This document shows, piece by piece, positions 1 through 57,499 of a stretch of 57,499 bases of DNA; the stretch's first letter is position 1; each line of letters starts with the position of its first letter. The notes under the pieces are model-generated. The model was not told the DNA's origin, did no database searches, and was given only the letters and a program-made list of their open reading frames with translations. The translations under genes and the position numbers were made by a program. Where the stretch lies: positions 31,786 to 89,284 of the forward strand of contig NZ_KE384164.1 of assembly GCF_000424325.1 (NCBI RefSeq), written 5' to 3'. This DNA is from [Clostridium] clostridioforme AGR2157 (GTDB taxonomy: Bacteria; Bacillota; Clostridia; Lachnospirales; Lachnospiraceae).

Positions 1-7
1 GTCCAGA

Positions 8-107
8 GTCGAGGCTCGCAAGAGCCTTGTGGATTGAAATATCCAGCGGCATGACATAGGTTTTGGGTGGGATGGTCGAGGCTCGCAAGAGCCTTGTGGA
101 TTGAAAT
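8..107 (+). CRISPR. Leader-distal end of a CRISPR array, type I-C-like repeats
   Basis: Two identical 33-nt repeats lie at 8-40 and 75-107, separated by one 34-nt spacer (41-74). Each repeat holds a stem-loop, AGGCTC and GAGCCT around a GCAA tetraloop, and ends in GGATTGAAAT, the 3' end typical of type I-C repeats. That orientation means transcription runs left to right and the leader and cas genes lie left of the window. No repeat follows 107, so this is the old, trailer end. The last repeat is not degenerate. Subtype is inferred from the repeat alone. Confidence 0.85.
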
Positions 108-227
108 GTAACATGCTTTATATACATATGCTTTTCCTTTCCATCACTGCTGGATATGTGGTTTATTTTAGCTGGCTGATTTCGTGATAGGCTTCCAGAA
201 TACCATTTTTGGCTGCTTTTTATACAG

Positions 228-295
228 TATCAATATCAACACAATACCAACACTAACCCAATACCACCCCAATACTAACACCAATTCTTAATCAT
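228..295 (+). other. G-free, C-rich tract between the CRISPR array and rarA
   Basis: The + strand has no G for 68 nt and about a third of its bases are C. It consists of imperfect CAATACCAAC/CACTAACC repeats. A long unstructured C-rich, G-poor RNA is the kind of sequence Rho binds, so it may end transcripts coming out of the array. It could equally be a neutral low-complexity expansion. The rest of 108-328 holds nothing I recognise apart from the rarA ribosome site. Confidence 0.4.
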
Positions 296-328
296 GCAGA
301 ACCATTTCAGAAAGGAGAGGGAAAAGCC

Positions 329-1645
329 ATGAAACAGATGTCATTATTCGATGACAGAGAAGTATACAATCCCCTGGCCAGCAGGCTGCGTCCGGATGAC
401 CTGGATGGATTTGTGGGACAGGAGCATCTTTTGGGAAAGGGGAAGCTGCTGCGCCAGCTCATAGAGCAGGATAAGATTCCATCCATGATTTTCTGGGGGC
501 CTCCCGGCGTGGGCAAGACCACCCTGGCGGGAATCATTGCAAAGCGGACCAATGCCCAGTTCATTAATTTCAGCGCTGTTACCAGCGGTATCAAGGAAAT
601 CAAGGAGGTCATGGCCCAGGCTGAGAACAGCCGGAGGATGGGAATTAAGACTCTTTTATTTGTGGACGAGATACACCGTTTTAATAAGGCTCAGCAAGAT
701 GCATTTCTCCCTTATGTTGAAAAGGGAAGCATCATTCTGATTGGGGCCACCACGGAGAATCCTTCCTTTGAGATAAACAGCGCTCTCCTGTCACGGTGCA
801 GGGTCTTTGTGCTCCAGGCATTGACGGAGGATGACCTGGCCCGCCTTATAAAGAACGCGCTTAAAAGTCCTAAAGGACTGGGCTATTTGAACGTGGAAAT
901 CACGAACCATATGATCGAAATGATTGCCGGGTTTGCAGACGGGGATGCCAGGACGGCTCTGAACACCCTGGAAATGGCAGTGACAAACGGGGTAATCAGT
1001 CCGGATAAGACCACGGTCACAGAGGATGTGTTGAAGCAGTGCATCGGAAAAAAAAGTCTTTTGTACGATAAGAAAGGGGAAGAACACTACAACCTTATAT
1101 CCGCGCTCCACAAGTCCATGCGCAATTCCGACCCGGACGCAGCCGTATACTGGCTGGCGCGTATGTTGGAAGCTGGGGAGGATCCTCTGTATGTGGCCCG
1201 CAGGCTGGTCCGTTTTGCCAGTGAGGACATAGGGATGGCGGACAGCCAGGCACTGACGCTGGCAGTGTCTGCCTACCAGGCCTGTCATTTTCTGGGAATG
1301 CCCGAATGTAATGTACATCTGAGCCACGCCGTAATTTACCTGTCCATGGCGCCTAAATCCAACTCCGCCTATATGGCCTATGAATCCGCCAAGGCAGACG
1401 CCCAGAACATGCTGGCGGAGCCGGTGCCCCTTACCATACGCAACGCTCCCACCGGACTCATGAAGGACCTGCATTATGGCGACGGCTATGTGTATGCCCA
1501 TGATACAAAGGAAAAGATAGCCCGGATGCAGTGCCTGCCGGACTCCCTGGAGGGAAGAGAATATTACCGTCCTACGGACCAGGGCGCGGAAGAACCTGTA
1601 AAAGGCAGGCTGGAGGAAATCAGAAAGTGGAAGAGGGGGGAATAA
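329..1645 (+). CDS. rarA: Replication-associated recombination protein A (AAA+ ATPase)
   Basis: This 438-residue protein belongs to the RarA/MgsA (YcaJ/YrvN) family, AAA+ ATPases related to clamp loaders that act at stalled replication forks in the cytoplasm. Visible motifs are Walker A GPPGVGKTT (57-65), Walker B LLFVDEIH (109-116), sensor-1 GATTEN (139-144) and the arginine-finger region SRCRVF (about 155-160). The C-terminal half contains the family's helical tetramerisation region (MRNSDPDAAVYWLARML). Length is normal. The ATG at 329 follows an AAAGGAGAGG ribosome site; Met-4 is a weaker alternative start. It stands alone, after a CRISPR array end and before decayed peptidase genes. Confidence 0.95.
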   Translation: MKQMSLFDDREVYNPLASRLRPDDLDGFVGQEHLLGKGKLLRQLIEQDKIPSMIFWGPPGVGKTTLAGIIAKRTNAQFINFSAVTSGIKEIKEVMAQAENSRRMGIKTLLFVDEIHRFNKAQQDAFLPYVEKGSIILIGATTENPSFEINSALLSRCRVFVLQALTEDDLARLIKNALKSPKGLGYLNVEITNHMIEMIAGFADGDARTALNTLEMAVTNGVISPDKTTVTEDVLKQCIGKKSLLYDKKGEEHYNLISALHKSMRNSDPDAAVYWLARMLEAGEDPLYVARRLVRFASEDIGMADSQALTLAVSAYQACHFLGMPECNVHLSHAVIYLSMAPKSNSAYMAYESAKADAQNMLAEPVPLTIRNAPTGLMKDLHYGDGYVYAHDTKEKIARMQCLPDSLEGREYYRPTDQGAEEPVKGRLEEIRKWKRGE

Positions 1646-1692
1646 AGCCCACTGGCTGCTCCCTCCAACCATCCCATATCCCGTTCAATAAG

Positions 1693-1802
1693 TTAAACAA
1701 TCATCAGTTCCTTTGTCATGGTATTCAGGGATTCACAGCCCTTTTCCGTAATCACGATTAAATCCTCTATGCGTATGCCAGACCTTCCCGGCAGGTAAAT
1801 GC
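1693..1802 (-). pseudogene. C-terminal remnant of an M24 (Xaa-Pro) peptidase gene
   Basis: Read on the minus strand from about 1802, the sequence encodes [20 protein letters not shown] and continues EKGCESL...ELMIV before a stop at 1693-1695. This is the conserved C-terminal end of M24 metallopeptidases (Xaa-Pro aminopeptidase/dipeptidase), including the Glu of the RIED motif that binds the second metal. Only about 36 of roughly 360 residues remain. The break lies at about 1801-1803, exactly where a + strand M20 peptidase fragment begins, so a single deletion probably removed the 5' ends of both divergent genes. Confidence 0.75.
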
Positions 1803-2529
1803 CGGGCGGTCCGGGATTATGTGGACAGCCTCGCAACCCCCCAGGATTTTTCGGTTGAGGACAACGGCCATATCGTTGTAAAGGCTGCCGGGAAAACAGC
1901 GCATGCCGCCTTTCCCGAGGGTTCTGACAGCGCGGCGGTGAAGCTGGCCCGTGTGCTGGCCGGAGCCCCCTTCCTGACAGAGGAGGAAAAAGCCTGCTTC
2001 CGGTTCCCGGACCAGGGATTTGCTGATTATTATGGGGAAGGTATGGGCATCGGCTTTGAGGATGGACTGTCCGGCAGGCTTACCCTGGCGGGAGGCATGG
2101 CCAGGGCAGAGAGGGGACGGTTCATACAGAACTTTAATATCCGTTATCCGGTGACGGCCGATGCGGAAGCACTGGTGCGGCAGATGAGCGAGGAAGCCGG
2201 AACATACGGATGGATTCTGGCCTGGAGCCGGGATAACCCGCCCTGTGTCATTACCGGAAAGCCCGGTGGTAAGGGAGCTTACGTCCCTGTGCTGCCAGAT
2301 GCTGGGGACAGAGGCAGAAGCCTACTCCATGGGCGGCGGCACCTACGCCAGGAAGCTGCCAAATGCGGTCGCCTTTGGGCCGGGCATCCGGGGACAGAAA
2401 AAGCCCTGTCCTCCGGGCCACGGCGGCGGCCACCAGCCGGACGAGTGTGTGAAGATTGAAAATCTTACCAATGCCATGGAGATATACATAGAAGCCCTTA
2501 AACGGCTGGATGTTCTGATAGGGGGATAA
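1803..2529 (+). pseudogene. Truncated, frameshifted M20 dipeptidase (PepV-like)
   Basis: The reading starts abruptly at about 1803 ([16 protein letters not shown]) with no start codon or ribosome site. It covers the middle of a PepV-type M20 zinc dipeptidase: [15 protein letters not shown] and then FIQNFNIRYPVTADAEALVRQM, the lid/dimerisation region. At about 2262-2272 the frame changes. The second frame carries the C-terminal signature SMGGGTYARKLPNAVAFGP, the metal-ligand region GGGHQPDE and the terminal helix up to the stop at 2529. The N-terminal catalytic half is gone. With the truncation plus a frameshift it cannot be functional. Confidence 0.8.
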
Positions 2530-2684
2530 CGCAGCCCCTGTTTTCTCCTCCTTATTTTGACTGTAAATATTAAGAAAGCCGTCAGGTCTCTCCCGGCTCT
2601 TATGTGCTATACTAAAACCACCACAACCTGCGCCGGGCGTGCAGGTTTGCAGGAACATGTATATAAAAGGAGGTTTGTGAGGGA

Positions 2685-3473
2685 TTGGAAGAGAACAGGG
2701 AGAAAAAGGAAAAGACAGGCTTTATGGCCCAGGGCAGGTCTGTGCTTATCGCGATCATCGCGGCGCTCAGCGCCATTATCTGCGTCAGCATCTTTACAGG
2801 CGGACTGGTGGATTATAAGAAGAGCGGCGGGGGAAGCGGAATCACGGCCACCGGTTCTGCCAGCTGTGATTTTGAGTCGGACTTGATTGTGTGGAGAGGC
2901 AGCTTTTCTGTCCATGGGAATACGCCCAGGGATGCCTACGCCATCATCAAGAAGGACGCGGAACTGGTAAGGCAGTATCTGAAGGAGAACCAGGTGGCGG
3001 AGGATGAGATGATATTCAGTTCCGTCAACATTTCCCAGACCTATACATCCAGATACGATGACGAGGGCAAATATCTGGGAGATGAGCCGGACGGATATGA
3101 TCTGACCCAGAGTCTGACGGTTTCATCCTATGATATTGACAAGGTGGAAAATATTTCCAGGGATATCACTAAGCTGATTGAATCAGGAGTGGAGTTCGAG
3201 TCTGAGCTGCCGGAGTATTATTACACCAAGCTGGATGAGGTGAAGCTGGATTTGATTGAGAAAGCCACTGCCAATGCAAAGGAGCGCATTGACATCATGT
3301 CTGCCGGTTCAGGAGCTAAGGCAGGCAAGCTGTTAAGCGCGGCCCTGGGCGTGTTCCAGATTACTGCAAAGAATTCCGGGTCGGAATCCTACAGCTACGA
3401 CGGATACCTGGACACCAGCTCCCGGTATAAGACTGCCAATATTACGGTGAGATTGAATTACGCGGCGGAGTAG
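2685..3473 (+). CDS. Membrane-anchored SIMPL-domain protein (DUF541)
   Basis: This 262-residue protein has a short charged N-terminus, one transmembrane helix (about 18-40) and an extracytoplasmic SIMPL/DUF541 domain. The family pattern of ATGSASCDFESDLIVWRGSFSV at the domain start, the long helical middle, and paired segments ending in TANITVRLNYAAE is visible. SIMPL proteins are poorly understood; some are linked to envelope or oxidative stress. The start is a TTG at 2685, chosen because an AAAGGAGG site ends 11 nt upstream and no ATG fits. Upstream are a TATACT at 2608-2613 without a convincing -35 and a small hairpin (2625-2631 with 2641-2647). It is monocistronic, ending at a strong shared terminator. 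Confidence 0.75.
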   Translation: MEENREKKEKTGFMAQGRSVLIAIIAALSAIICVSIFTGGLVDYKKSGGGSGITATGSASCDFESDLIVWRGSFSVHGNTPRDAYAIIKKDAELVRQYLKENQVAEDEMIFSSVNISQTYTSRYDDEGKYLGDEPDGYDLTQSLTVSSYDIDKVENISRDITKLIESGVEFESELPEYYYTKLDEVKLDLIEKATANAKERIDIMSAGSGAKAGKLLSAALGVFQITAKNSGSESYSYDGYLDTSSRYKTANITVRLNYAAE

Positions 3474-3492
3474 CCAATGCAATCGGATCGGC

Positions 3493-3537
3493 AAACGGGC
3501 TGTTTGGGAACAGATTATATTCCCAAACAGCCCGTTT
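3493..3537. terminator. Bidirectional intrinsic terminator
   Basis: A perfect 17-bp inverted repeat (3493-3509 with 3521-3537, 11-nt loop) has A residues on the left and T residues on the right. It sits between the convergent SIMPL and MATE genes and can serve both. Confidence 0.9.
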
Positions 3538-3605
3538 TGTATATTGTTTATCCAAACATAATTTAGCAGTCGGCAATCATCGGCTGCAATCATCGGCTGC
3601 ATTCA

Positions 3606-4967
3606 TCAGGCGGCCGGCTGTCCCAGTGGTTTTATCTTATCCTGATAAATCTTGCGGAACAGGACGGAGCTGAGCACCACAGAGGTGATTTCAGCCAGAG
3701 GCAGGGAGAGCCACACTGCATGCAGTCCAAAGGTCCGGGCAAAAAACCAGGCCAGGGGGAGGATACATACAAGCTGTCTGGCTACGGATATAATAAGGCT
3801 GTATACGCCGTTGCCCAGGGCCTGGAACACGGATCCCACTATGATGCAGTATCCTGCGAACAGGAAGCTGAGGCTGATGATCCGCAGGGCAGGGACGCCG
3901 ATGGACAGCATCTCCTCGTCTGCCTGGAAGAGCATGAGCAGCTGAGGCGTCATAAGATGGAACACCATCAGTCCGATGAGCATGATGCCCACTGCGATGC
4001 CGATGCTCAGCCAGACCGTTTCCATGATGCGCTTTTTGCTGCGGGCCCCGTAATTGTAGGCCACAATGGGTATCATGCCGTTGTTCAGTCCGAATATAGG
4101 CATGAAGATGAAGCTTTGAAGCTTGAAATATACTCCGAATACGGCTACGGCTGTCTCGGAAAATCCAATCAGGATTTTATTCATTCCAAAGGTCATGACA
4201 GAGCTGATGGACTGCATGATTATGGAGGGCACGCCTACCTGGTAGATAATGGAAATAGTCCTCCAGTTAGGGGTGAACGATCTGAAACTAATCCGTACCT
4301 CCTTGTTCTTGGCCTGGTTCAGCACGAGAGCCAGGAACATGGCCACGATCTGGCCGAATACAGTGGCGGCGGCAGCTCCCTGGATTCCCATTTTTGGCAC
4401 TCCAAACAGACCAAAGATAAGAATGGGGTCCAGTATGATATTGATGATGGCGCCGGTGCCCTGTGTAATCATGCAGTAAAAGGTCTGGCCCGTGGACTGG
4501 AGAATCCGCTCGAACATCATTTCCCCAAAGAGCCCGAAGCAGAAGATACAGACAATCTGGAGGTATTGTACGCCGTATTCAATGATGACCGGGTTGTTTG
4601 TCTGGCTTTCAAAGAACAGCCTGGAGCCGAACAGGCCGAAGACTGCAAAGGCCAGGAAGCTTATGAAGGCCAGGAACAGACCGTTGACAGCAGCCAGATT
4701 GGCCGCCTTGGGATTTTTCTCCCCCAGGGAACGGGACAGCAGGGCATTGACGCCCACACAGGTGCCGGCAGAAACTGCAATCAGCAGGTTCTGGATGGGA
4801 AATGCCATGGATACCGCAGTCAGGGCAGCCTGGTTAATCATGGATACAAACACGCTGTCCACGATGTTGTACAGGGCCTGTACCAGCATGGAGATAATCA
4901 TGGGCAGGGACATGGATATGAGCAGCTTATTAATGGGCATGACGCCCATTTTGTTTTCTTGTGACAT
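3606..4967 (-). CDS. MATE family multidrug/cation antiporter
   Basis: A 453-residue integral membrane protein of the MATE (MatE/NorM/DinF) family with about 12 hydrophobic helices in two pseudo-symmetric halves. The first half begins PINKLLISMSLPMIISMLVQ, followed by ALYNIVDSVFV, a family hallmark. The second half repeats the pattern (VGVPSIIMQSISSVMTFGMN). Members export drugs or metabolites in exchange for Na+ or H+. Length is typical and the ATG follows a GAAAGGAAG site. It is a single gene, divergent from the rubredoxin/glutamate-synthase-like gene. Substrate cannot be told from sequence. Confidence 0.9.
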   Translation of the reverse strand: MSQENKMGVMPINKLLISMSLPMIISMLVQALYNIVDSVFVSMINQAALTAVSMAFPIQNLLIAVSAGTCVGVNALLSRSLGEKNPKAANLAAVNGLFLAFISFLAFAVFGLFGSRLFFESQTNNPVIIEYGVQYLQIVCIFCFGLFGEMMFERILQSTGQTFYCMITQGTGAIINIILDPILIFGLFGVPKMGIQGAAAATVFGQIVAMFLALVLNQAKNKEVRISFRSFTPNWRTISIIYQVGVPSIIMQSISSVMTFGMNKILIGFSETAVAVFGVYFKLQSFIFMPIFGLNNGMIPIVAYNYGARSKKRIMETVWLSIGIAVGIMLIGLMVFHLMTPQLLMLFQADEEMLSIGVPALRIISLSFLFAGYCIIVGSVFQALGNGVYSLIISVARQLVCILPLAWFFARTFGLHAVWLSLPLAEITSVVLSSVLFRKIYQDKIKPLGQPAA

Positions 4968-5062
4968 GTAAAGCGACTTCCTTTCTCATTTGTGCATAAA
5001 AGATATTGTAACATTACTTATATTGGTAAGTCAATGACATATGGGGCATAAAACACTGGACA

Positions 5063-5107
5063 TTGTGCGTTGTTTGTGCTATATTTAAAATAGTAATAAT
5101 TACTATT
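5063..5107 (+). promoter_or_regulatory. Promoter overlapped by a Fur-family (Zur/PerR/Fur) operator
   Basis: TTGTGC (5063-5068), 17 nt, then TAAAAT (5086-5091) forms a plausible promoter. Overlapping its -10 and start site is a perfect dyad, AATAGTAAT-a-ATTACTATT (5089-5107). Its core is the 7-1-7 layout of Fur-family operators. By eye it matches the B. subtilis Zur consensus at 12 of 14 positions, and PerR and Fur consensuses at about 10 of 14. Position predicts repression of the downstream gene. Which metal or oxidant sensor binds is undecided. Confidence 0.6.
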
Positions 5108-5139
5108 ATTGACGATAATTAAGAGAAGGGGGAAACATA

Positions 5140-6594
5140 ATGGCAGTATACCGTTGCAGATTCTGTGGTTCTATTTATGATGAGGAAAAGGAGGGGGTAC
5201 CGGTATCCGATTTAAAGGTCTGTCCCGTGTGCATGGTCACGGCTGACAAGCTGGTGAGGACAGAGGACGGAGAGGGCGGAGGAAAGACTCCGGACAGGGA
5301 GAAGGAGGAGCCTGTTAAAAAGGCCGGGACCCGGGAAACATGCGAAGACAGCGTCGGCAGGGCAGAGGAAACCCTAGCCTATGACCCTGAGTATGCCAGG
5401 ACTCAGACCGATGCCCGCTATATGGACGAGATTCACGAGATGGCTGTGAAGGGACAGTCCATCATTGCTGCCATGGGAACCCAGATGCCCATGCCGGGCT
5501 GGGATGACATCCTGTTCCTGGGGGCCCAGCTGAATCCCATGCCCCTTGATGAACACGCTCCGGTAAAAACGGAAACCATCATAGGCAGACATGCGGCCAA
5601 GCCCATGGTGCTGGACCATCCGGTTTATATTTCCCACATGTCCTTCGGCGCCCTTTCCAGGGAGACAAAGACAGCCCTGTCCAGGGGAAGCGCCATGGCC
5701 CGCACAGCCATGTGCTCCGGCGAAGGGGGAATCCTGCCGGAGGAGAAGGCGGCGGCCTATAAGTATATATTTGAATATGTTCCCAACCAGTACAGTGTGA
5801 CGGATGAGAACCTGAGGGAAGCAGACGCCATTGAAATAAAAATCGGGCAGGGCACAAAGCCGGGCATGGGAGGCCACCTGCCCGGAGGCAAGGTTACGCC
5901 GGAGATTGCGGCCATAAGGAATAAACCTTTGGGACAGGACGTCATCAGTCCGTCGCGTTTTACTGGCATTGACACCAAAGAGGATTTGAAGGCCCTGGTG
6001 GACAGGCTGCGCTTTGTATCCGGCGGACGGCCCATCGGCATAAAGATTGCAGCGGGAAGGATTGAGAAGGATTTGGAATTCTGCGTCTATGCCGGACCGG
6101 ATTTTATTACCATAGACGGAAGGGGAGGGGCAACCGGAGCCAGCCCTAAGATTATCAGGGATTCCACCAGCGTACCCACGATTTATGCCCTTTACAGGGC
6201 CAGGAAATACCTGGACCAGACAGGCTGCGGCGCCCAGCTGGTGATAACGGGCGGCCTGCGGGTATCCTCTGATTTTGCAAAGGCACTGGCTATGGGCGCG
6301 GACGCGGTGGCCATCGCTTCCGCGGCGTTGATGGCAGCCGCCTGCCAGCAGTACCGTATATGCGGCACCGGAATGTGTCCCGTGGGCGTGGCGACCCAGG
6401 ACGAGAAGCTGCGCGGCCGCTTTAAGGAGGACGCGGCCGCGCAGAGAGTGGCTAATTTCCTCAGGGTATCCCTGGAGGAGATAAAGACATTTGCCAGGAT
6501 TACAGGACATGACAACATTCACGACATGAATGCGGACGATTTGTGCACGGTCAGCAGGGAGATATCGGAGTTTACCAATATACGCCATGCTTAA
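5140..6594 (+). CDS. Rubredoxin-like/glutamate synthase FMN-domain fusion protein
   Basis: This 484-residue protein starts with a short rubredoxin-like or zinc-ribbon module, C6-X2-C9 and C28-X2-C31. A charged linker follows (about 40-80), then a full glutamate synthase central FMN domain (about 95-470; GQGTKPGMGGHLPGGKV, DGRGGATGASP). Cys 402, 408 and 413 form the C-X5-C-X4-C pattern that holds the 3Fe-4S cluster in glutamate synthases. There is no glutaminase domain, so it cannot release ammonia from glutamine itself; it may be an archaeal-type split GltS subunit or a redox enzyme fed by its own rubredoxin head. It has its own promoter with a Fur-family operator. It ends only 6 nt from the convergent ferritin-like gene. 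Confidence 0.8.
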   Translation: MAVYRCRFCGSIYDEEKEGVPVSDLKVCPVCMVTADKLVRTEDGEGGGKTPDREKEEPVKKAGTRETCEDSVGRAEETLAYDPEYARTQTDARYMDEIHEMAVKGQSIIAAMGTQMPMPGWDDILFLGAQLNPMPLDEHAPVKTETIIGRHAAKPMVLDHPVYISHMSFGALSRETKTALSRGSAMARTAMCSGEGGILPEEKAAAYKYIFEYVPNQYSVTDENLREADAIEIKIGQGTKPGMGGHLPGGKVTPEIAAIRNKPLGQDVISPSRFTGIDTKEDLKALVDRLRFVSGGRPIGIKIAAGRIEKDLEFCVYAGPDFITIDGRGGATGASPKIIRDSTSVPTIYALYRARKYLDQTGCGAQLVITGGLRVSSDFAKALAMGADAVAIASAALMAAACQQYRICGTGMCPVGVATQDEKLRGRFKEDAAAQRVANFLRVSLEEIKTFARITGHDNIHDMNADDLCTVSREISEFTNIRHA

Positions 6595-6600
6595 GGGCGG

Positions 6601-7116
6601 TCAGGAACAATACTCTCCGTAAACCTTTTCAAAAATTTCCACATGCAGCCGTTCATCCAAAATAATGCGCCTTAAGTTTTCGGTGATATTTTCATCCCGT
6701 ATGTAGGAAATCTGGTGCTGGTACTTGCTGATGACTGCCTTTTCCCCGTCGATGACATTGCGCATCAGGGTCCGCAGCTCTCCGGGATACTGGTTGCAGC
6801 TGGGGGACCAGTATATCTTCTTGCATCCGTGCTGGGTCCACAGCCGCGGTTCCTCCCCCAGCTGCAGGGCCAGTTTTCCAAATATCTCCAGATGATGCAT
6901 TTCCACGATGCTGACCTTGTGGAATACGGCGCTGACATCGGGATTGTACTCGGTAATCAGATGGTTGAAGACGTAGAGGGATATGGCGGACATTTCTGAA
7001 TTGCTTCCGCCTATGTTGTCCAACATCACCCTTGCATAGGCCGGATTCCCGGATTCTGCCTTAATGGGTGGATAGGGTGCATCGGAGGAATAATGAAAAT
7101 CATGGATGGATAACAT
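6601..7116 (-). CDS. Ferritin-like diiron-domain protein
   Basis: A 171-residue helical protein with spaced carboxylate/histidine motifs of the ferritin-like (rubrerythrin/bacterioferritin/Mn-catalase) fold: ExxxH in VEMHHLEIFGKLA, Glu in DGEKAVISKYQHQ, and DERLHVEIFEKVYGEY near the C-terminus. These would give a diiron or dimanganese site. I chose the second of two adjacent ATGs (7114-7116), 6 nt after an AAAGGAG site; the longer reading from 7149 would place that ribosome site inside the gene. Likely roles are iron handling or peroxide reduction, which fits the neighbouring rubredoxin-bearing flavoprotein, but no rubredoxin domain is fused here. The exact subfamily is not recognised. Confidence 0.7.
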   Translation of the reverse strand: MLSIHDFHYSSDAPYPPIKAESGNPAYARVMLDNIGGSNSEMSAISLYVFNHLITEYNPDVSAVFHKVSIVEMHHLEIFGKLALQLGEEPRLWTQHGCKKIYWSPSCNQYPGELRTLMRNVIDGEKAVISKYQHQISYIRDENITENLRRIILDERLHVEIFEKVYGEYCS

Positions 7117-7309
7117 CATGAACTCCTTTATATGTATAGTAGTTTCCATATTGCAGTTTATGCAAAGCGGAGCAAAAATATGACATGCCGGGACCTGCTT
7201 TCCATCCGTTTCATGGCGGCAGACACTTTTAATTGTTACAATAAATATTCAGACATGGGCGAATTTATTGTCAAAATATCTAAAATTCATCCCGGAGAAA
7301 TATTTGCCC

Positions 7310-7338
7310 TTGACTTTGAATCAGTGATGTACTATTTT
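7310..7338 (+). promoter_or_regulatory. Promoter of the T-box/aspS-gatCAB transcript
   Basis: TTGACT (7310-7315), 17 nt, TATTTT (7333-7338), placed just before the first paired region of the T-box leader. The stretch 7117-7309 left of it holds no recognised gene or RNA. Confidence 0.55.
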
Positions 7339-7349
7339 AGAAAATAAAT

Positions 7350-7675
7350 AATCAACAGCAATGAAAGAGACTCTGGCCTGAGAAATGTGACAGGAAGGGG
7401 GCGTCACCGACTGAGAGCGCCGCCGGGCAGGACTGGGCTGAGGGAACACTCTGGAGCTGGTATATCGAAGCGGTCAGGGCCGAAACGGAAGATGCCGGGC
7501 AGGATACGGCTGATAGTAGGTATATCCGTTGTACACGTTACGTACATAGAGAGGGGAGCTGGAAACGCAGGGCAGTTTGCTGCGGGACCAGGTCTCAATG
7601 CGGGTGGTACCGCGGGAAATGTCTGAATTTAATCCCGTCCCGGAATGCAGTTACTGTGTTCCGGGGCGTTTTTTA
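7350..7675 (+). promoter_or_regulatory. T-box riboswitch, probably Asn-type, with terminator
   Basis: The canonical T-box core AATGCGGGTGGTACCGCG is at 7597-7614. Its UGGU bulge would pair with an uncharged tRNA acceptor end. It is followed by a terminator (10-bp stem, 7636-7645 with 7659-7668, then T6). The alternative antiterminator uses the T-box segment. The upstream 230 nt form the Stem I-III region. A candidate specifier is AAC (Asn) at 7445-7447, followed by the usual A; this assignment needs folding. Uncharged tRNA should turn on aspS-gatCAB. A T-box on the C. acetobutylicum transamidosome operon has been reported to read two tRNAs, so a second specifier is possible. Confidence 0.9.
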
Positions 7676-7741
7676 TTTGTGGACCAGACAGCCGGCTTAT
7701 GTCCATGGAAAAGAAAATCAACCGGAACCGAAATCCAGTTT

Positions 7742-7786
7742 GCGCGGACATCTAAAGTACAGATGTCAAGTGCTCATAACGAGGAG
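7742..7786 (+). promoter_or_regulatory. Leader element copy A (paired variable stem plus SD tail)
   Basis: GCGC (7742-7745) pairs with GTGC (7770-7773; one G-U). Inside, GACATCT (7747-7753) pairs with AGATGTC (7761-7767) around the 7-nt loop AAAGTAC. The tail TCATAACGAGGAG (7774-7786) contains the aspS Shine-Dalgarno sequence, and the ATG starts 21 nt after the stem. The same architecture occurs at 28785-28843 and 38958-39032. Function unknown. Confidence 0.7.
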
Positions 7787-7794
7787 AGAGTGCC

Positions 7795-9126
7795 ATGGAA
7801 TTTGTAAACGGAGTTAAGGAGAAGAGGGTCCTGGATATCAGGGAAGTGCTTGAAGGGGAATACGAGGGGAAGGAAATACGGATGAACGGGGCTGTTCATA
7901 CCATACGCCATATGGGCGAGGTGGCCTTCGTCATCCTGCGCAAGCCCCGGGGGCTGGTGCAGTGTGTATATGAGGCAGGGGTTACGGATTTTGACATCAG
8001 GGAATTGAAGGAAGAGAGCGCCGTGGAGGTGATGGGTGTTGTGAAGGCCGAGGAACGGGCGCCCCATGGCTTTGAGATACGCTTAAAGGCAATTCGGGTG
8101 CTGTCCCAGCCCGCAGAGCCCCTGCCCATTGCCATCAGCAAATGGAAGCTGAACACATCCCTGGAGACAAAGCTTTCCCTGCGCCCCATCTCCCTGCGCA
8201 ATGTGCGGGAGCGGGCCAAATTCAAGATTCAGGAAGGCATTGTAAGGGGATTTCGGGACTATCTTTTAAGCCAGGGCTTTACGGAGATACGCACGCCTAA
8301 AATCGTGGCGAGAGGGGCGGAGGGCGGCTCCAACGTATTTAAGCTGGAGTATTTTAATAAGAAGGCAGAGCTGGGACAGAGCCCGCAGTTTTACAAACAG
8401 ACCATGGTGGGCGTATATGACAGGGTGTTTGAGGCAGCGCCTGTGTTCCGGGCTGAAAAGCATAATACCACCCGGCATCTCAACGAATACACCAGCCTGG
8501 ATTTCGAGATGGGGTATATCGACAGCTTCCGGGATGTGATGGATATGGAGACGGGAATGCTCCGGTATGTCATGAAACTTCTGGAACAGGAGTATAAGAA
8601 GGAGCTGGATATGCTGGGAGTGACCCTGCCGGAGGTGGGAAGGATTCCTGCGGTCCGGTTTGACCAGGCAAAGGAGCTCGTTTCAAGAAAATATGACAGG
8701 AAGATACGCAATCCCTATGATTTGGAGCCGGAGGAGGAGCTGCTCATAGGACGGTATTTCCAGGAAGAGTATGGAAGCGATTTTGTGTTCGTCACACATT
8801 ACCCTTCCAAAAAACGGCCCTTCTACGCCATGGATGACCCGGCAGACCCCAAATTCACTCTGAGTTTTGACCTAATGTTTCGGGGGCTGGAGGTGACCAC
8901 CGGCGGACAGAGGATTCACGATTACAGGGAAATCACAGCCAAGATGGAGAAGCGGGGCATGGATCCTGAGGACATTGCTTCCTATCTTATGATTTTCAAA
9001 TACGGCATGCCGCCCCACGGCGGCCTGGGCATTGGACTGGAACGCCTTACCATGAGGCTCCTGGATGAACAGAATGTCAGGGAGGCATCATTGTTCCCAA
9101 GAGATGTGACCAGATTGGAGCCATAG
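7795..9126 (+). CDS. aspS: Aspartyl-tRNA synthetase, archaeal (non-discriminating) type
   Basis: A 443-residue class II synthetase with an N-terminal OB-fold anticodon-binding domain (about 15-105) and catalytic core. Motif 2 lies around FRAEKHNTTRHLNEYTSLDFEMGY and motif 3 is GLGIGLERLTMRL. It lacks the ~100-residue GAD insertion of ordinary bacterial AspRS, so it is the archaeal/eukaryal-type AspRS2. Such enzymes in bacteria are usually non-discriminating: they charge Asp onto both tRNA-Asp and tRNA-Asn. The gatC, gatA and gatB genes directly downstream supply the amidotransferase that converts Asp-tRNA-Asn to Asn-tRNA-Asn. Expression is controlled first by the T-box and perhaps by leader element A. 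Confidence 0.92.
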   Translation: MEFVNGVKEKRVLDIREVLEGEYEGKEIRMNGAVHTIRHMGEVAFVILRKPRGLVQCVYEAGVTDFDIRELKEESAVEVMGVVKAEERAPHGFEIRLKAIRVLSQPAEPLPIAISKWKLNTSLETKLSLRPISLRNVRERAKFKIQEGIVRGFRDYLLSQGFTEIRTPKIVARGAEGGSNVFKLEYFNKKAELGQSPQFYKQTMVGVYDRVFEAAPVFRAEKHNTTRHLNEYTSLDFEMGYIDSFRDVMDMETGMLRYVMKLLEQEYKKELDMLGVTLPEVGRIPAVRFDQAKELVSRKYDRKIRNPYDLEPEEELLIGRYFQEEYGSDFVFVTHYPSKKRPFYAMDDPADPKFTLSFDLMFRGLEVTTGGQRIHDYREITAKMEKRGMDPEDIASYLMIFKYGMPPHGGLGIGLERLTMRLLDEQNVREASLFPRDVTRLEP

Positions 9127-9159
9127 GGACGGGAAAATGACTGAGAGGAGCAGGAAATC

Positions 9160-9453
9160 ATGGCAAATATCATAAGTGACGAGACAATCGAGTATGTAGG
9201 CATCCTGGCAAAGCTGGAACTTTCCCCGGAGGAAAAGGAGGAAGCAAAGAAGGACATGGGAAGGATGCTGGATTATATAGATAAGTTAAATGAACTGGAC
9301 ACACAGGGAGTGGAGCCCATGTCCCACGTATTTCCGGTGAATAACGTGTTCCGGGAGGATGTGGTCACGGGCGTGGACCAGAGGGACCAAATTCTGTCCA
9401 ACGCCCCCCGGCAAAAGGACGGTGCATTCAAAGTGCCTAAGACCGTAGAGTAG
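9160..9453 (+). CDS. gatC: Asp/Glu-tRNA amidotransferase subunit C
   Basis: The 97-residue protein shows the GatC pattern: an N-terminal helix with [17 protein letters not shown], the helix [25 protein letters not shown], and the conserved NVFREDV segment with a PKTVE C-terminus. GatC is the small wrapper subunit that clamps GatA and GatB together. It lies 33 nt after aspS and 13 nt before gatA, second gene of the T-box operon. Length is normal. Confidence 0.95.
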
Positions 9454-9466
9454 GAGGAACGGGAAC

Positions 9467-10984
9467 ATGAGCATATTAGATATGACAGCCCTGGAGCTGG
9501 GAAAAAGGATTCAGTCAGGGGATATCACCGCGGTACAGGCCGCAGAAGCATCTCTGGCACGCATAAAGGCCATGGAGCCATCCATCCACGCCTATGTGAC
9601 CGTGAATGAAGAAAAGACCATGGAACAGGCCGGGAAGGTCCAGGCAGACATTGAGGCGGGAAGGCTTAGAGGCCCCCTGGCCGGAGTACCTGTGGCTATC
9701 AAGGACAACATGTGTACGGAAGGAATGCGGACCACCTGCAGTTCCAGGATACTGGGAAATTTCATCCCCACCTACACGGCCCAGGCAGTAGCCAATCTGG
9801 AGCAGGCAGGAGCCGTTATCCTGGGAAAGACAAACATGGACGAATTTGCCATGGGAAGCACCACGGAGACATCCGCCTTTGGCGTTACCAGGAATCCATG
9901 GAACCTGGAACATGCGCCGGGGGGCTCCTCCGGCGGTTCCTGCGCGGCAGTGGCTGCCGGGGAATGCTTTTATGCCCTGGGGTCTGATACGGGCGGTTCC
10001 ATACGACAGCCCAGCTCCTTCTGCGGCGTCACGGGCATCAAGCCCACCTACGGGACCGTGTCCAGGTATGGGCTCATTGCCTATGGTTCATCCCTGGACC
10101 AGATAGGGCCTGTGGCAAAGGACGTGTCGGACTGCGCCGCGGTCCTGGAGGTCCTGGCATCTCATGACCCCAAGGACAGCACATCCATGGAGCGAAAGGA
10201 CTGTGGTTTCACCTCAGCCCTGTCAGAGGATGTAAGAGGAATGCGCATCGGCATACCGGAATCCTACTTCGGACAGGGGCTGGACCAGGAGGTGAAGGAC
10301 GCTGCGCTGGAAGCAGCCAGGGTGCTGGGAGAAAAGGGGGCCATCGTGGAGACCTTTGACCTTAAGCTGGTGGAGTACGCCATACCTGCCTACTATGTCA
10401 TTGCTTCCGCAGAGGCCAGCTCCAACCTGTCCCGGTTTGACGGTGTAAAGTACGGCTACCGGGCGCCGGAATACGATGGGCTTCACAGCATGTACAAAAA
10501 GAGCCGTTCCCAGGGCTTCGGGCCGGAGGTGAAGCGCCGTATCATGCTGGGATCCTTTGTGCTGAGTTCCGGCTACTATGACGCATATTATCTGAAGGCC
10601 CTCCGCACCAAGGCCCTGATTAAGAAGGAATTTGACCGTGCGTTTGCGTCCTATGACGTCATACTGGCGCCGGCAGCGCCGGAAACAGCCCCACGGTTAG
10701 GCCAGTCCCTGGGGGATCCTCTGAAGATGTATCTGGGGGATATCTATACCATTTCCGTGAACCTGGCCGGTCTTCCCGGAATCAGCCTTCCCTGCGGCCT
10801 GGATTCAAAGGGACTTCCCATTGGACTGCAGCTCATAGGGGACTGTTTTAAGGAAAAAAACATCATACGGGCCGCCTATGCTTACGAGAAGGCGCGGGAG
10901 TGGAAGCTGCCGCCTGTGACTGCCGGGACGGCAGAGGCGCCGTCCGGCGTCATGGCCGGGGACAGAGAGGGGGATGAGCCATGA
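9467..10984 (+). CDS. gatA: Asp/Glu-tRNA amidotransferase subunit A
   Basis: A 505-residue amidase-signature enzyme, the glutaminase subunit of GatCAB. It releases ammonia from glutamine (or uses asparagine) and passes it to GatB. The Ser-cisSer-Lys triad is visible: Lys in VPVAIKDNMCTEG, the cis-Ser in APGGSSGGSCAAVAAG, and the nucleophilic Ser in GSDTGGSIRQPSSFCG. Length is slightly above average because of a C-terminal tail (about 485-505, rich in Gly, Ala and Glu). Its stop overlaps the gatB start by 4 nt, suggesting translational coupling. Confidence 0.96.
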   Translation: MSILDMTALELGKRIQSGDITAVQAAEASLARIKAMEPSIHAYVTVNEEKTMEQAGKVQADIEAGRLRGPLAGVPVAIKDNMCTEGMRTTCSSRILGNFIPTYTAQAVANLEQAGAVILGKTNMDEFAMGSTTETSAFGVTRNPWNLEHAPGGSSGGSCAAVAAGECFYALGSDTGGSIRQPSSFCGVTGIKPTYGTVSRYGLIAYGSSLDQIGPVAKDVSDCAAVLEVLASHDPKDSTSMERKDCGFTSALSEDVRGMRIGIPESYFGQGLDQEVKDAALEAARVLGEKGAIVETFDLKLVEYAIPAYYVIASAEASSNLSRFDGVKYGYRAPEYDGLHSMYKKSRSQGFGPEVKRRIMLGSFVLSSGYYDAYYLKALRTKALIKKEFDRAFASYDVILAPAAPETAPRLGQSLGDPLKMYLGDIYTISVNLAGLPGISLPCGLDSKGLPIGLQLIGDCFKEKNIIRAAYAYEKAREWKLPPVTAGTAEAPSGVMAGDREGDEP

Positions 10985-12429
10985 GTAAACAGTATGAGAC
11001 CGTCATCGGTCTGGAAGTCCATGTGGAGCTGGCCACCAAAACCAAGATTTTCTGCGGCTGTTCCACCCGGTTCGGGGGAGCGCCAAACACCCATACCTGC
11101 CCCGTATGCACCGGCATGCCGGGTTCCCTGCCCGTGTTAAATAAGCAGGTGGTGGAGTATGCGCTGGCAGTGGGACTGGCTGCAAACTGCCAGATTAACC
11201 AGTACTGTAAATTTGACAGAAAGAACTATTTTTATCCGGATAATCCGCAGAACTACCAGATATCCCAGCTGTACCTGCCTATATGCCACGACGGCTGGGT
11301 GGATATAGAGACGGAGTCCGGCCTTAAGAAACGTGTGGGAATCCATGAAATCCACATGGAGGAGGATGCGGGCAAGCTGATTCATGATGAGTGGGAGGAC
11401 TGTTCCCTGGTGGATTACAACCGCAGCGGAGTCCCGCTGATTGAAATTGTGTCGGAGCCTGACATGCGCAGTGCCGAGGAAGTCATAGCCTGCCTGGAGA
11501 AGCTGAGGCTGATAATCCAGTACCTGGGCGCCTCTGACTGCAAGCTTCAGGAAGGGTCCATGAGAGCGGACGTGAACCTGTCCGTGAGAGAGGCGGGGGC
11601 GGCTGAGTTTGGCACCAGGACCGAGATGAAGAACCTGAACTCCTTTAAGGCCATTGCCAGAGCCATAGAGGGGGAGCGCAGGCGTCAGATTGAGCTGCTG
11701 GAAGACGGCAGGAAGGTAATCCAGGAGACGCGGCGCTGGGACGACAACAAGGAGAGTTCCAAGGCCATGCGATCCAAGGAGGATGCCCAGGATTACAGGT
11801 ATTTCCCTGATCCGGATCTGGTGCCGGTGGTCATAAGCGATGAGTGGATTGCCCGGGTAAAGGCCCGCCAGCCGGAGCTGCGCACGGAGAAAATCGCCCG
11901 ATACAGGGAGGAATACGGGCTTCCTGAGTATGACGCCAGGCTTCTCACCGGTTCCAAGCACATGGCGGATATCTTTGAGGAGACCACGCGTTTGAGCGGC
12001 CGGCCCAAGGAGGCGTCCAACTGGCTCATGGTGGAGGCCATGCGCCTGATGAAGGAACAGGAAATGGAGCCTGAGGACATGAGGTTCTCCCCCTCCCATC
12101 TGGCTGCCCTTATCGGCATGGTGGAGAAAAACACCATCAACAGGACGGTCGCTAAAACCGTGTTTGAAGAGATATTCAAGCACGACGCGGACCCTGAGGC
12201 GTATGTGGAGGAAAAGGGCCTAAAGGTTGTAAAGGATGAGGGCGCCCTGCGCCGCACCGTGGAGGCGGTCATGGCTGCCAACCCGCAGTCCGTGGAGGAT
12301 TACAGGAACGGCAGGGAAAAGGCCATGGGATTCCTGGTGGGCCAGACCATGAAGGCCATGAAGGGCAAGGCGGACCCGGCCATGGTGAATCAGCTTGTGA
12401 GGGAGCTGCTTGCCGGCGGGGATGCATAA
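10981..12429 (+). CDS. gatB: Asp/Glu-tRNA amidotransferase subunit B
   Basis: The 482-residue GatB subunit phosphorylates the misacylated Asp- or Glu-tRNA side chain and transfers ammonia to it. Signature parts are the N-terminal YETVIGLEVHVELATKTKIF, zinc-type cysteines (CGCST near 20 and CPVC near 40), the cradle segment FDRKNYFYPDNPQNYQISQ, and the C-terminal YqeY-like tRNA-binding tail (NRTVAKTVFEEI...AMKGKADPAMVNQLVRELL). It begins in the gatA stop (ATGA overlap). With only one AspRS-GatCAB set visible, it probably makes Asn-tRNA and, if no GlnRS exists, Gln-tRNA too. Confidence 0.96.
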   Translation: MSKQYETVIGLEVHVELATKTKIFCGCSTRFGGAPNTHTCPVCTGMPGSLPVLNKQVVEYALAVGLAANCQINQYCKFDRKNYFYPDNPQNYQISQLYLPICHDGWVDIETESGLKKRVGIHEIHMEEDAGKLIHDEWEDCSLVDYNRSGVPLIEIVSEPDMRSAEEVIACLEKLRLIIQYLGASDCKLQEGSMRADVNLSVREAGAAEFGTRTEMKNLNSFKAIARAIEGERRRQIELLEDGRKVIQETRRWDDNKESSKAMRSKEDAQDYRYFPDPDLVPVVISDEWIARVKARQPELRTEKIARYREEYGLPEYDARLLTGSKHMADIFEETTRLSGRPKEASNWLMVEAMRLMKEQEMEPEDMRFSPSHLAALIGMVEKNTINRTVAKTVFEEIFKHDADPEAYVEEKGLKVVKDEGALRRTVEAVMAANPQSVEDYRNGREKAMGFLVGQTMKAMKGKADPAMVNQLVRELLAGGDA

Positions 12430-12508
12430 GATAAGATGTATAAGCTGTGATAGAGACAGATGGAAAAAGACATAAGCATATCTTTTGACAATATAAGAAA
12501 ATTTTGTA

Positions 12509-12537
12509 TTGACGGAATGCTTCAATTGGTGTATGCT
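12509..12537 (+). promoter_or_regulatory. Promoter of the class Ic aminotransferase gene
   Basis: TTGACG (12509-12514), 17 nt, TATGCT (12532-12537), about 95 nt before the ATG. A second -35-like TTGACA lies at 12485-12490. The long leader between -10 and ATG shows no clear structure. Confidence 0.45.
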
Positions 12538-12630
12538 TGTGTACAATGTACGAAAATGTTGACCGGTAGCTGACAGATGTATGCCTGACGGACACATTTT
12601 ATAGAAAATATAGTGAGCCAGGAGGATATT

Positions 12631-13920
12631 ATGAAGCCATATGCAGAGATGACAAAAGAGGAACTGCTTTCACTGCGCCAGGACCTGAAAGCACAGTACC
12701 GTGAGTTTCAGGCAAAGGACCTGAAGCTGGATATGTCCAGGGGAAAGCCGTGTGTGGAGCAGCTGGACCTTTCCATGGGTATGATGGACGTACTGAGCAG
12801 CACCAGCGACCTGACCTGCGAGGACGGCACGGACTGCCGCAATTACGGTGTGCTTACAGGAATTGACGAGGCCAAGGTACTGCTGGCGGATATGATGGAG
12901 GTGAATCCTTCCACCATTATCATTTACGGCAATTCCAGCCTGAACGTCATGTACGATACCGTATCCAGGGCCATGACCCACGGAATCATGGGATGCACGC
13001 CCTGGTGCAAGCTGGATAAGGTGAAATTCCTCTGCCCGGTTCCGGGATATGACCGCCATTTTGCCATCACAGAATACTTCGGCATCGAGATGATTAATGT
13101 ACCTATGTCCGAGGAGGGACCTGATATGGATATGGTGGAGGAACTGGTGGCTTCCGATGATTCCATCAAGGGAATCTGGTGCGTGCCCAAGTACTCCAAT
13201 CCCCAGGGCTATTCCTATTCAGACGAGACTGTCCGCCGTTTTGCAAGGCTGAAGCCGGCTGCGTCCGACTTCCGTATATTCTGGGACAATGCTTACGGCG
13301 TACATCACCTGTATGACCATGACCAGGATCACCTGATTGAAATTCTGGCAGAGTGCAAGAGAGCCGGAAATCCTGATCTGGTTTATAAGTTCGCATCCAC
13401 CTCCAAAATCAGCTTCCCCGGTTCCGGTATTGCGGCCATTGCCACCTCCCACAATAACCTGGAGGACATCAAGGCCCAGTTAAAGAACCAGACCATTGGC
13501 CACGACAAGGTAAATCAGCTGCGCCATGCCCGTTTCTTTAAGGATATCCACGGCATGATAGAGCATATGAGAAAGCATGCGGATATCATCCGGCCCAAAT
13601 TTGAGGCAGTGGAGGAGATATTGGATCGGGAGCTGGAAGGACTGGGAATCGGCCGGTGGACAAAGCCAAGGGGCGGATATTTTATCTCCTTTGATTCACT
13701 GGAGGGCTGTGCAAAGGATATCGTGGCCAGATGCAAGAAGGCAGGAGTGGTTATGACTTCTGCCGGAGCCACCTATCCATATGGAAAGGATCCACATGAC
13801 AGCAACATCCGTATCGCGCCCACCTATCCGACTTTAGGGGATTTGATTACGGCTGCCGAGCTGTTTACCCTCTGCGTGAAGCTCTCCTCTGTGGAAAAGC
13901 TTTTAAAAACAATGGCATAA
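12631..13920 (+). CDS. Aspartate aminotransferase, class Ic (AspT-like)
   Basis: A PLP enzyme of about 429 residues in the subgroup Ic aspartate aminotransferases (Pfam Asp_aminotransf type, like C. glutamicum AspT), which interconvert aspartate/oxaloacetate and glutamate/2-oxoglutarate. The N-terminus has the family-specific LKLDMSRGKPCVEQLDLS. The PLP site lies in YKFASTSKISFPGSG (Lys as Schiff base), and RIAPTYPT contains the substrate-carboxylate Arg. ATG 12631 was chosen over the upstream GTG at 12613 because a CAGGAGG site sits 7 nt before it. It lies just after the Asp/Asn-tRNA operon but has its own promoter and ends at a hairpin at 13989-14026. Confidence 0.85.
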   Translation: MKPYAEMTKEELLSLRQDLKAQYREFQAKDLKLDMSRGKPCVEQLDLSMGMMDVLSSTSDLTCEDGTDCRNYGVLTGIDEAKVLLADMMEVNPSTIIIYGNSSLNVMYDTVSRAMTHGIMGCTPWCKLDKVKFLCPVPGYDRHFAITEYFGIEMINVPMSEEGPDMDMVEELVASDDSIKGIWCVPKYSNPQGYSYSDETVRRFARLKPAASDFRIFWDNAYGVHHLYDHDQDHLIEILAECKRAGNPDLVYKFASTSKISFPGSGIAAIATSHNNLEDIKAQLKNQTIGHDKVNQLRHARFFKDIHGMIEHMRKHADIIRPKFEAVEEILDRELEGLGIGRWTKPRGGYFISFDSLEGCAKDIVARCKKAGVVMTSAGATYPYGKDPHDSNIRIAPTYPTLGDLITAAELFTLCVKLSSVEKLLKTMA

Positions 13921-13988
13921 TTGGAGGGCAGATACCTTCCAAGGAAAATGATTCAAGTGTAAAAGTCAGCACTTCATCAGATAATGAT

Positions 13989-14026
13989 AGGGAGCGGCAC
14001 ATCGAAAGCAGATGTGCGCGCTCCCT
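13989..14026 (+). terminator. Intrinsic terminator-like hairpin
   Basis: AGGGAGCGGCACATC (13989-14003) pairs with GATGTGCGCGCTCCCT (14011-14026) with one bulged base and a 7-nt loop. Only a short T-rich stretch follows, so termination may be partial. Confidence 0.65.
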
Positions 14027-14109
14027 TCCTCATTGTCCCGGATATCCAGGCTGCAGGCGATCCGGGACAGATTTAAGAGCAGGGATCATCTGATAAAGGA
14101 GGCAGGACC

Positions 14110-14682
14110 ATGCAGGGCCGGAATGTACGGTTTAAAGGAAAATACGACCTCTTCACGATTTATCTGATTCCGGGCGTGACCATATTCCTGGCATCCTTTG
14201 ACAGCTGGACCGGTACCAACCTGTCTGTCCTGGGCAACCGGACCGGCAACAAGCTGCTGTTTGCAGTGTGGGGATTTGCCACCGGCATCTATTACTGTGT
14301 GTATGTCCGTTATCTTTTTCACATAGGAAGGTACAGGAATCCGGGAGGCAGGACACTCATGTATACAGCGGCAGCCTTTCTCCTCATGGCAGTTATGATT
14401 CCCTATATGCCGGAGGAATATCCCTTAAAGGCAGACCTCCATGTGCTGCTGGCATTTTTTTCGCCGGTGCTGCTGGCTGTCAGCATCATTGGTTTCCTCC
14501 GCTTCTTAAGCGCCCGTGACCGAATGCGCTTTCGCAGGGCATGGGGCATCCTGTGGATGATGGCAGCCTGTGCTGTCCTATTCCTCCTGGAAGCTGGCTT
14601 TATCACCAGTTTTCTGGAAATATTCATCATCACAGGACTGTGCGGGTATCTGCGCTATATGGAACAGCTTCTGGCAACGTGA
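14110..14682 (+). CDS. Predicted multi-spanning membrane protein of unknown family
   Basis: A 190-residue hydrophobic protein with about six likely membrane helices (near 15-32, 48-70, 82-100, 106-127, 140-160 and 162-180), separated by short basic loops such as RFLSARDRMRFRRAW. Positive charges cluster in alternating loops as expected for an inner-membrane protein. I do not recognise a family signature. The ATG follows an AAAGGAGG site by 8 nt, so translation is credible. It stands alone between two strong hairpins, and its stop codon is part of the downstream terminator. Regional context (aminotransferase upstream, convergent Fe-ADH downstream) gives no functional hint. Confidence 0.7.
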   Translation: MQGRNVRFKGKYDLFTIYLIPGVTIFLASFDSWTGTNLSVLGNRTGNKLLFAVWGFATGIYYCVYVRYLFHIGRYRNPGGRTLMYTAAAFLLMAVMIPYMPEEYPLKADLHVLLAFFSPVLLAVSIIGFLRFLSARDRMRFRRAWGILWMMAACAVLFLLEAGFITSFLEIFIITGLCGYLRYMEQLLAT

Positions 14683-14719
14683 AAAGGGTGGGAAAGACAA
14701 ATTCTTTCCCACCCTTTTC
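14681..14719. terminator. Bidirectional intrinsic terminator
   Basis: A perfect 16-bp inverted repeat (14681-14696 with 14704-14719, 7-nt loop), with A-runs on one arm and T-runs on the other. It overlaps the last two bases of the upstream stop codon and serves the convergent Fe-ADH gene as well. Confidence 0.9.
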
Positions 14720-14768
14720 GGGCAGTAAAAACAAACCGTTTATATGGAGTGTAGCACAAAGGGGGCAG

Positions 14769-15956
14769 TTAAAAATCTACTTCCGCATCATAGTAGCAGC
14801 ATTTTAACAGCTGTTCCATGACCTTTGGAGTGATGGCCCTTGGGTTGGAGCCGGTGCAGGCATCGCCTACGGCCAGTTCGGCAACCTTCGGAAGCTTATC
14901 CATAAATTCCTTCTCATCAATGATTCCGCCCTCGTAATCCTTTATGCAGGCCGGGATGTCCAGAGCCTTGTTCATCTCTAAGAGACGGGCAATAAGGGCA
15001 TCTGTCAGCTCCTCATCCGTTGTACCGGGAAGGTTGATAAATTTAGCAATTTTCGCATATCTGGCGGCGGCCTCAGGTTCTTTGGAGTTAAATTTTATAA
15101 CCTTGGGAAGGTACATTGCATTAGCACAACCGTGAACAATGTGACCGCCGGAATATGCAGCACCTGTCTTATGAGCCATGGAATGTACGATTCCAAGCAA
15201 AGCATTGGAGAACGCCATTCCGGCCAGACACTGTGCATCGTGCATCTTATCACGGGCTTCCATATCCCCGTTATAAGAAGGTATCAGATACTCGTTAATC
15301 ATCTCGATGGCATGGAGTGCTAACGGGTCCGTATACTCGCAGTGAAGAGTTGAGACATAAGCCTCGATTGCATGGGTCATGGCATCCATTCCTGTGTGTG
15401 CGGTCAGCTTCCCTGGCATGGTCTCAGCCAGAGCCGGGTCCACGATAGCCACATCAGGCGTGATGTTGAAGTCGGCCAGGGGATATTTGATGCCTTTCTT
15501 ATAATCAGTAATAACGGAAAATGCGGTAACCTCAGTTGCTGTTCCTGATGTGGAGGAAATCGCACAGAATTTAGCCTTGGTACGCAGGGTCGGGAAGCTG
15601 AATGGTGTAATCAGGTCCTCGAAGGATGTGTCGGGGTATTCGTAGAATGCCCACATTGCCTTTGCCGCGTCAATGGGAGAACCGCCGCCCACTGCCACAA
15701 TCCAGTCAGGCTCAAATTCCTGCATGGCAGCAGCGCCTTTCAGAACTGTATCCACAGATGGGTCAGGCTCAACGCCTTCGAATAATTTAACTTCCATGCC
15801 GGCTTCCTTCAGGTAATCAACTACCTTGTCCAGAAAACCAAAACGTTTCATGGAGCCGCCGCCTACAACGACAATGGCTTTTTTGCCGGTCAGGGTCTTA
15901 AGGGCTTCCAGTGCATCCTTTCCATGGTACAAATCTCTTGGCAGTGTAAATCTCAT
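14769..15956 (-). CDS. Iron-containing alcohol dehydrogenase
   Basis: A 395-residue group III (iron-type) alcohol dehydrogenase. The Rossmann-like N-terminal half shows the NAD(P) loop in IVAVGGGSPIDAAKAMW. The C-terminal half shows the metal ligands: Asp and His in the region VDPALAETMPGKLTAHTGMD and ALTH-like MTHAIEAYVS, then His in GIVHSMAHKTG and YSGGHIVHGCANA. Such enzymes reduce aldehydes to alcohols to reoxidise NAD(P)H during fermentation. It is close to clostridial butanol/1,3-propanediol dehydrogenases, but the substrate is not certain. The ATG follows GGGAGG. A Rex-like operator lies about 40 nt upstream (15996-16011), consistent with control by NADH/NAD+ ratio. Confidence 0.9.
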   Translation of the reverse strand: MRFTLPRDLYHGKDALEALKTLTGKKAIVVVGGGSMKRFGFLDKVVDYLKEAGMEVKLFEGVEPDPSVDTVLKGAAAMQEFEPDWIVAVGGGSPIDAAKAMWAFYEYPDTSFEDLITPFSFPTLRTKAKFCAISSTSGTATEVTAFSVITDYKKGIKYPLADFNITPDVAIVDPALAETMPGKLTAHTGMDAMTHAIEAYVSTLHCEYTDPLALHAIEMINEYLIPSYNGDMEARDKMHDAQCLAGMAFSNALLGIVHSMAHKTGAAYSGGHIVHGCANAMYLPKVIKFNSKEPEAAARYAKIAKFINLPGTTDEELTDALIARLLEMNKALDIPACIKDYEGGIIDEKEFMDKLPKVAELAVGDACTGSNPRAITPKVMEQLLKCCYYDAEVDF

Positions 15957-15995
15957 GATAATACCTCCCAGTATATGTAAAATGTTGTTTTGATG

Positions 15996-16011
15996 TGTTA
16001 TTTCTTTAACG
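15996..16011 (-). promoter_or_regulatory. Candidate Rex operator for Fe-ADH
   Basis: TGTTA-6 nt-TAACG matches the redox-repressor Rex pattern TGTTANNNNNNTAACA at all but the last base. It sits about 40 nt upstream of the Fe-ADH start, where Rex sites commonly occur in clostridial fermentation genes. Sequence match only. Confidence 0.4.
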
Positions 16012-16052
16012 ATTACATCTTAACATCATTGGCCTGGAATGGGTAGGTATGA

Positions 16053-16076
16053 AAAAGGAATACCGGTATTCCTTTT
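16053..16076. promoter_or_regulatory. Perfect 24-bp palindrome between Fe-ADH and hflK
   Basis: AAAAGGAATACC followed at once by its reverse complement. Because the flanking genes diverge, a terminator is unlikely and a dimeric regulator site is more natural. Ten bases of its half-site (GGAATACCGG) recur at 16180-16189, directly before the hflK ATG. Confidence 0.55.
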
Positions 16077-16189
16077 CCGGCATCTCCCTGAAGGAATTAT
16101 AAAATTATTGGAAACTCGGGGCAAATGCTATCCGGTATGTGAAACTTATGGTATACTTCTCTAAAATGACTGAGAAAGGGGAATACCGG

Positions 16190-17398
16190 ATGAATTTTTT
16201 CATGGGTAAGAGGTTTGTGGGACCTGGAGGCGGTAAAAAAGATCAGGGACCGGAAGTAGTATTTGACAACAGGGAAGAAAGCAATAAGAGGATGAAGCGG
16301 ATGCTCCGTACCATAAAGATAGCCATTGTGGTGGCTGTCCTGGCCATTGCTGCCTTTGATTCTTTCTATACCCTGTCAGAGAACGAGATGGCAGTGCTGA
16401 CCACCTTTGGCCGTCCAAGCAGCGTCACTACCTCAGGGCCCAAGTTCAAGGTGCCTTTCATACAGAAGGTACATAAGATGTCCAAGGAAATCAAGGGCAT
16501 GCCCATTGGATACGACCCGGATTACAATGCACAGAACCATGCGGACAGCGAGAACAATCCGATTACGGTTACGTCCGAGTCAGAGATGATAACCAAGGAT
16601 TTTAACTTTGTGAATGTGGATTTCTACATTGAGTATCAGATTGTGGACCCCATTAAGGCGTATATCCACAGCGACACTGCCATTCCTATTTTAAAGAACC
16701 TGGCCCAGTCCTATATAAGGGACACGGTGGGCTCCTACAGCGTGGACGAGGTCATCACCACCGGCAAATCCGAGATTCAGGCAAAGGTGAAGGCACTGCT
16801 GTCTGAGCGCCTGGAGCAGGAGGACATCGGCCTGGGCATTAATAATGTGACTATCCAGGACGCACAGCCGCCAACGGATGCGGTGAACAATGCATTTAAG
16901 GCAGTGGAGGATGCAAAACAGGGTATGGATACCAAAATCAACGAGGCCAGAAAGTACCAGTCCGAGCAGCTTCCGGCAGCCAATGCAAAGGCCGACAAGG
17001 CTGCCAGGGACGCGGAAGCCTACCGCCAGCAGAGAATCAGCGAGGCAGAGGGGCAGGTATCCAGGTTCAACGATATGTACCAGGAATATGCAAAGTATCC
17101 TCTTATTACAAAGAAGAGGATGTTTTATGAGACCATGGAGGACATTCTGCCAGGGCTCAAGGTCATCATAAACGGCTCAGACGGGACTCAGACCATGCTT
17201 CCCCTGGACTCCTTTGTCACCGGGGCCCAGACAAACACCGGTTCTCAGGGGGCATACAGCGGCAGCCAGGACCATCAGGCAAACCAGGAAGACCAGGCAG
17301 GTTCCGGCAGCCTGAACAGCCAGCCCGGCGCCTATGACCAGGATAATACCCAGGATAATATGGATGGAAGCAATGACCAGAACGGAGGCGGACAGTAA
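16190..17398 (+). CDS. hflK: SPFH/prohibitin-family protein HflK
   Basis: A protein of about 402 residues with a short cytoplasmic N-terminus, one membrane helix (about 41-58), and an SPFH (band 7) domain (LSENEMAVLTTFGRP onward). A long Ala/Glu/Lys-rich coiled-coil region follows (AFKAVEDAKQGMDTKINEARKYQSEQLPAANAKAD). In E. coli, HflK and HflC form a membrane cage around the FtsH protease. The last ~55 residues are a low-complexity Gln/Asn/Gly/Ser tail. I chose the ATG at 16190, after GAAAGGGG, over the upstream ATG at 16139. Its stop overlaps the hflC start by one base, so the two are co-translated. Confidence 0.88.
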   Translation: MNFFMGKRFVGPGGGKKDQGPEVVFDNREESNKRMKRMLRTIKIAIVVAVLAIAAFDSFYTLSENEMAVLTTFGRPSSVTTSGPKFKVPFIQKVHKMSKEIKGMPIGYDPDYNAQNHADSENNPITVTSESEMITKDFNFVNVDFYIEYQIVDPIKAYIHSDTAIPILKNLAQSYIRDTVGSYSVDEVITTGKSEIQAKVKALLSERLEQEDIGLGINNVTIQDAQPPTDAVNNAFKAVEDAKQGMDTKINEARKYQSEQLPAANAKADKAARDAEAYRQQRISEAEGQVSRFNDMYQEYAKYPLITKKRMFYETMEDILPGLKVIINGSDGTQTMLPLDSFVTGAQTNTGSQGAYSGSQDHQANQEDQAGSGSLNSQPGAYDQDNTQDNMDGSNDQNGGGQ

Positions 17399-18279
17399 TG
17401 AAGACATTGACTAAATTTATGAGAAACATGGGAATACTGGTTATCGTGCTCCTGGCTGTCACCATATTCAATCCGCTGGTGGTTACAAAATCCAATGAGT
17501 ACTCCCTGATTATCCAGTTCGGAAAGGTGGTCCGTGTAGAGAATTCGGCAGGTCCCTCTCTCAGGGTTCCCTTCCTGCAGTCCGTGCAGAAGATACCTAA
17601 ATATAAGATGATTTCCGACCTGTACCCAAGCGATGTCACCACAAAGGACAAAAAGGTAATGACCGTTGATTCCTTCGTTATATGGGATATCAACGATCCG
17701 GTGAAATATCTGGCGTCCCTGAACGCCAGCAAGGAAAAGGCAGAAGTCAGACTGGGGAACGTGGTATATAACTCCATCAAAAACGTGCTTTCCTCCACCA
17801 ACCAGGCGGATATCATATCCGGCCGGGACGGGAACCTGGCTAAGACCATCACGGAGAACATCGGTGATGCCATGGATTCCTACGGCATCCACATCTATGC
17901 GGTGGAGACAAAGAAGCTGGACCTTCCAGACTCCAACAAGGAATCCGTGTACCAGAGAATGATATCCGAGCGAAACAACATTGCCGCCCAGTATACGGCT
18001 GACGGCGATTACCAGTCATCCCTGATTAAGAACGAGACTGATAAGACGGTGAAGGAGACCATAGCCAAGGCCAATGCGGAGGCAGAGAAAATCAAGGCGG
18101 AGGGCGAGGCCAGATACATGCAGATATTAAGCGACGCCTACAATGACGAGGCAAAGGCCGACTTCTATAATTACGTGCGCTCCCTGGATGCCCTGAAGGC
18201 TTCCCTGAAAGGGGATAATAAGACTATCATTCTGAACGAGGACAGTGAGCTGGCGAGGATTCTTTCCGGATCATGGTAA
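17398..18279 (+). CDS. hflC: SPFH/prohibitin-family protein HflC
   Basis: The 293-residue partner of HflK has a membrane helix at about 9-25, then the SPFH domain (SNEYSLIIQFGKVVRVENSAGPSLRVPFLQSVQK). The hallmark HflC tail is TVKETIAKANAEAEKIKAEGEARYMQILSDAY, then FYNYVRSLDALKASL and an end near LARILSGSW. It is expected to pair with HflK and modulate membrane proteolysis. No ftsH gene is nearby. It ends 91 nt before a strong hairpin; the gap holds three imperfect copies of a TATATAAAGAC-like repeat (about 18292-18342) with no clear role. Confidence 0.92.
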   Translation: MKTLTKFMRNMGILVIVLLAVTIFNPLVVTKSNEYSLIIQFGKVVRVENSAGPSLRVPFLQSVQKIPKYKMISDLYPSDVTTKDKKVMTVDSFVIWDINDPVKYLASLNASKEKAEVRLGNVVYNSIKNVLSSTNQADIISGRDGNLAKTITENIGDAMDSYGIHIYAVETKKLDLPDSNKESVYQRMISERNNIAAQYTADGDYQSSLIKNETDKTVKETIAKANAEAEKIKAEGEARYMQILSDAYNDEAKADFYNYVRSLDALKASLKGDNKTIILNEDSELARILSGSW

Positions 18280-18370
18280 AATGGGACGCTGCCCTATATA
18301 AAGACGCTGTTTCATATAAAGACACTACACTATATAAATAGGAATAAACGGGATTTCAACGCAAAACATA

Positions 18371-18407
18371 AGCCCGTCAGCCGCTGTAATGAGGGGGCTG
18401 ACGGGCT
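18371..18407. terminator. Intrinsic terminator between hflC and the LysR gene
   Basis: A perfect 12-bp inverted repeat, AGCCCGTCAGCC (18371-18382) with GGCTGACGGGCT (18396-18407). It lies between convergent hflC and the LysR gene and can serve both, although the T-run is weak on the + side. Confidence 0.75.
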
Positions 18408-18427
18408 AATGAAATTCATACTGGCGG

Positions 18428-19354
18428 TCAATCGGAGAGACGGCTTACCATCCGTGAAAGGCACTGGAGAAATTCCTCCTCCTCCCTGGAAAAGCGGTAG
18501 CCGCTCCTGTAAATCAGCAGGTCCTTGTGGATGTTTCCGGGATAACTGCATTTCTTTTGAATCAGGCCTGAGGAGGTGAGACAGCCGTAGGGCACAGGCG
18601 AGGTCCACATATAGGAACCGGGCAGCTGGCGCAGCAGATCAAACTGGCTACCCCTGTCATAGATGGAAACGGTTTTCTTGGAGTTACCGCCGGTGGCAGA
18701 GGCATCCTGGGCCTCAAAGGTAAAGGAAGGGTTCTGGATGTCGCCCTGGACGATTTCAATGTAATCGGTAAAGTCCAGGTATGTCAGCCTGTCCTTAGAG
18801 GCCAGGGGATGGCTGGGGGACATAAGGACATTGCAGGAAAATGACCACAGTTCCTTCCACTCCAGGTTCTCATCCTGGAGAAGCTTCATATAATAAGATT
18901 CATACAGGGCCTGGCATCGTATGATGCCCACGTCAAAGGTCTTGCCTGACACGCCCCGAATGATGTCCTTGGAATTGGTTTCCATGTAATGTACATTGAC
19001 AGAGGGACAGCTGTCCATATTTTTAAGAAATTCAGAGAAGGCATAGGAAATATAGGTGGCTCTGGGAACACACAGATTCACCTCCAGGGCTTTTTCGCTG
19101 TTCTTCACGCACAGGGCCTCAATCTGTTCCTCCTGCACCAGGATTGCCTTTGCATAGCGCAGGAATTCCACACCCTTCTTGGTGGGAACCATCCCGCGGC
19201 TGGTCCTGTCGAAGATGTCGCATCCCAGGTCCCGTTCCAGCTCACGGATGATTTTGCTCAGATGGGGCTGATTCATATAAAAATTCTGAGCCGCCTTTGT
19301 GATGGACCCGGTTTTTTCCACTTCTACCGCATATTTCAAATAAGAGAGATTCAT
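18428..19354 (-). CDS. LysR family transcriptional regulator
   Basis: A 308-residue LysR-type regulator. The N-terminal winged helix-turn-helix (1-60) begins MNLSYLKYAVEVEKTGSITK and runs through NQPHLSKIIRELERDLGCDIFDRTSRG, a textbook LTTR pattern. A linker helix and a periplasmic-binding-protein-like effector domain (about 90-300) follow. It is divergent from the Lrp-family gene across 126 nt, the usual arrangement for autoregulation or control of the neighbour. Effector and targets are not evident; the nearby Lrp and D-amino-acid aminotransferase genes make amino-acid metabolism a reasonable guess. Confidence 0.9.
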   Translation of the reverse strand: MNLSYLKYAVEVEKTGSITKAAQNFYMNQPHLSKIIRELERDLGCDIFDRTSRGMVPTKKGVEFLRYAKAILVQEEQIEALCVKNSEKALEVNLCVPRATYISYAFSEFLKNMDSCPSVNVHYMETNSKDIIRGVSGKTFDVGIIRCQALYESYYMKLLQDENLEWKELWSFSCNVLMSPSHPLASKDRLTYLDFTDYIEIVQGDIQNPSFTFEAQDASATGGNSKKTVSIYDRGSQFDLLRQLPGSYMWTSPVPYGCLTSSGLIQKKCSYPGNIHKDLLIYRSGYRFSREEEEFLQCLSRMVSRLSD

Positions 19355-19480
19355 AGTACAACTCCTGGATGATTTGTGTTATAATGTCCACGCAGGCGCA
19401 GTGCAGCAAATGCATTCTATCCACCTACCAGTATATACTACGAAATCACATTTGAAAAGCTAAAATAACAGGGGGACAAG

Positions 19481-19945
19481 ATGGATAAACTTGACTATAA
19501 GATACTGAACATCCTAAAAGAGAACGGAAGGGAGACAGCCTCAGACATCAGCAAAGCCATTCATTTGTCCGTATCAGCCGTACTGGACCGCATCAAGAAG
19601 ATGGAAGAGTCCGGCATCATCAAGGGCTATACGGTAAGGGTGGATGCCAAGGCCCTGGGGAACGATGTCACAGCCCTGATGGAAATCAGCCTGGAGCATC
19701 CCAAGTTCCATGACTCCTTCACAGAGGTCATCATGGACCACCCTAATATCCTGGACTGCTATTATCTGACCGGGGATTATGATTTTGTGCTGAAGATATC
19801 CTGCGCCTCCTCCGATGAGCTGGAGCGCATCCACCGCACCATCAAGAGCATACCCGGTGTATCCGCCACCAGGACCCATTTCGTGCTGAAGGAAATCAAA
19901 AACATGTATTCCGCCATACCGGAAGAAGAGAAGAAGCGGTTTTAG
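19481..19945 (+). CDS. Lrp/AsnC family transcriptional regulator
   Basis: A 154-residue feast/famine regulator. An AsnC-type helix-turn-helix occupies 1-55 (DKLDYKILNILKENGRETASDISKAIHLSVSAVLDRIKKMEESGIIKGYTV), followed by the RAM ligand-binding domain (about 65-145; ILDCYYLTGDYDFVLKISC). These proteins form octamers that sense amino acids. It lies 44 nt upstream of the D-amino-acid aminotransferase gene on the same strand, so it probably regulates that gene and is co-transcribed with it. The ATG follows a GGGGGA site. Confidence 0.93.
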   Translation: MDKLDYKILNILKENGRETASDISKAIHLSVSAVLDRIKKMEESGIIKGYTVRVDAKALGNDVTALMEISLEHPKFHDSFTEVIMDHPNILDCYYLTGDYDFVLKISCASSDELERIHRTIKSIPGVSATRTHFVLKEIKNMYSAIPEEEKKRF

Positions 19946-19989
19946 CATCATGTTTCAATGAAGATTTTATTAAAAAGGAGATTACATAT

Positions 19990-20832
19990 ATGAAAACGCT
20001 TGGATATTATAATGGAAAGTACGACGAACTGGAGAACATGAGCGTTCCCATGAATGACAGGGTATGCTGGTTTGGAGACGGCGTATACGATGCAGGTCCC
20101 TGCCGCAATTACAGGATTTTTGCAATTGACGAGCACGTTGACCGCTTCTTCAACAGCGCCGGCCTTATCAGGATTCAGGTGCCATGCACAAAGGCAGAGC
20201 TGAAGGCGCTGCTTCAGGACCTGGTAAATAAGATGGACACCGGAGATCTGTTCATTTACTTCCAGGTAACCAGGGGGACCGCTGTCAGGACCCATGAATT
20301 TCCGGAGAACGTACCGGCAAATCTCTGGGTTATGTTAAAGCCCATGGGAACACCGGACCTGTACAAGAAAATTCGCCTGATTACCCAGGAGGACACCCGT
20401 TTCTTCCACTGCAACATCAAAACCCTGAATCTGCTGCCCAGCGTCATGGCTGCCCAGAAAGCAAAAGAGGCAGGATGCCAGGAAGCAGTGTTCCACAGAG
20501 GCGACCGTGTGACAGAATGTGCCCATAGCAACTGCCATATCTTAAAGGACGGAATTCTCTATACGGCTCCTGCCGACAATCTGATTCTTCCGGGCATTGC
20601 AAGGGCCCACCTGATTCGTATTTGTAAGAAACTGGAGATTCCGGTAAGCGAGACTCCATATACCCTGAAGGAGATGATGGATGCGGACGAGGTTCTGGTG
20701 ACATCATCCACCAAACTGTGTGTGGCTGCCAATGAGATTGACGGCACTCCGGTGGGAGGCAGGGCGCCTGAGACCCTTAAGAGCATTCTGGACGCTGTGA
20801 TGGATGAGTACATGGAAGAGACTAAAGCCTAA
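19990..20832 (+). CDS. dat: D-amino-acid aminotransferase (class IV PLP)
   Basis: A 280-residue fold-type IV transaminase. DRVCWFGDGVYDAG is the family opening, Lys-144 in CNIKTLNLLP is the PLP lysine, and RGTAVRTHEFPEN (95-107) carries the Arg and His that bind the substrate carboxylate in D-alanine transaminases. That last motif separates it from branched-chain and aminodeoxychorismate enzymes. It probably exchanges amino groups between D-Ala, D-Glu and keto acids, supplying D-glutamate for peptidoglycan or recycling D-amino acids. AAAAGGAG precedes the ATG. Residues at several substrate positions differ from Bacillus Dat, so the preferred D-amino acid is uncertain. Confidence 0.85.
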   Translation: MKTLGYYNGKYDELENMSVPMNDRVCWFGDGVYDAGPCRNYRIFAIDEHVDRFFNSAGLIRIQVPCTKAELKALLQDLVNKMDTGDLFIYFQVTRGTAVRTHEFPENVPANLWVMLKPMGTPDLYKKIRLITQEDTRFFHCNIKTLNLLPSVMAAQKAKEAGCQEAVFHRGDRVTECAHSNCHILKDGILYTAPADNLILPGIARAHLIRICKKLEIPVSETPYTLKEMMDADEVLVTSSTKLCVAANEIDGTPVGGRAPETLKSILDAVMDEYMEETKA

Positions 20833-20878
20833 TGCGGCTGCCTTGACTTTTTGAGGGCCGGGTGCTAGAATGTAAGGC

Positions 20879-21889
20879 ATGAAAAATACAGGATTAAAGA
20901 CAATAATAACAGCAGGTTTGATTATCATGTGCACGGCTTGGCTGGCAGGATGCAGCAAGAAAGTTGCGGATCCTGTCACCAGGTCGTCTTTTTTGTTGAA
21001 CACATTTGTCACCGTTACCTTATACGATACAGAGGACCAGACCATTCTGGACGGCTGCATGACACTTTGTTCCGACTATGAGAAGCTGCTCAGCAAGACC
21101 CTGGAGGGCAGCGAGATTTATAAACTGAACCACCGCAGACCGGGTGAGAGGATCATCACCGTATCGGAGAAAACAGCCGAGGTACTGGCGGAGGGGCTGG
21201 AGTACTGCCGCATGTCCCAGGGGGCCTTTGATATAACCATAGAGCCCTTAAGTTCCCTGTGGGATTTTACAGGCAGGACGCCCCATGTGCCGCCCAGGGA
21301 GGAGATTGAGGCGGATCTGAAAAAGGTGGGATATGAAAATGTGATCCTGGATGGCAGACAGGTCACCTTCCTCAATGACGAGACCACCATTGACCTGGGC
21401 GCCATAGCCAAGGGTTTTATAGCAGACCAGATGAAGGCATATCTGGAAGAAAACGGTGTGGAAAGTGCGGTCATCAACCTGGGAGGAAATGTGCTCTGCG
21501 TGGGAAAACGGCCGGACGGCACTCCTTTTAAGATAGGGCTCCAGAGGCCGTACGCAACCCATACAGAGACCGTGGCAGCACTGAAAATAGACAACATGTC
21601 CGTGGTTTCCTCCGGCGTGTACGAGAGGCATTTTGTGGAGGACGGCGTCAACTATCATCATATACTGGATCCGGCTACCGGATATCCTTATGAAAATGGG
21701 CTGACCCAGGTATCCATCATTTCCCCCAGGTCAGTGGACGGGGACGGACTGAGCACCACCTGTTTTGCCCTGGGACTGGAAGAAGGGACCAGGCTCATAG
21801 AGTCCATGGACCAAATCTACGGCATATTCCTCACGGAAGACGGGGAACTCCACTACACCAGGGGGGCCGAGGATTTCCTGTACAGATAA
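20879..21889 (+). CDS. apbE: ApbE-family FAD:protein FMN transferase (lipoprotein)
   Basis: A 336-residue exported lipoprotein. The N-terminal signal ends in the lipobox LAGC (Cys-25), then the ApbE domain begins with FLLNTFVTVTLYDTEDQTI. It includes the conserved GAFDITIEPLSSLWDF, DLGAIAKGFIADQM, INLGGNVLCVG and HHILDPATGYPYENGL segments; the last binds Mg2+ and FAD. ApbE attaches FMN covalently to Thr/Ser of flavoproteins such as Rnf or NQR subunits on the outer membrane face. No Rnf genes occur nearby, so the target is elsewhere. It lies 46 nt after dat with a weak ribosome site, so the two may be co-transcribed. Confidence 0.93.
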   Translation: MKNTGLKTIITAGLIIMCTAWLAGCSKKVADPVTRSSFLLNTFVTVTLYDTEDQTILDGCMTLCSDYEKLLSKTLEGSEIYKLNHRRPGERIITVSEKTAEVLAEGLEYCRMSQGAFDITIEPLSSLWDFTGRTPHVPPREEIEADLKKVGYENVILDGRQVTFLNDETTIDLGAIAKGFIADQMKAYLEENGVESAVINLGGNVLCVGKRPDGTPFKIGLQRPYATHTETVAALKIDNMSVVSSGVYERHFVEDGVNYHHILDPATGYPYENGLTQVSIISPRSVDGDGLSTTCFALGLEEGTRLIESMDQIYGIFLTEDGELHYTRGAEDFLYR

Positions 21890-21899
21890 TGGTTTTTTC

Positions 21900-21971
21900 T
21901 TTACAATTCCATGATGCTACCATATAATAGAAGGGATTATTGCTCCAGAGTTTGTCTGTGCGCACTCTGGA
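21900..21971 (+). promoter_or_regulatory. Promoter and leader hairpin of gtrA-yfhO
   Basis: TTTACA (21900-21905), 17 nt, TATAAT (21923-21928) is a near-consensus promoter. The predicted transcript begins with a hairpin, TCCAGAGT (21944-21951) with ACTCTGGA (21964-21971), ending just before the GtrA ribosome site. Confidence 0.7.
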
Positions 21972-21989
21972 ACAGTGCAGGAGCAGAAG

Positions 21990-22418
21990 ATGTTACGTAA
22001 AATATGGGTAAAATGTGTTAACTATGAGACAATAAGCTACATTATATGCGGGTTTCTCACCACGGCAGTGGATTTTGCGGTATATGCTCTGCTGAGGCAG
22101 ATTGGGATTGGCGTAGGCCTGTCCCAGGCCATGTCATGGCTGGCGGCGGTGCTGTTTGCCTATGTGGTGAACAAGCTTATCGTGTTCCGCAATTATAATC
22201 TGCGGCCTTCCTACCTTATGAAGGAGGTGGGAGCATTTGTGGCTGCCCGGGCGTTCTCAGGAGCCGTTACCTGGGTGCTCATGGTGGTCATGGTAAAATT
22301 AGGCGGTGACAGGGGAATGCTATATGAGCTGTTCTGCAAATTCACATCCTCTGTAATCAACATGGTACTGAACTATATTTTCAGCAAACTCTGGATATTC
22401 AAGAATAAGCCTGAATAG
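21990..22418 (+). CDS. GtrA family membrane protein
   Basis: A protein of about 142 residues with four predicted membrane helices and the GtrA/DPMS pattern: ISYIICGFLTTAVDFAVYALL, then VLFAYVVNKLIVF and the C-terminal FTSSVINMVLNYIFSKLWIF. GtrA proteins are thought to flip lipid-linked sugars across the membrane for surface glycosylation. I chose the ATG at 21990, 7 nt after AGGAG, instead of the GTG at 21975. It is followed 15 nt later by the YfhO-type gene, a pairing that points to cell-envelope or teichoic-acid glycosylation. Confidence 0.88.
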   Translation: MLRKIWVKCVNYETISYIICGFLTTAVDFAVYALLRQIGIGVGLSQAMSWLAAVLFAYVVNKLIVFRNYNLRPSYLMKEVGAFVAARAFSGAVTWVLMVVMVKLGGDRGMLYELFCKFTSSVINMVLNYIFSKLWIFKNKPE

Positions 22419-22433
22419 AGAAAGGTGACTGTG

Positions 22434-25424
22434 ATGGAACGTGAAGAAATAGAACGGGTTGAACGGGAGCTTGACGAAATCCTGAAGCTTGTGCAGCCAG
22501 AACCGACCATACAGGATAAAGCCCGGGAGGAAGCGCTCTCAAAGGAGCCGGTTACCGACGGGGAAAAAAAGACATCAGAGGAAAAGAAAACATATGGGAT
22601 TGGGGAGGAAGAGGAATGGTTGCATGAGAGGGATTCCTTTGGGATGAATTCTCATGGGGCGGGTTCCAGGAGGGATGAATTCCATAGGATAGATTCCCAT
22701 AGGACAGAAAATGGAAGCCGCAAGCCGCAGAATGATACAGAGGGATATGCTCCGGAGGGTAATGCGGCAGATAATTATGCAGCAGATAATTATGCAGCAG
22801 ATAATAATACAACAGATAATTACGCAACAGATGAATATACATCAGAGGAAGACGAATACGGAATGGAAGAAGAGAATGAGACTGCCGGACAGGACAGGCA
22901 GCAGTACGATAAGAGAGAGACAGGGATGTCACGGACAGGAAACAGGCGCGGACTTCGGTTGTTAAAGCCTTCGGACGGTCTGGTGGCAGCATTTTTTGTC
23001 CCGGTAGTGGCCATGATTATCATATTTGCCCAGAGAGGTATCTTTCCTTTTGGGGAAGAGTGTTTTCTCAGGACAGATATGTACCATCAGTATGCCCCGT
23101 TTTTTTCAGAGTTCCAGTATAAGCTTACCCATGGCGGAAGCCTGCTTTACAGCTGGGATATCGGCATGGGGGTGAATTTTTCGGCGCTCTATGCCTATTA
23201 TCTGGCCAGCCCGGTGAACTGGCTTCTGATACTATGCCCGAAGAAGTTTATCATTGAGTTCATGACCATACTCATTGTTCTCAAGACAGGACTGTCCGGC
23301 CTTAGCTTTTCGTGGTATCTGAAGAAACACTTTGGAGTTAAGAATTTCGGCGTGGGCTTTTTCGGTATTTTTTATGCCCTCAGCGGCTATATGGCTGCCT
23401 ACAGCTGGAACATCATGTGGCTGGACTGTATCATGCTGTTTCCGATGATTCTTCTGGGACTGGAGCAGCTGGTGAAGGAGAAGAGGGGGACGCTCTACTG
23501 CATCACTCTGGGCCTCTCCATCCTTTCCAATTACTATATTTCCATTATGATTTGCATTTTCATGGTCATCTATGTGATTGCTCAGATGACACTCAATCCG
23601 CCAAAAAGCTTTGGTGAGTTCATGGGAACAGGGCTGCGCTTTGCCTTTTATTCCCTTCTGGCGGGCGGTCTTGCCGCGGTGGTGCTTTTGCCGGAGATTT
23701 ATGCGCTGCAGGTCACGGCGTCAGGGGATTTTGATTTTCCTAAGACATTTTCCTCCTATTTTTCCATCTTTGATATGATTGCCCGTCACATAGGAAATGT
23801 GGGAACCGAGATAGGCCTGGACCACTGGCCCAATATATACTGCGGTGTGGCAGTGCTCATGTTCTTCCTTTTATATCTGGGAAGCAGGAAGATTACCTTC
23901 AGGGAAAAGGCAGTGTACTGCACCATGCTGATTCTGTTTTATGCCAGCTTTTCCGTTAATGTGCTGAATTTCATCTGGCATGGGTTTCACTATCCCAACA
24001 GCCTTCCCTGCCGTCAGTCCTTCATTTATATTGCACTGATGCTGTTCATGTGTTACCACGCCTACATTCATCTGGAGGATACGTCCTGGAAATCTGTATG
24101 CCTGGCGTTTTGGGGAGCTGTTTCCTTTGTGCTGCTGGCAGAGAAGCTGGTGAATAATCCGGAACAATACCATTTCTCCGTGTTCTATGTGGCGCTCCTG
24201 TTCATTGCCATATATGGAGGTCTGATTTACCTGTACCACAAGGGAAAATGGAGCCTGGATGCCATCCTTCTCACTGCTTTGGCCGTGGTTGCCATTGAGG
24301 CGGCCGTGAATACCGCGGTAACCAGCATCCCTACCACCAGCAGGTCCTCCTATGTGAAAGATAACCAGGACGTGGAGGATCTGGTGTGGAATATCAAGTC
24401 GGACACCTTCTATCGTGTGGAAAAGACAGACAGAAAGACAAAGAATGACGGCGCCTGGATGAATTTCCCGTCCGTATCCCTGTTTTCATCCACAGCCAAT
24501 GCCTCCCTGTCGGATTTCTTCCGCAGGATGGGGTGTGAGAGTTCTACCAATGCCTACAGCATCACAGGAAGCACACCTCTGGTGGACAGCCTGTTGTCCG
24601 TGCGGTACGGCATATACGGGGACCAGCAGCCTGCCGATGGACTCAGGGATTTGTCCGCAAGAAAAGGAAGCATGTGGCTGTACGAGAATAAATTTACCCT
24701 GCCTGTGGCATTCATGCTTCCATCGGATGTGGAAGGAAACTGGATTTTGAATTCCGGGAACCCGGCCCATGTCCAGAACGATCTTTGCGATGTGCTGGAA
24801 ACAGAGCATGTGCTGCTTCCCAACGAAAGCGTAACAGAGGGCAGAAAGCTTACATTTACAGCCGATGAGACCGGCGATTACTACGTGTATGTGACCGATA
24901 AGAAGGTGAAGGAGGTCACGGCTGTAATCGGAGAGCAGACAGAAAGCTTTGATAATGTGGACCGGGGCTACTTTATGGAGCTGGGCCGCATCAACAAGGA
25001 TGTGGAGGTGCGTCTGGAGGCAGGGGATGACGGCAGCCCGACCCTGCAGGCAGAGGTGTGGCGTTTTAACCCTCAGGCCCTGGAGGCTGTTTACGGGAAA
25101 ATGAACCAGAATCCCATGGTGCTTTCCAGGTGGACGGATACGGAACTGTCAGGCAGCATAACCGCAGATTCCGCAGGCGTTATGTACACCAGCATTCCCT
25201 ATGATAAGGGATGGAGCATCCTGGTGGACGGCAAGGCCGTGGTGCCGCGGAAGATGTTTGACACGTTTCTGGCAGTGGACATCAGTGAAGGGACCCACCG
25301 AATCAGTTTTTCCTATGAACCGGAGGGACTTAGGACCGGGGCGTGGATTACCGGAGTCAGCACGGCTGTCCTGGGAGTCACTGTGCTGGCTGGAATCGGC
25401 CGGAAGAAGAAAAAGAGCAGTTAA
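22434..25424 (+). CDS. YfhO-family large membrane protein with acidic repeat N-terminus
   Basis: A protein of about 996 residues. The first ~180 residues are hydrophilic and acidic, with a short tandem repeat ([25 protein letters not shown]) coming from a 15-nt DNA repeat at about 22760-22845. The rest is a YfhO-type membrane protein (bacterial GT-C-like fold). [23 protein letters not shown] near 205-227 carries the acidic residues of the first extracytoplasmic loop, about 12 further helices follow, and a large extracellular C-terminal domain ends in a final helix. B. subtilis YfhO adds GlcNAc to lipoteichoic acid with CsbB. Here it probably acts with the preceding GtrA protein. The start at 22434 follows GAAAGGTGA. 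Confidence 0.85.
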
Positions 25425-25464
25425 AACAGGACAAAAGAAAATCAGAAATAAGGAGATTAGAGCC

Positions 25465-26856
25465 ATGAAATTATGGGGCGGACGTTTTACAAAAGAAACC
25501 AATCAGCTGGTACACAATTTTAACGAATCCCTTTCCTTTGACCAGAAATTCTACCGTCAGGACATCAGGGGCAGCATTGCTCATGTGAAGATGCTGGCAA
25601 AGCAGGGAATCCTTACAGAACAGGACAGAGATGATATTATCCGCGGATTGGAAAGCATTCTGGAAGACCTGGATAGTGGTAAATTGACCATATCATCCGA
25701 TTCCGGATATGAGGATATCCACTCCTTTGTGGAGGGAACTTTGACTGAGCGGATTGGGGAGGCGGGAAAACGCCTTCACACAGGACGCAGCCGCAATGAC
25801 CAGGTAGCCCTGGACATGAAGCTCTATACCAGGGATGAGATTGACGCCATCGAGGCGTTGGTAAAGGAACTGCTGGAGGAGCTGCTGGCAGTGATGGAGA
25901 AGAATACAGACACCTTCATGCCCGGCTTCACCCATCTTCAGAAGGCCCAGCCAATCACCCTGGCCCATCATATGGGGGCTTACTTCGAGATGTTCTCCAG
26001 GGACCGCTCCCGCCTTAAGGATATACGCAGGCGCATGAATTACTGCCCGTTGGGCTCAGGTGCTCTGGCAGGCACCACCTATCCTCTGGATCGGGAATAT
26101 ACGGCAGAGCTTCTGGGATTTGACGGACCGACCCTTAATTCCATGGATTCAGTGGCTGACAGGGATTACCTGATTGAGCTGCTCAGCGCCCTGTCCACTA
26201 TCTCCATGCACCTGTCCCGGTTCTGCGAGGAAATCATAATATGGAATACCAACGAGTACCGTTTTGTGGAGATTGATGATTCCTACAGCACAGGAAGTTC
26301 CATCATGCCTCAGAAAAAGAACCCGGATATCGCAGAACTGATACGCGGCAAAAGCGGGCGCGTATACGGCGCCCTGGTGTCCATGCTGACCACCATGAAG
26401 GGGATTCCTCTGGCTTACAACAAGGATATGCAGGAAGATAAGGAGCTTACCTTTGACGCCATTGACACGGTAAAGGGATGCCTGGCTCTGTTTACAGGCA
26501 TGATTTCCTCCATGAGCTTTCGTAAGGAGGTAATGGAGGCCAGTGCAAAGAACGGCTTTACCAATGCCACGGATGCGGCGGACTATCTGGTGAACAAGGG
26601 AGTGCCTTTCAGGGATGCCCACGGCATCGTGGGACAGCTGGTCCTTACGTGCATCGGCAAGGGAATTGCCCTGGATAATCTCAGCCTGGAAGAATACAAG
26701 GCCATCAGTCCGGTGTTTGAGGAGGACGTATATGAGGCCATCAGCATGAAGACCTGCGTGGAGAAGCGCCTTACCATAGGGGCCCCCGGACAGGAGGCTA
26801 TGAAAAAAGTCATTGGGATATATAAAAAACAGCTGGGAATGGACGATGCTCAGTGA
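25465..26856 (+). CDS. argH: Argininosuccinate lyase
   Basis: A 463-residue fumarase/aspartase-superfamily enzyme that splits argininosuccinate into arginine and fumarate, the last step of arginine synthesis. The start [26 protein letters not shown] is diagnostic, [11 protein letters not shown] and [20 protein letters not shown] carry substrate residues, and the catalytic serine loop is [11 protein letters not shown]. The ATG at 25465 follows AAGGAG; an open reading extends upstream but that part overlaps the YfhO gene. It is separated from argG and the argCJBD cluster by about 8 kb, and lies 40 nt after yfhO, so it may be read from the gtrA promoter. Confidence 0.96.
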
Positions 26857-26891
26857 TACTATATGAGATTTTATCTCACATAAAATCCCTC

Positions 26892-26920
26892 TTGACGGAA
26901 AAATCTCTTGATTATATAAT
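26892..26920 (+). promoter_or_regulatory. Promoter of the Crp/Fnr-family gene
   Basis: TTGACG (26892-26897), 17 nt, TATAAT (26915-26920). A small dyad TGAGAT-ttt-ATCTCA lies just upstream (about 26865-26879). Confidence 0.75.
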
Positions 26921-26965
26921 ATTTACAGCAAAAGAGTTGTAAATGCAACGGAAAGAAGGGCGAAT

Positions 26966-27658
26966 ATGGAGGAATGGCTGCCTCTTGTGAAAAAATCTCC
27001 GCTATTTTATGGCATTAGTGATGACGAGCTCTATACTCTGTTAAAATGCTGCGCCTCGGAGCAGGTGCTTTATGAGGACGGGGAATATATTTTCCGCATG
27101 GGAGAATCCGTCAATAAGGTGCTGGTTCTGCTGAGGGGAAAGGCATGTGTCATCCAGGAGAATTTCTGGGGACATCAGGAACACATATATCATATAAAGG
27201 AAGGGGAGCTCTTTGGCCAGTCCTATTCCTGCGCCAGGACCCCGGTGCTGCCGGTGAGCGTGGTGGCAGAGGGAGGATGCGAGGCCCTGTTCCTCAATTA
27301 CCAGAGGATGATCACATTTTGTCCCCTGGCCTGCGATTTCCATACCAGGTTCATACACAACATGCTGCGTCTGGTGTCGGAGCACAATGTGAAGCTGGAA
27401 AACAAACTGGAGCATGTGTGCCGCAGGACCACCAGGGAAAAGCTTCTGTCCTATCTGTCAGAGCAGGCCATGGCAAAAGGGGGAAGGGATTTTGACATAC
27501 CCCATAACCGCCAGGAGCTGGCTGAGTATCTCTGCGTGGACCGGAGCGCCATGTCCAGCGAGCTGAGTAAGATGCGGGCTGAGGGGATACTGGATTTTCA
27601 GAAGAATCATTTTGTGCTCCATGACAGGGGCGCGGGGGAGCGCAGGGAAGGGGCTTAA
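26966..27658 (+). CDS. Crp/Fnr family transcriptional regulator
   Basis: A 230-residue regulator with an N-terminal cyclic-nucleotide-binding-type beta barrel (about 14-125; LYEDGEYIFRMGESVNKVLVLLRGKACVI) and a C-terminal Crp-type winged helix (about 150-220). The recognition region is NRQELAEYLCVDRSAMSSELSKMRAEGIL. The phosphate-binding cassette of true cAMP receptors (GELALL..PRAAT) is not recognisable, and there is no N-terminal Cys cluster of Fnr, so the effector is unknown. It has its own strong promoter and ends at a terminator. The nearby target could be argH or the convergent Gld-like operon, but nothing proves it. Confidence 0.88.
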   Translation: MEEWLPLVKKSPLFYGISDDELYTLLKCCASEQVLYEDGEYIFRMGESVNKVLVLLRGKACVIQENFWGHQEHIYHIKEGELFGQSYSCARTPVLPVSVVAEGGCEALFLNYQRMITFCPLACDFHTRFIHNMLRLVSEHNVKLENKLEHVCRRTTREKLLSYLSEQAMAKGGRDFDIPHNRQELAEYLCVDRSAMSSELSKMRAEGILDFQKNHFVLHDRGAGERREGA

Positions 27659-27691
27659 GGGCAATCATATATCAGAACAGTTATTTAATTA

Positions 27692-27732
27692 AAAGGGAGA
27701 CAACAGGCAGGAATGCAGTGTTGTTTCCCTTT
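27692..27732. terminator. Bidirectional intrinsic terminator
   Basis: A 14-bp stem with one G-U pair (27692-27705 with 27719-27732), 13-nt loop, flanked by A and T tracts, between the convergent Crp-type and DUF4340 genes. Confidence 0.85.
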
Positions 27733-27764
27733 CATATTTAACACAACTTCATGTATGATTCACA

Positions 27765-28778
27765 TTACTTTGGATAGGCAGCGTTCAGACAACGCTCTGC
27801 CGCCTCTTTGGATATCAGGTTCACGGCTCTGGAATCATCCTTTTTGGTATAGTAGCCGGTACCATCCTCAGTGGGACTTCCAATCGCCAATGACAGGCCG
27901 CCGTCCGTATCTCCGCTTTCATAGGTCCAGGAAAGAGTCATAGTTGGATCAGACAGGCCATAGCTGCCCAATTCTTCATCGCTGGCCTTGTATGATACAC
28001 AGGACTGGAACGACAAACCGCTTATGGCATCCGCCAGATTATTAAGAGCGCCATTGTCATCCAGGCGGTTGGCCTCGTCCTCGGCAGAGTCCTTATACCA
28101 GGCTATATTGCCTGCGTCATCCACGGTCTTTTTACAGAACCGGCTGGTCTGCTCGTTCTTGGAAACAGTGATTTCCCGGATATCGGCGCCTGACACATGG
28201 GGAAGGGACTCTGTCTCGACAAAATCGTAAAGTCCCTTGGCAGCTGTCTCTGTAAGATAACTGCTGATGGTATAAATCTGACTGTCCCCTTCCATGGCTG
28301 CATAGTACTGGGCAGGGGTCTGGGAACCGTCCGAGCCTGAACCGCCGGTACCGGGAACCTGGCTGCCCAGCAGGATGGCGCGGGAGGAACCGTCAGAGGA
28401 AACGGTATCAAACCGCGCGGAAGGGTTATCCAGGCCATATGCTTCCGGAGAATCCGCACCTTCCAGCTTCCGCTCTGCTTTTAAGTGGGACAGGGTATCT
28501 GCCAGGGTGGTCAGGGGATATTGGCGGATGGGGCAATCCTTATCTCCTTTATAGTACCAGGTGTCGCCTTCCCGGGTAAAGGACAGACTCTTGTCATCCT
28601 TCGTCCAGGACAGGGAAGATAGTTCCGGAAGGTCGGTCATATATACAGAGGCATTTTCCGGAGACAGGGCCTGTGTTTTAGCATTCCTCTCCTGCTGCCA
28701 GTTGATGACGCCATATGCAGCGCAGAGAAGGACCAGGGCTCCCAGAGCGGGAACCATTGGCCGTACATGTTTCTTCAT
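27765..28778 (-). CDS. DUF4340-domain protein, last gene of a Gld-like ABC operon
   Basis: A 337-residue protein with one N-terminal membrane helix (about 7-25) and a large extracytoplasmic region. It has the repeated beta-rich pattern of DUF4340 (ELSSLSWTKDDKSLSFTREGDTWYYKGDKDCPIRQYPLTTLADTLSHL; YGLDNPSARFDT; YGLSDPTMTLSW). DUF4340 proteins regularly follow GldG-type genes; their role is unknown. The ATG at 28776-28778 follows AGGAGG. The longer reading from 28802 would translate leader element B, which overlaps this ribosome site. It is the fourth gene after the ATPase, permease and GldG-like genes. Confidence 0.8.
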   Translation of the reverse strand: MKKHVRPMVPALGALVLLCAAYGVINWQQERNAKTQALSPENASVYMTDLPELSSLSWTKDDKSLSFTREGDTWYYKGDKDCPIRQYPLTTLADTLSHLKAERKLEGADSPEAYGLDNPSARFDTVSSDGSSRAILLGSQVPGTGGSGSDGSQTPAQYYAAMEGDSQIYTISSYLTETAAKGLYDFVETESLPHVSGADIREITVSKNEQTSRFCKKTVDDAGNIAWYKDSAEDEANRLDDNGALNNLADAISGLSFQSCVSYKASDEELGSYGLSDPTMTLSWTYESGDTDGGLSLAIGSPTEDGTGYYTKKDDSRAVNLISKEAAERCLNAAYPK

Positions 28779-28784
28779 GTCTAA

Positions 28785-28843
28785 CCTCCTCGTTATGAGC
28801 ACTTAGTGACCGTACTTAGGTCACTTACGTGCGATACATGTCA
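28785..28843 (-). promoter_or_regulatory. Leader element copy B (paired variable stem plus SD tail)
   Basis: On the minus strand: conserved TGACATGTATCGCACGTAAG (shared exactly with copy C), in which GCAC (28829-28832) pairs with GTGC (28799-28802). Inside, AGTGACC pairs with GGTCACT (28819-28825 with 28805-28811) around the loop TAAGTAC. The tail TCATAACGAGGAGG holds the Shine-Dalgarno sequence, and the ATG begins 20 nt after the stem. It lies between the GldG-like and DUF4340 genes. Confidence 0.7.
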
Positions 28844-28850
28844 ACGTGTT

Positions 28851-30242
28851 TTAGAGCTTCCGGCGCTTCAGCCAGATCACGAAGCCTGCAATCAGGAAAA
28901 TGACCGGAATCACGATAATGAACAGCGCGCTCCACAGTCCGGCGGATGTTACCATATTATAGGTAATATCCAGGCTTTTGCTGGGGATGGACAGCGGTGT
29001 GACTCCAGGCAGTCCGTTGGTCGCGGCGTTCATGAACAAAGTCAGGTTGGTGATGCTGGGGAAACGTGACAGAATGGAATCATCAATCATGCTTGGCGCC
29101 GTGATAACGGTAAGCATGGAGGATGAGCCCTCTTCCTCGTTTACAGTCTCCGTGGCCACAGCTCCCAGCACATAAGAGCCCTGCGTCTTCTCCTGTGTGA
29201 CAGGATCCACCAGAAATGCGGAATCAGAGGTGGTAAGGAAGGGCTGGACCGCAATGTCCTCCGAAGGATTTTCCTGTATGGTCATTCCGGCAGGCTGGAC
29301 CAGAAGGGCTGCCGCGGAGGAGTCGATTCCTGAGAGAAGGCTGCTGGCAAAGTCGTAATCCGGAATAACATTAAAGGGATTATTGTTGTAGAAATGCTGG
29401 GGAGCCGGGTCAGCCACAAATCCATTTTTCAGGTCCATTCCGTACTGGGAAATGAATTCAGTCAGATTGGCCAGGGTATTCTGGGTACAGCCTGCAAGGA
29501 GCAACATGCGGCCGCCGTTTTTCAGGTAATCGGTCAGAGTTTCCTTTTCATCCACGGAAATATCCTTGGCAGGGGCGTTCATGATGAGAAGGCTGCAGTC
29601 CTGGGGAATGGCTCCCTGGGTGAGCAGATTCAGTTCGGTCACATTTATGCCGGATTTATCCATGGCATCTGCCGCGGCTGACGAGAGGGCGGCTTCGCCG
29701 TGTCCGGTCAGGGTATATACGGCAGCAGCCGTATCGCTTGTGACATAGCGGACGGCGCTGGTAATCTGTCCTTCACCGTCAAAGGCTGTTTCCTTGATTT
29801 GCCCGTACTGGTAGTAAACCATGGGGTCAAACTGGATGATATCGTCAAATGAAACGGAAGTCTTTTTTCCGGTGGACTCACAGGATACAATCAGGTTTCC
29901 GGGTTCTGTGTCCAGGGAGGTAAGTACGTCCGGGTGAAGCACTGGGTCATTGGCTTCCACCGAAATATGTGGGGAAAGGTCTTTATACAGATTTACAAAG
30001 GATGTAATCCTTTCATCCACGGAGTTGGGGTCAGCCACGATGTGGATGGTAACGTCTCTGTCCAGCTGCGCGAGGATGTCCCTGGTTGTATCCCCCAGGG
30101 TAAGGATTTTGTTGGAACTTAAGTCGTGTTTCAGGTATTTGGCAGGAAGCTTTCCCACTATCAGGTTGAGTACAATGACAGCGGCAATGACCACAAGGGT
30201 GAACAGTGCCATATAGCTGCCTTTTTTAAATTTTCTGGTCAT
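28851..30242 (-). CDS. GldG-like ABC-transporter auxiliary protein
   Basis: A protein of about 463 residues with an N-terminal membrane helix (about 10-32), an extracytoplasmic domain of the ABC_transp_aux/GldG type, and a C-terminal membrane helix followed by WLKRRKL. Features include KYLKHDLSSNKILTLGDTTRDIL, the DFASSLLSGIDSSAAALLVQPAG middle, and the membrane-anchor end LFIIVIPVIFLIAGFVIWLKRRK. GldG is named for gliding motility in Bacteroidetes, but homologues here accompany ABC-2 exporters of unknown cargo. I prefer the ATG at 30242 after GGAG; the ATG at 30257 has a poor site. It overlaps nothing but starts 5 nt after the permease stop. Confidence 0.78.
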   Translation of the reverse strand: MTRKFKKGSYMALFTLVVIAAVIVLNLIVGKLPAKYLKHDLSSNKILTLGDTTRDILAQLDRDVTIHIVADPNSVDERITSFVNLYKDLSPHISVEANDPVLHPDVLTSLDTEPGNLIVSCESTGKKTSVSFDDIIQFDPMVYYQYGQIKETAFDGEGQITSAVRYVTSDTAAAVYTLTGHGEAALSSAAADAMDKSGINVTELNLLTQGAIPQDCSLLIMNAPAKDISVDEKETLTDYLKNGGRMLLLAGCTQNTLANLTEFISQYGMDLKNGFVADPAPQHFYNNNPFNVIPDYDFASSLLSGIDSSAAALLVQPAGMTIQENPSEDIAVQPFLTTSDSAFLVDPVTQEKTQGSYVLGAVATETVNEEEGSSSMLTVITAPSMIDDSILSRFPSITNLTLFMNAATNGLPGVTPLSIPSKSLDITYNMVTSAGLWSALFIIVIPVIFLIAGFVIWLKRRKL

Positions 30243-30247
30243 ATGAT

Positions 30248-31114
30248 TCAACTCCATCTTCTTTTCTCGATTGACTGAACAGTCAGGAACAGCAATATAC
30301 CGGCCACACTCAGATAATAGACAAGACCGCTGACATCCAGCATATGGCTGCTGACAATGCCGTCAAATACGTCTGTCAGGACGATTTTTCCCAGAAGTCC
30401 GGTCAGGGCCCGTTCAAACATGCTCTGCTTCACGAAAAAGGTTCCTATAAGGACTGCTGCCCCGGCTGCTTCCAGTCCAAGGGAAAGGGGAATATGGCCG
30501 GTCAGCCGGTACATGATAAAACACACAAGGGTCCACAGAATGAGGAAACCGGCCAGCGAACCCGCTGCGGTAGCCGGTATAAAGTTTAAAAGCCCTGGCC
30601 AGAGGATGCTGAGCAGCAGTACGCCGAAGGTCCCTGCCGCGGCTATGAGCTGGCTTTCCGTAAGGGAGGAGATGAAAAGCCCAATGGCAATATAGACACA
30701 TCCCAAAAGGAAGAAGGCCAGTATGGATGCATAGTCCTCTGTCAGGTAAGCGGTCCCGGCGCTTCGGATGATGAGGGGACAGAGGCAGGCAGTGGCCATG
30801 GGGACAGCGAAAATAGTGACCATGGAAAGAAATTTTCCCATAACAATACCCCATACGGATACGGGGGAGGTCAGCAGCAGCTGGTCAGTCCGTGCTCTGT
30901 GTTCGTCCGACATGCTCCGCATAGTCAGAATCGGCACCGCAATCATAAGTATCATCAGGATGGAATTAAGTGTATAGGAAAAATAGGGGTAACCGTTAAT
31001 CATATTGTAGACCATGAAATAAATGCCCATGAACATTGTCATGAAAGCAATAAAAACATAGCCTGTCATGGAGCAGAAATAGGATTTCAGCTCCCGCTTA
31101 TAGATAGCTCTCAT
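30248..31114 (-). CDS. ABC-2 type permease (GldF-like)
   Basis: A 288-residue integral membrane protein with six predicted helices. It has the ABC-2 permease arrangement (AIYKRELKSYFCSMTGYVFIAFMTMFMGIYFMVYN; MSDEHRARTDQLLLTSPVSVWGIVMGKFLSM), where the cytoplasmic EHRARTDQLLLTSP loop contacts the ATPase. This is the GldF/NosY-like subgroup. Its start overlaps the ATPase stop by 4 nt, so the two are translationally coupled. With the GldG-like and DUF4340 partners it would form an exporter or a membrane-remodelling complex; the substrate is unknown. Confidence 0.85.
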   Translation of the reverse strand: MRAIYKRELKSYFCSMTGYVFIAFMTMFMGIYFMVYNMINGYPYFSYTLNSILMILMIAVPILTMRSMSDEHRARTDQLLLTSPVSVWGIVMGKFLSMVTIFAVPMATACLCPLIIRSAGTAYLTEDYASILAFFLLGCVYIAIGLFISSLTESQLIAAAGTFGVLLLSILWPGLLNFIPATAAGSLAGFLILWTLVCFIMYRLTGHIPLSLGLEAAGAAVLIGTFFVKQSMFERALTGLLGKIVLTDVFDGIVSSHMLDVSGLVYYLSVAGILLFLTVQSIEKRRWS

Positions 31115-32193
31115 TGGGAATCCTCCTCCTTTGATTGGTCTGTGGGGTCTGTGCCACCGCTGTCCTCCCGGGATTTTGGGGAGTCCTCTGTCAGCTCCAG
31201 AAATATTTCTTCAAGGGATGCCTTGGAGGGAGCCATGGACAGGATGGGAAGGTGGTGATTGGCTAAGGCGTAAAAAATGGTTTCGCGGATATCTGTTTCC
31301 GGGCCGGGAGAGGCGGCGCCGTTTGAAGCAGTGGCGCTGTCCGATGCAGTGGCGCTGTCCGAAACATTGGCATCCCCGTCCCCGCTAAACTGCAGATTCA
31401 TAACACAGGTGCCAGCCTCACTACCTGCCTCCATACGCTCTATGGACAGTCCGTGAATTTCCTCCAACACGGGCCTCAGTGCCTCCTCGCTGCCTTTTAC
31501 CGTCAGATCCAGGCCCGCGGCGCCTTTTAACCGCTGTTCCAGGTTTTCAGGAGTATCGCTGGCAATCAGCTTTCCGTGGGCAATGATCATGATATGGTCG
31601 CAAACGGCGCTTACCTCGGACAGGATGTGGGAACTCAGGATGACGGTGTGTTGTTTGCCCAGACCTTTTATCATATCCCGTATCTCAATGATTTGCTTGG
31701 GGTCCAGTCCAACGGTGGGCTCATCCAGAATGATGACAGAGGGCTTTCCCAAAACGGCCTGGGCCATGCCCACCCGCTGGCGGTAGCCCTTGGACAGGTT
31801 TCGGATCAGCCGTTTCCTGACATCCGTGATTTTAACCAGTTCCATTACCTCCTGTATGGCGTCCTTCTGCCCTGCTTTCGGCAGTTTTTTAAGACAGGCC
31901 GCAAACTCCAGGTATTCATACACGGTCATGTCCATATACAGAGGCGGAATCTCCGGCAGATACCCGATGCGTTTTTTTGCGGCTTCCGGCTCCTCCAGTA
32001 TGTCGTGGCCGTCTATGATGACCTGGCCCTCTGTGGCGCCCAGATAACCGGTCATGATGTTCATGGTAGTGGACTTCCCGGCGCCGTTAGGGCCCAGGAA
32101 GCCGTATATCTGGCCGTCTTCCACCCGGAAACTTAAATGGTCCACTGCCAGATGGCCGCCGTAATCTTTCACAAGATTTTTAACTTCAATCAC
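31111..32193 (-). CDS. ABC transporter ATP-binding protein (GldA/CcmA-like)
   Basis: A 360-residue ABC ATPase: Walker A GPNGAGKST (about 35-43), Q-loop near YLPEIPPLYMDMTVYEYL, signature LSKGYRQRVGMAQAVL, Walker B VIILDEPTVGLDP, and the H-loop in HTVILSSHILSEV. The C-terminal extension (about 225-345) contains a DSATASDSATASN direct repeat encoded by duplicated 18-nt units (about 31325-31360), a low-complexity stretch rather than a domain. The start is GTG at 32191-32193, 10 nt after AGGAGG. It is first in the four-gene minus-strand operon and divergent from transketolase. Confidence 0.88.
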   Translation of the reverse strand: MIEVKNLVKDYGGHLAVDHLSFRVEDGQIYGFLGPNGAGKSTTMNIMTGYLGATEGQVIIDGHDILEEPEAAKKRIGYLPEIPPLYMDMTVYEYLEFAACLKKLPKAGQKDAIQEVMELVKITDVRKRLIRNLSKGYRQRVGMAQAVLGKPSVIILDEPTVGLDPKQIIEIRDMIKGLGKQHTVILSSHILSEVSAVCDHIMIIAHGKLIASDTPENLEQRLKGAAGLDLTVKGSEEALRPVLEEIHGLSIERMEAGSEAGTCVMNLQFSGDGDANVSDSATASDSATASNGAASPGPETDIRETIFYALANHHLPILSMAPSKASLEEIFLELTEDSPKSREDSGGTDPTDQSKEEDSQ

Positions 32194-32308
32194 TGAATGT
32201 GTCCTCCTGTCAGTTTTTTATAATATACTCACTAAACAGTTTTAAAATTAAAATGTGATGAAAATGTGTTTAAATTATAATCTTTTTATAACAATCGTTT
32301 TTAAATTT

Positions 32309-32340
32309 GCAAAATAACGCAAAGAAACGCAAAATGTTGC
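32309..32340. repeat. Helically phased 10-bp direct repeats upstream of tkt
   Basis: GCAAAATAAC, GCAAAGAAAC and GCAAAATGTT lie head to tail at 32309, 32319 and 32329, and a further GC at 32339 begins a degraded fourth unit. The 10-nt period puts each GCAAA on the same DNA face. The repeats end about 24 bp before the tkt -35 box, a typical activator position. They also lie upstream of the divergent ABC operon. Confidence 0.55.
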
Positions 32341-32363
32341 ACTGATTTTTGCGAGAAAAAGTA

Positions 32364-32392
32364 TTGCCCTGTATGGATGGAATTGGTATAAT
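32364..32392 (+). promoter_or_regulatory. Promoter of tkt
   Basis: TTGCCC (32364-32369), 17 nt, TATAAT (32387-32392). A GC-rich hairpin, GCCCC-CTTG-GGGGC (about 32434-32447), follows in the leader just before the ribosome site. Confidence 0.7.
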
Positions 32393-32464
32393 AAAGGGCA
32401 GCTGGTAAAAAAATAACATCTATGATGCGTGGGCCCCCTTGGGGGCACCGGAATGGAGGGAACT

Positions 32465-34447
32465 ATGAATCAGATTGATACCATGTCAGTCAATGCAATC
32501 CGTGTTCTGGCAGCAGATGCTGTACAGAAAGCCAAATCAGGCCACCCAGGTCTTCCTTTGGGAGCCGCGGCCATGTCCTTTGAGCTGTGGGCAAAACATA
32601 TGAACCATAATCCTAAGAATCCAGGATGGGAGAACAGGGACCGTTTCATCCTTTCAGGAGGCCATGGCTCCACACTGCTGTATTCCCTGCTTCATCTTTT
32701 CGGCTACGGCCTTACAAAAGAGGATATGATGAATTTCCGTCAGATGGATTCCCTGACACCGGGACATCCGGAGTATGGCCATACAGTAGGCGTTGAGGCC
32801 ACCACAGGTCCGCTGGGCGCAGGCATGGGCATGGCAGTTGGCATGGCTATGGCAGAGTCCCATCTGGCAGCCGTGTTCAACAAGGGCGGATATCCTGTTG
32901 TTGACCATTATACCTACGTGCTGGGCGGCGACGGCTGTATGATGGAGGGCATTTCCTCCGAGGCATTCTCACTGGCAGGTACCCTGGGGCTGGGCAAGCT
33001 TATTGTATTTTATGATTCTAACCGTATTTCCATCGAGGGAAGCACGGATATCGCATTTACAGAGAACGTACAGAAGCGCATGGAAGCCTTCGGATTCCAG
33101 CTGATTACCGTTGAGGACGGCAATGACCTGGATGCCATCGGCAAGGCCATCGAGGAGGCAAAGGCGGATACCACACGTCCATCCTTCATCACCGTAAAGA
33201 CCCAGATTGGCTACGGCTGTCCCGCAAAGCAGGGCAAGGCCAGCGCTCACGGCGAGCCCTTGGGGGATGACAATGTAAAAGCCATGAAGGAATTCCTGAA
33301 CTGGCCGTCCATGGAGCCCTTCTATGTACCGGATGAGGTATATGCCAATTATAAGGCATACGCCGAGAGAGGCGCCGAGGCAGAGGAAAAGTGGAACGCA
33401 TTATTTGCAGAATACTGCGGGAAATACCCGGAGATGAAGGAATTATGGGATAAATTCTATAATCCGAATCTGGCTAATGATATTTATGACAGTGAAGACT
33501 ACTGGGCATTTGAGGACAAGCCGGATGCTACCAGAAGTCTGTCAGGCAGGCAGCTTCAGAAGCTTAAGAACCTGATGCCGAATCTGATTGGAGGAGCGGC
33601 AGACCTGGCTCCGTCTACCAAGACCTACATGACTGATATGGGCGATTTCTCCAAGGAAAACTATGCCGGACGCAACCTGCATTTTGGCGTCCGCGAGCTG
33701 GCCATGTCCGCCATTGGAAATGGTCTCATGCTTCACGGGGGCCTGCGGGCATTCGTGTCCACCTTCTTTGTGTTCAGTGATTATACAAAGCCAATGGCAA
33801 GGCTGTCCGCTCTTATGGGCGTGCCTCTTACCTTTGTATTTACCCATGACAGCATCGGCGTGGGAGAGGACGGACCTACCCATGAGCCCATTGAGCAGCT
33901 GGCTATGCTGCGCGCCATGCCTAACTTCCATGTATACCGCCCGGCGGATGCCACGGAGACAGCAGCTGCATGGTACAGCGCCGTATCTTCCAAAAAGACT
34001 CCTACGGCTCTGGTACTCACAAGGCAGAACCTGCCGCAGCTGGCTGGTTCCAGCAGGGAGGCATTAAAGGGAGCCTACATCCTGGAAGATTCCGCGAAGG
34101 AAGTTCCGGATGCCATCATCATTGCCACTGGTTCCGAGGTGGAGCTGGCAGTGGGTGCAAAGGCTGAGCTGGCAAAAGAGGGCGTGGATGTGCGCGTTGT
34201 CAGCATGCCGAGCATGGACGTGTTCGAGGAACAGACTGAGGATTACAAGGAGAAGGTCCTTCCAAAGGCAGTGCGTAAGAGAGTGGCAGTAGAGGCACTG
34301 GGCGATTTCGGATGGGGCAGATATGTGGGCCTTGACGGTACCACCGTCACCATGAAGGGCTTTGGCGCCAGCGCACCAGCGGGACAGCTCTTTAAGAAAT
34401 TCGGATTTACGGTTGAGAACGTTGTGGCAGCCGTGAAGTCACTGTAG
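32465..34447 (+). CDS. tkt: Transketolase
   Basis: A 660-residue full-length thiamine-diphosphate transketolase of the non-oxidative pentose phosphate pathway. It has the N-terminal AKSGHPGLPLGAA, the TPP motif GGDGCMMEGISSEA through IVFYDSNRISIEG, and GYGCPAKQGKASAHGEPLG. The central pyrimidine domain has RNLHFGVRELAMSAIGNG (catalytic Glu) and VFTHDSIGVGEDGPTHEPIEQL. The C-terminal domain is complete (GFGASAPAGQLFKKFGFT). The ATG at 32465 follows GGAGGG by 4 nt and matches the usual N-terminus; an ORF opening at 32429 would translate the leader hairpin. It is monocistronic, with its own promoter and terminator. Confidence 0.96.
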   Translation: MNQIDTMSVNAIRVLAADAVQKAKSGHPGLPLGAAAMSFELWAKHMNHNPKNPGWENRDRFILSGGHGSTLLYSLLHLFGYGLTKEDMMNFRQMDSLTPGHPEYGHTVGVEATTGPLGAGMGMAVGMAMAESHLAAVFNKGGYPVVDHYTYVLGGDGCMMEGISSEAFSLAGTLGLGKLIVFYDSNRISIEGSTDIAFTENVQKRMEAFGFQLITVEDGNDLDAIGKAIEEAKADTTRPSFITVKTQIGYGCPAKQGKASAHGEPLGDDNVKAMKEFLNWPSMEPFYVPDEVYANYKAYAERGAEAEEKWNALFAEYCGKYPEMKELWDKFYNPNLANDIYDSEDYWAFEDKPDATRSLSGRQLQKLKNLMPNLIGGAADLAPSTKTYMTDMGDFSKENYAGRNLHFGVRELAMSAIGNGLMLHGGLRAFVSTFFVFSDYTKPMARLSALMGVPLTFVFTHDSIGVGEDGPTHEPIEQLAMLRAMPNFHVYRPADATETAAAWYSAVSSKKTPTALVLTRQNLPQLAGSSREALKGAYILEDSAKEVPDAIIIATGSEVELAVGAKAELAKEGVDVRVVSMPSMDVFEEQTEDYKEKVLPKAVRKRVAVEALGDFGWGRYVGLDGTTVTMKGFGASAPAGQLFKKFGFTVENVVAAVKSL

Positions 34448-34482
34448 ACATAAATAGCTGCAGCTCAATGGCAGTTTAAAAC

Positions 34483-34518
34483 GGACCCATGAAGATTAGG
34501 CTGCTTCTTCATGGGTCC
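34483..34518. terminator. Intrinsic terminator between tkt and argG
   Basis: A perfect 13-bp inverted repeat (34483-34495 with 34506-34518, 10-nt loop) followed by a short T stretch. It lies between convergent tkt and argG. Confidence 0.85.
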
Positions 34519-34568
34519 TTTCCAATGTGCGGAAAATGCGGTATTTACCGTTTCAGTTCCCCGCCTCT

Positions 34569-35801
34569 TTACTGACCCTTCTTGGCAGATTCTACCTCAG
34601 CCATCTTCATAGCCCTTACCTTAAGGGGAAGTCCGAACAGGGTGATGAAACCGTCTGCGTCATGGTGGTCGTACAGGTCGCCTGTGGTGAAGGAAGCCAG
34701 GGACTCGCTGTATAAGGAGTATGGGGATGTGGTTCCGGCCTTGATGATATTGCCCTTGTACAGTTTGAATTTCACTTCGCCTGTCACATATTCCTGGGTG
34801 GACTCTACAAATGCCTGGACAGCCTCGCGCAGTGGGGTAAACCACTTGCCCTCATAAACAATCTGGGCCAACTTATCAGCCATGGTCTTTTTGGTCTCCA
34901 TGGTGGCCCGGTCTAATACCAGTTCCTCCAGCTGCTTATGGGCTTCCATGAGAATGGTTCCGCCTGGTGTCTCATACACGCCCCGGGACTTCATGCCTAC
35001 CACGCGGTTTTCCACGATGTCCACAATGCCGATGCCATGTTTTCCGCCCAGCTCATTTAACTTGCGGATAATATCGGAAACCTTCATCTTCTGGCCGTTT
35101 ACGCTGGTGGGAACGCCTTTTTCAAAGGTCATGGTCACATACTCGCCTTCGTCCGGCGCCTTTTCAGGAGTCACGCCAAGTACAAGCAGGTGCTCGTAGT
35201 TTGGTTCCTGTGACGGATCTTCTAACTCCAGGCCCTCGTGGCTGATATGCCATAAGTTCCTGTCACGGCTGTAGCTGCTGTCCGCGGAGAAGGGCAGGTC
35301 AATGCCGTGCTGCTTGCAGTATTCAATCTCGTCCTCGCGGGACTGCATGGTCCATACATCGGTCATACGCCAGGGAGCGATGATTTTGATATCAGGAGCC
35401 AGGGCCTTGATGCCCAGCTCAAAACGAATCTGGTCATTGCCCTTGCCGGTAGCGCCGTGGCAGATGGCTGAGGCGCCTTCCTTACGTGCAATCTCAACCA
35501 GTCTCTTGGCAATGGCAGGACGGGCCATGGAGGTGCCTAAGAGGTATTTGTTTTCATATACTGCATTGGCCTTTACACAGGGCATGATGTAATTGTCGCA
35601 GAAATCATCCACTAAATCTTCAATATATAATTTGGAAGCACCGGATAATTTGGCTCTCTCGTCCAGGCCGTCTAATTCACTGCCCTGGCCGCAGTCGATG
35701 CAGCAGCAGATGACTTCATAACCAAAATGCTCCTTTAGCCACGGAATGATTGCGGTGGTATCCAGTCCGCCGGAATAAGCTAAAACTACTTTTTCTTTCA
35801 T
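34569..35801 (-). CDS. argG: Argininosuccinate synthase
   Basis: A 410-residue ATP-dependent ligase joining citrulline and aspartate. The N-type ATP pyrophosphatase loop is [16 protein letters not shown]. Other family blocks are [64 protein letters not shown] and the [26 protein letters not shown] end. The start is the ATG at 35799-35801 after AGGAGG, matching [12 protein letters not shown]; a longer frame to 35843 has no ribosome site. It is transcribed alone from a good promoter (35845-35873) and shares a 248-bp control region with divergent argC. Confidence 0.97.
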
Positions 35802-35844
35802 ATTAATATCCTCCTGAGATTGCTGTACTGATTGAACTTTCATA

Positions 35845-35873
35845 AATATACAACATTATGTGATAAAATGCAA
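35845..35873 (-). promoter_or_regulatory. Promoter of argG
   Basis: On the minus strand TTGCAT (35868-35873), 17 nt, TATATT (35845-35850), about 45 nt before the argG ATG. Confidence 0.65.
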
Positions 35874-35902
35874 GTGCTAAATAAAAATTTTTAAAAAGAT
35901 GT

Positions 35903-35936
35903 TGCATATTATGCATTTATAATGTATAATTATGAA
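35903..35936. promoter_or_regulatory. Candidate pair of ArgR boxes between argG and argC
   Basis: A perfect dyad TGCATA-t-TATGCA (35903-35915) and an imperfect relative TGTATAATTATGAA (35923-35936) have centres about 20-21 bp apart, two helical turns. ArgR hexamers bind paired AT-rich boxes with that spacing. The site lies about 30 bp upstream of the argG -35, so control might be by looping or by a further site. Sequence match only. Confidence 0.5.
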
Positions 35937-35978
35937 ATCTGAAAAGGGACCGGGAAATAAGGGTCATGAAAATGCTTC

Positions 35979-36007
35979 TTTTCATTAAAAGAAAAACTGA
36001 CTATAAT
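35979..36007 (+). promoter_or_regulatory. Promoter of the argC operon
   Basis: TTTTCA (35979-35984), 17 nt, TATAAT (36002-36007). The -10 is perfect and the -35 is weak, which fits a regulated promoter. Confidence 0.55.
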
Positions 36008-36049
36008 GAAGGCAGCAGCCAATATTTATAAATATAAGGAGATACGGAT

Positions 36050-37090
36050 ATGATTAAGGCAGGTATTATCGGTTCCACAGGATATGCGGGAGGAGAGCTG
36101 GCAAGGCTCCTGCTCCAGAGGGATGACATAGAGATTAAATGGTATGGTTCCAGAAGCTACATAGACCAGAAATATGCATCCATCTACCAGAACATGTTCC
36201 GGATTGTGGACGACGCGTGTATGGATGATAATATGAAGGAGCTGGCAGACCAGGTGGACGTGGTGTTCACCGCAACCCCTCAGGGCCTGTGCGCATCCCT
36301 GGTGGACGAGGACGTGTTGTCTAAGGTAAAGGTCATTGATTTAAGCGCTGACTTCCGTATTAAGGATGTGTCGGTTTATGAGAAATGGTATAAGCTGACC
36401 CATGCATCTGCGCAGTTCATCGGTGAAACCGTGTATGGGCTGCCTGAAATCAACCGGGAAAAGGTGAAGAAGGCCAGGCTCATTGCCAATCCGGGATGTT
36501 TCCCCACCTGCTCCTTCCTGTCCACGTATCCTCTGGTAAAGGAAGGGCTCATTGACCCCAATACCATCATCATCGATGCCAAGTCCGGCACATCCGGCGC
36601 AGGCAGGGGAAGCAAGGTGGACAGTCTGTACTGCGAGGTCAATGAGAACATTAAGGCTTACGGAGTGGCCTCCCACAGACATACGCCGGAGATAGAGGAG
36701 CAGCTGTCCTATGCGGCAGGAAAGCCGGTAACCATCAGCTTCACCCCTCACCTGGTACCAATGAACCGCGGAATCCTGGTGACGGCCTATGCCTCCCTTA
36801 CAAAGGAAGTGTCCTACGAGGAGGTAAAGGCTGTATACGACAAATATTATGCGGACGAATATTTTGTACGCGTCCTGGAAAAGGATGTGGTGCCCCAGAC
36901 CCGGTGGGTGGAGGGCAGCAATTTTGCAGACGTGAATTTTAAGATAGACACCAGAACCAACCGGGTGGTGATGATGGGAGCCATTGACAACATGGTCAAG
37001 GGAGCAGCAGGCCAGGCCATCCAGAACATGAACCTGATGTTCGGTCTGCCGGAGAATACGGGACTGAAGCAGATTCCTATTTTCCCCTGA
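36050..37090 (+). CDS. argC: N-acetyl-gamma-glutamyl-phosphate reductase
   Basis: A 346-residue NADPH enzyme for the third step of arginine synthesis. The Rossmann start KAGIIGSTGYAGGELARLL binds NADPH. The catalytic cysteine lies in ARLIANPGCFPTCSFL, with KSGTSGAGRGSK and HRHTPEIEEQL as further family blocks; His in FTPHLVPMNRGIL completes the active site. Length fits the long (type 1) subfamily. The ATG follows AAGGAG. It is the first gene of argC-GNAT-argJ-argB-argD. Confidence 0.96.
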   Translation: MIKAGIIGSTGYAGGELARLLLQRDDIEIKWYGSRSYIDQKYASIYQNMFRIVDDACMDDNMKELADQVDVVFTATPQGLCASLVDEDVLSKVKVIDLSADFRIKDVSVYEKWYKLTHASAQFIGETVYGLPEINREKVKKARLIANPGCFPTCSFLSTYPLVKEGLIDPNTIIIDAKSGTSGAGRGSKVDSLYCEVNENIKAYGVASHRHTPEIEEQLSYAAGKPVTISFTPHLVPMNRGILVTAYASLTKEVSYEEVKAVYDKYYADEYFVRVLEKDVVPQTRWVEGSNFADVNFKIDTRTNRVVMMGAIDNMVKGAAGQAIQNMNLMFGLPENTGLKQIPIFP

Positions 37091-37160
37091 TGGTTCAGGC
37101 TGTTGGTTTAGAGACGCTCTGAAAGGATAAAAGAGGGAAAAAGAAAGGAAACATGAGCTC

Positions 37161-37625
37161 ATGGCAGGTACGATGGATATCCTTATCCGTGAAATGACAA
37201 TAGCGGATTACGACCAGGTTTACGACCTGTGGACAGAAATCAAGGGATTTGGAATCAGAAGCATTGACGATTCCCGGGAGGGAGTGGTGCGCTTCCTCAG
37301 GAGGAATCCCACTACCAGTGTGGTGGCTGTCCAGTACGGTCATATTATAGGGAACATCCTCTGCGGCCATGACGGCAGGACCGGCTGCTTTTACCACGTG
37401 TGCGTGGCGCCGGGATACAGGAAACACGGCATCGGATACCGCATGGTCCGCTTTGCCATGGAGGCCCTGCAGAAAGAAGGAGTCAGCAAAATCAGCCTGA
37501 TTGCGTTTAAGGAGAATGAGGTGGGAAATGCGTTCTGGCAGGGAATCGGATGGCGGGAACGGGAGGATGTGAATACATACGAATTCATATTGAATGAGGA
37601 AAACATCACCCGGTTTGTACGGTAA
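37161..37625 (+). CDS. GNAT N-acetyltransferase embedded in the arginine cluster
   Basis: A 154-residue single-domain GNAT protein. The acetyl-CoA loop is VAPGYRKHGIGYRMVRFAMEAL; strand beta-4 is TGCFYHVCVAP, and the C-terminal AFWQGIGWREREDVNTYEF is typical. It lies between argC (70 nt upstream) and argJ (84 nt downstream). GNAT proteins of this size acetylate many amines, but the location raises the possibility of a short N-acetylglutamate synthase that starts the pathway when ArgJ cannot. ArgJ here looks bifunctional, so it could instead be a regulator or an unrelated acetylase. Function is inferred from context only. Confidence 0.8.
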   Translation: MAGTMDILIREMTIADYDQVYDLWTEIKGFGIRSIDDSREGVVRFLRRNPTTSVVAVQYGHIIGNILCGHDGRTGCFYHVCVAPGYRKHGIGYRMVRFAMEALQKEGVSKISLIAFKENEVGNAFWQGIGWREREDVNTYEFILNEENITRFVR

Positions 37626-37709
37626 AATGAAACGGAGTGCACCGTGACAAGGGGCCGGTGCATCTCCATATGACATAAAGGTATGGAAATAAATGGAGGA
37701 ACGAGAGAT

Positions 37710-38954
37710 ATGGATGAGTCAGGCAAGGGAATCAAAATCATAACCGGCGGCGTTACGGCTGCCAAGGGCTTTAAGGCTGCTTCCACGGCAGCCGGAATCA
37801 AATATAAGGACCGTCAGGACATGGCCATGATTTACAGTCAGGAGCCCTGCAGGTCAGCAGGCACCTTCACCACCAATATCGTGAAGGCAGCTCCCGTAAA
37901 ATGGGATAAGAACCAGGTGACAAGCGGGGCGCCTGCCCAGGCAGTGGTTATAAACGCAGGAATTGCCAATGCCTGTACCGGGGAAGAAGGCATGGGATAC
38001 TGCGCACAGACGGCCGAGGCAGCTGCCCAGGCCCTGGGAATTCCCGCTGAAAGCGTCCTGGTGGCATCCACAGGCGTCATCGGCATGCAGCTGCCCATGG
38101 ACAGGATTACGGCGGGGGTTAAGGCTATGGCTCCTCTGCTGGGCGAAAGCCTGGAGAGCGGCACCGGCGCCTCCAAGGCCATTATGACCACGGACACAAA
38201 GAACAAGGAGGTGGCTGTCCAATTTGAGCTGGGAGGAACCACTGTGACCATGGGCGGCATGTGCAAGGGTTCCGGCATGATTCATCCCAATATGTGCACC
38301 ATGCTGAGCTTTGTGACCACGGATGCGGCCATCAGCAGGGAGCTGCTCCAGGAAGCCCTCAGCCAGGATATCCAGGATACATACAACATGATTTCCGTGG
38401 ATGGGGACACATCCACCAATGATACGGTCCTCCTTCTGGCAAACGGTCTGGCCGGCAACAAAGAAATCACAGAGAAGGATGAGGATTACCATACCTTCTG
38501 CCGGGCCTTAAAGATTGTAAATGAAACATTAGCCAAAAAAATGGCAGGCGACGGCGAGGGCTGTACCGCGCTGTTTGAGGTGAAGGTAGTGGGAGCAGAG
38601 ACAAAGGAACAGGCCAAGGTTCTGGCGAAGTCGGTAATCTGTTCCAGCCTTACCAAGGCAGCCATCTTCGGCCACGACGCCAACTGGGGCAGGATACTCT
38701 GTGCCATGGGTTATTCAGGGGCACAGTTTGATCCGGAAAAGGTGGACCTGTATTTTGAGAGCGCGGCAGGGAAGATGCAGATCATTAAGGACGGCGTGGC
38801 CGCGGACTACAGCGAGGAACAGGCCACTCAGATTCTGTCAGAGTCTGAGGTGACGGCTGTGGCTGACATCAAGATGGGGGATGAGAAGGCCACTGCGTGG
38901 GGCTGCGACCTGACCTTTGATTATGTTAAGATTAATGCGGATTACCGTTCATAA
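37710..38954 (+). CDS. argJ: Glutamate N-acetyltransferase/ornithine acetyltransferase
   Basis: A 414-residue ArgJ that moves acetyl groups from N-acetylornithine to glutamate, recycling them in the pathway. It is made as one chain and cleaves itself before the nucleophilic Thr in KAIMTTDTKNKEVAV. Other family segments are GGVTAAKGFKAASTAAGIKYKDR, VVINAGIANACTGEEG, ESVLVASTGVIGMQLPMD, GGMCKGSGMIHPNMCTMLSF, and FGHDANWGRILCAMGY near the C-terminus. The ATG at 37710 follows GGAGG by 10 nt; the upstream ATG at 37683 is within the leader. It precedes argB, with leader element C in the 86-nt gap. Confidence 0.95.
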   Translation: MDESGKGIKIITGGVTAAKGFKAASTAAGIKYKDRQDMAMIYSQEPCRSAGTFTTNIVKAAPVKWDKNQVTSGAPAQAVVINAGIANACTGEEGMGYCAQTAEAAAQALGIPAESVLVASTGVIGMQLPMDRITAGVKAMAPLLGESLESGTGASKAIMTTDTKNKEVAVQFELGGTTVTMGGMCKGSGMIHPNMCTMLSFVTTDAAISRELLQEALSQDIQDTYNMISVDGDTSTNDTVLLLANGLAGNKEITEKDEDYHTFCRALKIVNETLAKKMAGDGEGCTALFEVKVVGAETKEQAKVLAKSVICSSLTKAAIFGHDANWGRILCAMGYSGAQFDPEKVDLYFESAAGKMQIIKDGVAADYSEEQATQILSESEVTAVADIKMGDEKATAWGCDLTFDYVKINADYRS

Positions 38955-38957
38955 TAT

Positions 38958-39032
38958 GGGCGCCAAGTGCCAGTGACATGTATCGCACGTAAGCGCCCAA
39001 AAGACGGGCGCCAAGTGCTCATAACGAGAGGA
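38958..39032 (+). promoter_or_regulatory. Leader element copy C, with a competing upstream strand
   Basis: Central strand GCAC-gtaa-GCGCCC (38985-38998) pairs with GGGCGC-caa-GTGC (39006-39018) around the loop AAAAGAC. The tail TCATAACGAGAGGAG carries the argB Shine-Dalgarno sequence, and the ATG begins 22 nt after the stem. An identical strand, GGGCGCCAAGTGC, also sits upstream (38958-38970) and could pair with the same central strand, so two exclusive folds are possible. Copy C shares 20 identical nt with copy B (about 38973-38992). Confidence 0.7.
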
Positions 39033-39040
39033 GTGGGAAG

Positions 39041-39931
39041 ATGAATTTGGAACCAATGCAGAAGGCGGCCGTGCTCATTGAGGCACTGCCCTATATCCAG
39101 CGTTTTAACAGGAAAATCGTGGTGGTGAAATACGGCGGAAGCGCCATGGTGGATGAGGAATTAAAGAAAAAGGTGATTCAGGATGTGGTGCTCCTTAAGC
39201 TGGTAGGCTTTAAGCCCATCATTGTGCACGGAGGCGGGAAGGAGATCAGCCGCTGGGTAGGTAAGGTGGGGATGGAGGCCCAGTTTAAGAACGGGCTCAG
39301 GGTCACGGACGAACCCACCATGGAGATTGCCGAGATGGTCCTCAATAAAGTAAATAAGAGCCTGGTCCAGCTGGTCAATGAGCTGGGCATCAATGCGGTG
39401 GGAATCAGCGGCAAGGACGGAATGATGCTTAAATGCCATAAGAAATACGCCGGCGGCGAGGACATCGGGTTTGTAGGCGATGTGGAGGAAGTGAATCCTA
39501 AAATCATATATGATTTGCTGGAAAAGGATTTTCTGCCTATCATCTGCCCCATTGGCTTTGATGAGGATTTCCTGAGCTATAACATCAATGCGGACGACGC
39601 GGCCTGCGCCATTGCCACGGCTGTGGAGGCGGAAAAGCTGGCCTTCCTTACAGATGTGGAGGGTGTGTATAAGGATTATGAGAATAAGTCCTCCCTTATA
39701 TCCGAGATGACGGTGGAGGAGGCCCAGAGCTTTGTGGACAGCGGCATGCTGGGAGGCGGCATGCTTCCCAAGCTTCAAAACTGCATCAACGCCATAAAGA
39801 ACGGCGTTTCCAGGGTGCATATCCTGGACGGACGCATTCCTCATTGCCTGCTGCTGGAAATCTTTACTGACAAGGGTATAGGAACCGCTATCTATAATTC
39901 AGAAGAAGACGAGAGGTATTATCATGGCTGA
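39041..39931 (+). CDS. argB: Acetylglutamate kinase
   Basis: A 296-residue amino-acid-kinase-family enzyme that phosphorylates N-acetylglutamate. Motifs are [19 protein letters not shown] (ATP), [14 protein letters not shown] (substrate), [31 protein letters not shown]-type Mg site ([21 protein letters not shown]) and [29 protein letters not shown]. The N-terminal helix of the arginine-sensitive hexameric form ([20 protein letters not shown]) is present, suggesting feedback inhibition by arginine. Its end overlaps argD by 8 nt. Translation start is governed by leader element C. Confidence 0.97.
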
Positions 39932-41159
39932 GAAACAGTTGATGGAACGGGCGGAACAGGCCCTTTATAAGGTGTATAACCGGTTCCCAGTGGTATTTGA
40001 CCATGGGGAGGGAGTGAAACTTTACGATACAGAGGGAAACGAGTATCTGGATTTTGGCGCGGGCATTGCGGTCATGGCGCTGGGCTATGGGGATGAGGAG
40101 TATACAAAGGCCGTGGAGGACCAGCTTCACAAGCTGACCCATATCTCCAATCTGTTCTACAATCAGCCCTCCATTGAGGCGGGCGAGAAGCTGCTTAAGG
40201 CATCCCATATGGATAAGGTATTCTTTACCAACAGCGGCACCGAGGCCATTGAGGGCGCTCTTAAGATTGCAAAGCGCTTTCACTATAATAAACTTCACGA
40301 AACCATGGGAGACGGCTGCGACGGCTGCGAGGACCCGGAGCCGGACATGACCGGGGAAATCATTGCCATGAATCATTCCTTCCATGGAAGGAGCCTGGGC
40401 GCCCTGTCCGTCACCGGCAATGCCCGCTACCAGGAGCCCTTTAAGCCCCTTGTACCGGGAATCCGCTTCGCTGATTTCAACGACCTGGACAGCGTGAAAA
40501 AGCTGATTAACAGCAAGACCTGCGCGGTAATCATGGAGACCATCCAGGGAGAGGGCGGTATCTATCCTGCCACGGAGGAATTCATAAAAGGTGTCAGGAC
40601 CCTGTGCGATGAGTACGACCTGCTCCTTATACTGGATGAAATCCAGTGCGGCATGGGCCGTTCCGGGGAAATGTTTGCCTGGCAGCATTACGGCGTGAAG
40701 CCGGACGTGATGACAGTGGCCAAGGCGCTGGGAAACGGACTTCCCATAGGTGCCTTCCTGGCATGGGGCAAGGCGGCCAGTGCCATGGTTCCGGGTGACC
40801 ACGGCACCACCTATGGCGGCAATCCCCTGGTGACAGCGGGAGCCAGCGCAGTGCTTGATATTTTTGAGAAACGTCATATTACGGACCATGTAAAGGAGAT
40901 TGGCGCCTATCTCTACGAGAAGCTGGAGGAGCTGTCAAAGGAACTGGACTGCATCAGGGGACACCGGGGAATGGGATTGATTCAGGGACTGGAGTTCTCT
41001 GTACCGGCAGGCCCTATTGTGTCAAAAGCGCTGCTGGAGCAGAAGCTGGTGTTAATTAGCGCCGGGCCCAATATCATCCGTTTCGTTCCGCCTCTGGTGA
41101 TTGAGAAGGCGGATGTGGACGAGATGATGAAACGCCTTAGGGCAGCGGTTACAGAGTAA
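39924..41159 (+). CDS. argD: Acetylornithine aminotransferase with a CxxC insertion
   Basis: A 411-residue class III PLP aminotransferase. Signature regions are [19 protein letters not shown], the PLP aspartate in [29 protein letters not shown], and the Schiff-base lysine in [16 protein letters not shown]. It makes N-acetylornithine from the semialdehyde. Unusual is a ~16-residue acidic insertion (about 127-145, [18 protein letters not shown]) between the helix after the Gly-rich loop and the strand before [14 protein letters not shown]. It contains a CDGC pair that could bind metal or form a disulfide. Its start overlaps the argB end, and a tandem repeat and terminator follow. Confidence 0.95.
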
Positions 41160-41251
41160 GGAATAGACTGCAGGGCAAGGAATAGATTGCAGGGCAAGGA
41201 ATAGATTGCAGGGCAAGGAATAGGTTTAGGGTAAGGGATAGGTTGTAGGGC
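41158..41251. repeat. Five-copy 19-bp tandem repeat after argD
   Basis: Unit AAGGAATAGATTGCAGGGC at 41158, 41177 and 41196 (the first differs by one base), then a degraded 18-nt copy at 41215 and a degraded copy at 41233. The array starts in the argD stop codon and lies just before the terminator. There are no spacers, so it is not a CRISPR array. Confidence 0.9.
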
Positions 41252-41273
41252 AAAGGAAGATGTCCCGCCCGCC

Positions 41274-41319
41274 AAAGGCGGCAGGAAACACCTGTAATAC
41301 AGGGGCCTGCCGCCTTTTT
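41274..41319 (+). terminator. Terminator of the argC operon
   Basis: AAAGGCGGCAGG (41274-41285) pairs with CCTGCCGCCTTT (41306-41317), with a nested CCTG/CAGG hairpin in the loop and T5 at the end. The stretch 41320-41535 is an AT-rich leader with TATAAT-like boxes but no clear -35. Confidence 0.9.
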
Positions 41320-41535
41320 ATATGGTTTGCCCGGTTCCTTAAGTAAATCTTTCGTTTTCATTTATGAAATGTTATGAAAATACTGGATGAAATATTTATG
41401 GCAAACCTATATAATAGCCTTATTAAATGAACAGCAATAGCGCGAGTGTTTATTTTTGTTGTATAAGTATGCCATATGTGATATAACTGTATTAATATAA
41501 ATAATACACTATCCGCTGGTATTAAGGAGGGAGTC

Positions 41536-42957
41536 ATGGGAACAGAGAAAAAAGCTGGTGATTTAGAGGAAATCCAGGTTTTGGAAGGCATTTCAGAGTC
41601 AGAGGAGATTGACCGCCGCGTGGAGGAGCTGATGGCTCCGGAGGATATAGGAAACGGAAAGAAAAAGAAGAAAAAGCATAAGGCCGGACCCCGGACATCG
41701 GAGGGGGGCTTACACCCTGTCCGGCGCTTTAAGGGGTTCAGCCGGAAGCGGAAGATAATCACGGTCCTGATACTGGCGGCAGTGGTTTTGTTTGGGTTCT
41801 CCCGTATGTCCGGAGGAAAGAAGGATATGGGAATCCCTGTTGCCGTGATGCCTCTTGCAAAACAGGACGTTCAGGAAAAGCTTACGGTAAGCGGTCCTGT
41901 ATCAGGAACAGACAGCGTGGACGTGGTGTCCAATATTCACGCGGAAATCACTGCCATGAATGTGAAGGAAGGCGATACCGTGACAAAGGGACAGGTGCTG
42001 GCCGTGGTGGACAGCACGGACCTGGAGCGGGAAGTGCAGATTGCCCAGAACGCCTACGACCTTGCGGTGGCTAATAAGCAGGAAAAGGATAAGGAAGCAG
42101 CCCTTGGATACGAAAAGGCAGTCCAGGATTTCCAGAAGGCCAGCCTGGATCACAGCAGGAACAGCCAGCTCTTTGCCACCGGCGACATTTCCCAGATGGA
42201 GCTGGAAGCCAGCGCCAATGCTCTGAATGACGCCAGAAGGCAGATGGAAGGCTACACGGTTGAGAATGGAAGAGGTGTTGCGGATTCGTCCTACGGCATT
42301 CAGATACAGAACGCGGCCTTTGATTTGGAGAAGAAAAAGGAAGAACTGGATAATACCCAGATAAGGAGCACCATTGACGGCACCGTGGTCCGCGTCAATT
42401 CCAAGGTGGGTCAGTTTGCGGATAAAGTAGAGGATGATAAACCCATTTTCAGCATCGAGAACCTGGAGCAGCTGGAGCTGGAAATCAAGGTAAGCGAGTT
42501 TTCCATCGGCAAGGTAAAGGTAGGACAGATGGCTACCATCACAGCGGATATCCTGGACGGTGAGACTGCACAAGGCGAAGTCATAAAGATATCACCCACA
42601 GGCGAGGAAAAAGGCGGCGGTTCCACGGAGAGGGTCATCCCCACTACCATACGGGTGGACGGCGGGAGCTCGAAGCTGATTGCGGGAATCACGGCAAAAG
42701 CAGAACTTTTAATCAGGGAGGCAAAGGATGTTTTCGTAGTTCCCACATCGGCACTTTTTGACGACGGGGAAGTGACATACATAGCCATTGCGCAGGATAT
42801 GAAGGTTAAGCGCATACCTGTGACCATGGGCGTGGACGGCGACGTGGTGGTGGAGGTCATTCCCACGGACGGCACAGTGCTGGAGGAGGGAATGCAGGTC
42901 ATCACCAATCCGGGACCCCATCTGGCGGACGGTGCTGCCGTGCTGATCACCCAGTAG
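41536..42957 (+). CDS. MacA-like efflux adaptor (membrane fusion) protein
   Basis: A 473-residue adaptor with a charged cytoplasmic N-terminus of ~70 residues, one membrane helix (about 73-92) and an extracytoplasmic body. That body has a half lipoyl domain (MPLAKQDVQEKLTVSGPVSG...VKEGDTVTKGQVLAVVDSTDLE), a coiled-coil hairpin (about 165-270), the second lipoyl half (NTQIRSTIDGTVVRVNSKVGQFA), and beta-barrel and membrane-proximal domains to the end. It resembles MacA/HlyD adaptors of tripartite pumps. The cytoplasmic extension is unusual. AAGGAGGG precedes the ATG. It heads an operon with an ABC ATPase, a permease and two TolC-fold proteins. Confidence 0.88.
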   Translation: MGTEKKAGDLEEIQVLEGISESEEIDRRVEELMAPEDIGNGKKKKKKHKAGPRTSEGGLHPVRRFKGFSRKRKIITVLILAAVVLFGFSRMSGGKKDMGIPVAVMPLAKQDVQEKLTVSGPVSGTDSVDVVSNIHAEITAMNVKEGDTVTKGQVLAVVDSTDLEREVQIAQNAYDLAVANKQEKDKEAALGYEKAVQDFQKASLDHSRNSQLFATGDISQMELEASANALNDARRQMEGYTVENGRGVADSSYGIQIQNAAFDLEKKKEELDNTQIRSTIDGTVVRVNSKVGQFADKVEDDKPIFSIENLEQLELEIKVSEFSIGKVKVGQMATITADILDGETAQGEVIKISPTGEEKGGGSTERVIPTTIRVDGGSSKLIAGITAKAELLIREAKDVFVVPTSALFDDGEVTYIAIAQDMKVKRIPVTMGVDGDVVVEVIPTDGTVLEEGMQVITNPGPHLADGAAVLITQ

Positions 42958-42970
42958 CAGGAGGCGCTGT

Positions 42971-43762
42971 ATGAATAAGTGGATGAAGTTTTTACACAGG
43001 GACAGCAGGATGCAGGGAGATGTCTATGACGGCCCCCTGATTAGGCTGGAGAATCTGGTCAAGATATATGATACCGGGGCCATTAAGGTACTGGGACTTA
43101 AGAAGATAAACCTGACCGTTGAACGGGGGGAGTTTGTGGCTATCATGGGACACTCCGGGTCCGGAAAGTCTACCCTGATGAATATACTTGGGTGCCTGGA
43201 CCGGCCCACCCTGGGCCATTACTACCTGGACGGCATTGACGTGGCAGACATGACGCCGGACCAGCTCTCCGATATCAGAAACCGGAAAATCGGGTTTGTA
43301 TTCCAGTCCTTTAACCTGATATCCAGGACATCGGCCCTTAAGAATGTGGAACTGCCCATGACCTATGCCAGGGTGCCAAAGGCCAAACGGGCGGTCAGGG
43401 CCCAGCTGCTTTTGGAACGGGTGGGGCTGGGAGCCAGGAAGGAGCATATGCCCAATGAGCTCTCCGGAGGCCAGAGGCAGAGGGTTGCCATAGCCAGGGC
43501 CCTGGCCAATGAGCCGCCGTTAATTCTGGCAGACGAGCCAACAGGAAACCTGGATACCGCCTCCTCGGTGGAAATCATGGAGCTGTTTACAAAGCTTCAC
43601 CAGGAAGGGGCCACCGTGGTGCTGGTTACCCATGAGGAGGATATAGCAGCCTTTGCCCACCGCATTATACGGTTCAGTGACGGACAGATACAGAGTGACA
43701 AGCTGAATGTGGCCCGCGTGGTTTCAGAGGACGGGAAGGGAGGGGAGCAGGATGCTGATTGA
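42971..43762 (+). CDS. ABC transporter ATP-binding protein (MacB/LolD type)
   Basis: A 263-residue ATPase with Walker [11 protein letters not shown]-loop [22 protein letters not shown], signature [15 protein letters not shown], Walker [13 protein letters not shown] and H-loop [24 protein letters not shown]. This subgroup (MacB, LolD, FtsE) powers mechanotransmission rather than classic transport. In MacB the ATPase and permease are fused; here they are separate, overlapping by 11 nt. The N-terminus has ~20 extra residues before [12 protein letters not shown]. Confidence 0.92.
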
Positions 43763-44963
43763 AAACATGAAGATGGCATTTTCAGCCATCCGGTCCAATA
43801 AGATGCGTTCCGCCCTTACCATGCTGGGAATCATCATCGGTATTGGTTCTGTCATAGCCATCGTGTCCATCGGAGATACCATGCGGAGACTTTTCTCGGA
43901 TTTGTACAAGGACGTGGGTATTACTCAGGCTTATGTTTCCATTGGTTACTGGGTAGATGATGTGCGGCAGAGCGATTATTTCACCCTGGACGAGATGGAG
44001 CGGGCCAAGGAGGCGTTTAAGGACCAGATTGCCTATATAGACAGCAGTGCCTATACCAGCAGTGATGCCGAGTATAAGCGGACTAAGATTAAATTTGATT
44101 ATCAGGGAATTGACTACAATTACCAGGATGTCCAGCCGGTGAACGTGGTGTACGGCCGTTATCTCAATGAGGGAGACATCCTGGGAAGAAGGAAGAATGT
44201 GGTCATGGACACTAAAAGCGCCCAGATGCTGTTCGGCACTGAGAATGCGGTTGGCCGGTCCTTCAGGACCACCTTATATGGCTCCACTGACGACTTTACG
44301 GTGGTGGGAGTGTACCGCAAGGAGACCAACGCCCTCCAGGCCCTGATGATGGGCGGCAGCAATGACAAGGGTTCGGCATTCATTCCGTACACTCTGCTGA
44401 CCTGGCCCAACGACTATTTTTACCAGCTCCATGTGTATGCAAAAGAAGATGTGAACCTGGACCGGTTCTTCAGCCAGTTCAAGGCATATGCGGCCAAGAT
44501 GCACGGCAGGCAGCCGGAGGATATGTACATGTACACGGCTATGCAGGAAATGACCTCGGTGGACAGCATGATGGGCAACCTGTCCATGGCAGTGGGCGGT
44601 ATCGCAGCCATTTCGCTGCTGGTAGGCGGCATCGGCATCATGAACATCATGCTGGTGTCTGTGACGGAGCGTACCAGGGAAATCGGAATCCGGAAAGCCC
44701 TGGGCGCAAGGACCAGGGATGTGCTGATTCAGTTTTTAACGGAGTCAGCCATATTGTCAGCCTGCGGCGGTATAATCGGAGTCATACTGGGAGTGGGAAC
44801 CGTATCCCTGGGAGGATTCCTTCTGGGATTTGCGGTGGTCATAAAACCGGGGGTCATCGTGGTTGCGGTGTCATTCTCAGCAGTGGTCGGTATCTTCTTT
44901 GGACTGTACCCTGCTTCCAAGGCAGCCCAGGCAGACCCCATAGACGCGCTGCGTTACGAATAG
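43752..44963 (+). CDS. MacB/FtsX-type ABC permease
   Basis: A 403-residue protein with one N-terminal helix (NKMRSALTMLGIIIGIGSVIAIVSIGDTM), a large extracytoplasmic domain of about 240 residues, and three C-terminal helices. Its C-terminal half carries the FtsX hallmark GGIGIMNIMLVSVTERTREIGIRKALGARTRDVLIQFLTESAILS and ends in ASKAAQADPIDALRYE. It is the permease half of a split MacB and couples to the preceding ATPase and the MacA-like adaptor. The ATG at 43752 overlaps the ATPase end and follows GGAGGGG. The start at 43707 in the same frame lies within the ATPase coding region and is unlikely. Confidence 0.92.
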   Translation: MLIENMKMAFSAIRSNKMRSALTMLGIIIGIGSVIAIVSIGDTMRRLFSDLYKDVGITQAYVSIGYWVDDVRQSDYFTLDEMERAKEAFKDQIAYIDSSAYTSSDAEYKRTKIKFDYQGIDYNYQDVQPVNVVYGRYLNEGDILGRRKNVVMDTKSAQMLFGTENAVGRSFRTTLYGSTDDFTVVGVYRKETNALQALMMGGSNDKGSAFIPYTLLTWPNDYFYQLHVYAKEDVNLDRFFSQFKAYAAKMHGRQPEDMYMYTAMQEMTSVDSMMGNLSMAVGGIAAISLLVGGIGIMNIMLVSVTERTREIGIRKALGARTRDVLIQFLTESAILSACGGIIGVILGVGTVSLGGFLLGFAVVIKPGVIVVAVSFSAVVGIFFGLYPASKAAQADPIDALRYE

Positions 44964-45007
44964 ACGGGAATCCGGCCTGAGAAATCAAGGATCCAGCCGG
45001 AGAAAAT

Positions 45008-45157
45008 GTAACAGTTCAGACGGCGCATCTTCTTAACCGAAAAAACGGTCAAGAAGCATCGGATATCCATCCGATGTAAAAATTGGTGCAGAATCGGTCT
45101 TATAAGCCAGCTTAACACCCGCCTCTTCACCATTTTTCCCGCCGTCTGAACTGTTAC
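45008..45157. repeat. 150-nt element with 18-bp terminal inverted repeats and three hairpins
   Basis: Arms GTAACAGTTCAGACGGCG (45008-45025) and its exact reverse complement (45140-45157) enclose three abutting hairpins. H1: CTTCTT-ACCG with CGGT-AAGAAG (45029-45056). H2: CATCGGAT with ATCCGATG (45057-45076). H3: AAAAAT-GGTG with CACC-ATTTTT (45078-45137). As RNA it would form a compact four-way junction; as DNA it looks like a non-autonomous MITE. It fills the gap between the permease and first TolC-fold gene. Confidence 0.75.
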
Positions 45158-45189
45158 GAAAATCGAGAATCGAGACAGGAGGAAAGCAA

Positions 45190-46389
45190 GTGAAACGGAT
45201 GAGCGGTACATGGAAGAGAGCAGGAGCCATGGGATTGGCCCTGATGCTGGCCCCGGCCCCGGGTATGCTGCGGCCGGTGACTGCGTGGGCCAGCCCGGAG
45301 TTTGCCTATTCTGCGGAAAAATGGGCGGCGCTGAGGGATGATGTGCTGGAATACGGGGAGCTGGCTGACCTGATCCATGAATACAATGCCACGGTTATCA
45401 ATAACCGCCTGGAATACGATGACTACAGAGGCAAGGACCACGATGAAATCAAGAATGCCTACCAGGACATTGCTGACAGGCTCTATGATTCCAGCGATAA
45501 GATGATGGATTTTGTCAATGAGGACCAGCCGGGATACGCGGGAGCAGCGGTTGGGGCCATAAGCGCCCGCCTTCAGGCTGAACAGAACCAGGAGCTGGCT
45601 GATTCCCAGAATGAGGACGGACAGGTAAAGAAACTGGAGTACGACAGACAGGAGGCTGTCCTTGTAAAGGATGCCCAGACAAAGATGATATCCTACTGGC
45701 AGAAGGCCAAGGCGCGTCCTGCCCTGGAGGAGGATGTGAACCAGGCCAGGTCAAAGTATGAAGCCATGGCAGTGAAAGCTGGCCAGGGCATGGCCACTCA
45801 GGCTGAGCTGCTCGCGGCCCGGGAAAAGATGGAGGCAGCCCAGGCAGCCCTGGAGACCAATGACAGGGAACGGGACGGACTTCGCAGAGAACTCTGCGTC
45901 ATGACCGGATGGGATCACGATGCCCAGCCGGATATCAGGGAAGTGCCGGTGCCGGACGCCGGGGAGATGGATCAGATTGACCTGGAGCTGGATAAGGAAA
46001 GGGCCTTGGAGCAGAACTTTACCCAGACAGCCAATGAGCGCCGTCTGACATTTACAGGCAACGGGACCCAGTGGGATGTGATGAATCAGAAGGTGGAGAC
46101 AGGCCGCAGGCAGATTGCAGCGGATGTGGAAGCCAAGTATAAGCTTTTGGAGCAGGCCAGGGCTGATTATGAACAGGCGGCAGGCGAGTTTAAGCTGGCC
46201 CGTACCGGGGCCCAGACAGCCGAGCGCAAATACAGCCTGGGCATGATTTCCAAAAATGAATATACACAGCAGCAGGGAACCATGGCCTCCAGCCAGTCCG
46301 CATGCGACACAGCAGGCCTGAAATACAGGCAGGCCCTGGAGGATTACAGATGGGCGGTCAACGGCCTTGCACAGACAGAGGGGGCGTAG
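45190..46389 (+). CDS. TolC-fold (outer-membrane-efflux-like) secreted protein 1
   Basis: A 399-residue protein with an N-terminal signal region (about 10-34, ending near AWA-SPE) and long amphipathic helices rich in Ala, Glu, Gln and Lys. The repeat structure of the OEP/TolC family is visible. Heptad-like helices (about 80-240 and 280-375) end in TAERKYSLGMISKNEYTQQQGTMASSQSACDTAGLKYRQALEDYRWAVNGL, the usual C-terminal TolC motif. Outer-membrane beta-strands are not recognisable. It begins 27 nt after a structured repeat (45008-45157) and is followed 3 nt later by a second member. In a single-membrane cell it may extend the adaptor through the wall rather than form an outer-membrane pore. 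Confidence 0.75.
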   Translation: MKRMSGTWKRAGAMGLALMLAPAPGMLRPVTAWASPEFAYSAEKWAALRDDVLEYGELADLIHEYNATVINNRLEYDDYRGKDHDEIKNAYQDIADRLYDSSDKMMDFVNEDQPGYAGAAVGAISARLQAEQNQELADSQNEDGQVKKLEYDRQEAVLVKDAQTKMISYWQKAKARPALEEDVNQARSKYEAMAVKAGQGMATQAELLAAREKMEAAQAALETNDRERDGLRRELCVMTGWDHDAQPDIREVPVPDAGEMDQIDLELDKERALEQNFTQTANERRLTFTGNGTQWDVMNQKVETGRRQIAADVEAKYKLLEQARADYEQAAGEFKLARTGAQTAERKYSLGMISKNEYTQQQGTMASSQSACDTAGLKYRQALEDYRWAVNGLAQTEGA

Positions 46390-46392
46390 GAT

Positions 46393-47493
46393 ATGGTGAA
46401 AAAATGCTTACTGCTCTGTATAGGCATCCTCTTTGCCTGCCTGCATCCTCTGGAGGTCCATGCAGATGCAATGCCCGACGTCATTCGCTATGAGGAGCTG
46501 GAGACTCTGGTGAAAGCCTACAGTCCCCAGATACAGATGGAACAGGCGCAGTATGACAGCCGCCTGGCGCGGTATGAGAATGCCAGGGAGGAAATCATGG
46601 AAACCAGACGGCTTCTCAGGGAGGAGGCCGAGGACCTGGAGAAGAACGGGGACAAAGACAGTGCCAGCCAGTACCGGGCCCAGGCCAAGACACTGGAGGA
46701 TGCGGCCAAGGATATGGATAAGCAGATACGATCAGCCCAGGGCAGCCAGGCATCCATGTCCCTTCGCAGGATAGAGGATACCGTGCTCTGGACCGCCCAG
46801 AATCTCATGGGTACCTATAATACCCTTAAAGCGGAACAGGGGGCGGCTCTGGCTCAGGCAGAGTGGAAACAGAGCCAGTATGAGAAGCTGCTGCGCCAGG
46901 TCCAGACAGGAAGCGCTTCTGCCGCCCAGGCGGACCAGGCGGGAAAGGAAGCCGATGCGGCTGCTGCCAAGGCAAAGGCTGCCCGGGACGAGATGGAACG
47001 GGTGAAGAAGGAATTACTCATTCTCACCGGATATCCGGAAGGCTCCCAGACAGAAATCGGTCCCATGCCCGCACCCCGGCCGGAGCGTGTCCGGGAGATG
47101 GGAGGCAGCATCGACAAATGGCGCGCACTGGGAAACAATTATTCCCTGAGGGAACAGAGGAGCGGGGGAGCCAGCTCCAATAAAGAACTTCATGCCCGCC
47201 AGCGTGATATCCGCCAGAGCGAGGAGGAAATGTACGGCCAGCTGGATACCCTGTATCAGGATGTCCTGGCCAGCCAGACACTCTGGACCAGCGCCACAAC
47301 GTCCATGGCATCACAGGAAGCCGCGTTTCAGGCCGCATCCAACAAGCTGGCCCTGGGAATGCTGTCACGCCAGGAATATCTGGAGGCAAAAGCGGCCTAC
47401 ATGGACGCCGCCGCTGCCAAGGAAAGTGCAGACACAGGCTTCCAGCAGGCCATGGATACATATGACTGGGCTCTGAAAGGTTTCATGACATAA
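46393..47493 (+). CDS. TolC-fold (outer-membrane-efflux-like) secreted protein 2
   Basis: A 366-residue paralogue of the preceding gene, with a signal peptide (about 1-25, cutting near VHADA) and TolC-type helical repeats: VIRYEELETLVKAYSPQIQMEQAQYDSRLARYENAREE, a very charged coiled coil (46-130), and the C-terminal SNKLALGMLSRQEYLEAKAAYMDAAAAKESADTGFQQAMDTYDWALKGF. That last segment mirrors the paralogue's C-terminus and is the best family evidence. It ends the operon. Just downstream a 14-nt duplication (AAATACCGTTGGA twice, 47491-47522) looks like slippage. No terminator is obvious. Confidence 0.75.
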   Translation: MVKKCLLLCIGILFACLHPLEVHADAMPDVIRYEELETLVKAYSPQIQMEQAQYDSRLARYENAREEIMETRRLLREEAEDLEKNGDKDSASQYRAQAKTLEDAAKDMDKQIRSAQGSQASMSLRRIEDTVLWTAQNLMGTYNTLKAEQGAALAQAEWKQSQYEKLLRQVQTGSASAAQADQAGKEADAAAAKAKAARDEMERVKKELLILTGYPEGSQTEIGPMPAPRPERVREMGGSIDKWRALGNNYSLREQRSGGASSNKELHARQRDIRQSEEEMYGQLDTLYQDVLASQTLWTSATTSMASQEAAFQAASNKLALGMLSRQEYLEAKAAYMDAAAAKESADTGFQQAMDTYDWALKGFMT

Positions 47494-47558
47494 ATACCGT
47501 TGGATTTAAAATACCGTTGGAATTCATCCACACGTTCATCCATTATTTGTTTCATCCC

Positions 47559-47840
47559 TTACCGCTTCATCATCCGGTACCCCACTCCCACGTGGATCTG
47601 GATGTACTGGGGCTGTGAGGGATTTTTTTCAATCTTTTTGCGCAGGGAGGCCATGAAGACACGGAGGTAGGTTGGAACGCAGTAAATTGCTCCTGAGCTG
47701 TTCAGCCCGGGCCATGGCCGCTTCCTCCTCCCGCTTCCTGGAACAGTGTAGGAACTGGTGAATACGGCTGCCAGGAACGTAATCAGAATGGTAAGCTGGG
47801 GGAAACCTCCTTCATTGTCTACCTGGACAGTATATTGAAT
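47559..47840 (-). pseudogene. Fused kdpD/kdpE remnant
   Basis: Read on the minus strand, residues resembling the KdpD fourth-helix region (YTVQVDNEGGFPQLTILITF, then LAAVFTSSYT) are followed, in a different frame, by KREEEAAMARAEQLRSNLLR, the KdpD kinase linker. This joins the C-terminal 35 residues of the KdpE response regulator (TYLRVFMASLRKKIEKNPSQ, then QYIQIHVGVGYRMMKR) and stops at 47559. Most of kdpD (sensor domain, HisKA and ATPase) and kdpE (receiver) is missing. The fusion plus frameshift make it non-functional. No kdpFABC genes are present here, so a potassium-uptake locus was probably deleted. Confidence 0.75.
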
Positions 47841-47985
47841 TGGTGCCGGTTGAGAACTCTTATCAAATTGCATCGTTATATTTTAAAAAGAATATTGGTT
47901 TCGCACAAAGAAAAGGGACGGATTTCATATATCTGCCAATTATTTTATACAAAATGTAGAAAATGCACAAAAAACACAGGATACA

Positions 47986-48015
47986 TTGACATATAGTTGT
48001 CTATTGTGATAGACT
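47986..48015 (+). promoter_or_regulatory. Promoter and operator-like dyad of the purine operon
   Basis: TTGACA (47986-47991), 18 nt, TAGACT (48010-48015). A perfect dyad GTCTAT-tgtg-ATAGAC (47999-48014) overlaps the -10, where a repressor would block RNA polymerase. The riboswitch follows 50 nt later. The stretch 47874-47985 is AT-rich and shows nothing else. Confidence 0.6.
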
Positions 48016-48063
48016 CAAGGTGTCAGAAGATGACGCAATTGAATAGACGTATAAGTATTCAAA

Positions 48064-48126
48064 ACTTATATATGCTCAAGATAGGTTGAGCGTTTCTACC
48101 AACTACCGTAATAGTTGACTATAAGT
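48064..48126 (+). promoter_or_regulatory. Guanine-type purine riboswitch aptamer
   Basis: P1 is ACTTATA/TATAAGT (48064-48070 with 48120-48126). P2 is GCTCAA/TTGAGC with a loop of the GATAGG type, and P3 is AACTA/TAGTT with loop CCGTAA. J2/3 carries GTTTCTACC and J3/1 reads GACTAT. The C at 48119 corresponds to C74, which selects guanine or hypoxanthine over adenine. A 10-bp hairpin (48128-48137 with 48164-48173) begins one base after P1 but has no U-run directly behind it; T7 comes 20 nt later at 48193. The switch direction is therefore unclear. Confidence 0.93.
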
Positions 48127-48297
48127 TTTCACATCAGGTACTGCCCGGGGCGCCGGAGACAGGCTGATGTGAAGCCTTAGGAACAGCGGTGGTTTTTTTG
48201 TTTGCAAAAAAATGCAGATGGAAGCCCTGGCCCGCCGCTGTACGGGTGAATACAAGGGTGCGCCGGTCACCGGCGTATCACGGAAAAGGAGGAGCAT

Positions 48298-49569
48298 ATG
48301 GCAGAGAATTTTGTATTAAAGGGCAATATCTGCTACAGCCAGGATTCCCGCACACTGATATGTGTGGAACAGGGATATCTGGTATGTACAGATGGCATAT
48401 CAGCCGGCGTGTACAAAGAACTTCCGCAGATGTATGCAGGCTTTCCTCTGACGGATTATGGAGACAGGCTGATTGTGCCGGGTCTTACGGACCTTCATCT
48501 CCATGCCCCGCAGTATTCATTCAGAGGTCTGGGTATGGACCTTGAACTATTGGAATGGCTGAACACGCGGACGTTTCCTGAAGAGGCCAAGTACAGCGAT
48601 ATGGAGTATGCCGGGAAGGCGTATACCATATTTGCGGAAAACATGAAACACAGTGCAACTACAAGGGCTTGTATATTTGCAACCATGCACAGAGAGGCTA
48701 CGGAGCTTCTCATGGATTTGATGGAGGAGACCGGACTCAAGACCATGGTAGGCAAGGTCAACATGGACCGGAACAGTCCGGATATCCTGGTGGAGGAGAC
48801 AGAGGAATCCCTGAGGGAGACCAGACAGTGGCTGGCGGACATAAAGGGGCGGTATAGGAACACGGTTCCCATTCTCACGCCAAGGTTCATTCCCACCTGC
48901 TCCGACACACTGATGGAAGAGCTCAAGAAGATTCAGATTGAGTATGAACTTCCGGTCCAGTCCCATCTGTCGGAAAACAAGGGAGAGATTGACTGGGTGA
49001 AGGAACTGTGCCCGTGGTCTGAGTTTTACGGAGATGCGTACGACCATTTCGGCATGTTCGGCAACGGCGTGAAAACCATCATGGCCCACTGTGTGTGGCC
49101 GCCGGTAAAGGAAATACAGAGAATGAAGGACAACGACGTATACGTGGCCCATTGTCCGCAGTCCAACACCAACCTGTCCTCCGGCATTGCGCCCGTCAGG
49201 ACGTATCTGGAACAGGGAATCCACACAGGACTTGGTACGGATGTGGCCGGAGGTGCGGGAGAGTCCGTATTCAGGGCCATGGCTGACGCCATCCAGGTGT
49301 CAAAGCTGCGCTGGAGACTGGTGGATGAGACACTGAAGCCCCTTACGGCGGAGGAGGCATTCTACCTGGGAACAAAGGGCGGCGGCGAGTTCTTCGGAAA
49401 GGCCGGAAGCTTTGAGGAAGGCTATGAGTTAGACGCACTGGTGCTGAACGACGAGAGCCTTAAGCATCCTCAGCCTCTGAGCTTAAAGGAGCGGCTGGAG
49501 CGGTTCATCTACATTTCGGATGAGCGCCATATTGACGCCAAGTATGCGGCGGGCAGCAAGATATTTTAG
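48298..49569 (+). CDS. guaD: Guanine deaminase
   Basis: A 423-residue amidohydrolase-family enzyme converting guanine to xanthine and ammonia. The HxH zinc motif lies in PGLTDLHLHAPQYSFRG (His-67, His-69). Further ligands are in PVQSHLSENKGE, TIMAHCVWPP and GLGTDVAGGAGESVFRAM, and the guanine-binding segment TPRFIPTCSDTLM is characteristic of GuaD. Length is typical. A strong AAAGGAGG site precedes the ATG. It is first in an operon with a purine permease and xanthine dehydrogenase, all under a guanine riboswitch. Confidence 0.93.
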   Translation: MAENFVLKGNICYSQDSRTLICVEQGYLVCTDGISAGVYKELPQMYAGFPLTDYGDRLIVPGLTDLHLHAPQYSFRGLGMDLELLEWLNTRTFPEEAKYSDMEYAGKAYTIFAENMKHSATTRACIFATMHREATELLMDLMEETGLKTMVGKVNMDRNSPDILVEETEESLRETRQWLADIKGRYRNTVPILTPRFIPTCSDTLMEELKKIQIEYELPVQSHLSENKGEIDWVKELCPWSEFYGDAYDHFGMFGNGVKTIMAHCVWPPVKEIQRMKDNDVYVAHCPQSNTNLSSGIAPVRTYLEQGIHTGLGTDVAGGAGESVFRAMADAIQVSKLRWRLVDETLKPLTAEEAFYLGTKGGGEFFGKAGSFEEGYELDALVLNDESLKHPQPLSLKERLERFIYISDERHIDAKYAAGSKIF

Positions 49570-49634
49570 CTGAAACTGTTTTAACTATAGAAACAGCGGA
49601 AAACTATAGGTATGAATTCAAGGAGGTATGAAGT

Positions 49635-51029
49635 ATGGAGAACAAATCAAATCAGGGATTCCTGGAAAAAGCATTTCACCTATCGGAAAACCACACAGAT
49701 GTCAAGACAGAGGTAATTGCCGGTATCACCACGTTCATGACAATGGCCTACATCCTTGCAGTGAATCCGAACATCCTGAGCGCCACGGGAATGGACAGAG
49801 GCGCTGTCTTTACAGCCACTGCCCTTGCATCGCTGGTTGCCACCCTGCTGATGGCTGCATTTGCCAATTATCCGTTTGTGCTGGCGCCCGGCATGGGACT
49901 GAATGCTTACTTTGCATACACCGTAGTACTCCAGATGGGTTATACCTGGCAGATGGCTCTGGCAGCCGTATTCGTGGAAGGTATTATCTTCATCGCACTG
50001 TCTCTTACCAATGTGCGTGAAGCCATTTTCAATGCCATTCCCATGAATCTGAAACACGCCGTATCCGCAGGTATCGGACTTTTTATCGCCTTCATCGGTT
50101 TGCAGAACGCTAAAATCGTGGTGGAGAGCGCCACTCTTGTATCCGTATTTTCATTCAAAGGTTCTCTGAAAGCAGGAACATTTAATTCCGTTGGAATCAC
50201 CGTACTGCTGGCTCTCATCGGCGTACTTATCACCGGTATTCTGGTTGTTAAGAACGTAAAGGGAAACATCCTCTGGGGCATTATCATCACATGGATTTTA
50301 GGTATTATCTGTGAAGTGACCGGACTGTACCAGCCAAATGCTGAACTGGGAATGTTCAGCGTACTGCCTGATTTCACCAGTGGTTTCGGTATCCAGAGCA
50401 TGGCTCCCACCTTCTTTAAGATGGATTTCAGCGGCATCCTGTCCCTGAACTTTGTGACCATCATGTTTGCGTTCCTGTTTGTGGATATGTTCGATACACT
50501 GGGAACACTGATTGGCGTGGCATCCAAGGCAGATATGCTGGATAAGGACGGAAAGCTTCCTAAGATTAGAGGCGCCCTTCTGTCTGATGCTATCGGTACC
50601 TCCCTTGGCGCTGTATTCGGTACCTCCACCACAACCACATTCGTTGAGAGCGCTTCCGGCGTTGCGGAAGGCGGAAGAACCGGACTTACATCCGTAGTGG
50701 CAGCAATTTTCTTCGGTCTGTCCCTGTTCCTGTCACCGATTTTCTTAGCCATCCCGTCCTTTGCAACGGCACCGGCTCTGATTATCGTAGGTTTCCTGAT
50801 GATTAGCTCCATGTTGAAGATTGATTTCACTGACTTTACAGAGGCAATCCCAAGCTACATCGCCATCATCGCAATGCCTTTCATGTACAGCATTTCCGAA
50901 GGCATTGCAATGGGCGTTATCTCCTACGTGGTTATCAACGTGGCAACCGGCCGTGCAAAGGAGAAGAAAATCAGCCTTCTGATGTATGTATTGGCGGTAC
51001 TATTTGTACTTAAATATGTATTAATTTAA
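49635..51029 (+). CDS. NCS2 (AzgA/PbuG-type) purine permease
   Basis: A 464-residue nucleobase permease of the AzgA-like NCS2 group with about 14 hydrophobic helices. AEIAGITTFMTMAYILAVNP-like VIAGITTFMTMAYILAVNPN, then PFVLAPGMGLNAYFAYTVV, the GIGLFIAFIGLQNA block and TTFVESASGVAEGGRTGLTSVV are diagnostic of guanine/hypoxanthine permeases such as PbuG. It imports the substrate of the neighbouring guanine deaminase or xanthine for the dehydrogenase. It begins 66 nt after guaD with an AAGGAGG site. Confidence 0.94.
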   Translation: MENKSNQGFLEKAFHLSENHTDVKTEVIAGITTFMTMAYILAVNPNILSATGMDRGAVFTATALASLVATLLMAAFANYPFVLAPGMGLNAYFAYTVVLQMGYTWQMALAAVFVEGIIFIALSLTNVREAIFNAIPMNLKHAVSAGIGLFIAFIGLQNAKIVVESATLVSVFSFKGSLKAGTFNSVGITVLLALIGVLITGILVVKNVKGNILWGIIITWILGIICEVTGLYQPNAELGMFSVLPDFTSGFGIQSMAPTFFKMDFSGILSLNFVTIMFAFLFVDMFDTLGTLIGVASKADMLDKDGKLPKIRGALLSDAIGTSLGAVFGTSTTTTFVESASGVAEGGRTGLTSVVAAIFFGLSLFLSPIFLAIPSFATAPALIIVGFLMISSMLKIDFTDFTEAIPSYIAIIAMPFMYSISEGIAMGVISYVVINVATGRAKEKKISLLMYVLAVLFVLKYVLI

Positions 51030-51102
51030 AACATGCAGCATATAATGCAGACGCCTGGAATACAGGCGTTTGCGCATTCAAGATAAGGAGGTAGAGCACA
51101 CC

Positions 51103-53391
51103 ATGGGAATTGGCAATAACATGACCCGCGTTGACGCATTTGATAAAGTCACAGGCAGTGCCAAGTATACAGCCGATTTAGAGCCCCAGGGACTTCTGGC
51201 GGCAAAGGTAATACGCAGCACCATCGCCAACGGCGTGGTAAAAAGCTTTGATTTGGAAGAAGCACTGAAGGTGCCGGGGGTAGTGAAGATTGTCACGTGC
51301 TTCGATGTGCCGGACATCCAGTTCCCCACCCCCGGCCATCCATGGTCCGTGGAAACGGCCCATCAGGATATTGCGGACAGGAAACTTCTCAATACCAGGG
51401 TGCGGGTCTATGGAGACGATATTGCAGCCGTTATAGCGGAGGACGATATAGCAGCAGCCAGGGCAGCCAGACTTGTGAAGGTGGAGTATGAGGAGTATGC
51501 TCCCCTCCTGACCGTGAAGGATGCCATGGCAGAGGGTGCCTCCCGGCTTCACGATGAAAAACCGGGAAATGTCATCGCCCATTCCTCCTTTGTGGTGGGC
51601 GAAGGGACTTACGGGGAAGCAGTGAAGGAGGAGGGACTGGTGGAGATAGAGAAGGACTACCGGACCCAGAGCGTGCAGCACTGCCACATAGAGACGCCCA
51701 TCTCCTTTGCCTATATGGAAAAGGGAAGAATCATCGTCACTACATCCACACAGATACCCCATATTGTGCGCCGGGTCATCAGCCAGGCGCTGGGACTGCC
51801 CATGGGCCGTATCCGCGTCATCAAGCCTTACATCGGCGGCGGTTTCGGCAACAAGCAGGATGTGCTCTATGAGCCTCTCAATGCTTTCCTTACCACCCAG
51901 GTGGGAGGACGTGGCGTGAGGATGGAGATATCCAGGGAAGAGACTCTGGGCTGTACCAGGGTGCGCCACGCCATCGAGTTTAAGGTAAAGGCAGCAGCCA
52001 GGAAGGACGGCACTCTGGTTGCCAGAAAGCTGGAGGCTTATTCCAACCAGGGCGGGTATGCATCCCATGCCCATGCCATCGTAGCCAACTCATCCAATGA
52101 ATTCAAGCAGATTTATAAGGATGAGAAGGTGCTGGAGTCCGATGCCTGGACCGTGTACACCAACCTGGCCACAGGCGGCGCCATGAGGGGATACGGAATC
52201 CCTCAGGCCGCGTTTGCGGCGGAATGCATGGCAGACGACCTGGCCCTGGCCCTTCACATGGACCCATTGGAATTCAGGAAAAAGAACTGCATGAGGCCGG
52301 GATACGCTGACCCCCACACCCACGTAAAATGCAATACATACGGCCTGACGGAATGTATGGAAAAGGGCCGGGAATTCATCCACTGGGATGAAAAACGTAG
52401 GGAATATGAAAACCAGACAGGACCCGTGCGAAAGGGAATCGGAATGGCTATCTTCTGCTATAAGACAGGCGTATATCCCATATCCCTGGAAACAGCGTCC
52501 TGCCGCATGATACTGAACCAGGACGGCTCCATGCAGCTGCAGATGGGGGCAACTGAAATCGGCCAGGGCGCCGACACCGTGTTCACCCAGATGGCGGCAG
52601 AGGTGACCGGCATCACGGAAGATAAGGTAAATGTGCTGTCCACCCAGGATACGGACGTAAGTCCCTTTGACACAGGTGCATATGCTTCCAGACAGACCTA
52701 TGTCAGCGGCATGGCAGTGAAGAAAACCGGCGCTATATTTAAGGAAAAGATACTTGACTATGCTGCTTATATGCTGGAGAAGCCCCAGGATACCCTGGAT
52801 GTAAGGGATAACCACATCGTGGATAAGGAGACCGGAAAGCAGCTGCTTCCCATGGAGGATCTGGCCACCACGGCATTTTACAGCCTGGACCGCTCCGTAC
52901 ATATCACGGCAGAGGCCACCAGCCATTGCAAGACCAATACATTTGCCACCGGTGTCTGCTTCGCGGAGGTGGAGGTGGATATGCCTTTGGGCAAGGTGAA
53001 GGTGACTAATATTGTCAATGTACATGACAGCGGAAAACTGATTAACCCCAAGCTGGCGGCTGCCCAGGTACACGGCGGCATGAGCATGGGACTGGGCTAC
53101 GGACTCAGCGAGGAGCTGCTCTTTGACGCAAAGGGGAGACCGTTAAACGATAATTTGCTGGACTACAAGCTACCAACAGCCATGGATACCCCGGACTTAA
53201 ACGCACTCTTTGTGGAGTTGGATGACCCCACAGGTCCCTTTGGAAATAAGGCGCTTGGGGAGCCGCCGGCCATACCGGTTGCCCCGGCAGTGCGCAACGC
53301 GGTGCTTAACGCCACAGGCGTTGCCGTGGACAGTCTGCCCATGGATCCCCAGAAGATGGTGAAGCATTTCAAGGAAGCAGGCTTAATATAG
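51103..53391 (+). CDS. xdhA: Xanthine dehydrogenase, molybdopterin-binding subunit
   Basis: A 762-residue catalytic subunit of a three-part xanthine dehydrogenase. MoCo-binding segments are IGGGFGNKQDVLYEP, YSNQGGYASHAHAI, ATGGAMRGYGIPQAAFAAECMAD, QMGATEIGQGADTVFTQMAAEVTG and FDTGAYASRQTYVSG. The catalytic glutamate lies in NKALGEPPAIPVAPAVRNAV near the end. Length fits bacterial XdhA of the split type. The ATG at 51103 follows AAGGAGG; an upstream frame to 51070 lies in a leader hairpin (51050-51068). It oxidises xanthine to urate with XdhB and XdhC. Confidence 0.92.
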   Translation: MGIGNNMTRVDAFDKVTGSAKYTADLEPQGLLAAKVIRSTIANGVVKSFDLEEALKVPGVVKIVTCFDVPDIQFPTPGHPWSVETAHQDIADRKLLNTRVRVYGDDIAAVIAEDDIAAARAARLVKVEYEEYAPLLTVKDAMAEGASRLHDEKPGNVIAHSSFVVGEGTYGEAVKEEGLVEIEKDYRTQSVQHCHIETPISFAYMEKGRIIVTTSTQIPHIVRRVISQALGLPMGRIRVIKPYIGGGFGNKQDVLYEPLNAFLTTQVGGRGVRMEISREETLGCTRVRHAIEFKVKAAARKDGTLVARKLEAYSNQGGYASHAHAIVANSSNEFKQIYKDEKVLESDAWTVYTNLATGGAMRGYGIPQAAFAAECMADDLALALHMDPLEFRKKNCMRPGYADPHTHVKCNTYGLTECMEKGREFIHWDEKRREYENQTGPVRKGIGMAIFCYKTGVYPISLETASCRMILNQDGSMQLQMGATEIGQGADTVFTQMAAEVTGITEDKVNVLSTQDTDVSPFDTGAYASRQTYVSGMAVKKTGAIFKEKILDYAAYMLEKPQDTLDVRDNHIVDKETGKQLLPMEDLATTAFYSLDRSVHITAEATSHCKTNTFATGVCFAEVEVDMPLGKVKVTNIVNVHDSGKLINPKLAAAQVHGGMSMGLGYGLSEELLFDAKGRPLNDNLLDYKLPTAMDTPDLNALFVELDDPTGPFGNKALGEPPAIPVAPAVRNAVLNATGVAVDSLPMDPQKMVKHFKEAGLI

Positions 53392-53409
53392 AAAGGGCGG
53401 TGAAACAGC

Positions 53410-54297
53410 ATGTATGATATCGGGAAATTTTATCAGGCAGCAGATGTGGAAGATGCGGTGCGCGCCCTAGTGAAAGCCCCTGAGGCAGTGGTCATCTCCG
53501 GAGGAAGCGATGTGCTGATTAAAATCAGGGAGGGAAAGCTGGCCGGCTGCTCCCTGGTAAGCATTCACGGGATTAAGGAGCTGGAGGGCATAAGAATGGA
53601 GGAGGACGGGACCATTGTCATAGGTCCGGCCACCACATTTTCCCATATTACCAATAATGACATCATTCAGAAGCACATTCCCATGCTGGGGGATGCGGTG
53701 GACATGGCGGGCGGTCCCCAGCTGCGCAATATCGGAACCATAGGCGGCAATGTGTGCAACGGCGTGACCAGCGCGGACAGCGCCAGCAGCCTGTGCTGTC
53801 TGGACGCGGTCCTGGTTCTTAAGGGGCCTGACGGCGTCAGGGAGGTGCCCATCAGCCAGTGGTACACCGGGCCGGGAAGGACTGTGAGGAATCACGATGA
53901 GGTGCTGACGGCTATCAGGATTAAGAAAGAGAATTACCAGGGATACGGCGGTCATTATATCAAATATGGCAAGAGGAATGCCATGGAGATTGCCACCCTG
54001 GGATGCGCTGTGAGCGTGAAGCTGACAGAGGATAAGAGACATATCCAGGACCTTCGTCTGGGATACGGCGTGGCTGCGCCTACTCCTATTCGCTGTCATA
54101 AGACAGAAGAGGCTGTAAAGGGAATGGAAACAGGGGAGGCCCTGGCCCAGGCTGTGGGAAAAGGCGCTCTGGAGGAAGTAAATCCGCGTTCCAGCTGGAG
54201 GGCTTCCAGGGAGTTCCGGCTGCAGCTGGTGGAGGAGCTGGGCAGGCGTGCCGTAAAGCAGGCCGTAATCAATGCAGGAGGTGAGTGGGATGCTTAA
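53410..54297 (+). CDS. xdhB: Xanthine dehydrogenase, FAD-binding subunit
   Basis: A 295-residue FAD-binding subunit of the CO-dehydrogenase-medium type. It has the FAD contacts VVISGGSDVLIKIREGK, IGPATTFSHI, AGGPQLRNIGTIGGNVCNGVTSADSASSLCCL and DAVLVLKGPDGVREVPI, and the family's C-terminal domain (ELRLGYG... region, DLRLGYGVAAPTPIRC). It passes electrons from the iron-sulfur subunit to NAD+. It begins 18 nt after xdhA and overlaps xdhC by 8 nt. Confidence 0.92.
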   Translation: MYDIGKFYQAADVEDAVRALVKAPEAVVISGGSDVLIKIREGKLAGCSLVSIHGIKELEGIRMEEDGTIVIGPATTFSHITNNDIIQKHIPMLGDAVDMAGGPQLRNIGTIGGNVCNGVTSADSASSLCCLDAVLVLKGPDGVREVPISQWYTGPGRTVRNHDEVLTAIRIKKENYQGYGGHYIKYGKRNAMEIATLGCAVSVKLTEDKRHIQDLRLGYGVAAPTPIRCHKTEEAVKGMETGEALAQAVGKGALEEVNPRSSWRASREFRLQLVEELGRRAVKQAVINAGGEWDA

Positions 54298-54775
54298 TAT
54301 AGTGCATATGACTGTTAATGGAAAAGAAGTGGAGTTGGCAGTGGACCCAAGAGAATCCCTTCTGGAGACATTGCGGAACCGTCTGGGACTGACCAGTGTG
54401 AAAAAGGGCTGTGAAGTAGGGGAGTGCGGCGCCTGCACGGTGCTGGTGGATGGAGAGGCCATAGACAGCTGCATTTACCTGACCATGTGGGCAGAAGGCC
54501 GCAGCATCATGACAGTGGAAGGACTGAAGGGGCCAAACGGCGAACTGAGCCCTATTCAGAAGGCATTTATCGAGGAAGCGGCTGTGCAGTGCGGTTTCTG
54601 TACGCCGGGACTGATTATGACAGCGGTGGAGATCGTAGGTACGGGAAAGAGGTATAACCGCGACGAGCTGCGCAAACTGATATCCGGCCACCTGTGCAGG
54701 TGCACGGGGTATGAAAACATCCTTAACGCCATGGAGCGTATTGTGGAGGAAACGTATAAGGTGGTGGGAAAATAG
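54290..54775 (+). CDS. xdhC: Xanthine dehydrogenase, 2Fe-2S subunit
   Basis: A 161-residue iron-sulfur subunit with two clusters. The plant-ferredoxin-type cluster uses Cys-41, -46, -49 and -61 (KKGCEVGECGACTVLVDGEAIDSC). The helical second cluster uses the cysteines in QCGFCTPGLIMTAVE and HLCRCTGYENI. The start ATG at 54290 follows GGAGG and overlaps xdhB. The protein is complete but the operon has no terminator before mobile DNA begins at about 54.8 kb, so further purine genes may have been displaced. Confidence 0.93.
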   Translation: MLNIVHMTVNGKEVELAVDPRESLLETLRNRLGLTSVKKGCEVGECGACTVLVDGEAIDSCIYLTMWAEGRSIMTVEGLKGPNGELSPIQKAFIEEAAVQCGFCTPGLIMTAVEIVGTGKRYNRDELRKLISGHLCRCTGYENILNAMERIVEETYKVVGK

Positions 54776-54869
54776 AAGAGGTATGCAGACCATAGTGAAA
54801 AAGAAGGGCGCCGCGGATTGGCGACTACCCATAAGGAAGTAAATAGAATTTCCGATGAAACCGGCGTGG

Positions 54870-54870
<1 letters not shown>
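54776..54870. other. Junction between the xanthine dehydrogenase operon and mobile DNA
   Basis: No gene is recognised here. On the + strand one frame reads RRGLATTHKEVNRISDETGV and more up to a stop at about 54904, without a start codon. On the minus strand the recombinase reading runs into non-family sequence at about 54870. This may be the broken edge of a former element. Confidence 0.4.
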
Positions 54871-56392
<1,522 letters not shown>

Positions 56393-56431
56393 CTATATTA
56401 TAACGCGCAGTCCTTCTTTTTTCAGCAGTTT

Positions 56432-56671
56432 TCATTCTGTTTCCTCCAAATTTCCGGCCATGATACGGCGCAGCTTATCCAGTACGCTTTCTGCTCCTTC
56501 CTCCGCATAATGGGGAATCGTATGATAGACTGTGTTCCCCTCAACGGCAATCATTTCTTCCGTACTGAAATCAAACTCAAAGACGCCGTCCTTGAAATGC
56601 TTCGCTACCCGCTCGGCAATTTCCGGTTTCAGATATTTGGGAAGCTCGTTCATATCCGCAGGCTTATGCAA
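56432..56671 (-). CDS. Small TnpW-like transposon protein
   Basis: A 79-residue reading whose C-terminus (EGNTVYHTIPHYAEEGAESVLDKLRRIMAGNLEE) matches the pattern of the small TnpW accessory proteins next to Tn4451/Tn1549-type recombinases. The N-terminus has a TTG start and no good ribosome site, so it may be truncated. It lies 91 nt upstream of the recombinase on the same strand, its usual place. Function is unknown. Confidence 0.5.
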   Translation of the reverse strand: MHKPADMNELPKYLKPEIAERVAKHFKDGVFEFDFSTEEMIAVEGNTVYHTIPHYAEEGAESVLDKLRRIMAGNLEETE

Positions 56672-56704
56672 TTACATCACACTCATTCTTTGCAGAATAA
56701 ATAT

Positions 56705-57190
56705 TCAGCGTAATGACCGCCGGGCGGCCAAGCCTAATTCCGGTCTTCCCATAAAAACGGGATAGTCAGCCGTTATGTGTATCTCATGGGCGGAAAACTG
56801 TGGGCGATATAATTTGAAAAAGCCGTTAATACCGTCTGCTATGGTGGAACGGTAATAAACGTTTGGCGTATCGAGAAGATGTTCTAAAACCTTTTTTTGC
56901 AAATGCCGGGAAACAGCCATTTTTCGCCTTATTAGCTTCAGACCGTTTTCAAAAAGTACCTTCAAAGGCTCTGATTTCAGCATATCTACTGCCTGTTCCG
57001 GGGCTTGATATGACTTTAATTGTATTCCAATTACAAACAGGATAGAGATCATGATATCCTGCGCTTTCTCTGTGGGAATAGAGCTGCTTTCGCCCCGGCT
57101 CCACTTATCCGTCTGCTCGGCAAGTATCAAAAGCAAATCAGTTTGTATTATAGATAGTTCCTTGGTAAGTAAGTAATAATCCGTATCTTG
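56705..57190 (-). pseudogene. Fragment resembling a DUF6179 gene
   Basis: About 160 helical residues (CQDTDYYLLTKELSIIQTDLLLILAEQ... RGESSSIPTEKAQDIMISILFVIGIQLKSY...) recall the DUF6179 proteins common in Lachnospiraceae. The start is lost, apparently at the IS66-type transposase end near 57.2 kb, and the last ~15 residues (RPELGLAARRSLR) look unlike the family. Together these suggest a gene broken at both ends. The family name is from memory and moderately certain. Confidence 0.45.
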
Positions 57191-57236
57191 ACAAAATAAG
57201 AAATCCCCCAGCACTTACCGGGGGAAGATCTGTCTT

Positions 57237-57499
57237 TTACTTTTTAAGTTTGCTGCGGCAATCATCAGGCAGATTGGAGGACCATGGGAGAAGCTCCAGC
57301 ATTTCTTCCTTTGCCGGAAACGCACCGAGATCTTTCATCTTTTCCATCACATATGTGAGATAGTTGTATGGCTTCAGTCCATTCAGAAGCGCAGTTTCTG
57401 TGATGCTGTACACAGTCGCACTGGCCTGTGCCCCGCGGATGCTTTTGGCAAACAGCCAGTTGCGTCTCCCTATGGCAAAATTTTTCAGTGCCCGCTCTG
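57237..57499 (-). mobile_element. IS66-family transposase, C-terminal end (cut by window edge)
   Basis: The minus strand encodes ERALKNFAIGRRNWLFAKSI, then RGAQASATVYSITETALLNG, LKPYNYLTYVMEKM and LLPWSSNLPDDCRSKLKK before a stop at 57237. This is the C-terminal end of the IS66 TnpC transposase, including its C-terminal IS66 element. The rest of the gene is beyond the window. It abuts a broken DUF6179-like gene, consistent with insertion there. Confidence 0.88.

Follow-up and report, generated by a model that had tools for sequence, protein, structure and literature searches.

A dispersed, structured hairpin repeat before genes and in tRNA operons of Lachnospiraceae

Among small interspersed repeats, the most familiar are those of Proteobacteria, streptococci, and mycobacteria. 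The MIRU repeats of mycobacteria are tandem units of variable copy number that lie between the genes of operons and carry overlapping start and stop codons. BOX elements, as described in passages of one study, are small, modular, and intergenic, with an internal module in variable tandem number, predicted RNA stem-loops, and effects on neighboring genes, and are thought to be parasitic mobile elements (PMC3049150, BMC Genomics 2011). REP palindromes, according to passages of a second study, are short and also arrayed, and have been proposed to move via single-stranded hairpins (PMC3733652, BMC Genomics 2013). The repeat described here resembles BOX in being small, intergenic, modular, and structured, a likeness judged by kind and not by sequence, whereas its stems are compensated between copies, its arrays end at ribosome sites or tRNA 5' ends, and its hosts are Lachnospiraceae. 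With MIRUs it shares a tandem arrangement and variable number, but here the unit is a structured leader that has a tail of its own, and it also occurs in tRNA and rRNA contexts. With REP it shares short palindromic repeats in arrays, for which hairpin mobility was proposed in the REP case, but it has no GTAG or CGTC terminal tag and carries two distinct hairpins per unit.

The window, the whole stretch of 57,499 nucleotides that was analyzed, contains three hairpins that are members of a large dispersed, often tandem repeat family:

7352..7645, + strand: T-box leader (RF00230) 5' of the aspS copy, context outside the repeat
7728..7788, + strand: copy 1 (aspS), divergent and without hairpin B; model match, 54.2 bits
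28784..28844, - strand: copy 2 (DUF4340 gene, PF14238), canonical hairpin A; model match, 85.1 bits
38958..38972, + strand: GGGCGCCAAGTGCCA, 3' remnant (hairpin 3' half) of a preceding module at the argJ-argB junction
38973..39033, + strand: copy 3 (argB), canonical hairpin A; model match, 80.5 bits

The T-box match scored 61.5 bits (E 7e-13), which does not reach the gathering score of 93. All three copies are located where the initial annotation had placed them, whereas their layout required correction. The unit consists of hairpin B, ATGYATC, hairpin A, and a TCATAAC tail, and occurs singly or in tandem arrays. Hairpin A is marked by a bulged G, an A.A mismatch, and a loop of the AAARNAC type, and hairpin B by a variable stem with an A.A mismatch; hairpin B usually lies 5' of hairpin A, and copy 3 keeps only the 3' remnant of the preceding module. 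The 4-bp outer stem first described does exist, but the stem is longer and continues past the bulged G with a U-A pair, the A.A mismatch, and an A-U pair; what was taken for a purine-rich internal loop is therefore a bulge plus one mismatch. The lower stem GUAU/AUAAC is also paired in most copies.

Copy 1 has the outer arm GCGC, the inner stem GACATCT/AGATGTC, and the loop AAAGTAC, followed by TCATAAC at 7774-7780, the ribosome site GAGGAGAG, and, at 7795, the start codon of aspS, which encodes aspartate--tRNA(Asn) ligase. Copy 2 has TGACATGTATC on its 5' side and combines the inner stem AGTGACC/GGTCACT with the loop TAAGTAC; its TCATAAC tail is followed by GAGGAGG and, at 28778, the ATG of the DUF4340 gene. 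Copy 3 has the inner stem GCGCCC/GGGCGC, the loop AAAAGAC, and TCATAAC, then GAGAGGAG and the ATG of argB (acetylglutamate kinase) at 39041. Copies 2 and 3 also have TGACATGTATCGCACGTAAG in common further upstream. The free-energy z-scores of the three copies are modest (-1.46, -2.30, and -2.17).

Within the window, three matches to the 10-nt tail at one mismatch are not striking, as 37 of 100 shuffles reached this number. Genome-wide, AAGTGCTCATAACGAG, a 16-mer, was found nine times (reversed control, 0), a 19-base pattern with up to three mismatches gave 21 matches against one in the control, and the model gave 24 matches (E<=1). Matches were found in 16 of 17 genomes of the genus (inferred to be Enterocloster), with 0 to 49 per genome (E<=0.1), and in 69 of 397 genomes sampled from the family. 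The initial annotation had proposed a covariance-type search and staked its reading on further copies with paired inner stems before start codons; further copies were indeed found upstream of start codons, and the majority keep their stems paired. The tandem period is approximately 95 bp, and among 164 arrays 106 consist of one copy, 49 of two, 8 of three, and one of four. Longer versions occur in other genera: in genome G334, six loci (L216-L219, L221, and L222) show 87-99% identity across about 205-240 bp and two others (L202 and L220) represent a shorter variant, and a version in G445 is 90% identical over 340 bp. The piece TTTTGCTGCGCCGCC, which is conserved in the long versions, gave three matches in two genomes (G000 and G080) among 116 searched. 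The long versions in G445, G387, and JAAWCJ are MITE-like, as MITEs are defined in passages of PMC3049150, in having inverted end arms and repeated copies; the arms differ between copies yet pair, and, unlike MITEs, the short versions have no terminal inverted repeats.

The three inner stems of the window differ from one another and had been called always fully paired. This applies to the window copies, but among 198 copies, which have 41 different and mostly still paired arms, nine carry C.A at the loop-closing pair. In a sample collected by pattern only, 53 of 69 arms were fully paired (shuffles: mean 11.4, maximum 22). The main support comes from covariation. An alignment of 12 pairs in 33 copies (37 rows minus L015 and L020, left out for an indel and a divergent 5' part, L038, containing Ns, and L021, in which the cut fell on the wrong side) had 94.9% of its cells paired and a covariation score of 0.410 against 0.162 +/- 0.014 in shuffles, none of 500 of which reached it. 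Six pairs changed on both sides against 3.9 in shuffles (reached in 9 of 500), while further pair types were not above shuffles (16 vs 17.6; 472 of 500 reached 16). Hairpin B also shows covariation, the bulge, mismatch, and loop letters are fixed across copies, and in the spacer between tRNA-Met and tRNA-Asp 16 records keep every inner pair across seven stem versions. Selection on the folded structure, as first suggested for the window, is supported by covariation and by compensation in the spacer, in tests that take no account of a tree. Non-Watson-Crick cells over all sixteen pairs comprise 68 G.U and 70 A.C, with no strand bias; a ratio of 47 to 24 appears over ten pairs with six omitted. 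Since the two types are nearly equal over all sixteen pairs, the strand test was dropped as evidence.

The genes downstream are unrelated (e.g., aspS, argB, clpP, murD, and hydrogenases), and at all 20 loci examined in the window's own genome sense-strand copies lie 12-18 nt before a start codon, with ATG taken in preference to other starts. Among 70 terminal arrays, 48 adjoin a ribosome site and start codon and 15 a tRNA 5' end, by a strict criterion (a looser one was passed by 936 of 3260 random positions) and with script-made gene calls in place of real annotation. A tRNA begins no more than 12 nt from the array in 22 cases, and in 21 of them it begins 1-2 nt after TCATAAC; one copy lies directly 5' of a 23S rRNA. 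In one subclade, copies adjoin terminator-like hairpins, and two of these, by eye, are antisense to a T-box leader. The Met-Asp spacer is short and element-free in 18 of the 150 genomes sampled, with the remaining 132 left unclassified. Structure is kept at this spacer in several genera, including genomes G359 and G370, where only one copy was detected under strict filters, and this argues for retention by selection at the spacer. At the argJ-argB junction, three of 14 genomes carry one or two units, two (G004 and G012) only a half-hairpin and tail comparable to the window's remnant, and nine nothing, and ArgB of G004, G012, and G015 is 99% identical to that of the window. No insertion was observed directly, and loss could account for part of this pattern, in which gain and loss are not told apart.

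The position before start codons would suit a translational switch, and a cis-acting switch or riboswitch-like leader governing a regulon might also explain why, in single-sequence folds, the ribosome-site or start region is partly paired in all three window copies. However, these alternative pairings differ among the three, the downstream genes have no visible common pathway, and nothing is translated at the tRNAs, the 23S rRNA, or the terminators that other copies precede. A candidate switch between the hairpin-B apex (CCUCG) and the ribosome-site tail (CGAGG) found no support, as the pairing lacked covariation (449 vs a shuffled mean of 450.0 +/- 4.5, n=133). A switch therefore has little support and is very unlikely. 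Rfam scans yielded nothing on the repeat in the window or in loci from 16 relatives. No description was found in the literature searched, and an unnamed entry in the supplementary lists of PMC8040213 is possible; the family is apparently unnamed.

The repeat may also be a site for a protein, as had been considered, or for an enzyme. It may be a module within transcripts that serves the host, with a pair of hairpins that an RNA-binding protein or an RNase would bind or cut, separating or protecting the unit behind (tRNA, 23S, or next cistron); copies would have spread secondarily and been retained for this function. The short distance to tRNA 5' ends, the copy before 23S, the pairing that survives stem changes in the 16 spacer records, and the constant bulge, mismatch, and loop letters are consistent with this. 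On the other hand, the argB element is missing from nine of 14 genomes and the two half hairpins are unable to fold as a module, the 18 short Met-Asp spacers are element-free, some copies lie against terminator-like hairpins or antisense to a T-box leader, and non-Watson-Crick cells show no strand bias; this account is unlikely. Rather doubtful, too, is a portable two-hairpin module that a dedicated protein or nuclease would read in RNA and that would be located exactly before functional RNA starts, namely tRNA 5' ends, the 23S 5' end, and ribosome sites. If true, recognition would depend on the bulged G, the A.A mismatch, and the loop AAARNAC, and throughout Lachnospiraceae the module would flag or set the points at which transcripts are processed, or its insertion might itself pass through an RNA step at these 5' ends.

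Of the three explanations first offered, the best fit is a dispersed repeat donating a ribosome site, since tandem copy number varies, the unit is present or absent at an orthologous site, and the downstream genes are unrelated. We favor, with a probability of roughly 0.58, structured, non-autonomous dispersed repeats of Lachnospiraceae that are comparable in kind to pneumococcal BOX and whose copies become leaders; like BOX, they show dispersed copies, variable tandem units, and insertion polymorphism between relatives. The repeat is probably mobile, and an RNA role in tRNA operons is possibly behind its retention. Some enzyme would move or copy the unit by recognizing the shape of the single-stranded hairpin together with its bulge, mismatch, and loop, and the stem letters would then be free to drift while pairing lasts. 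Insertions beside purine-rich junctions may persist because the ribosome site or tRNA stays whole, and an inserted copy would then act as a 5' leader for the next gene, an ordinary and probably constitutive one.

Hairpins that alternate in tandem and carry a bulge recall REP/BIME-type palindromes mobilized by a Y1 (RAYT-like) transposase, and the genus has 51 Y1 matches, including 21 in G000, many of them fragments at contig ends, and 15 in G004. Such mobilization is nevertheless highly improbable and was rejected: 30 matches taken as loci, with approximately 1.5 kb on each side, contained no convincing copy (best E 0.72) and none was associated with one, no Y1 transposase was detected in G013 and G016 despite their 22 and 16 copies, and GTAG is absent from the hairpin foot, which by inspection and counts is GCAC/GTGC or GTATC, with GTAAG inside the stem. 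No obvious target-site duplication appeared in the printed flanks of copies, whose boundaries are uncertain. The R boxes of integron attC sites are ordered RYYYAAC...GTTRRRY; here, by inspection, the pairing ends are GTAT...ATAAC, the opposite order, and an attC-like site was rejected. A phage origin was likewise rejected, the exact pattern occurring in 0 stretches of viral_contigs.

In gut-associated Lachnospiraceae, unrelated genes have this structured repeat as their immediate leader, and it also forms spacers of tRNA operons. Close relatives that differ before argB (no unit, half of one, a single unit, or two), together with natural copies that have different stems at the same place, make its effects on translation and processing, as well as its mobility, directly testable.

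The initial annotation described a leader in three copies with different but fully paired inner stems and a constant Shine-Dalgarno tail; all three were read in the window sequence and match that description. The repeat unit consists of hairpin B, then hairpin A and a TCATAAC tail, and occurs singly or in tandem arrays. The window contains the following features.

7352-7645, + strand, T-box leader before aspS (61.5 bits vs. an Rfam gathering score of 93, E 7e-13)
7728-7788, + strand, repeat copy before aspS (54.2 bits)
27765-30257, - strand, ABC_transp_aux/DUF7088 gene followed by the DUF4340 gene
28784-28844, - strand, repeat copy before the DUF4340 gene (85.1 bits)
38973-39033, + strand, repeat copy before argB (80.5 bits)
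48046-48141, + strand, purine riboswitch RF00167 (59.1 bits), unrelated to the repeat

Copy scores are from a covariance model built on 33 copies, the three window copies included. The aspS copy, placed between the T-box terminator and the start codon, is the divergent one, with a 5' strand lacking UAA and no hairpin B. When the copies are folded one sequence at a time, part of the ribosome-site or start region is paired in all three, differently each time, and the outer arm of the aspS copy prefers GUGC beside the start codon. The DUF4340 and ABC_transp_aux/DUF7088 genes resemble a gliding-type ABC system.

Hairpin A was described from 198 distinct 61-nt copies read without gaps, taken from 310 N-free matches (the remainder have other lengths or are one copy repeated in overlapping loci). 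It comprises, in order, GCAC/GUGC, a G bulge (185 of 198 copies), U-A, an A.A mismatch (191 of 198), A-U, an inner stem of 6 bp whose 5' arm takes 41 different forms, and a loop of 7 nt in which position 32 is A in 196 copies and position 33 is C in 191. The lower pairs are GUAU/AUAAC, the second of which covaries (U-A in 150, C-G in 33, but C.A in 9). The ten strongest pairs hold 1877 Watson-Crick cells, 47 G.U, 24 A.C, and 32 others. Pair 20-40 is weaker, with A.C in 22 copies, and pair 18-42 shows A.C in 6. With these two pairs and the lower stem added, the totals are 68 G.U and 70 A.C, and therefore do not point to either strand as the selected one. In hairpin B the outer stem varies and ends in an A.A mismatch like that of hairpin A; a pairing score of 6 was reached by 124 of 133 units, vs. 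35% after arm exchange, in a test that left out 69 of 202 upstream stretches without the B pattern.

The repeat is under structural constraint. A flank-only search pattern leaving both arms free yielded 69 distinct matches, and in 53 of them each of the five free positions was paired (mean 11.4 and maximum 22 over 5000 shuffles); with each arm combination counted once, 23 of 35 were fully paired (shuffled mean 4.7, maximum 14). In tree-free tests of the alignment of 33 copies, none of 500 shuffles reached the covariation score and 9 of 500 the number of doubly changed pairs, while further pair types were not above shuffles (472 of 500 reached the observed number).

Copies are numerous in the window's own genome (4.94 Mb), where AAGTGCTCATAACGAG occurs exactly nine times (reversed control, 0), a 19-base pattern allowed 3 mismatches at most gives 21 matches (control, 1), and the model gives 24 matches at E ≤ 1. 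The exact 16-mer was present in 9 of 98 genomes, this one counted, namely 8 of 17 genus members and one further genome (G053) whose match, by eye, has no hairpin. Model matches summed to 326 across 16 of 17 genomes of the genus (E ≤ 0.1). In the family, at least 69 of 397 genomes had matches (E ≤ 0.001), counts being lower bounds because the filters were stricter and scoring covered 13 candidates in each genome. Among 291 genomes drawn from the class, five matched, the window's own among them, all from Lachnospiraceae. Carriers include Hungatella, Mediterraneibacter, Dorea, and Faecalicatena, based on 74 stretches from the flank pattern.

The repeat has preferred junctions. In a pattern sample of 70 terminal arrays, 48 had a ribosome site next, with a start codon 8-22 nt away, although the pattern ends in NAG and could slightly favor ribosome sites; a tRNA 5' end came next in 15, and neither in seven, including two inner copies before N runs (L094, L126) and two long versions (L145, L146). 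Under the strict ribosome-site test, 65 of 6900 random positions pass, coding positions included. Across 164 short-version arrays, an ORF start lay 3-30 nt on in 107, by a loose test that 936 of 3260 random positions pass, and a tRNA start in 22; the outward upstream control gave 14 and 0. In the window's own genome, a start lies 12-18 nt past the tail in all 20 loci examined, drawn from the 24 matches after three weak ones and a single tandem partner lying upstream were set aside. One copy (L214, 1501-1574, - strand) lies exactly before the 23S gene, between 5S and 23S in an operon ordered 16S-5S-23S. In five genomes (G001, G003, G006, G013, and G016), an A-run directly follows the tail in 12 of 20 loci (none from G006; L304 and L307 have a common flank and are not independent), mostly together with a terminator-like hairpin by eye, and for 8 of these the closest ORF upstream runs on the other strand. 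By eye, two copies (L291, L306) are antisense to T-box leaders. Orientation to transcription is therefore not absolute.

Seventeen downstream proteins from the 20 own-genome loci were scanned, with some matches below curated cut-offs; among them are rhamnulokinase, two [FeFe] hydrogenases, ArgB, ClpP, two ABC ATPases, an ECF transporter component, AspS, MurD, oxaloacetate decarboxylase alpha, a short-chain dehydrogenase, a YqeY-like protein, DUF378, and the DUF4340 product. No common pathway was seen among these 17. In relatives, adenylate kinase, recognized by eye from its first residues, also lies behind the repeat.

The main rival explanation, an RNA-processing or protein-binding module, draws on the spacer between tRNA-Met and tRNA-Asp. 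Sixteen records there carry seven inner-stem versions whose inner pairs (columns 21-26 with 34-39) are all standard, G.U intermediates counted in, and structure is kept also where a single copy was detected (G359, G370). This upkeep counts against a purely parasitic reading. A short Met-Asp spacer without the repeat occurs in 18 of 150 genomes (only these 18 were classified). Between argJ and argB, a comparison of 14 genomes, in which the search expression missed L244 and L245, found two units in G015 and G011, one in the window's genome, only the 3' half of a hairpin plus tail in G004 and G012, and none in nine, a pattern that does not tell gain from loss. ArgB of G004, G012, and G015 is 99% identical to that of the window. 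The absences and half copies count against a needed function, and we consider the module reading unlikely.

Longer dispersed versions were found in G334, G387, G445, and JAAWCJ; in G334, the core lies inside a longer version ending 18-24 nt before ATG in 7 of 9 cases. Repeats of 240-350 bp (L228, L229 at ~1310-1655, L145, L146, L215, and L223-L225) have long imperfect outer stems, different between copies yet paired, that enclose hairpins B and A and in some cases a third hairpin, and could possibly be the full-length form of the element. Separately, in L276 (G011, C4 427159-427756), two copy pairs with identical scores are repeated 442 bp apart, which suggests a recent larger duplication.

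The repeat is dispersed and varies in tandem number, and its best reading is a BOX-like mobile repeat, to which we assign a probability of slightly under 0.6. No Rfam family matched it in scans of the window and relatives' loci. Small structured interspersed repeats are a known kind; a description of this repeat family in Lachnospiraceae or of its junction choice was not found in the literature searched, which included term matches in PMC3049150 (BOX elements), PMC3733652 (REP palindromes), PMC8040213, and PMC8632094. As a BOX-like mobile repeat, it may be recognized as a single-stranded hairpin by a mobilizing enzyme, and its copies would then be tolerated or used as a leader.
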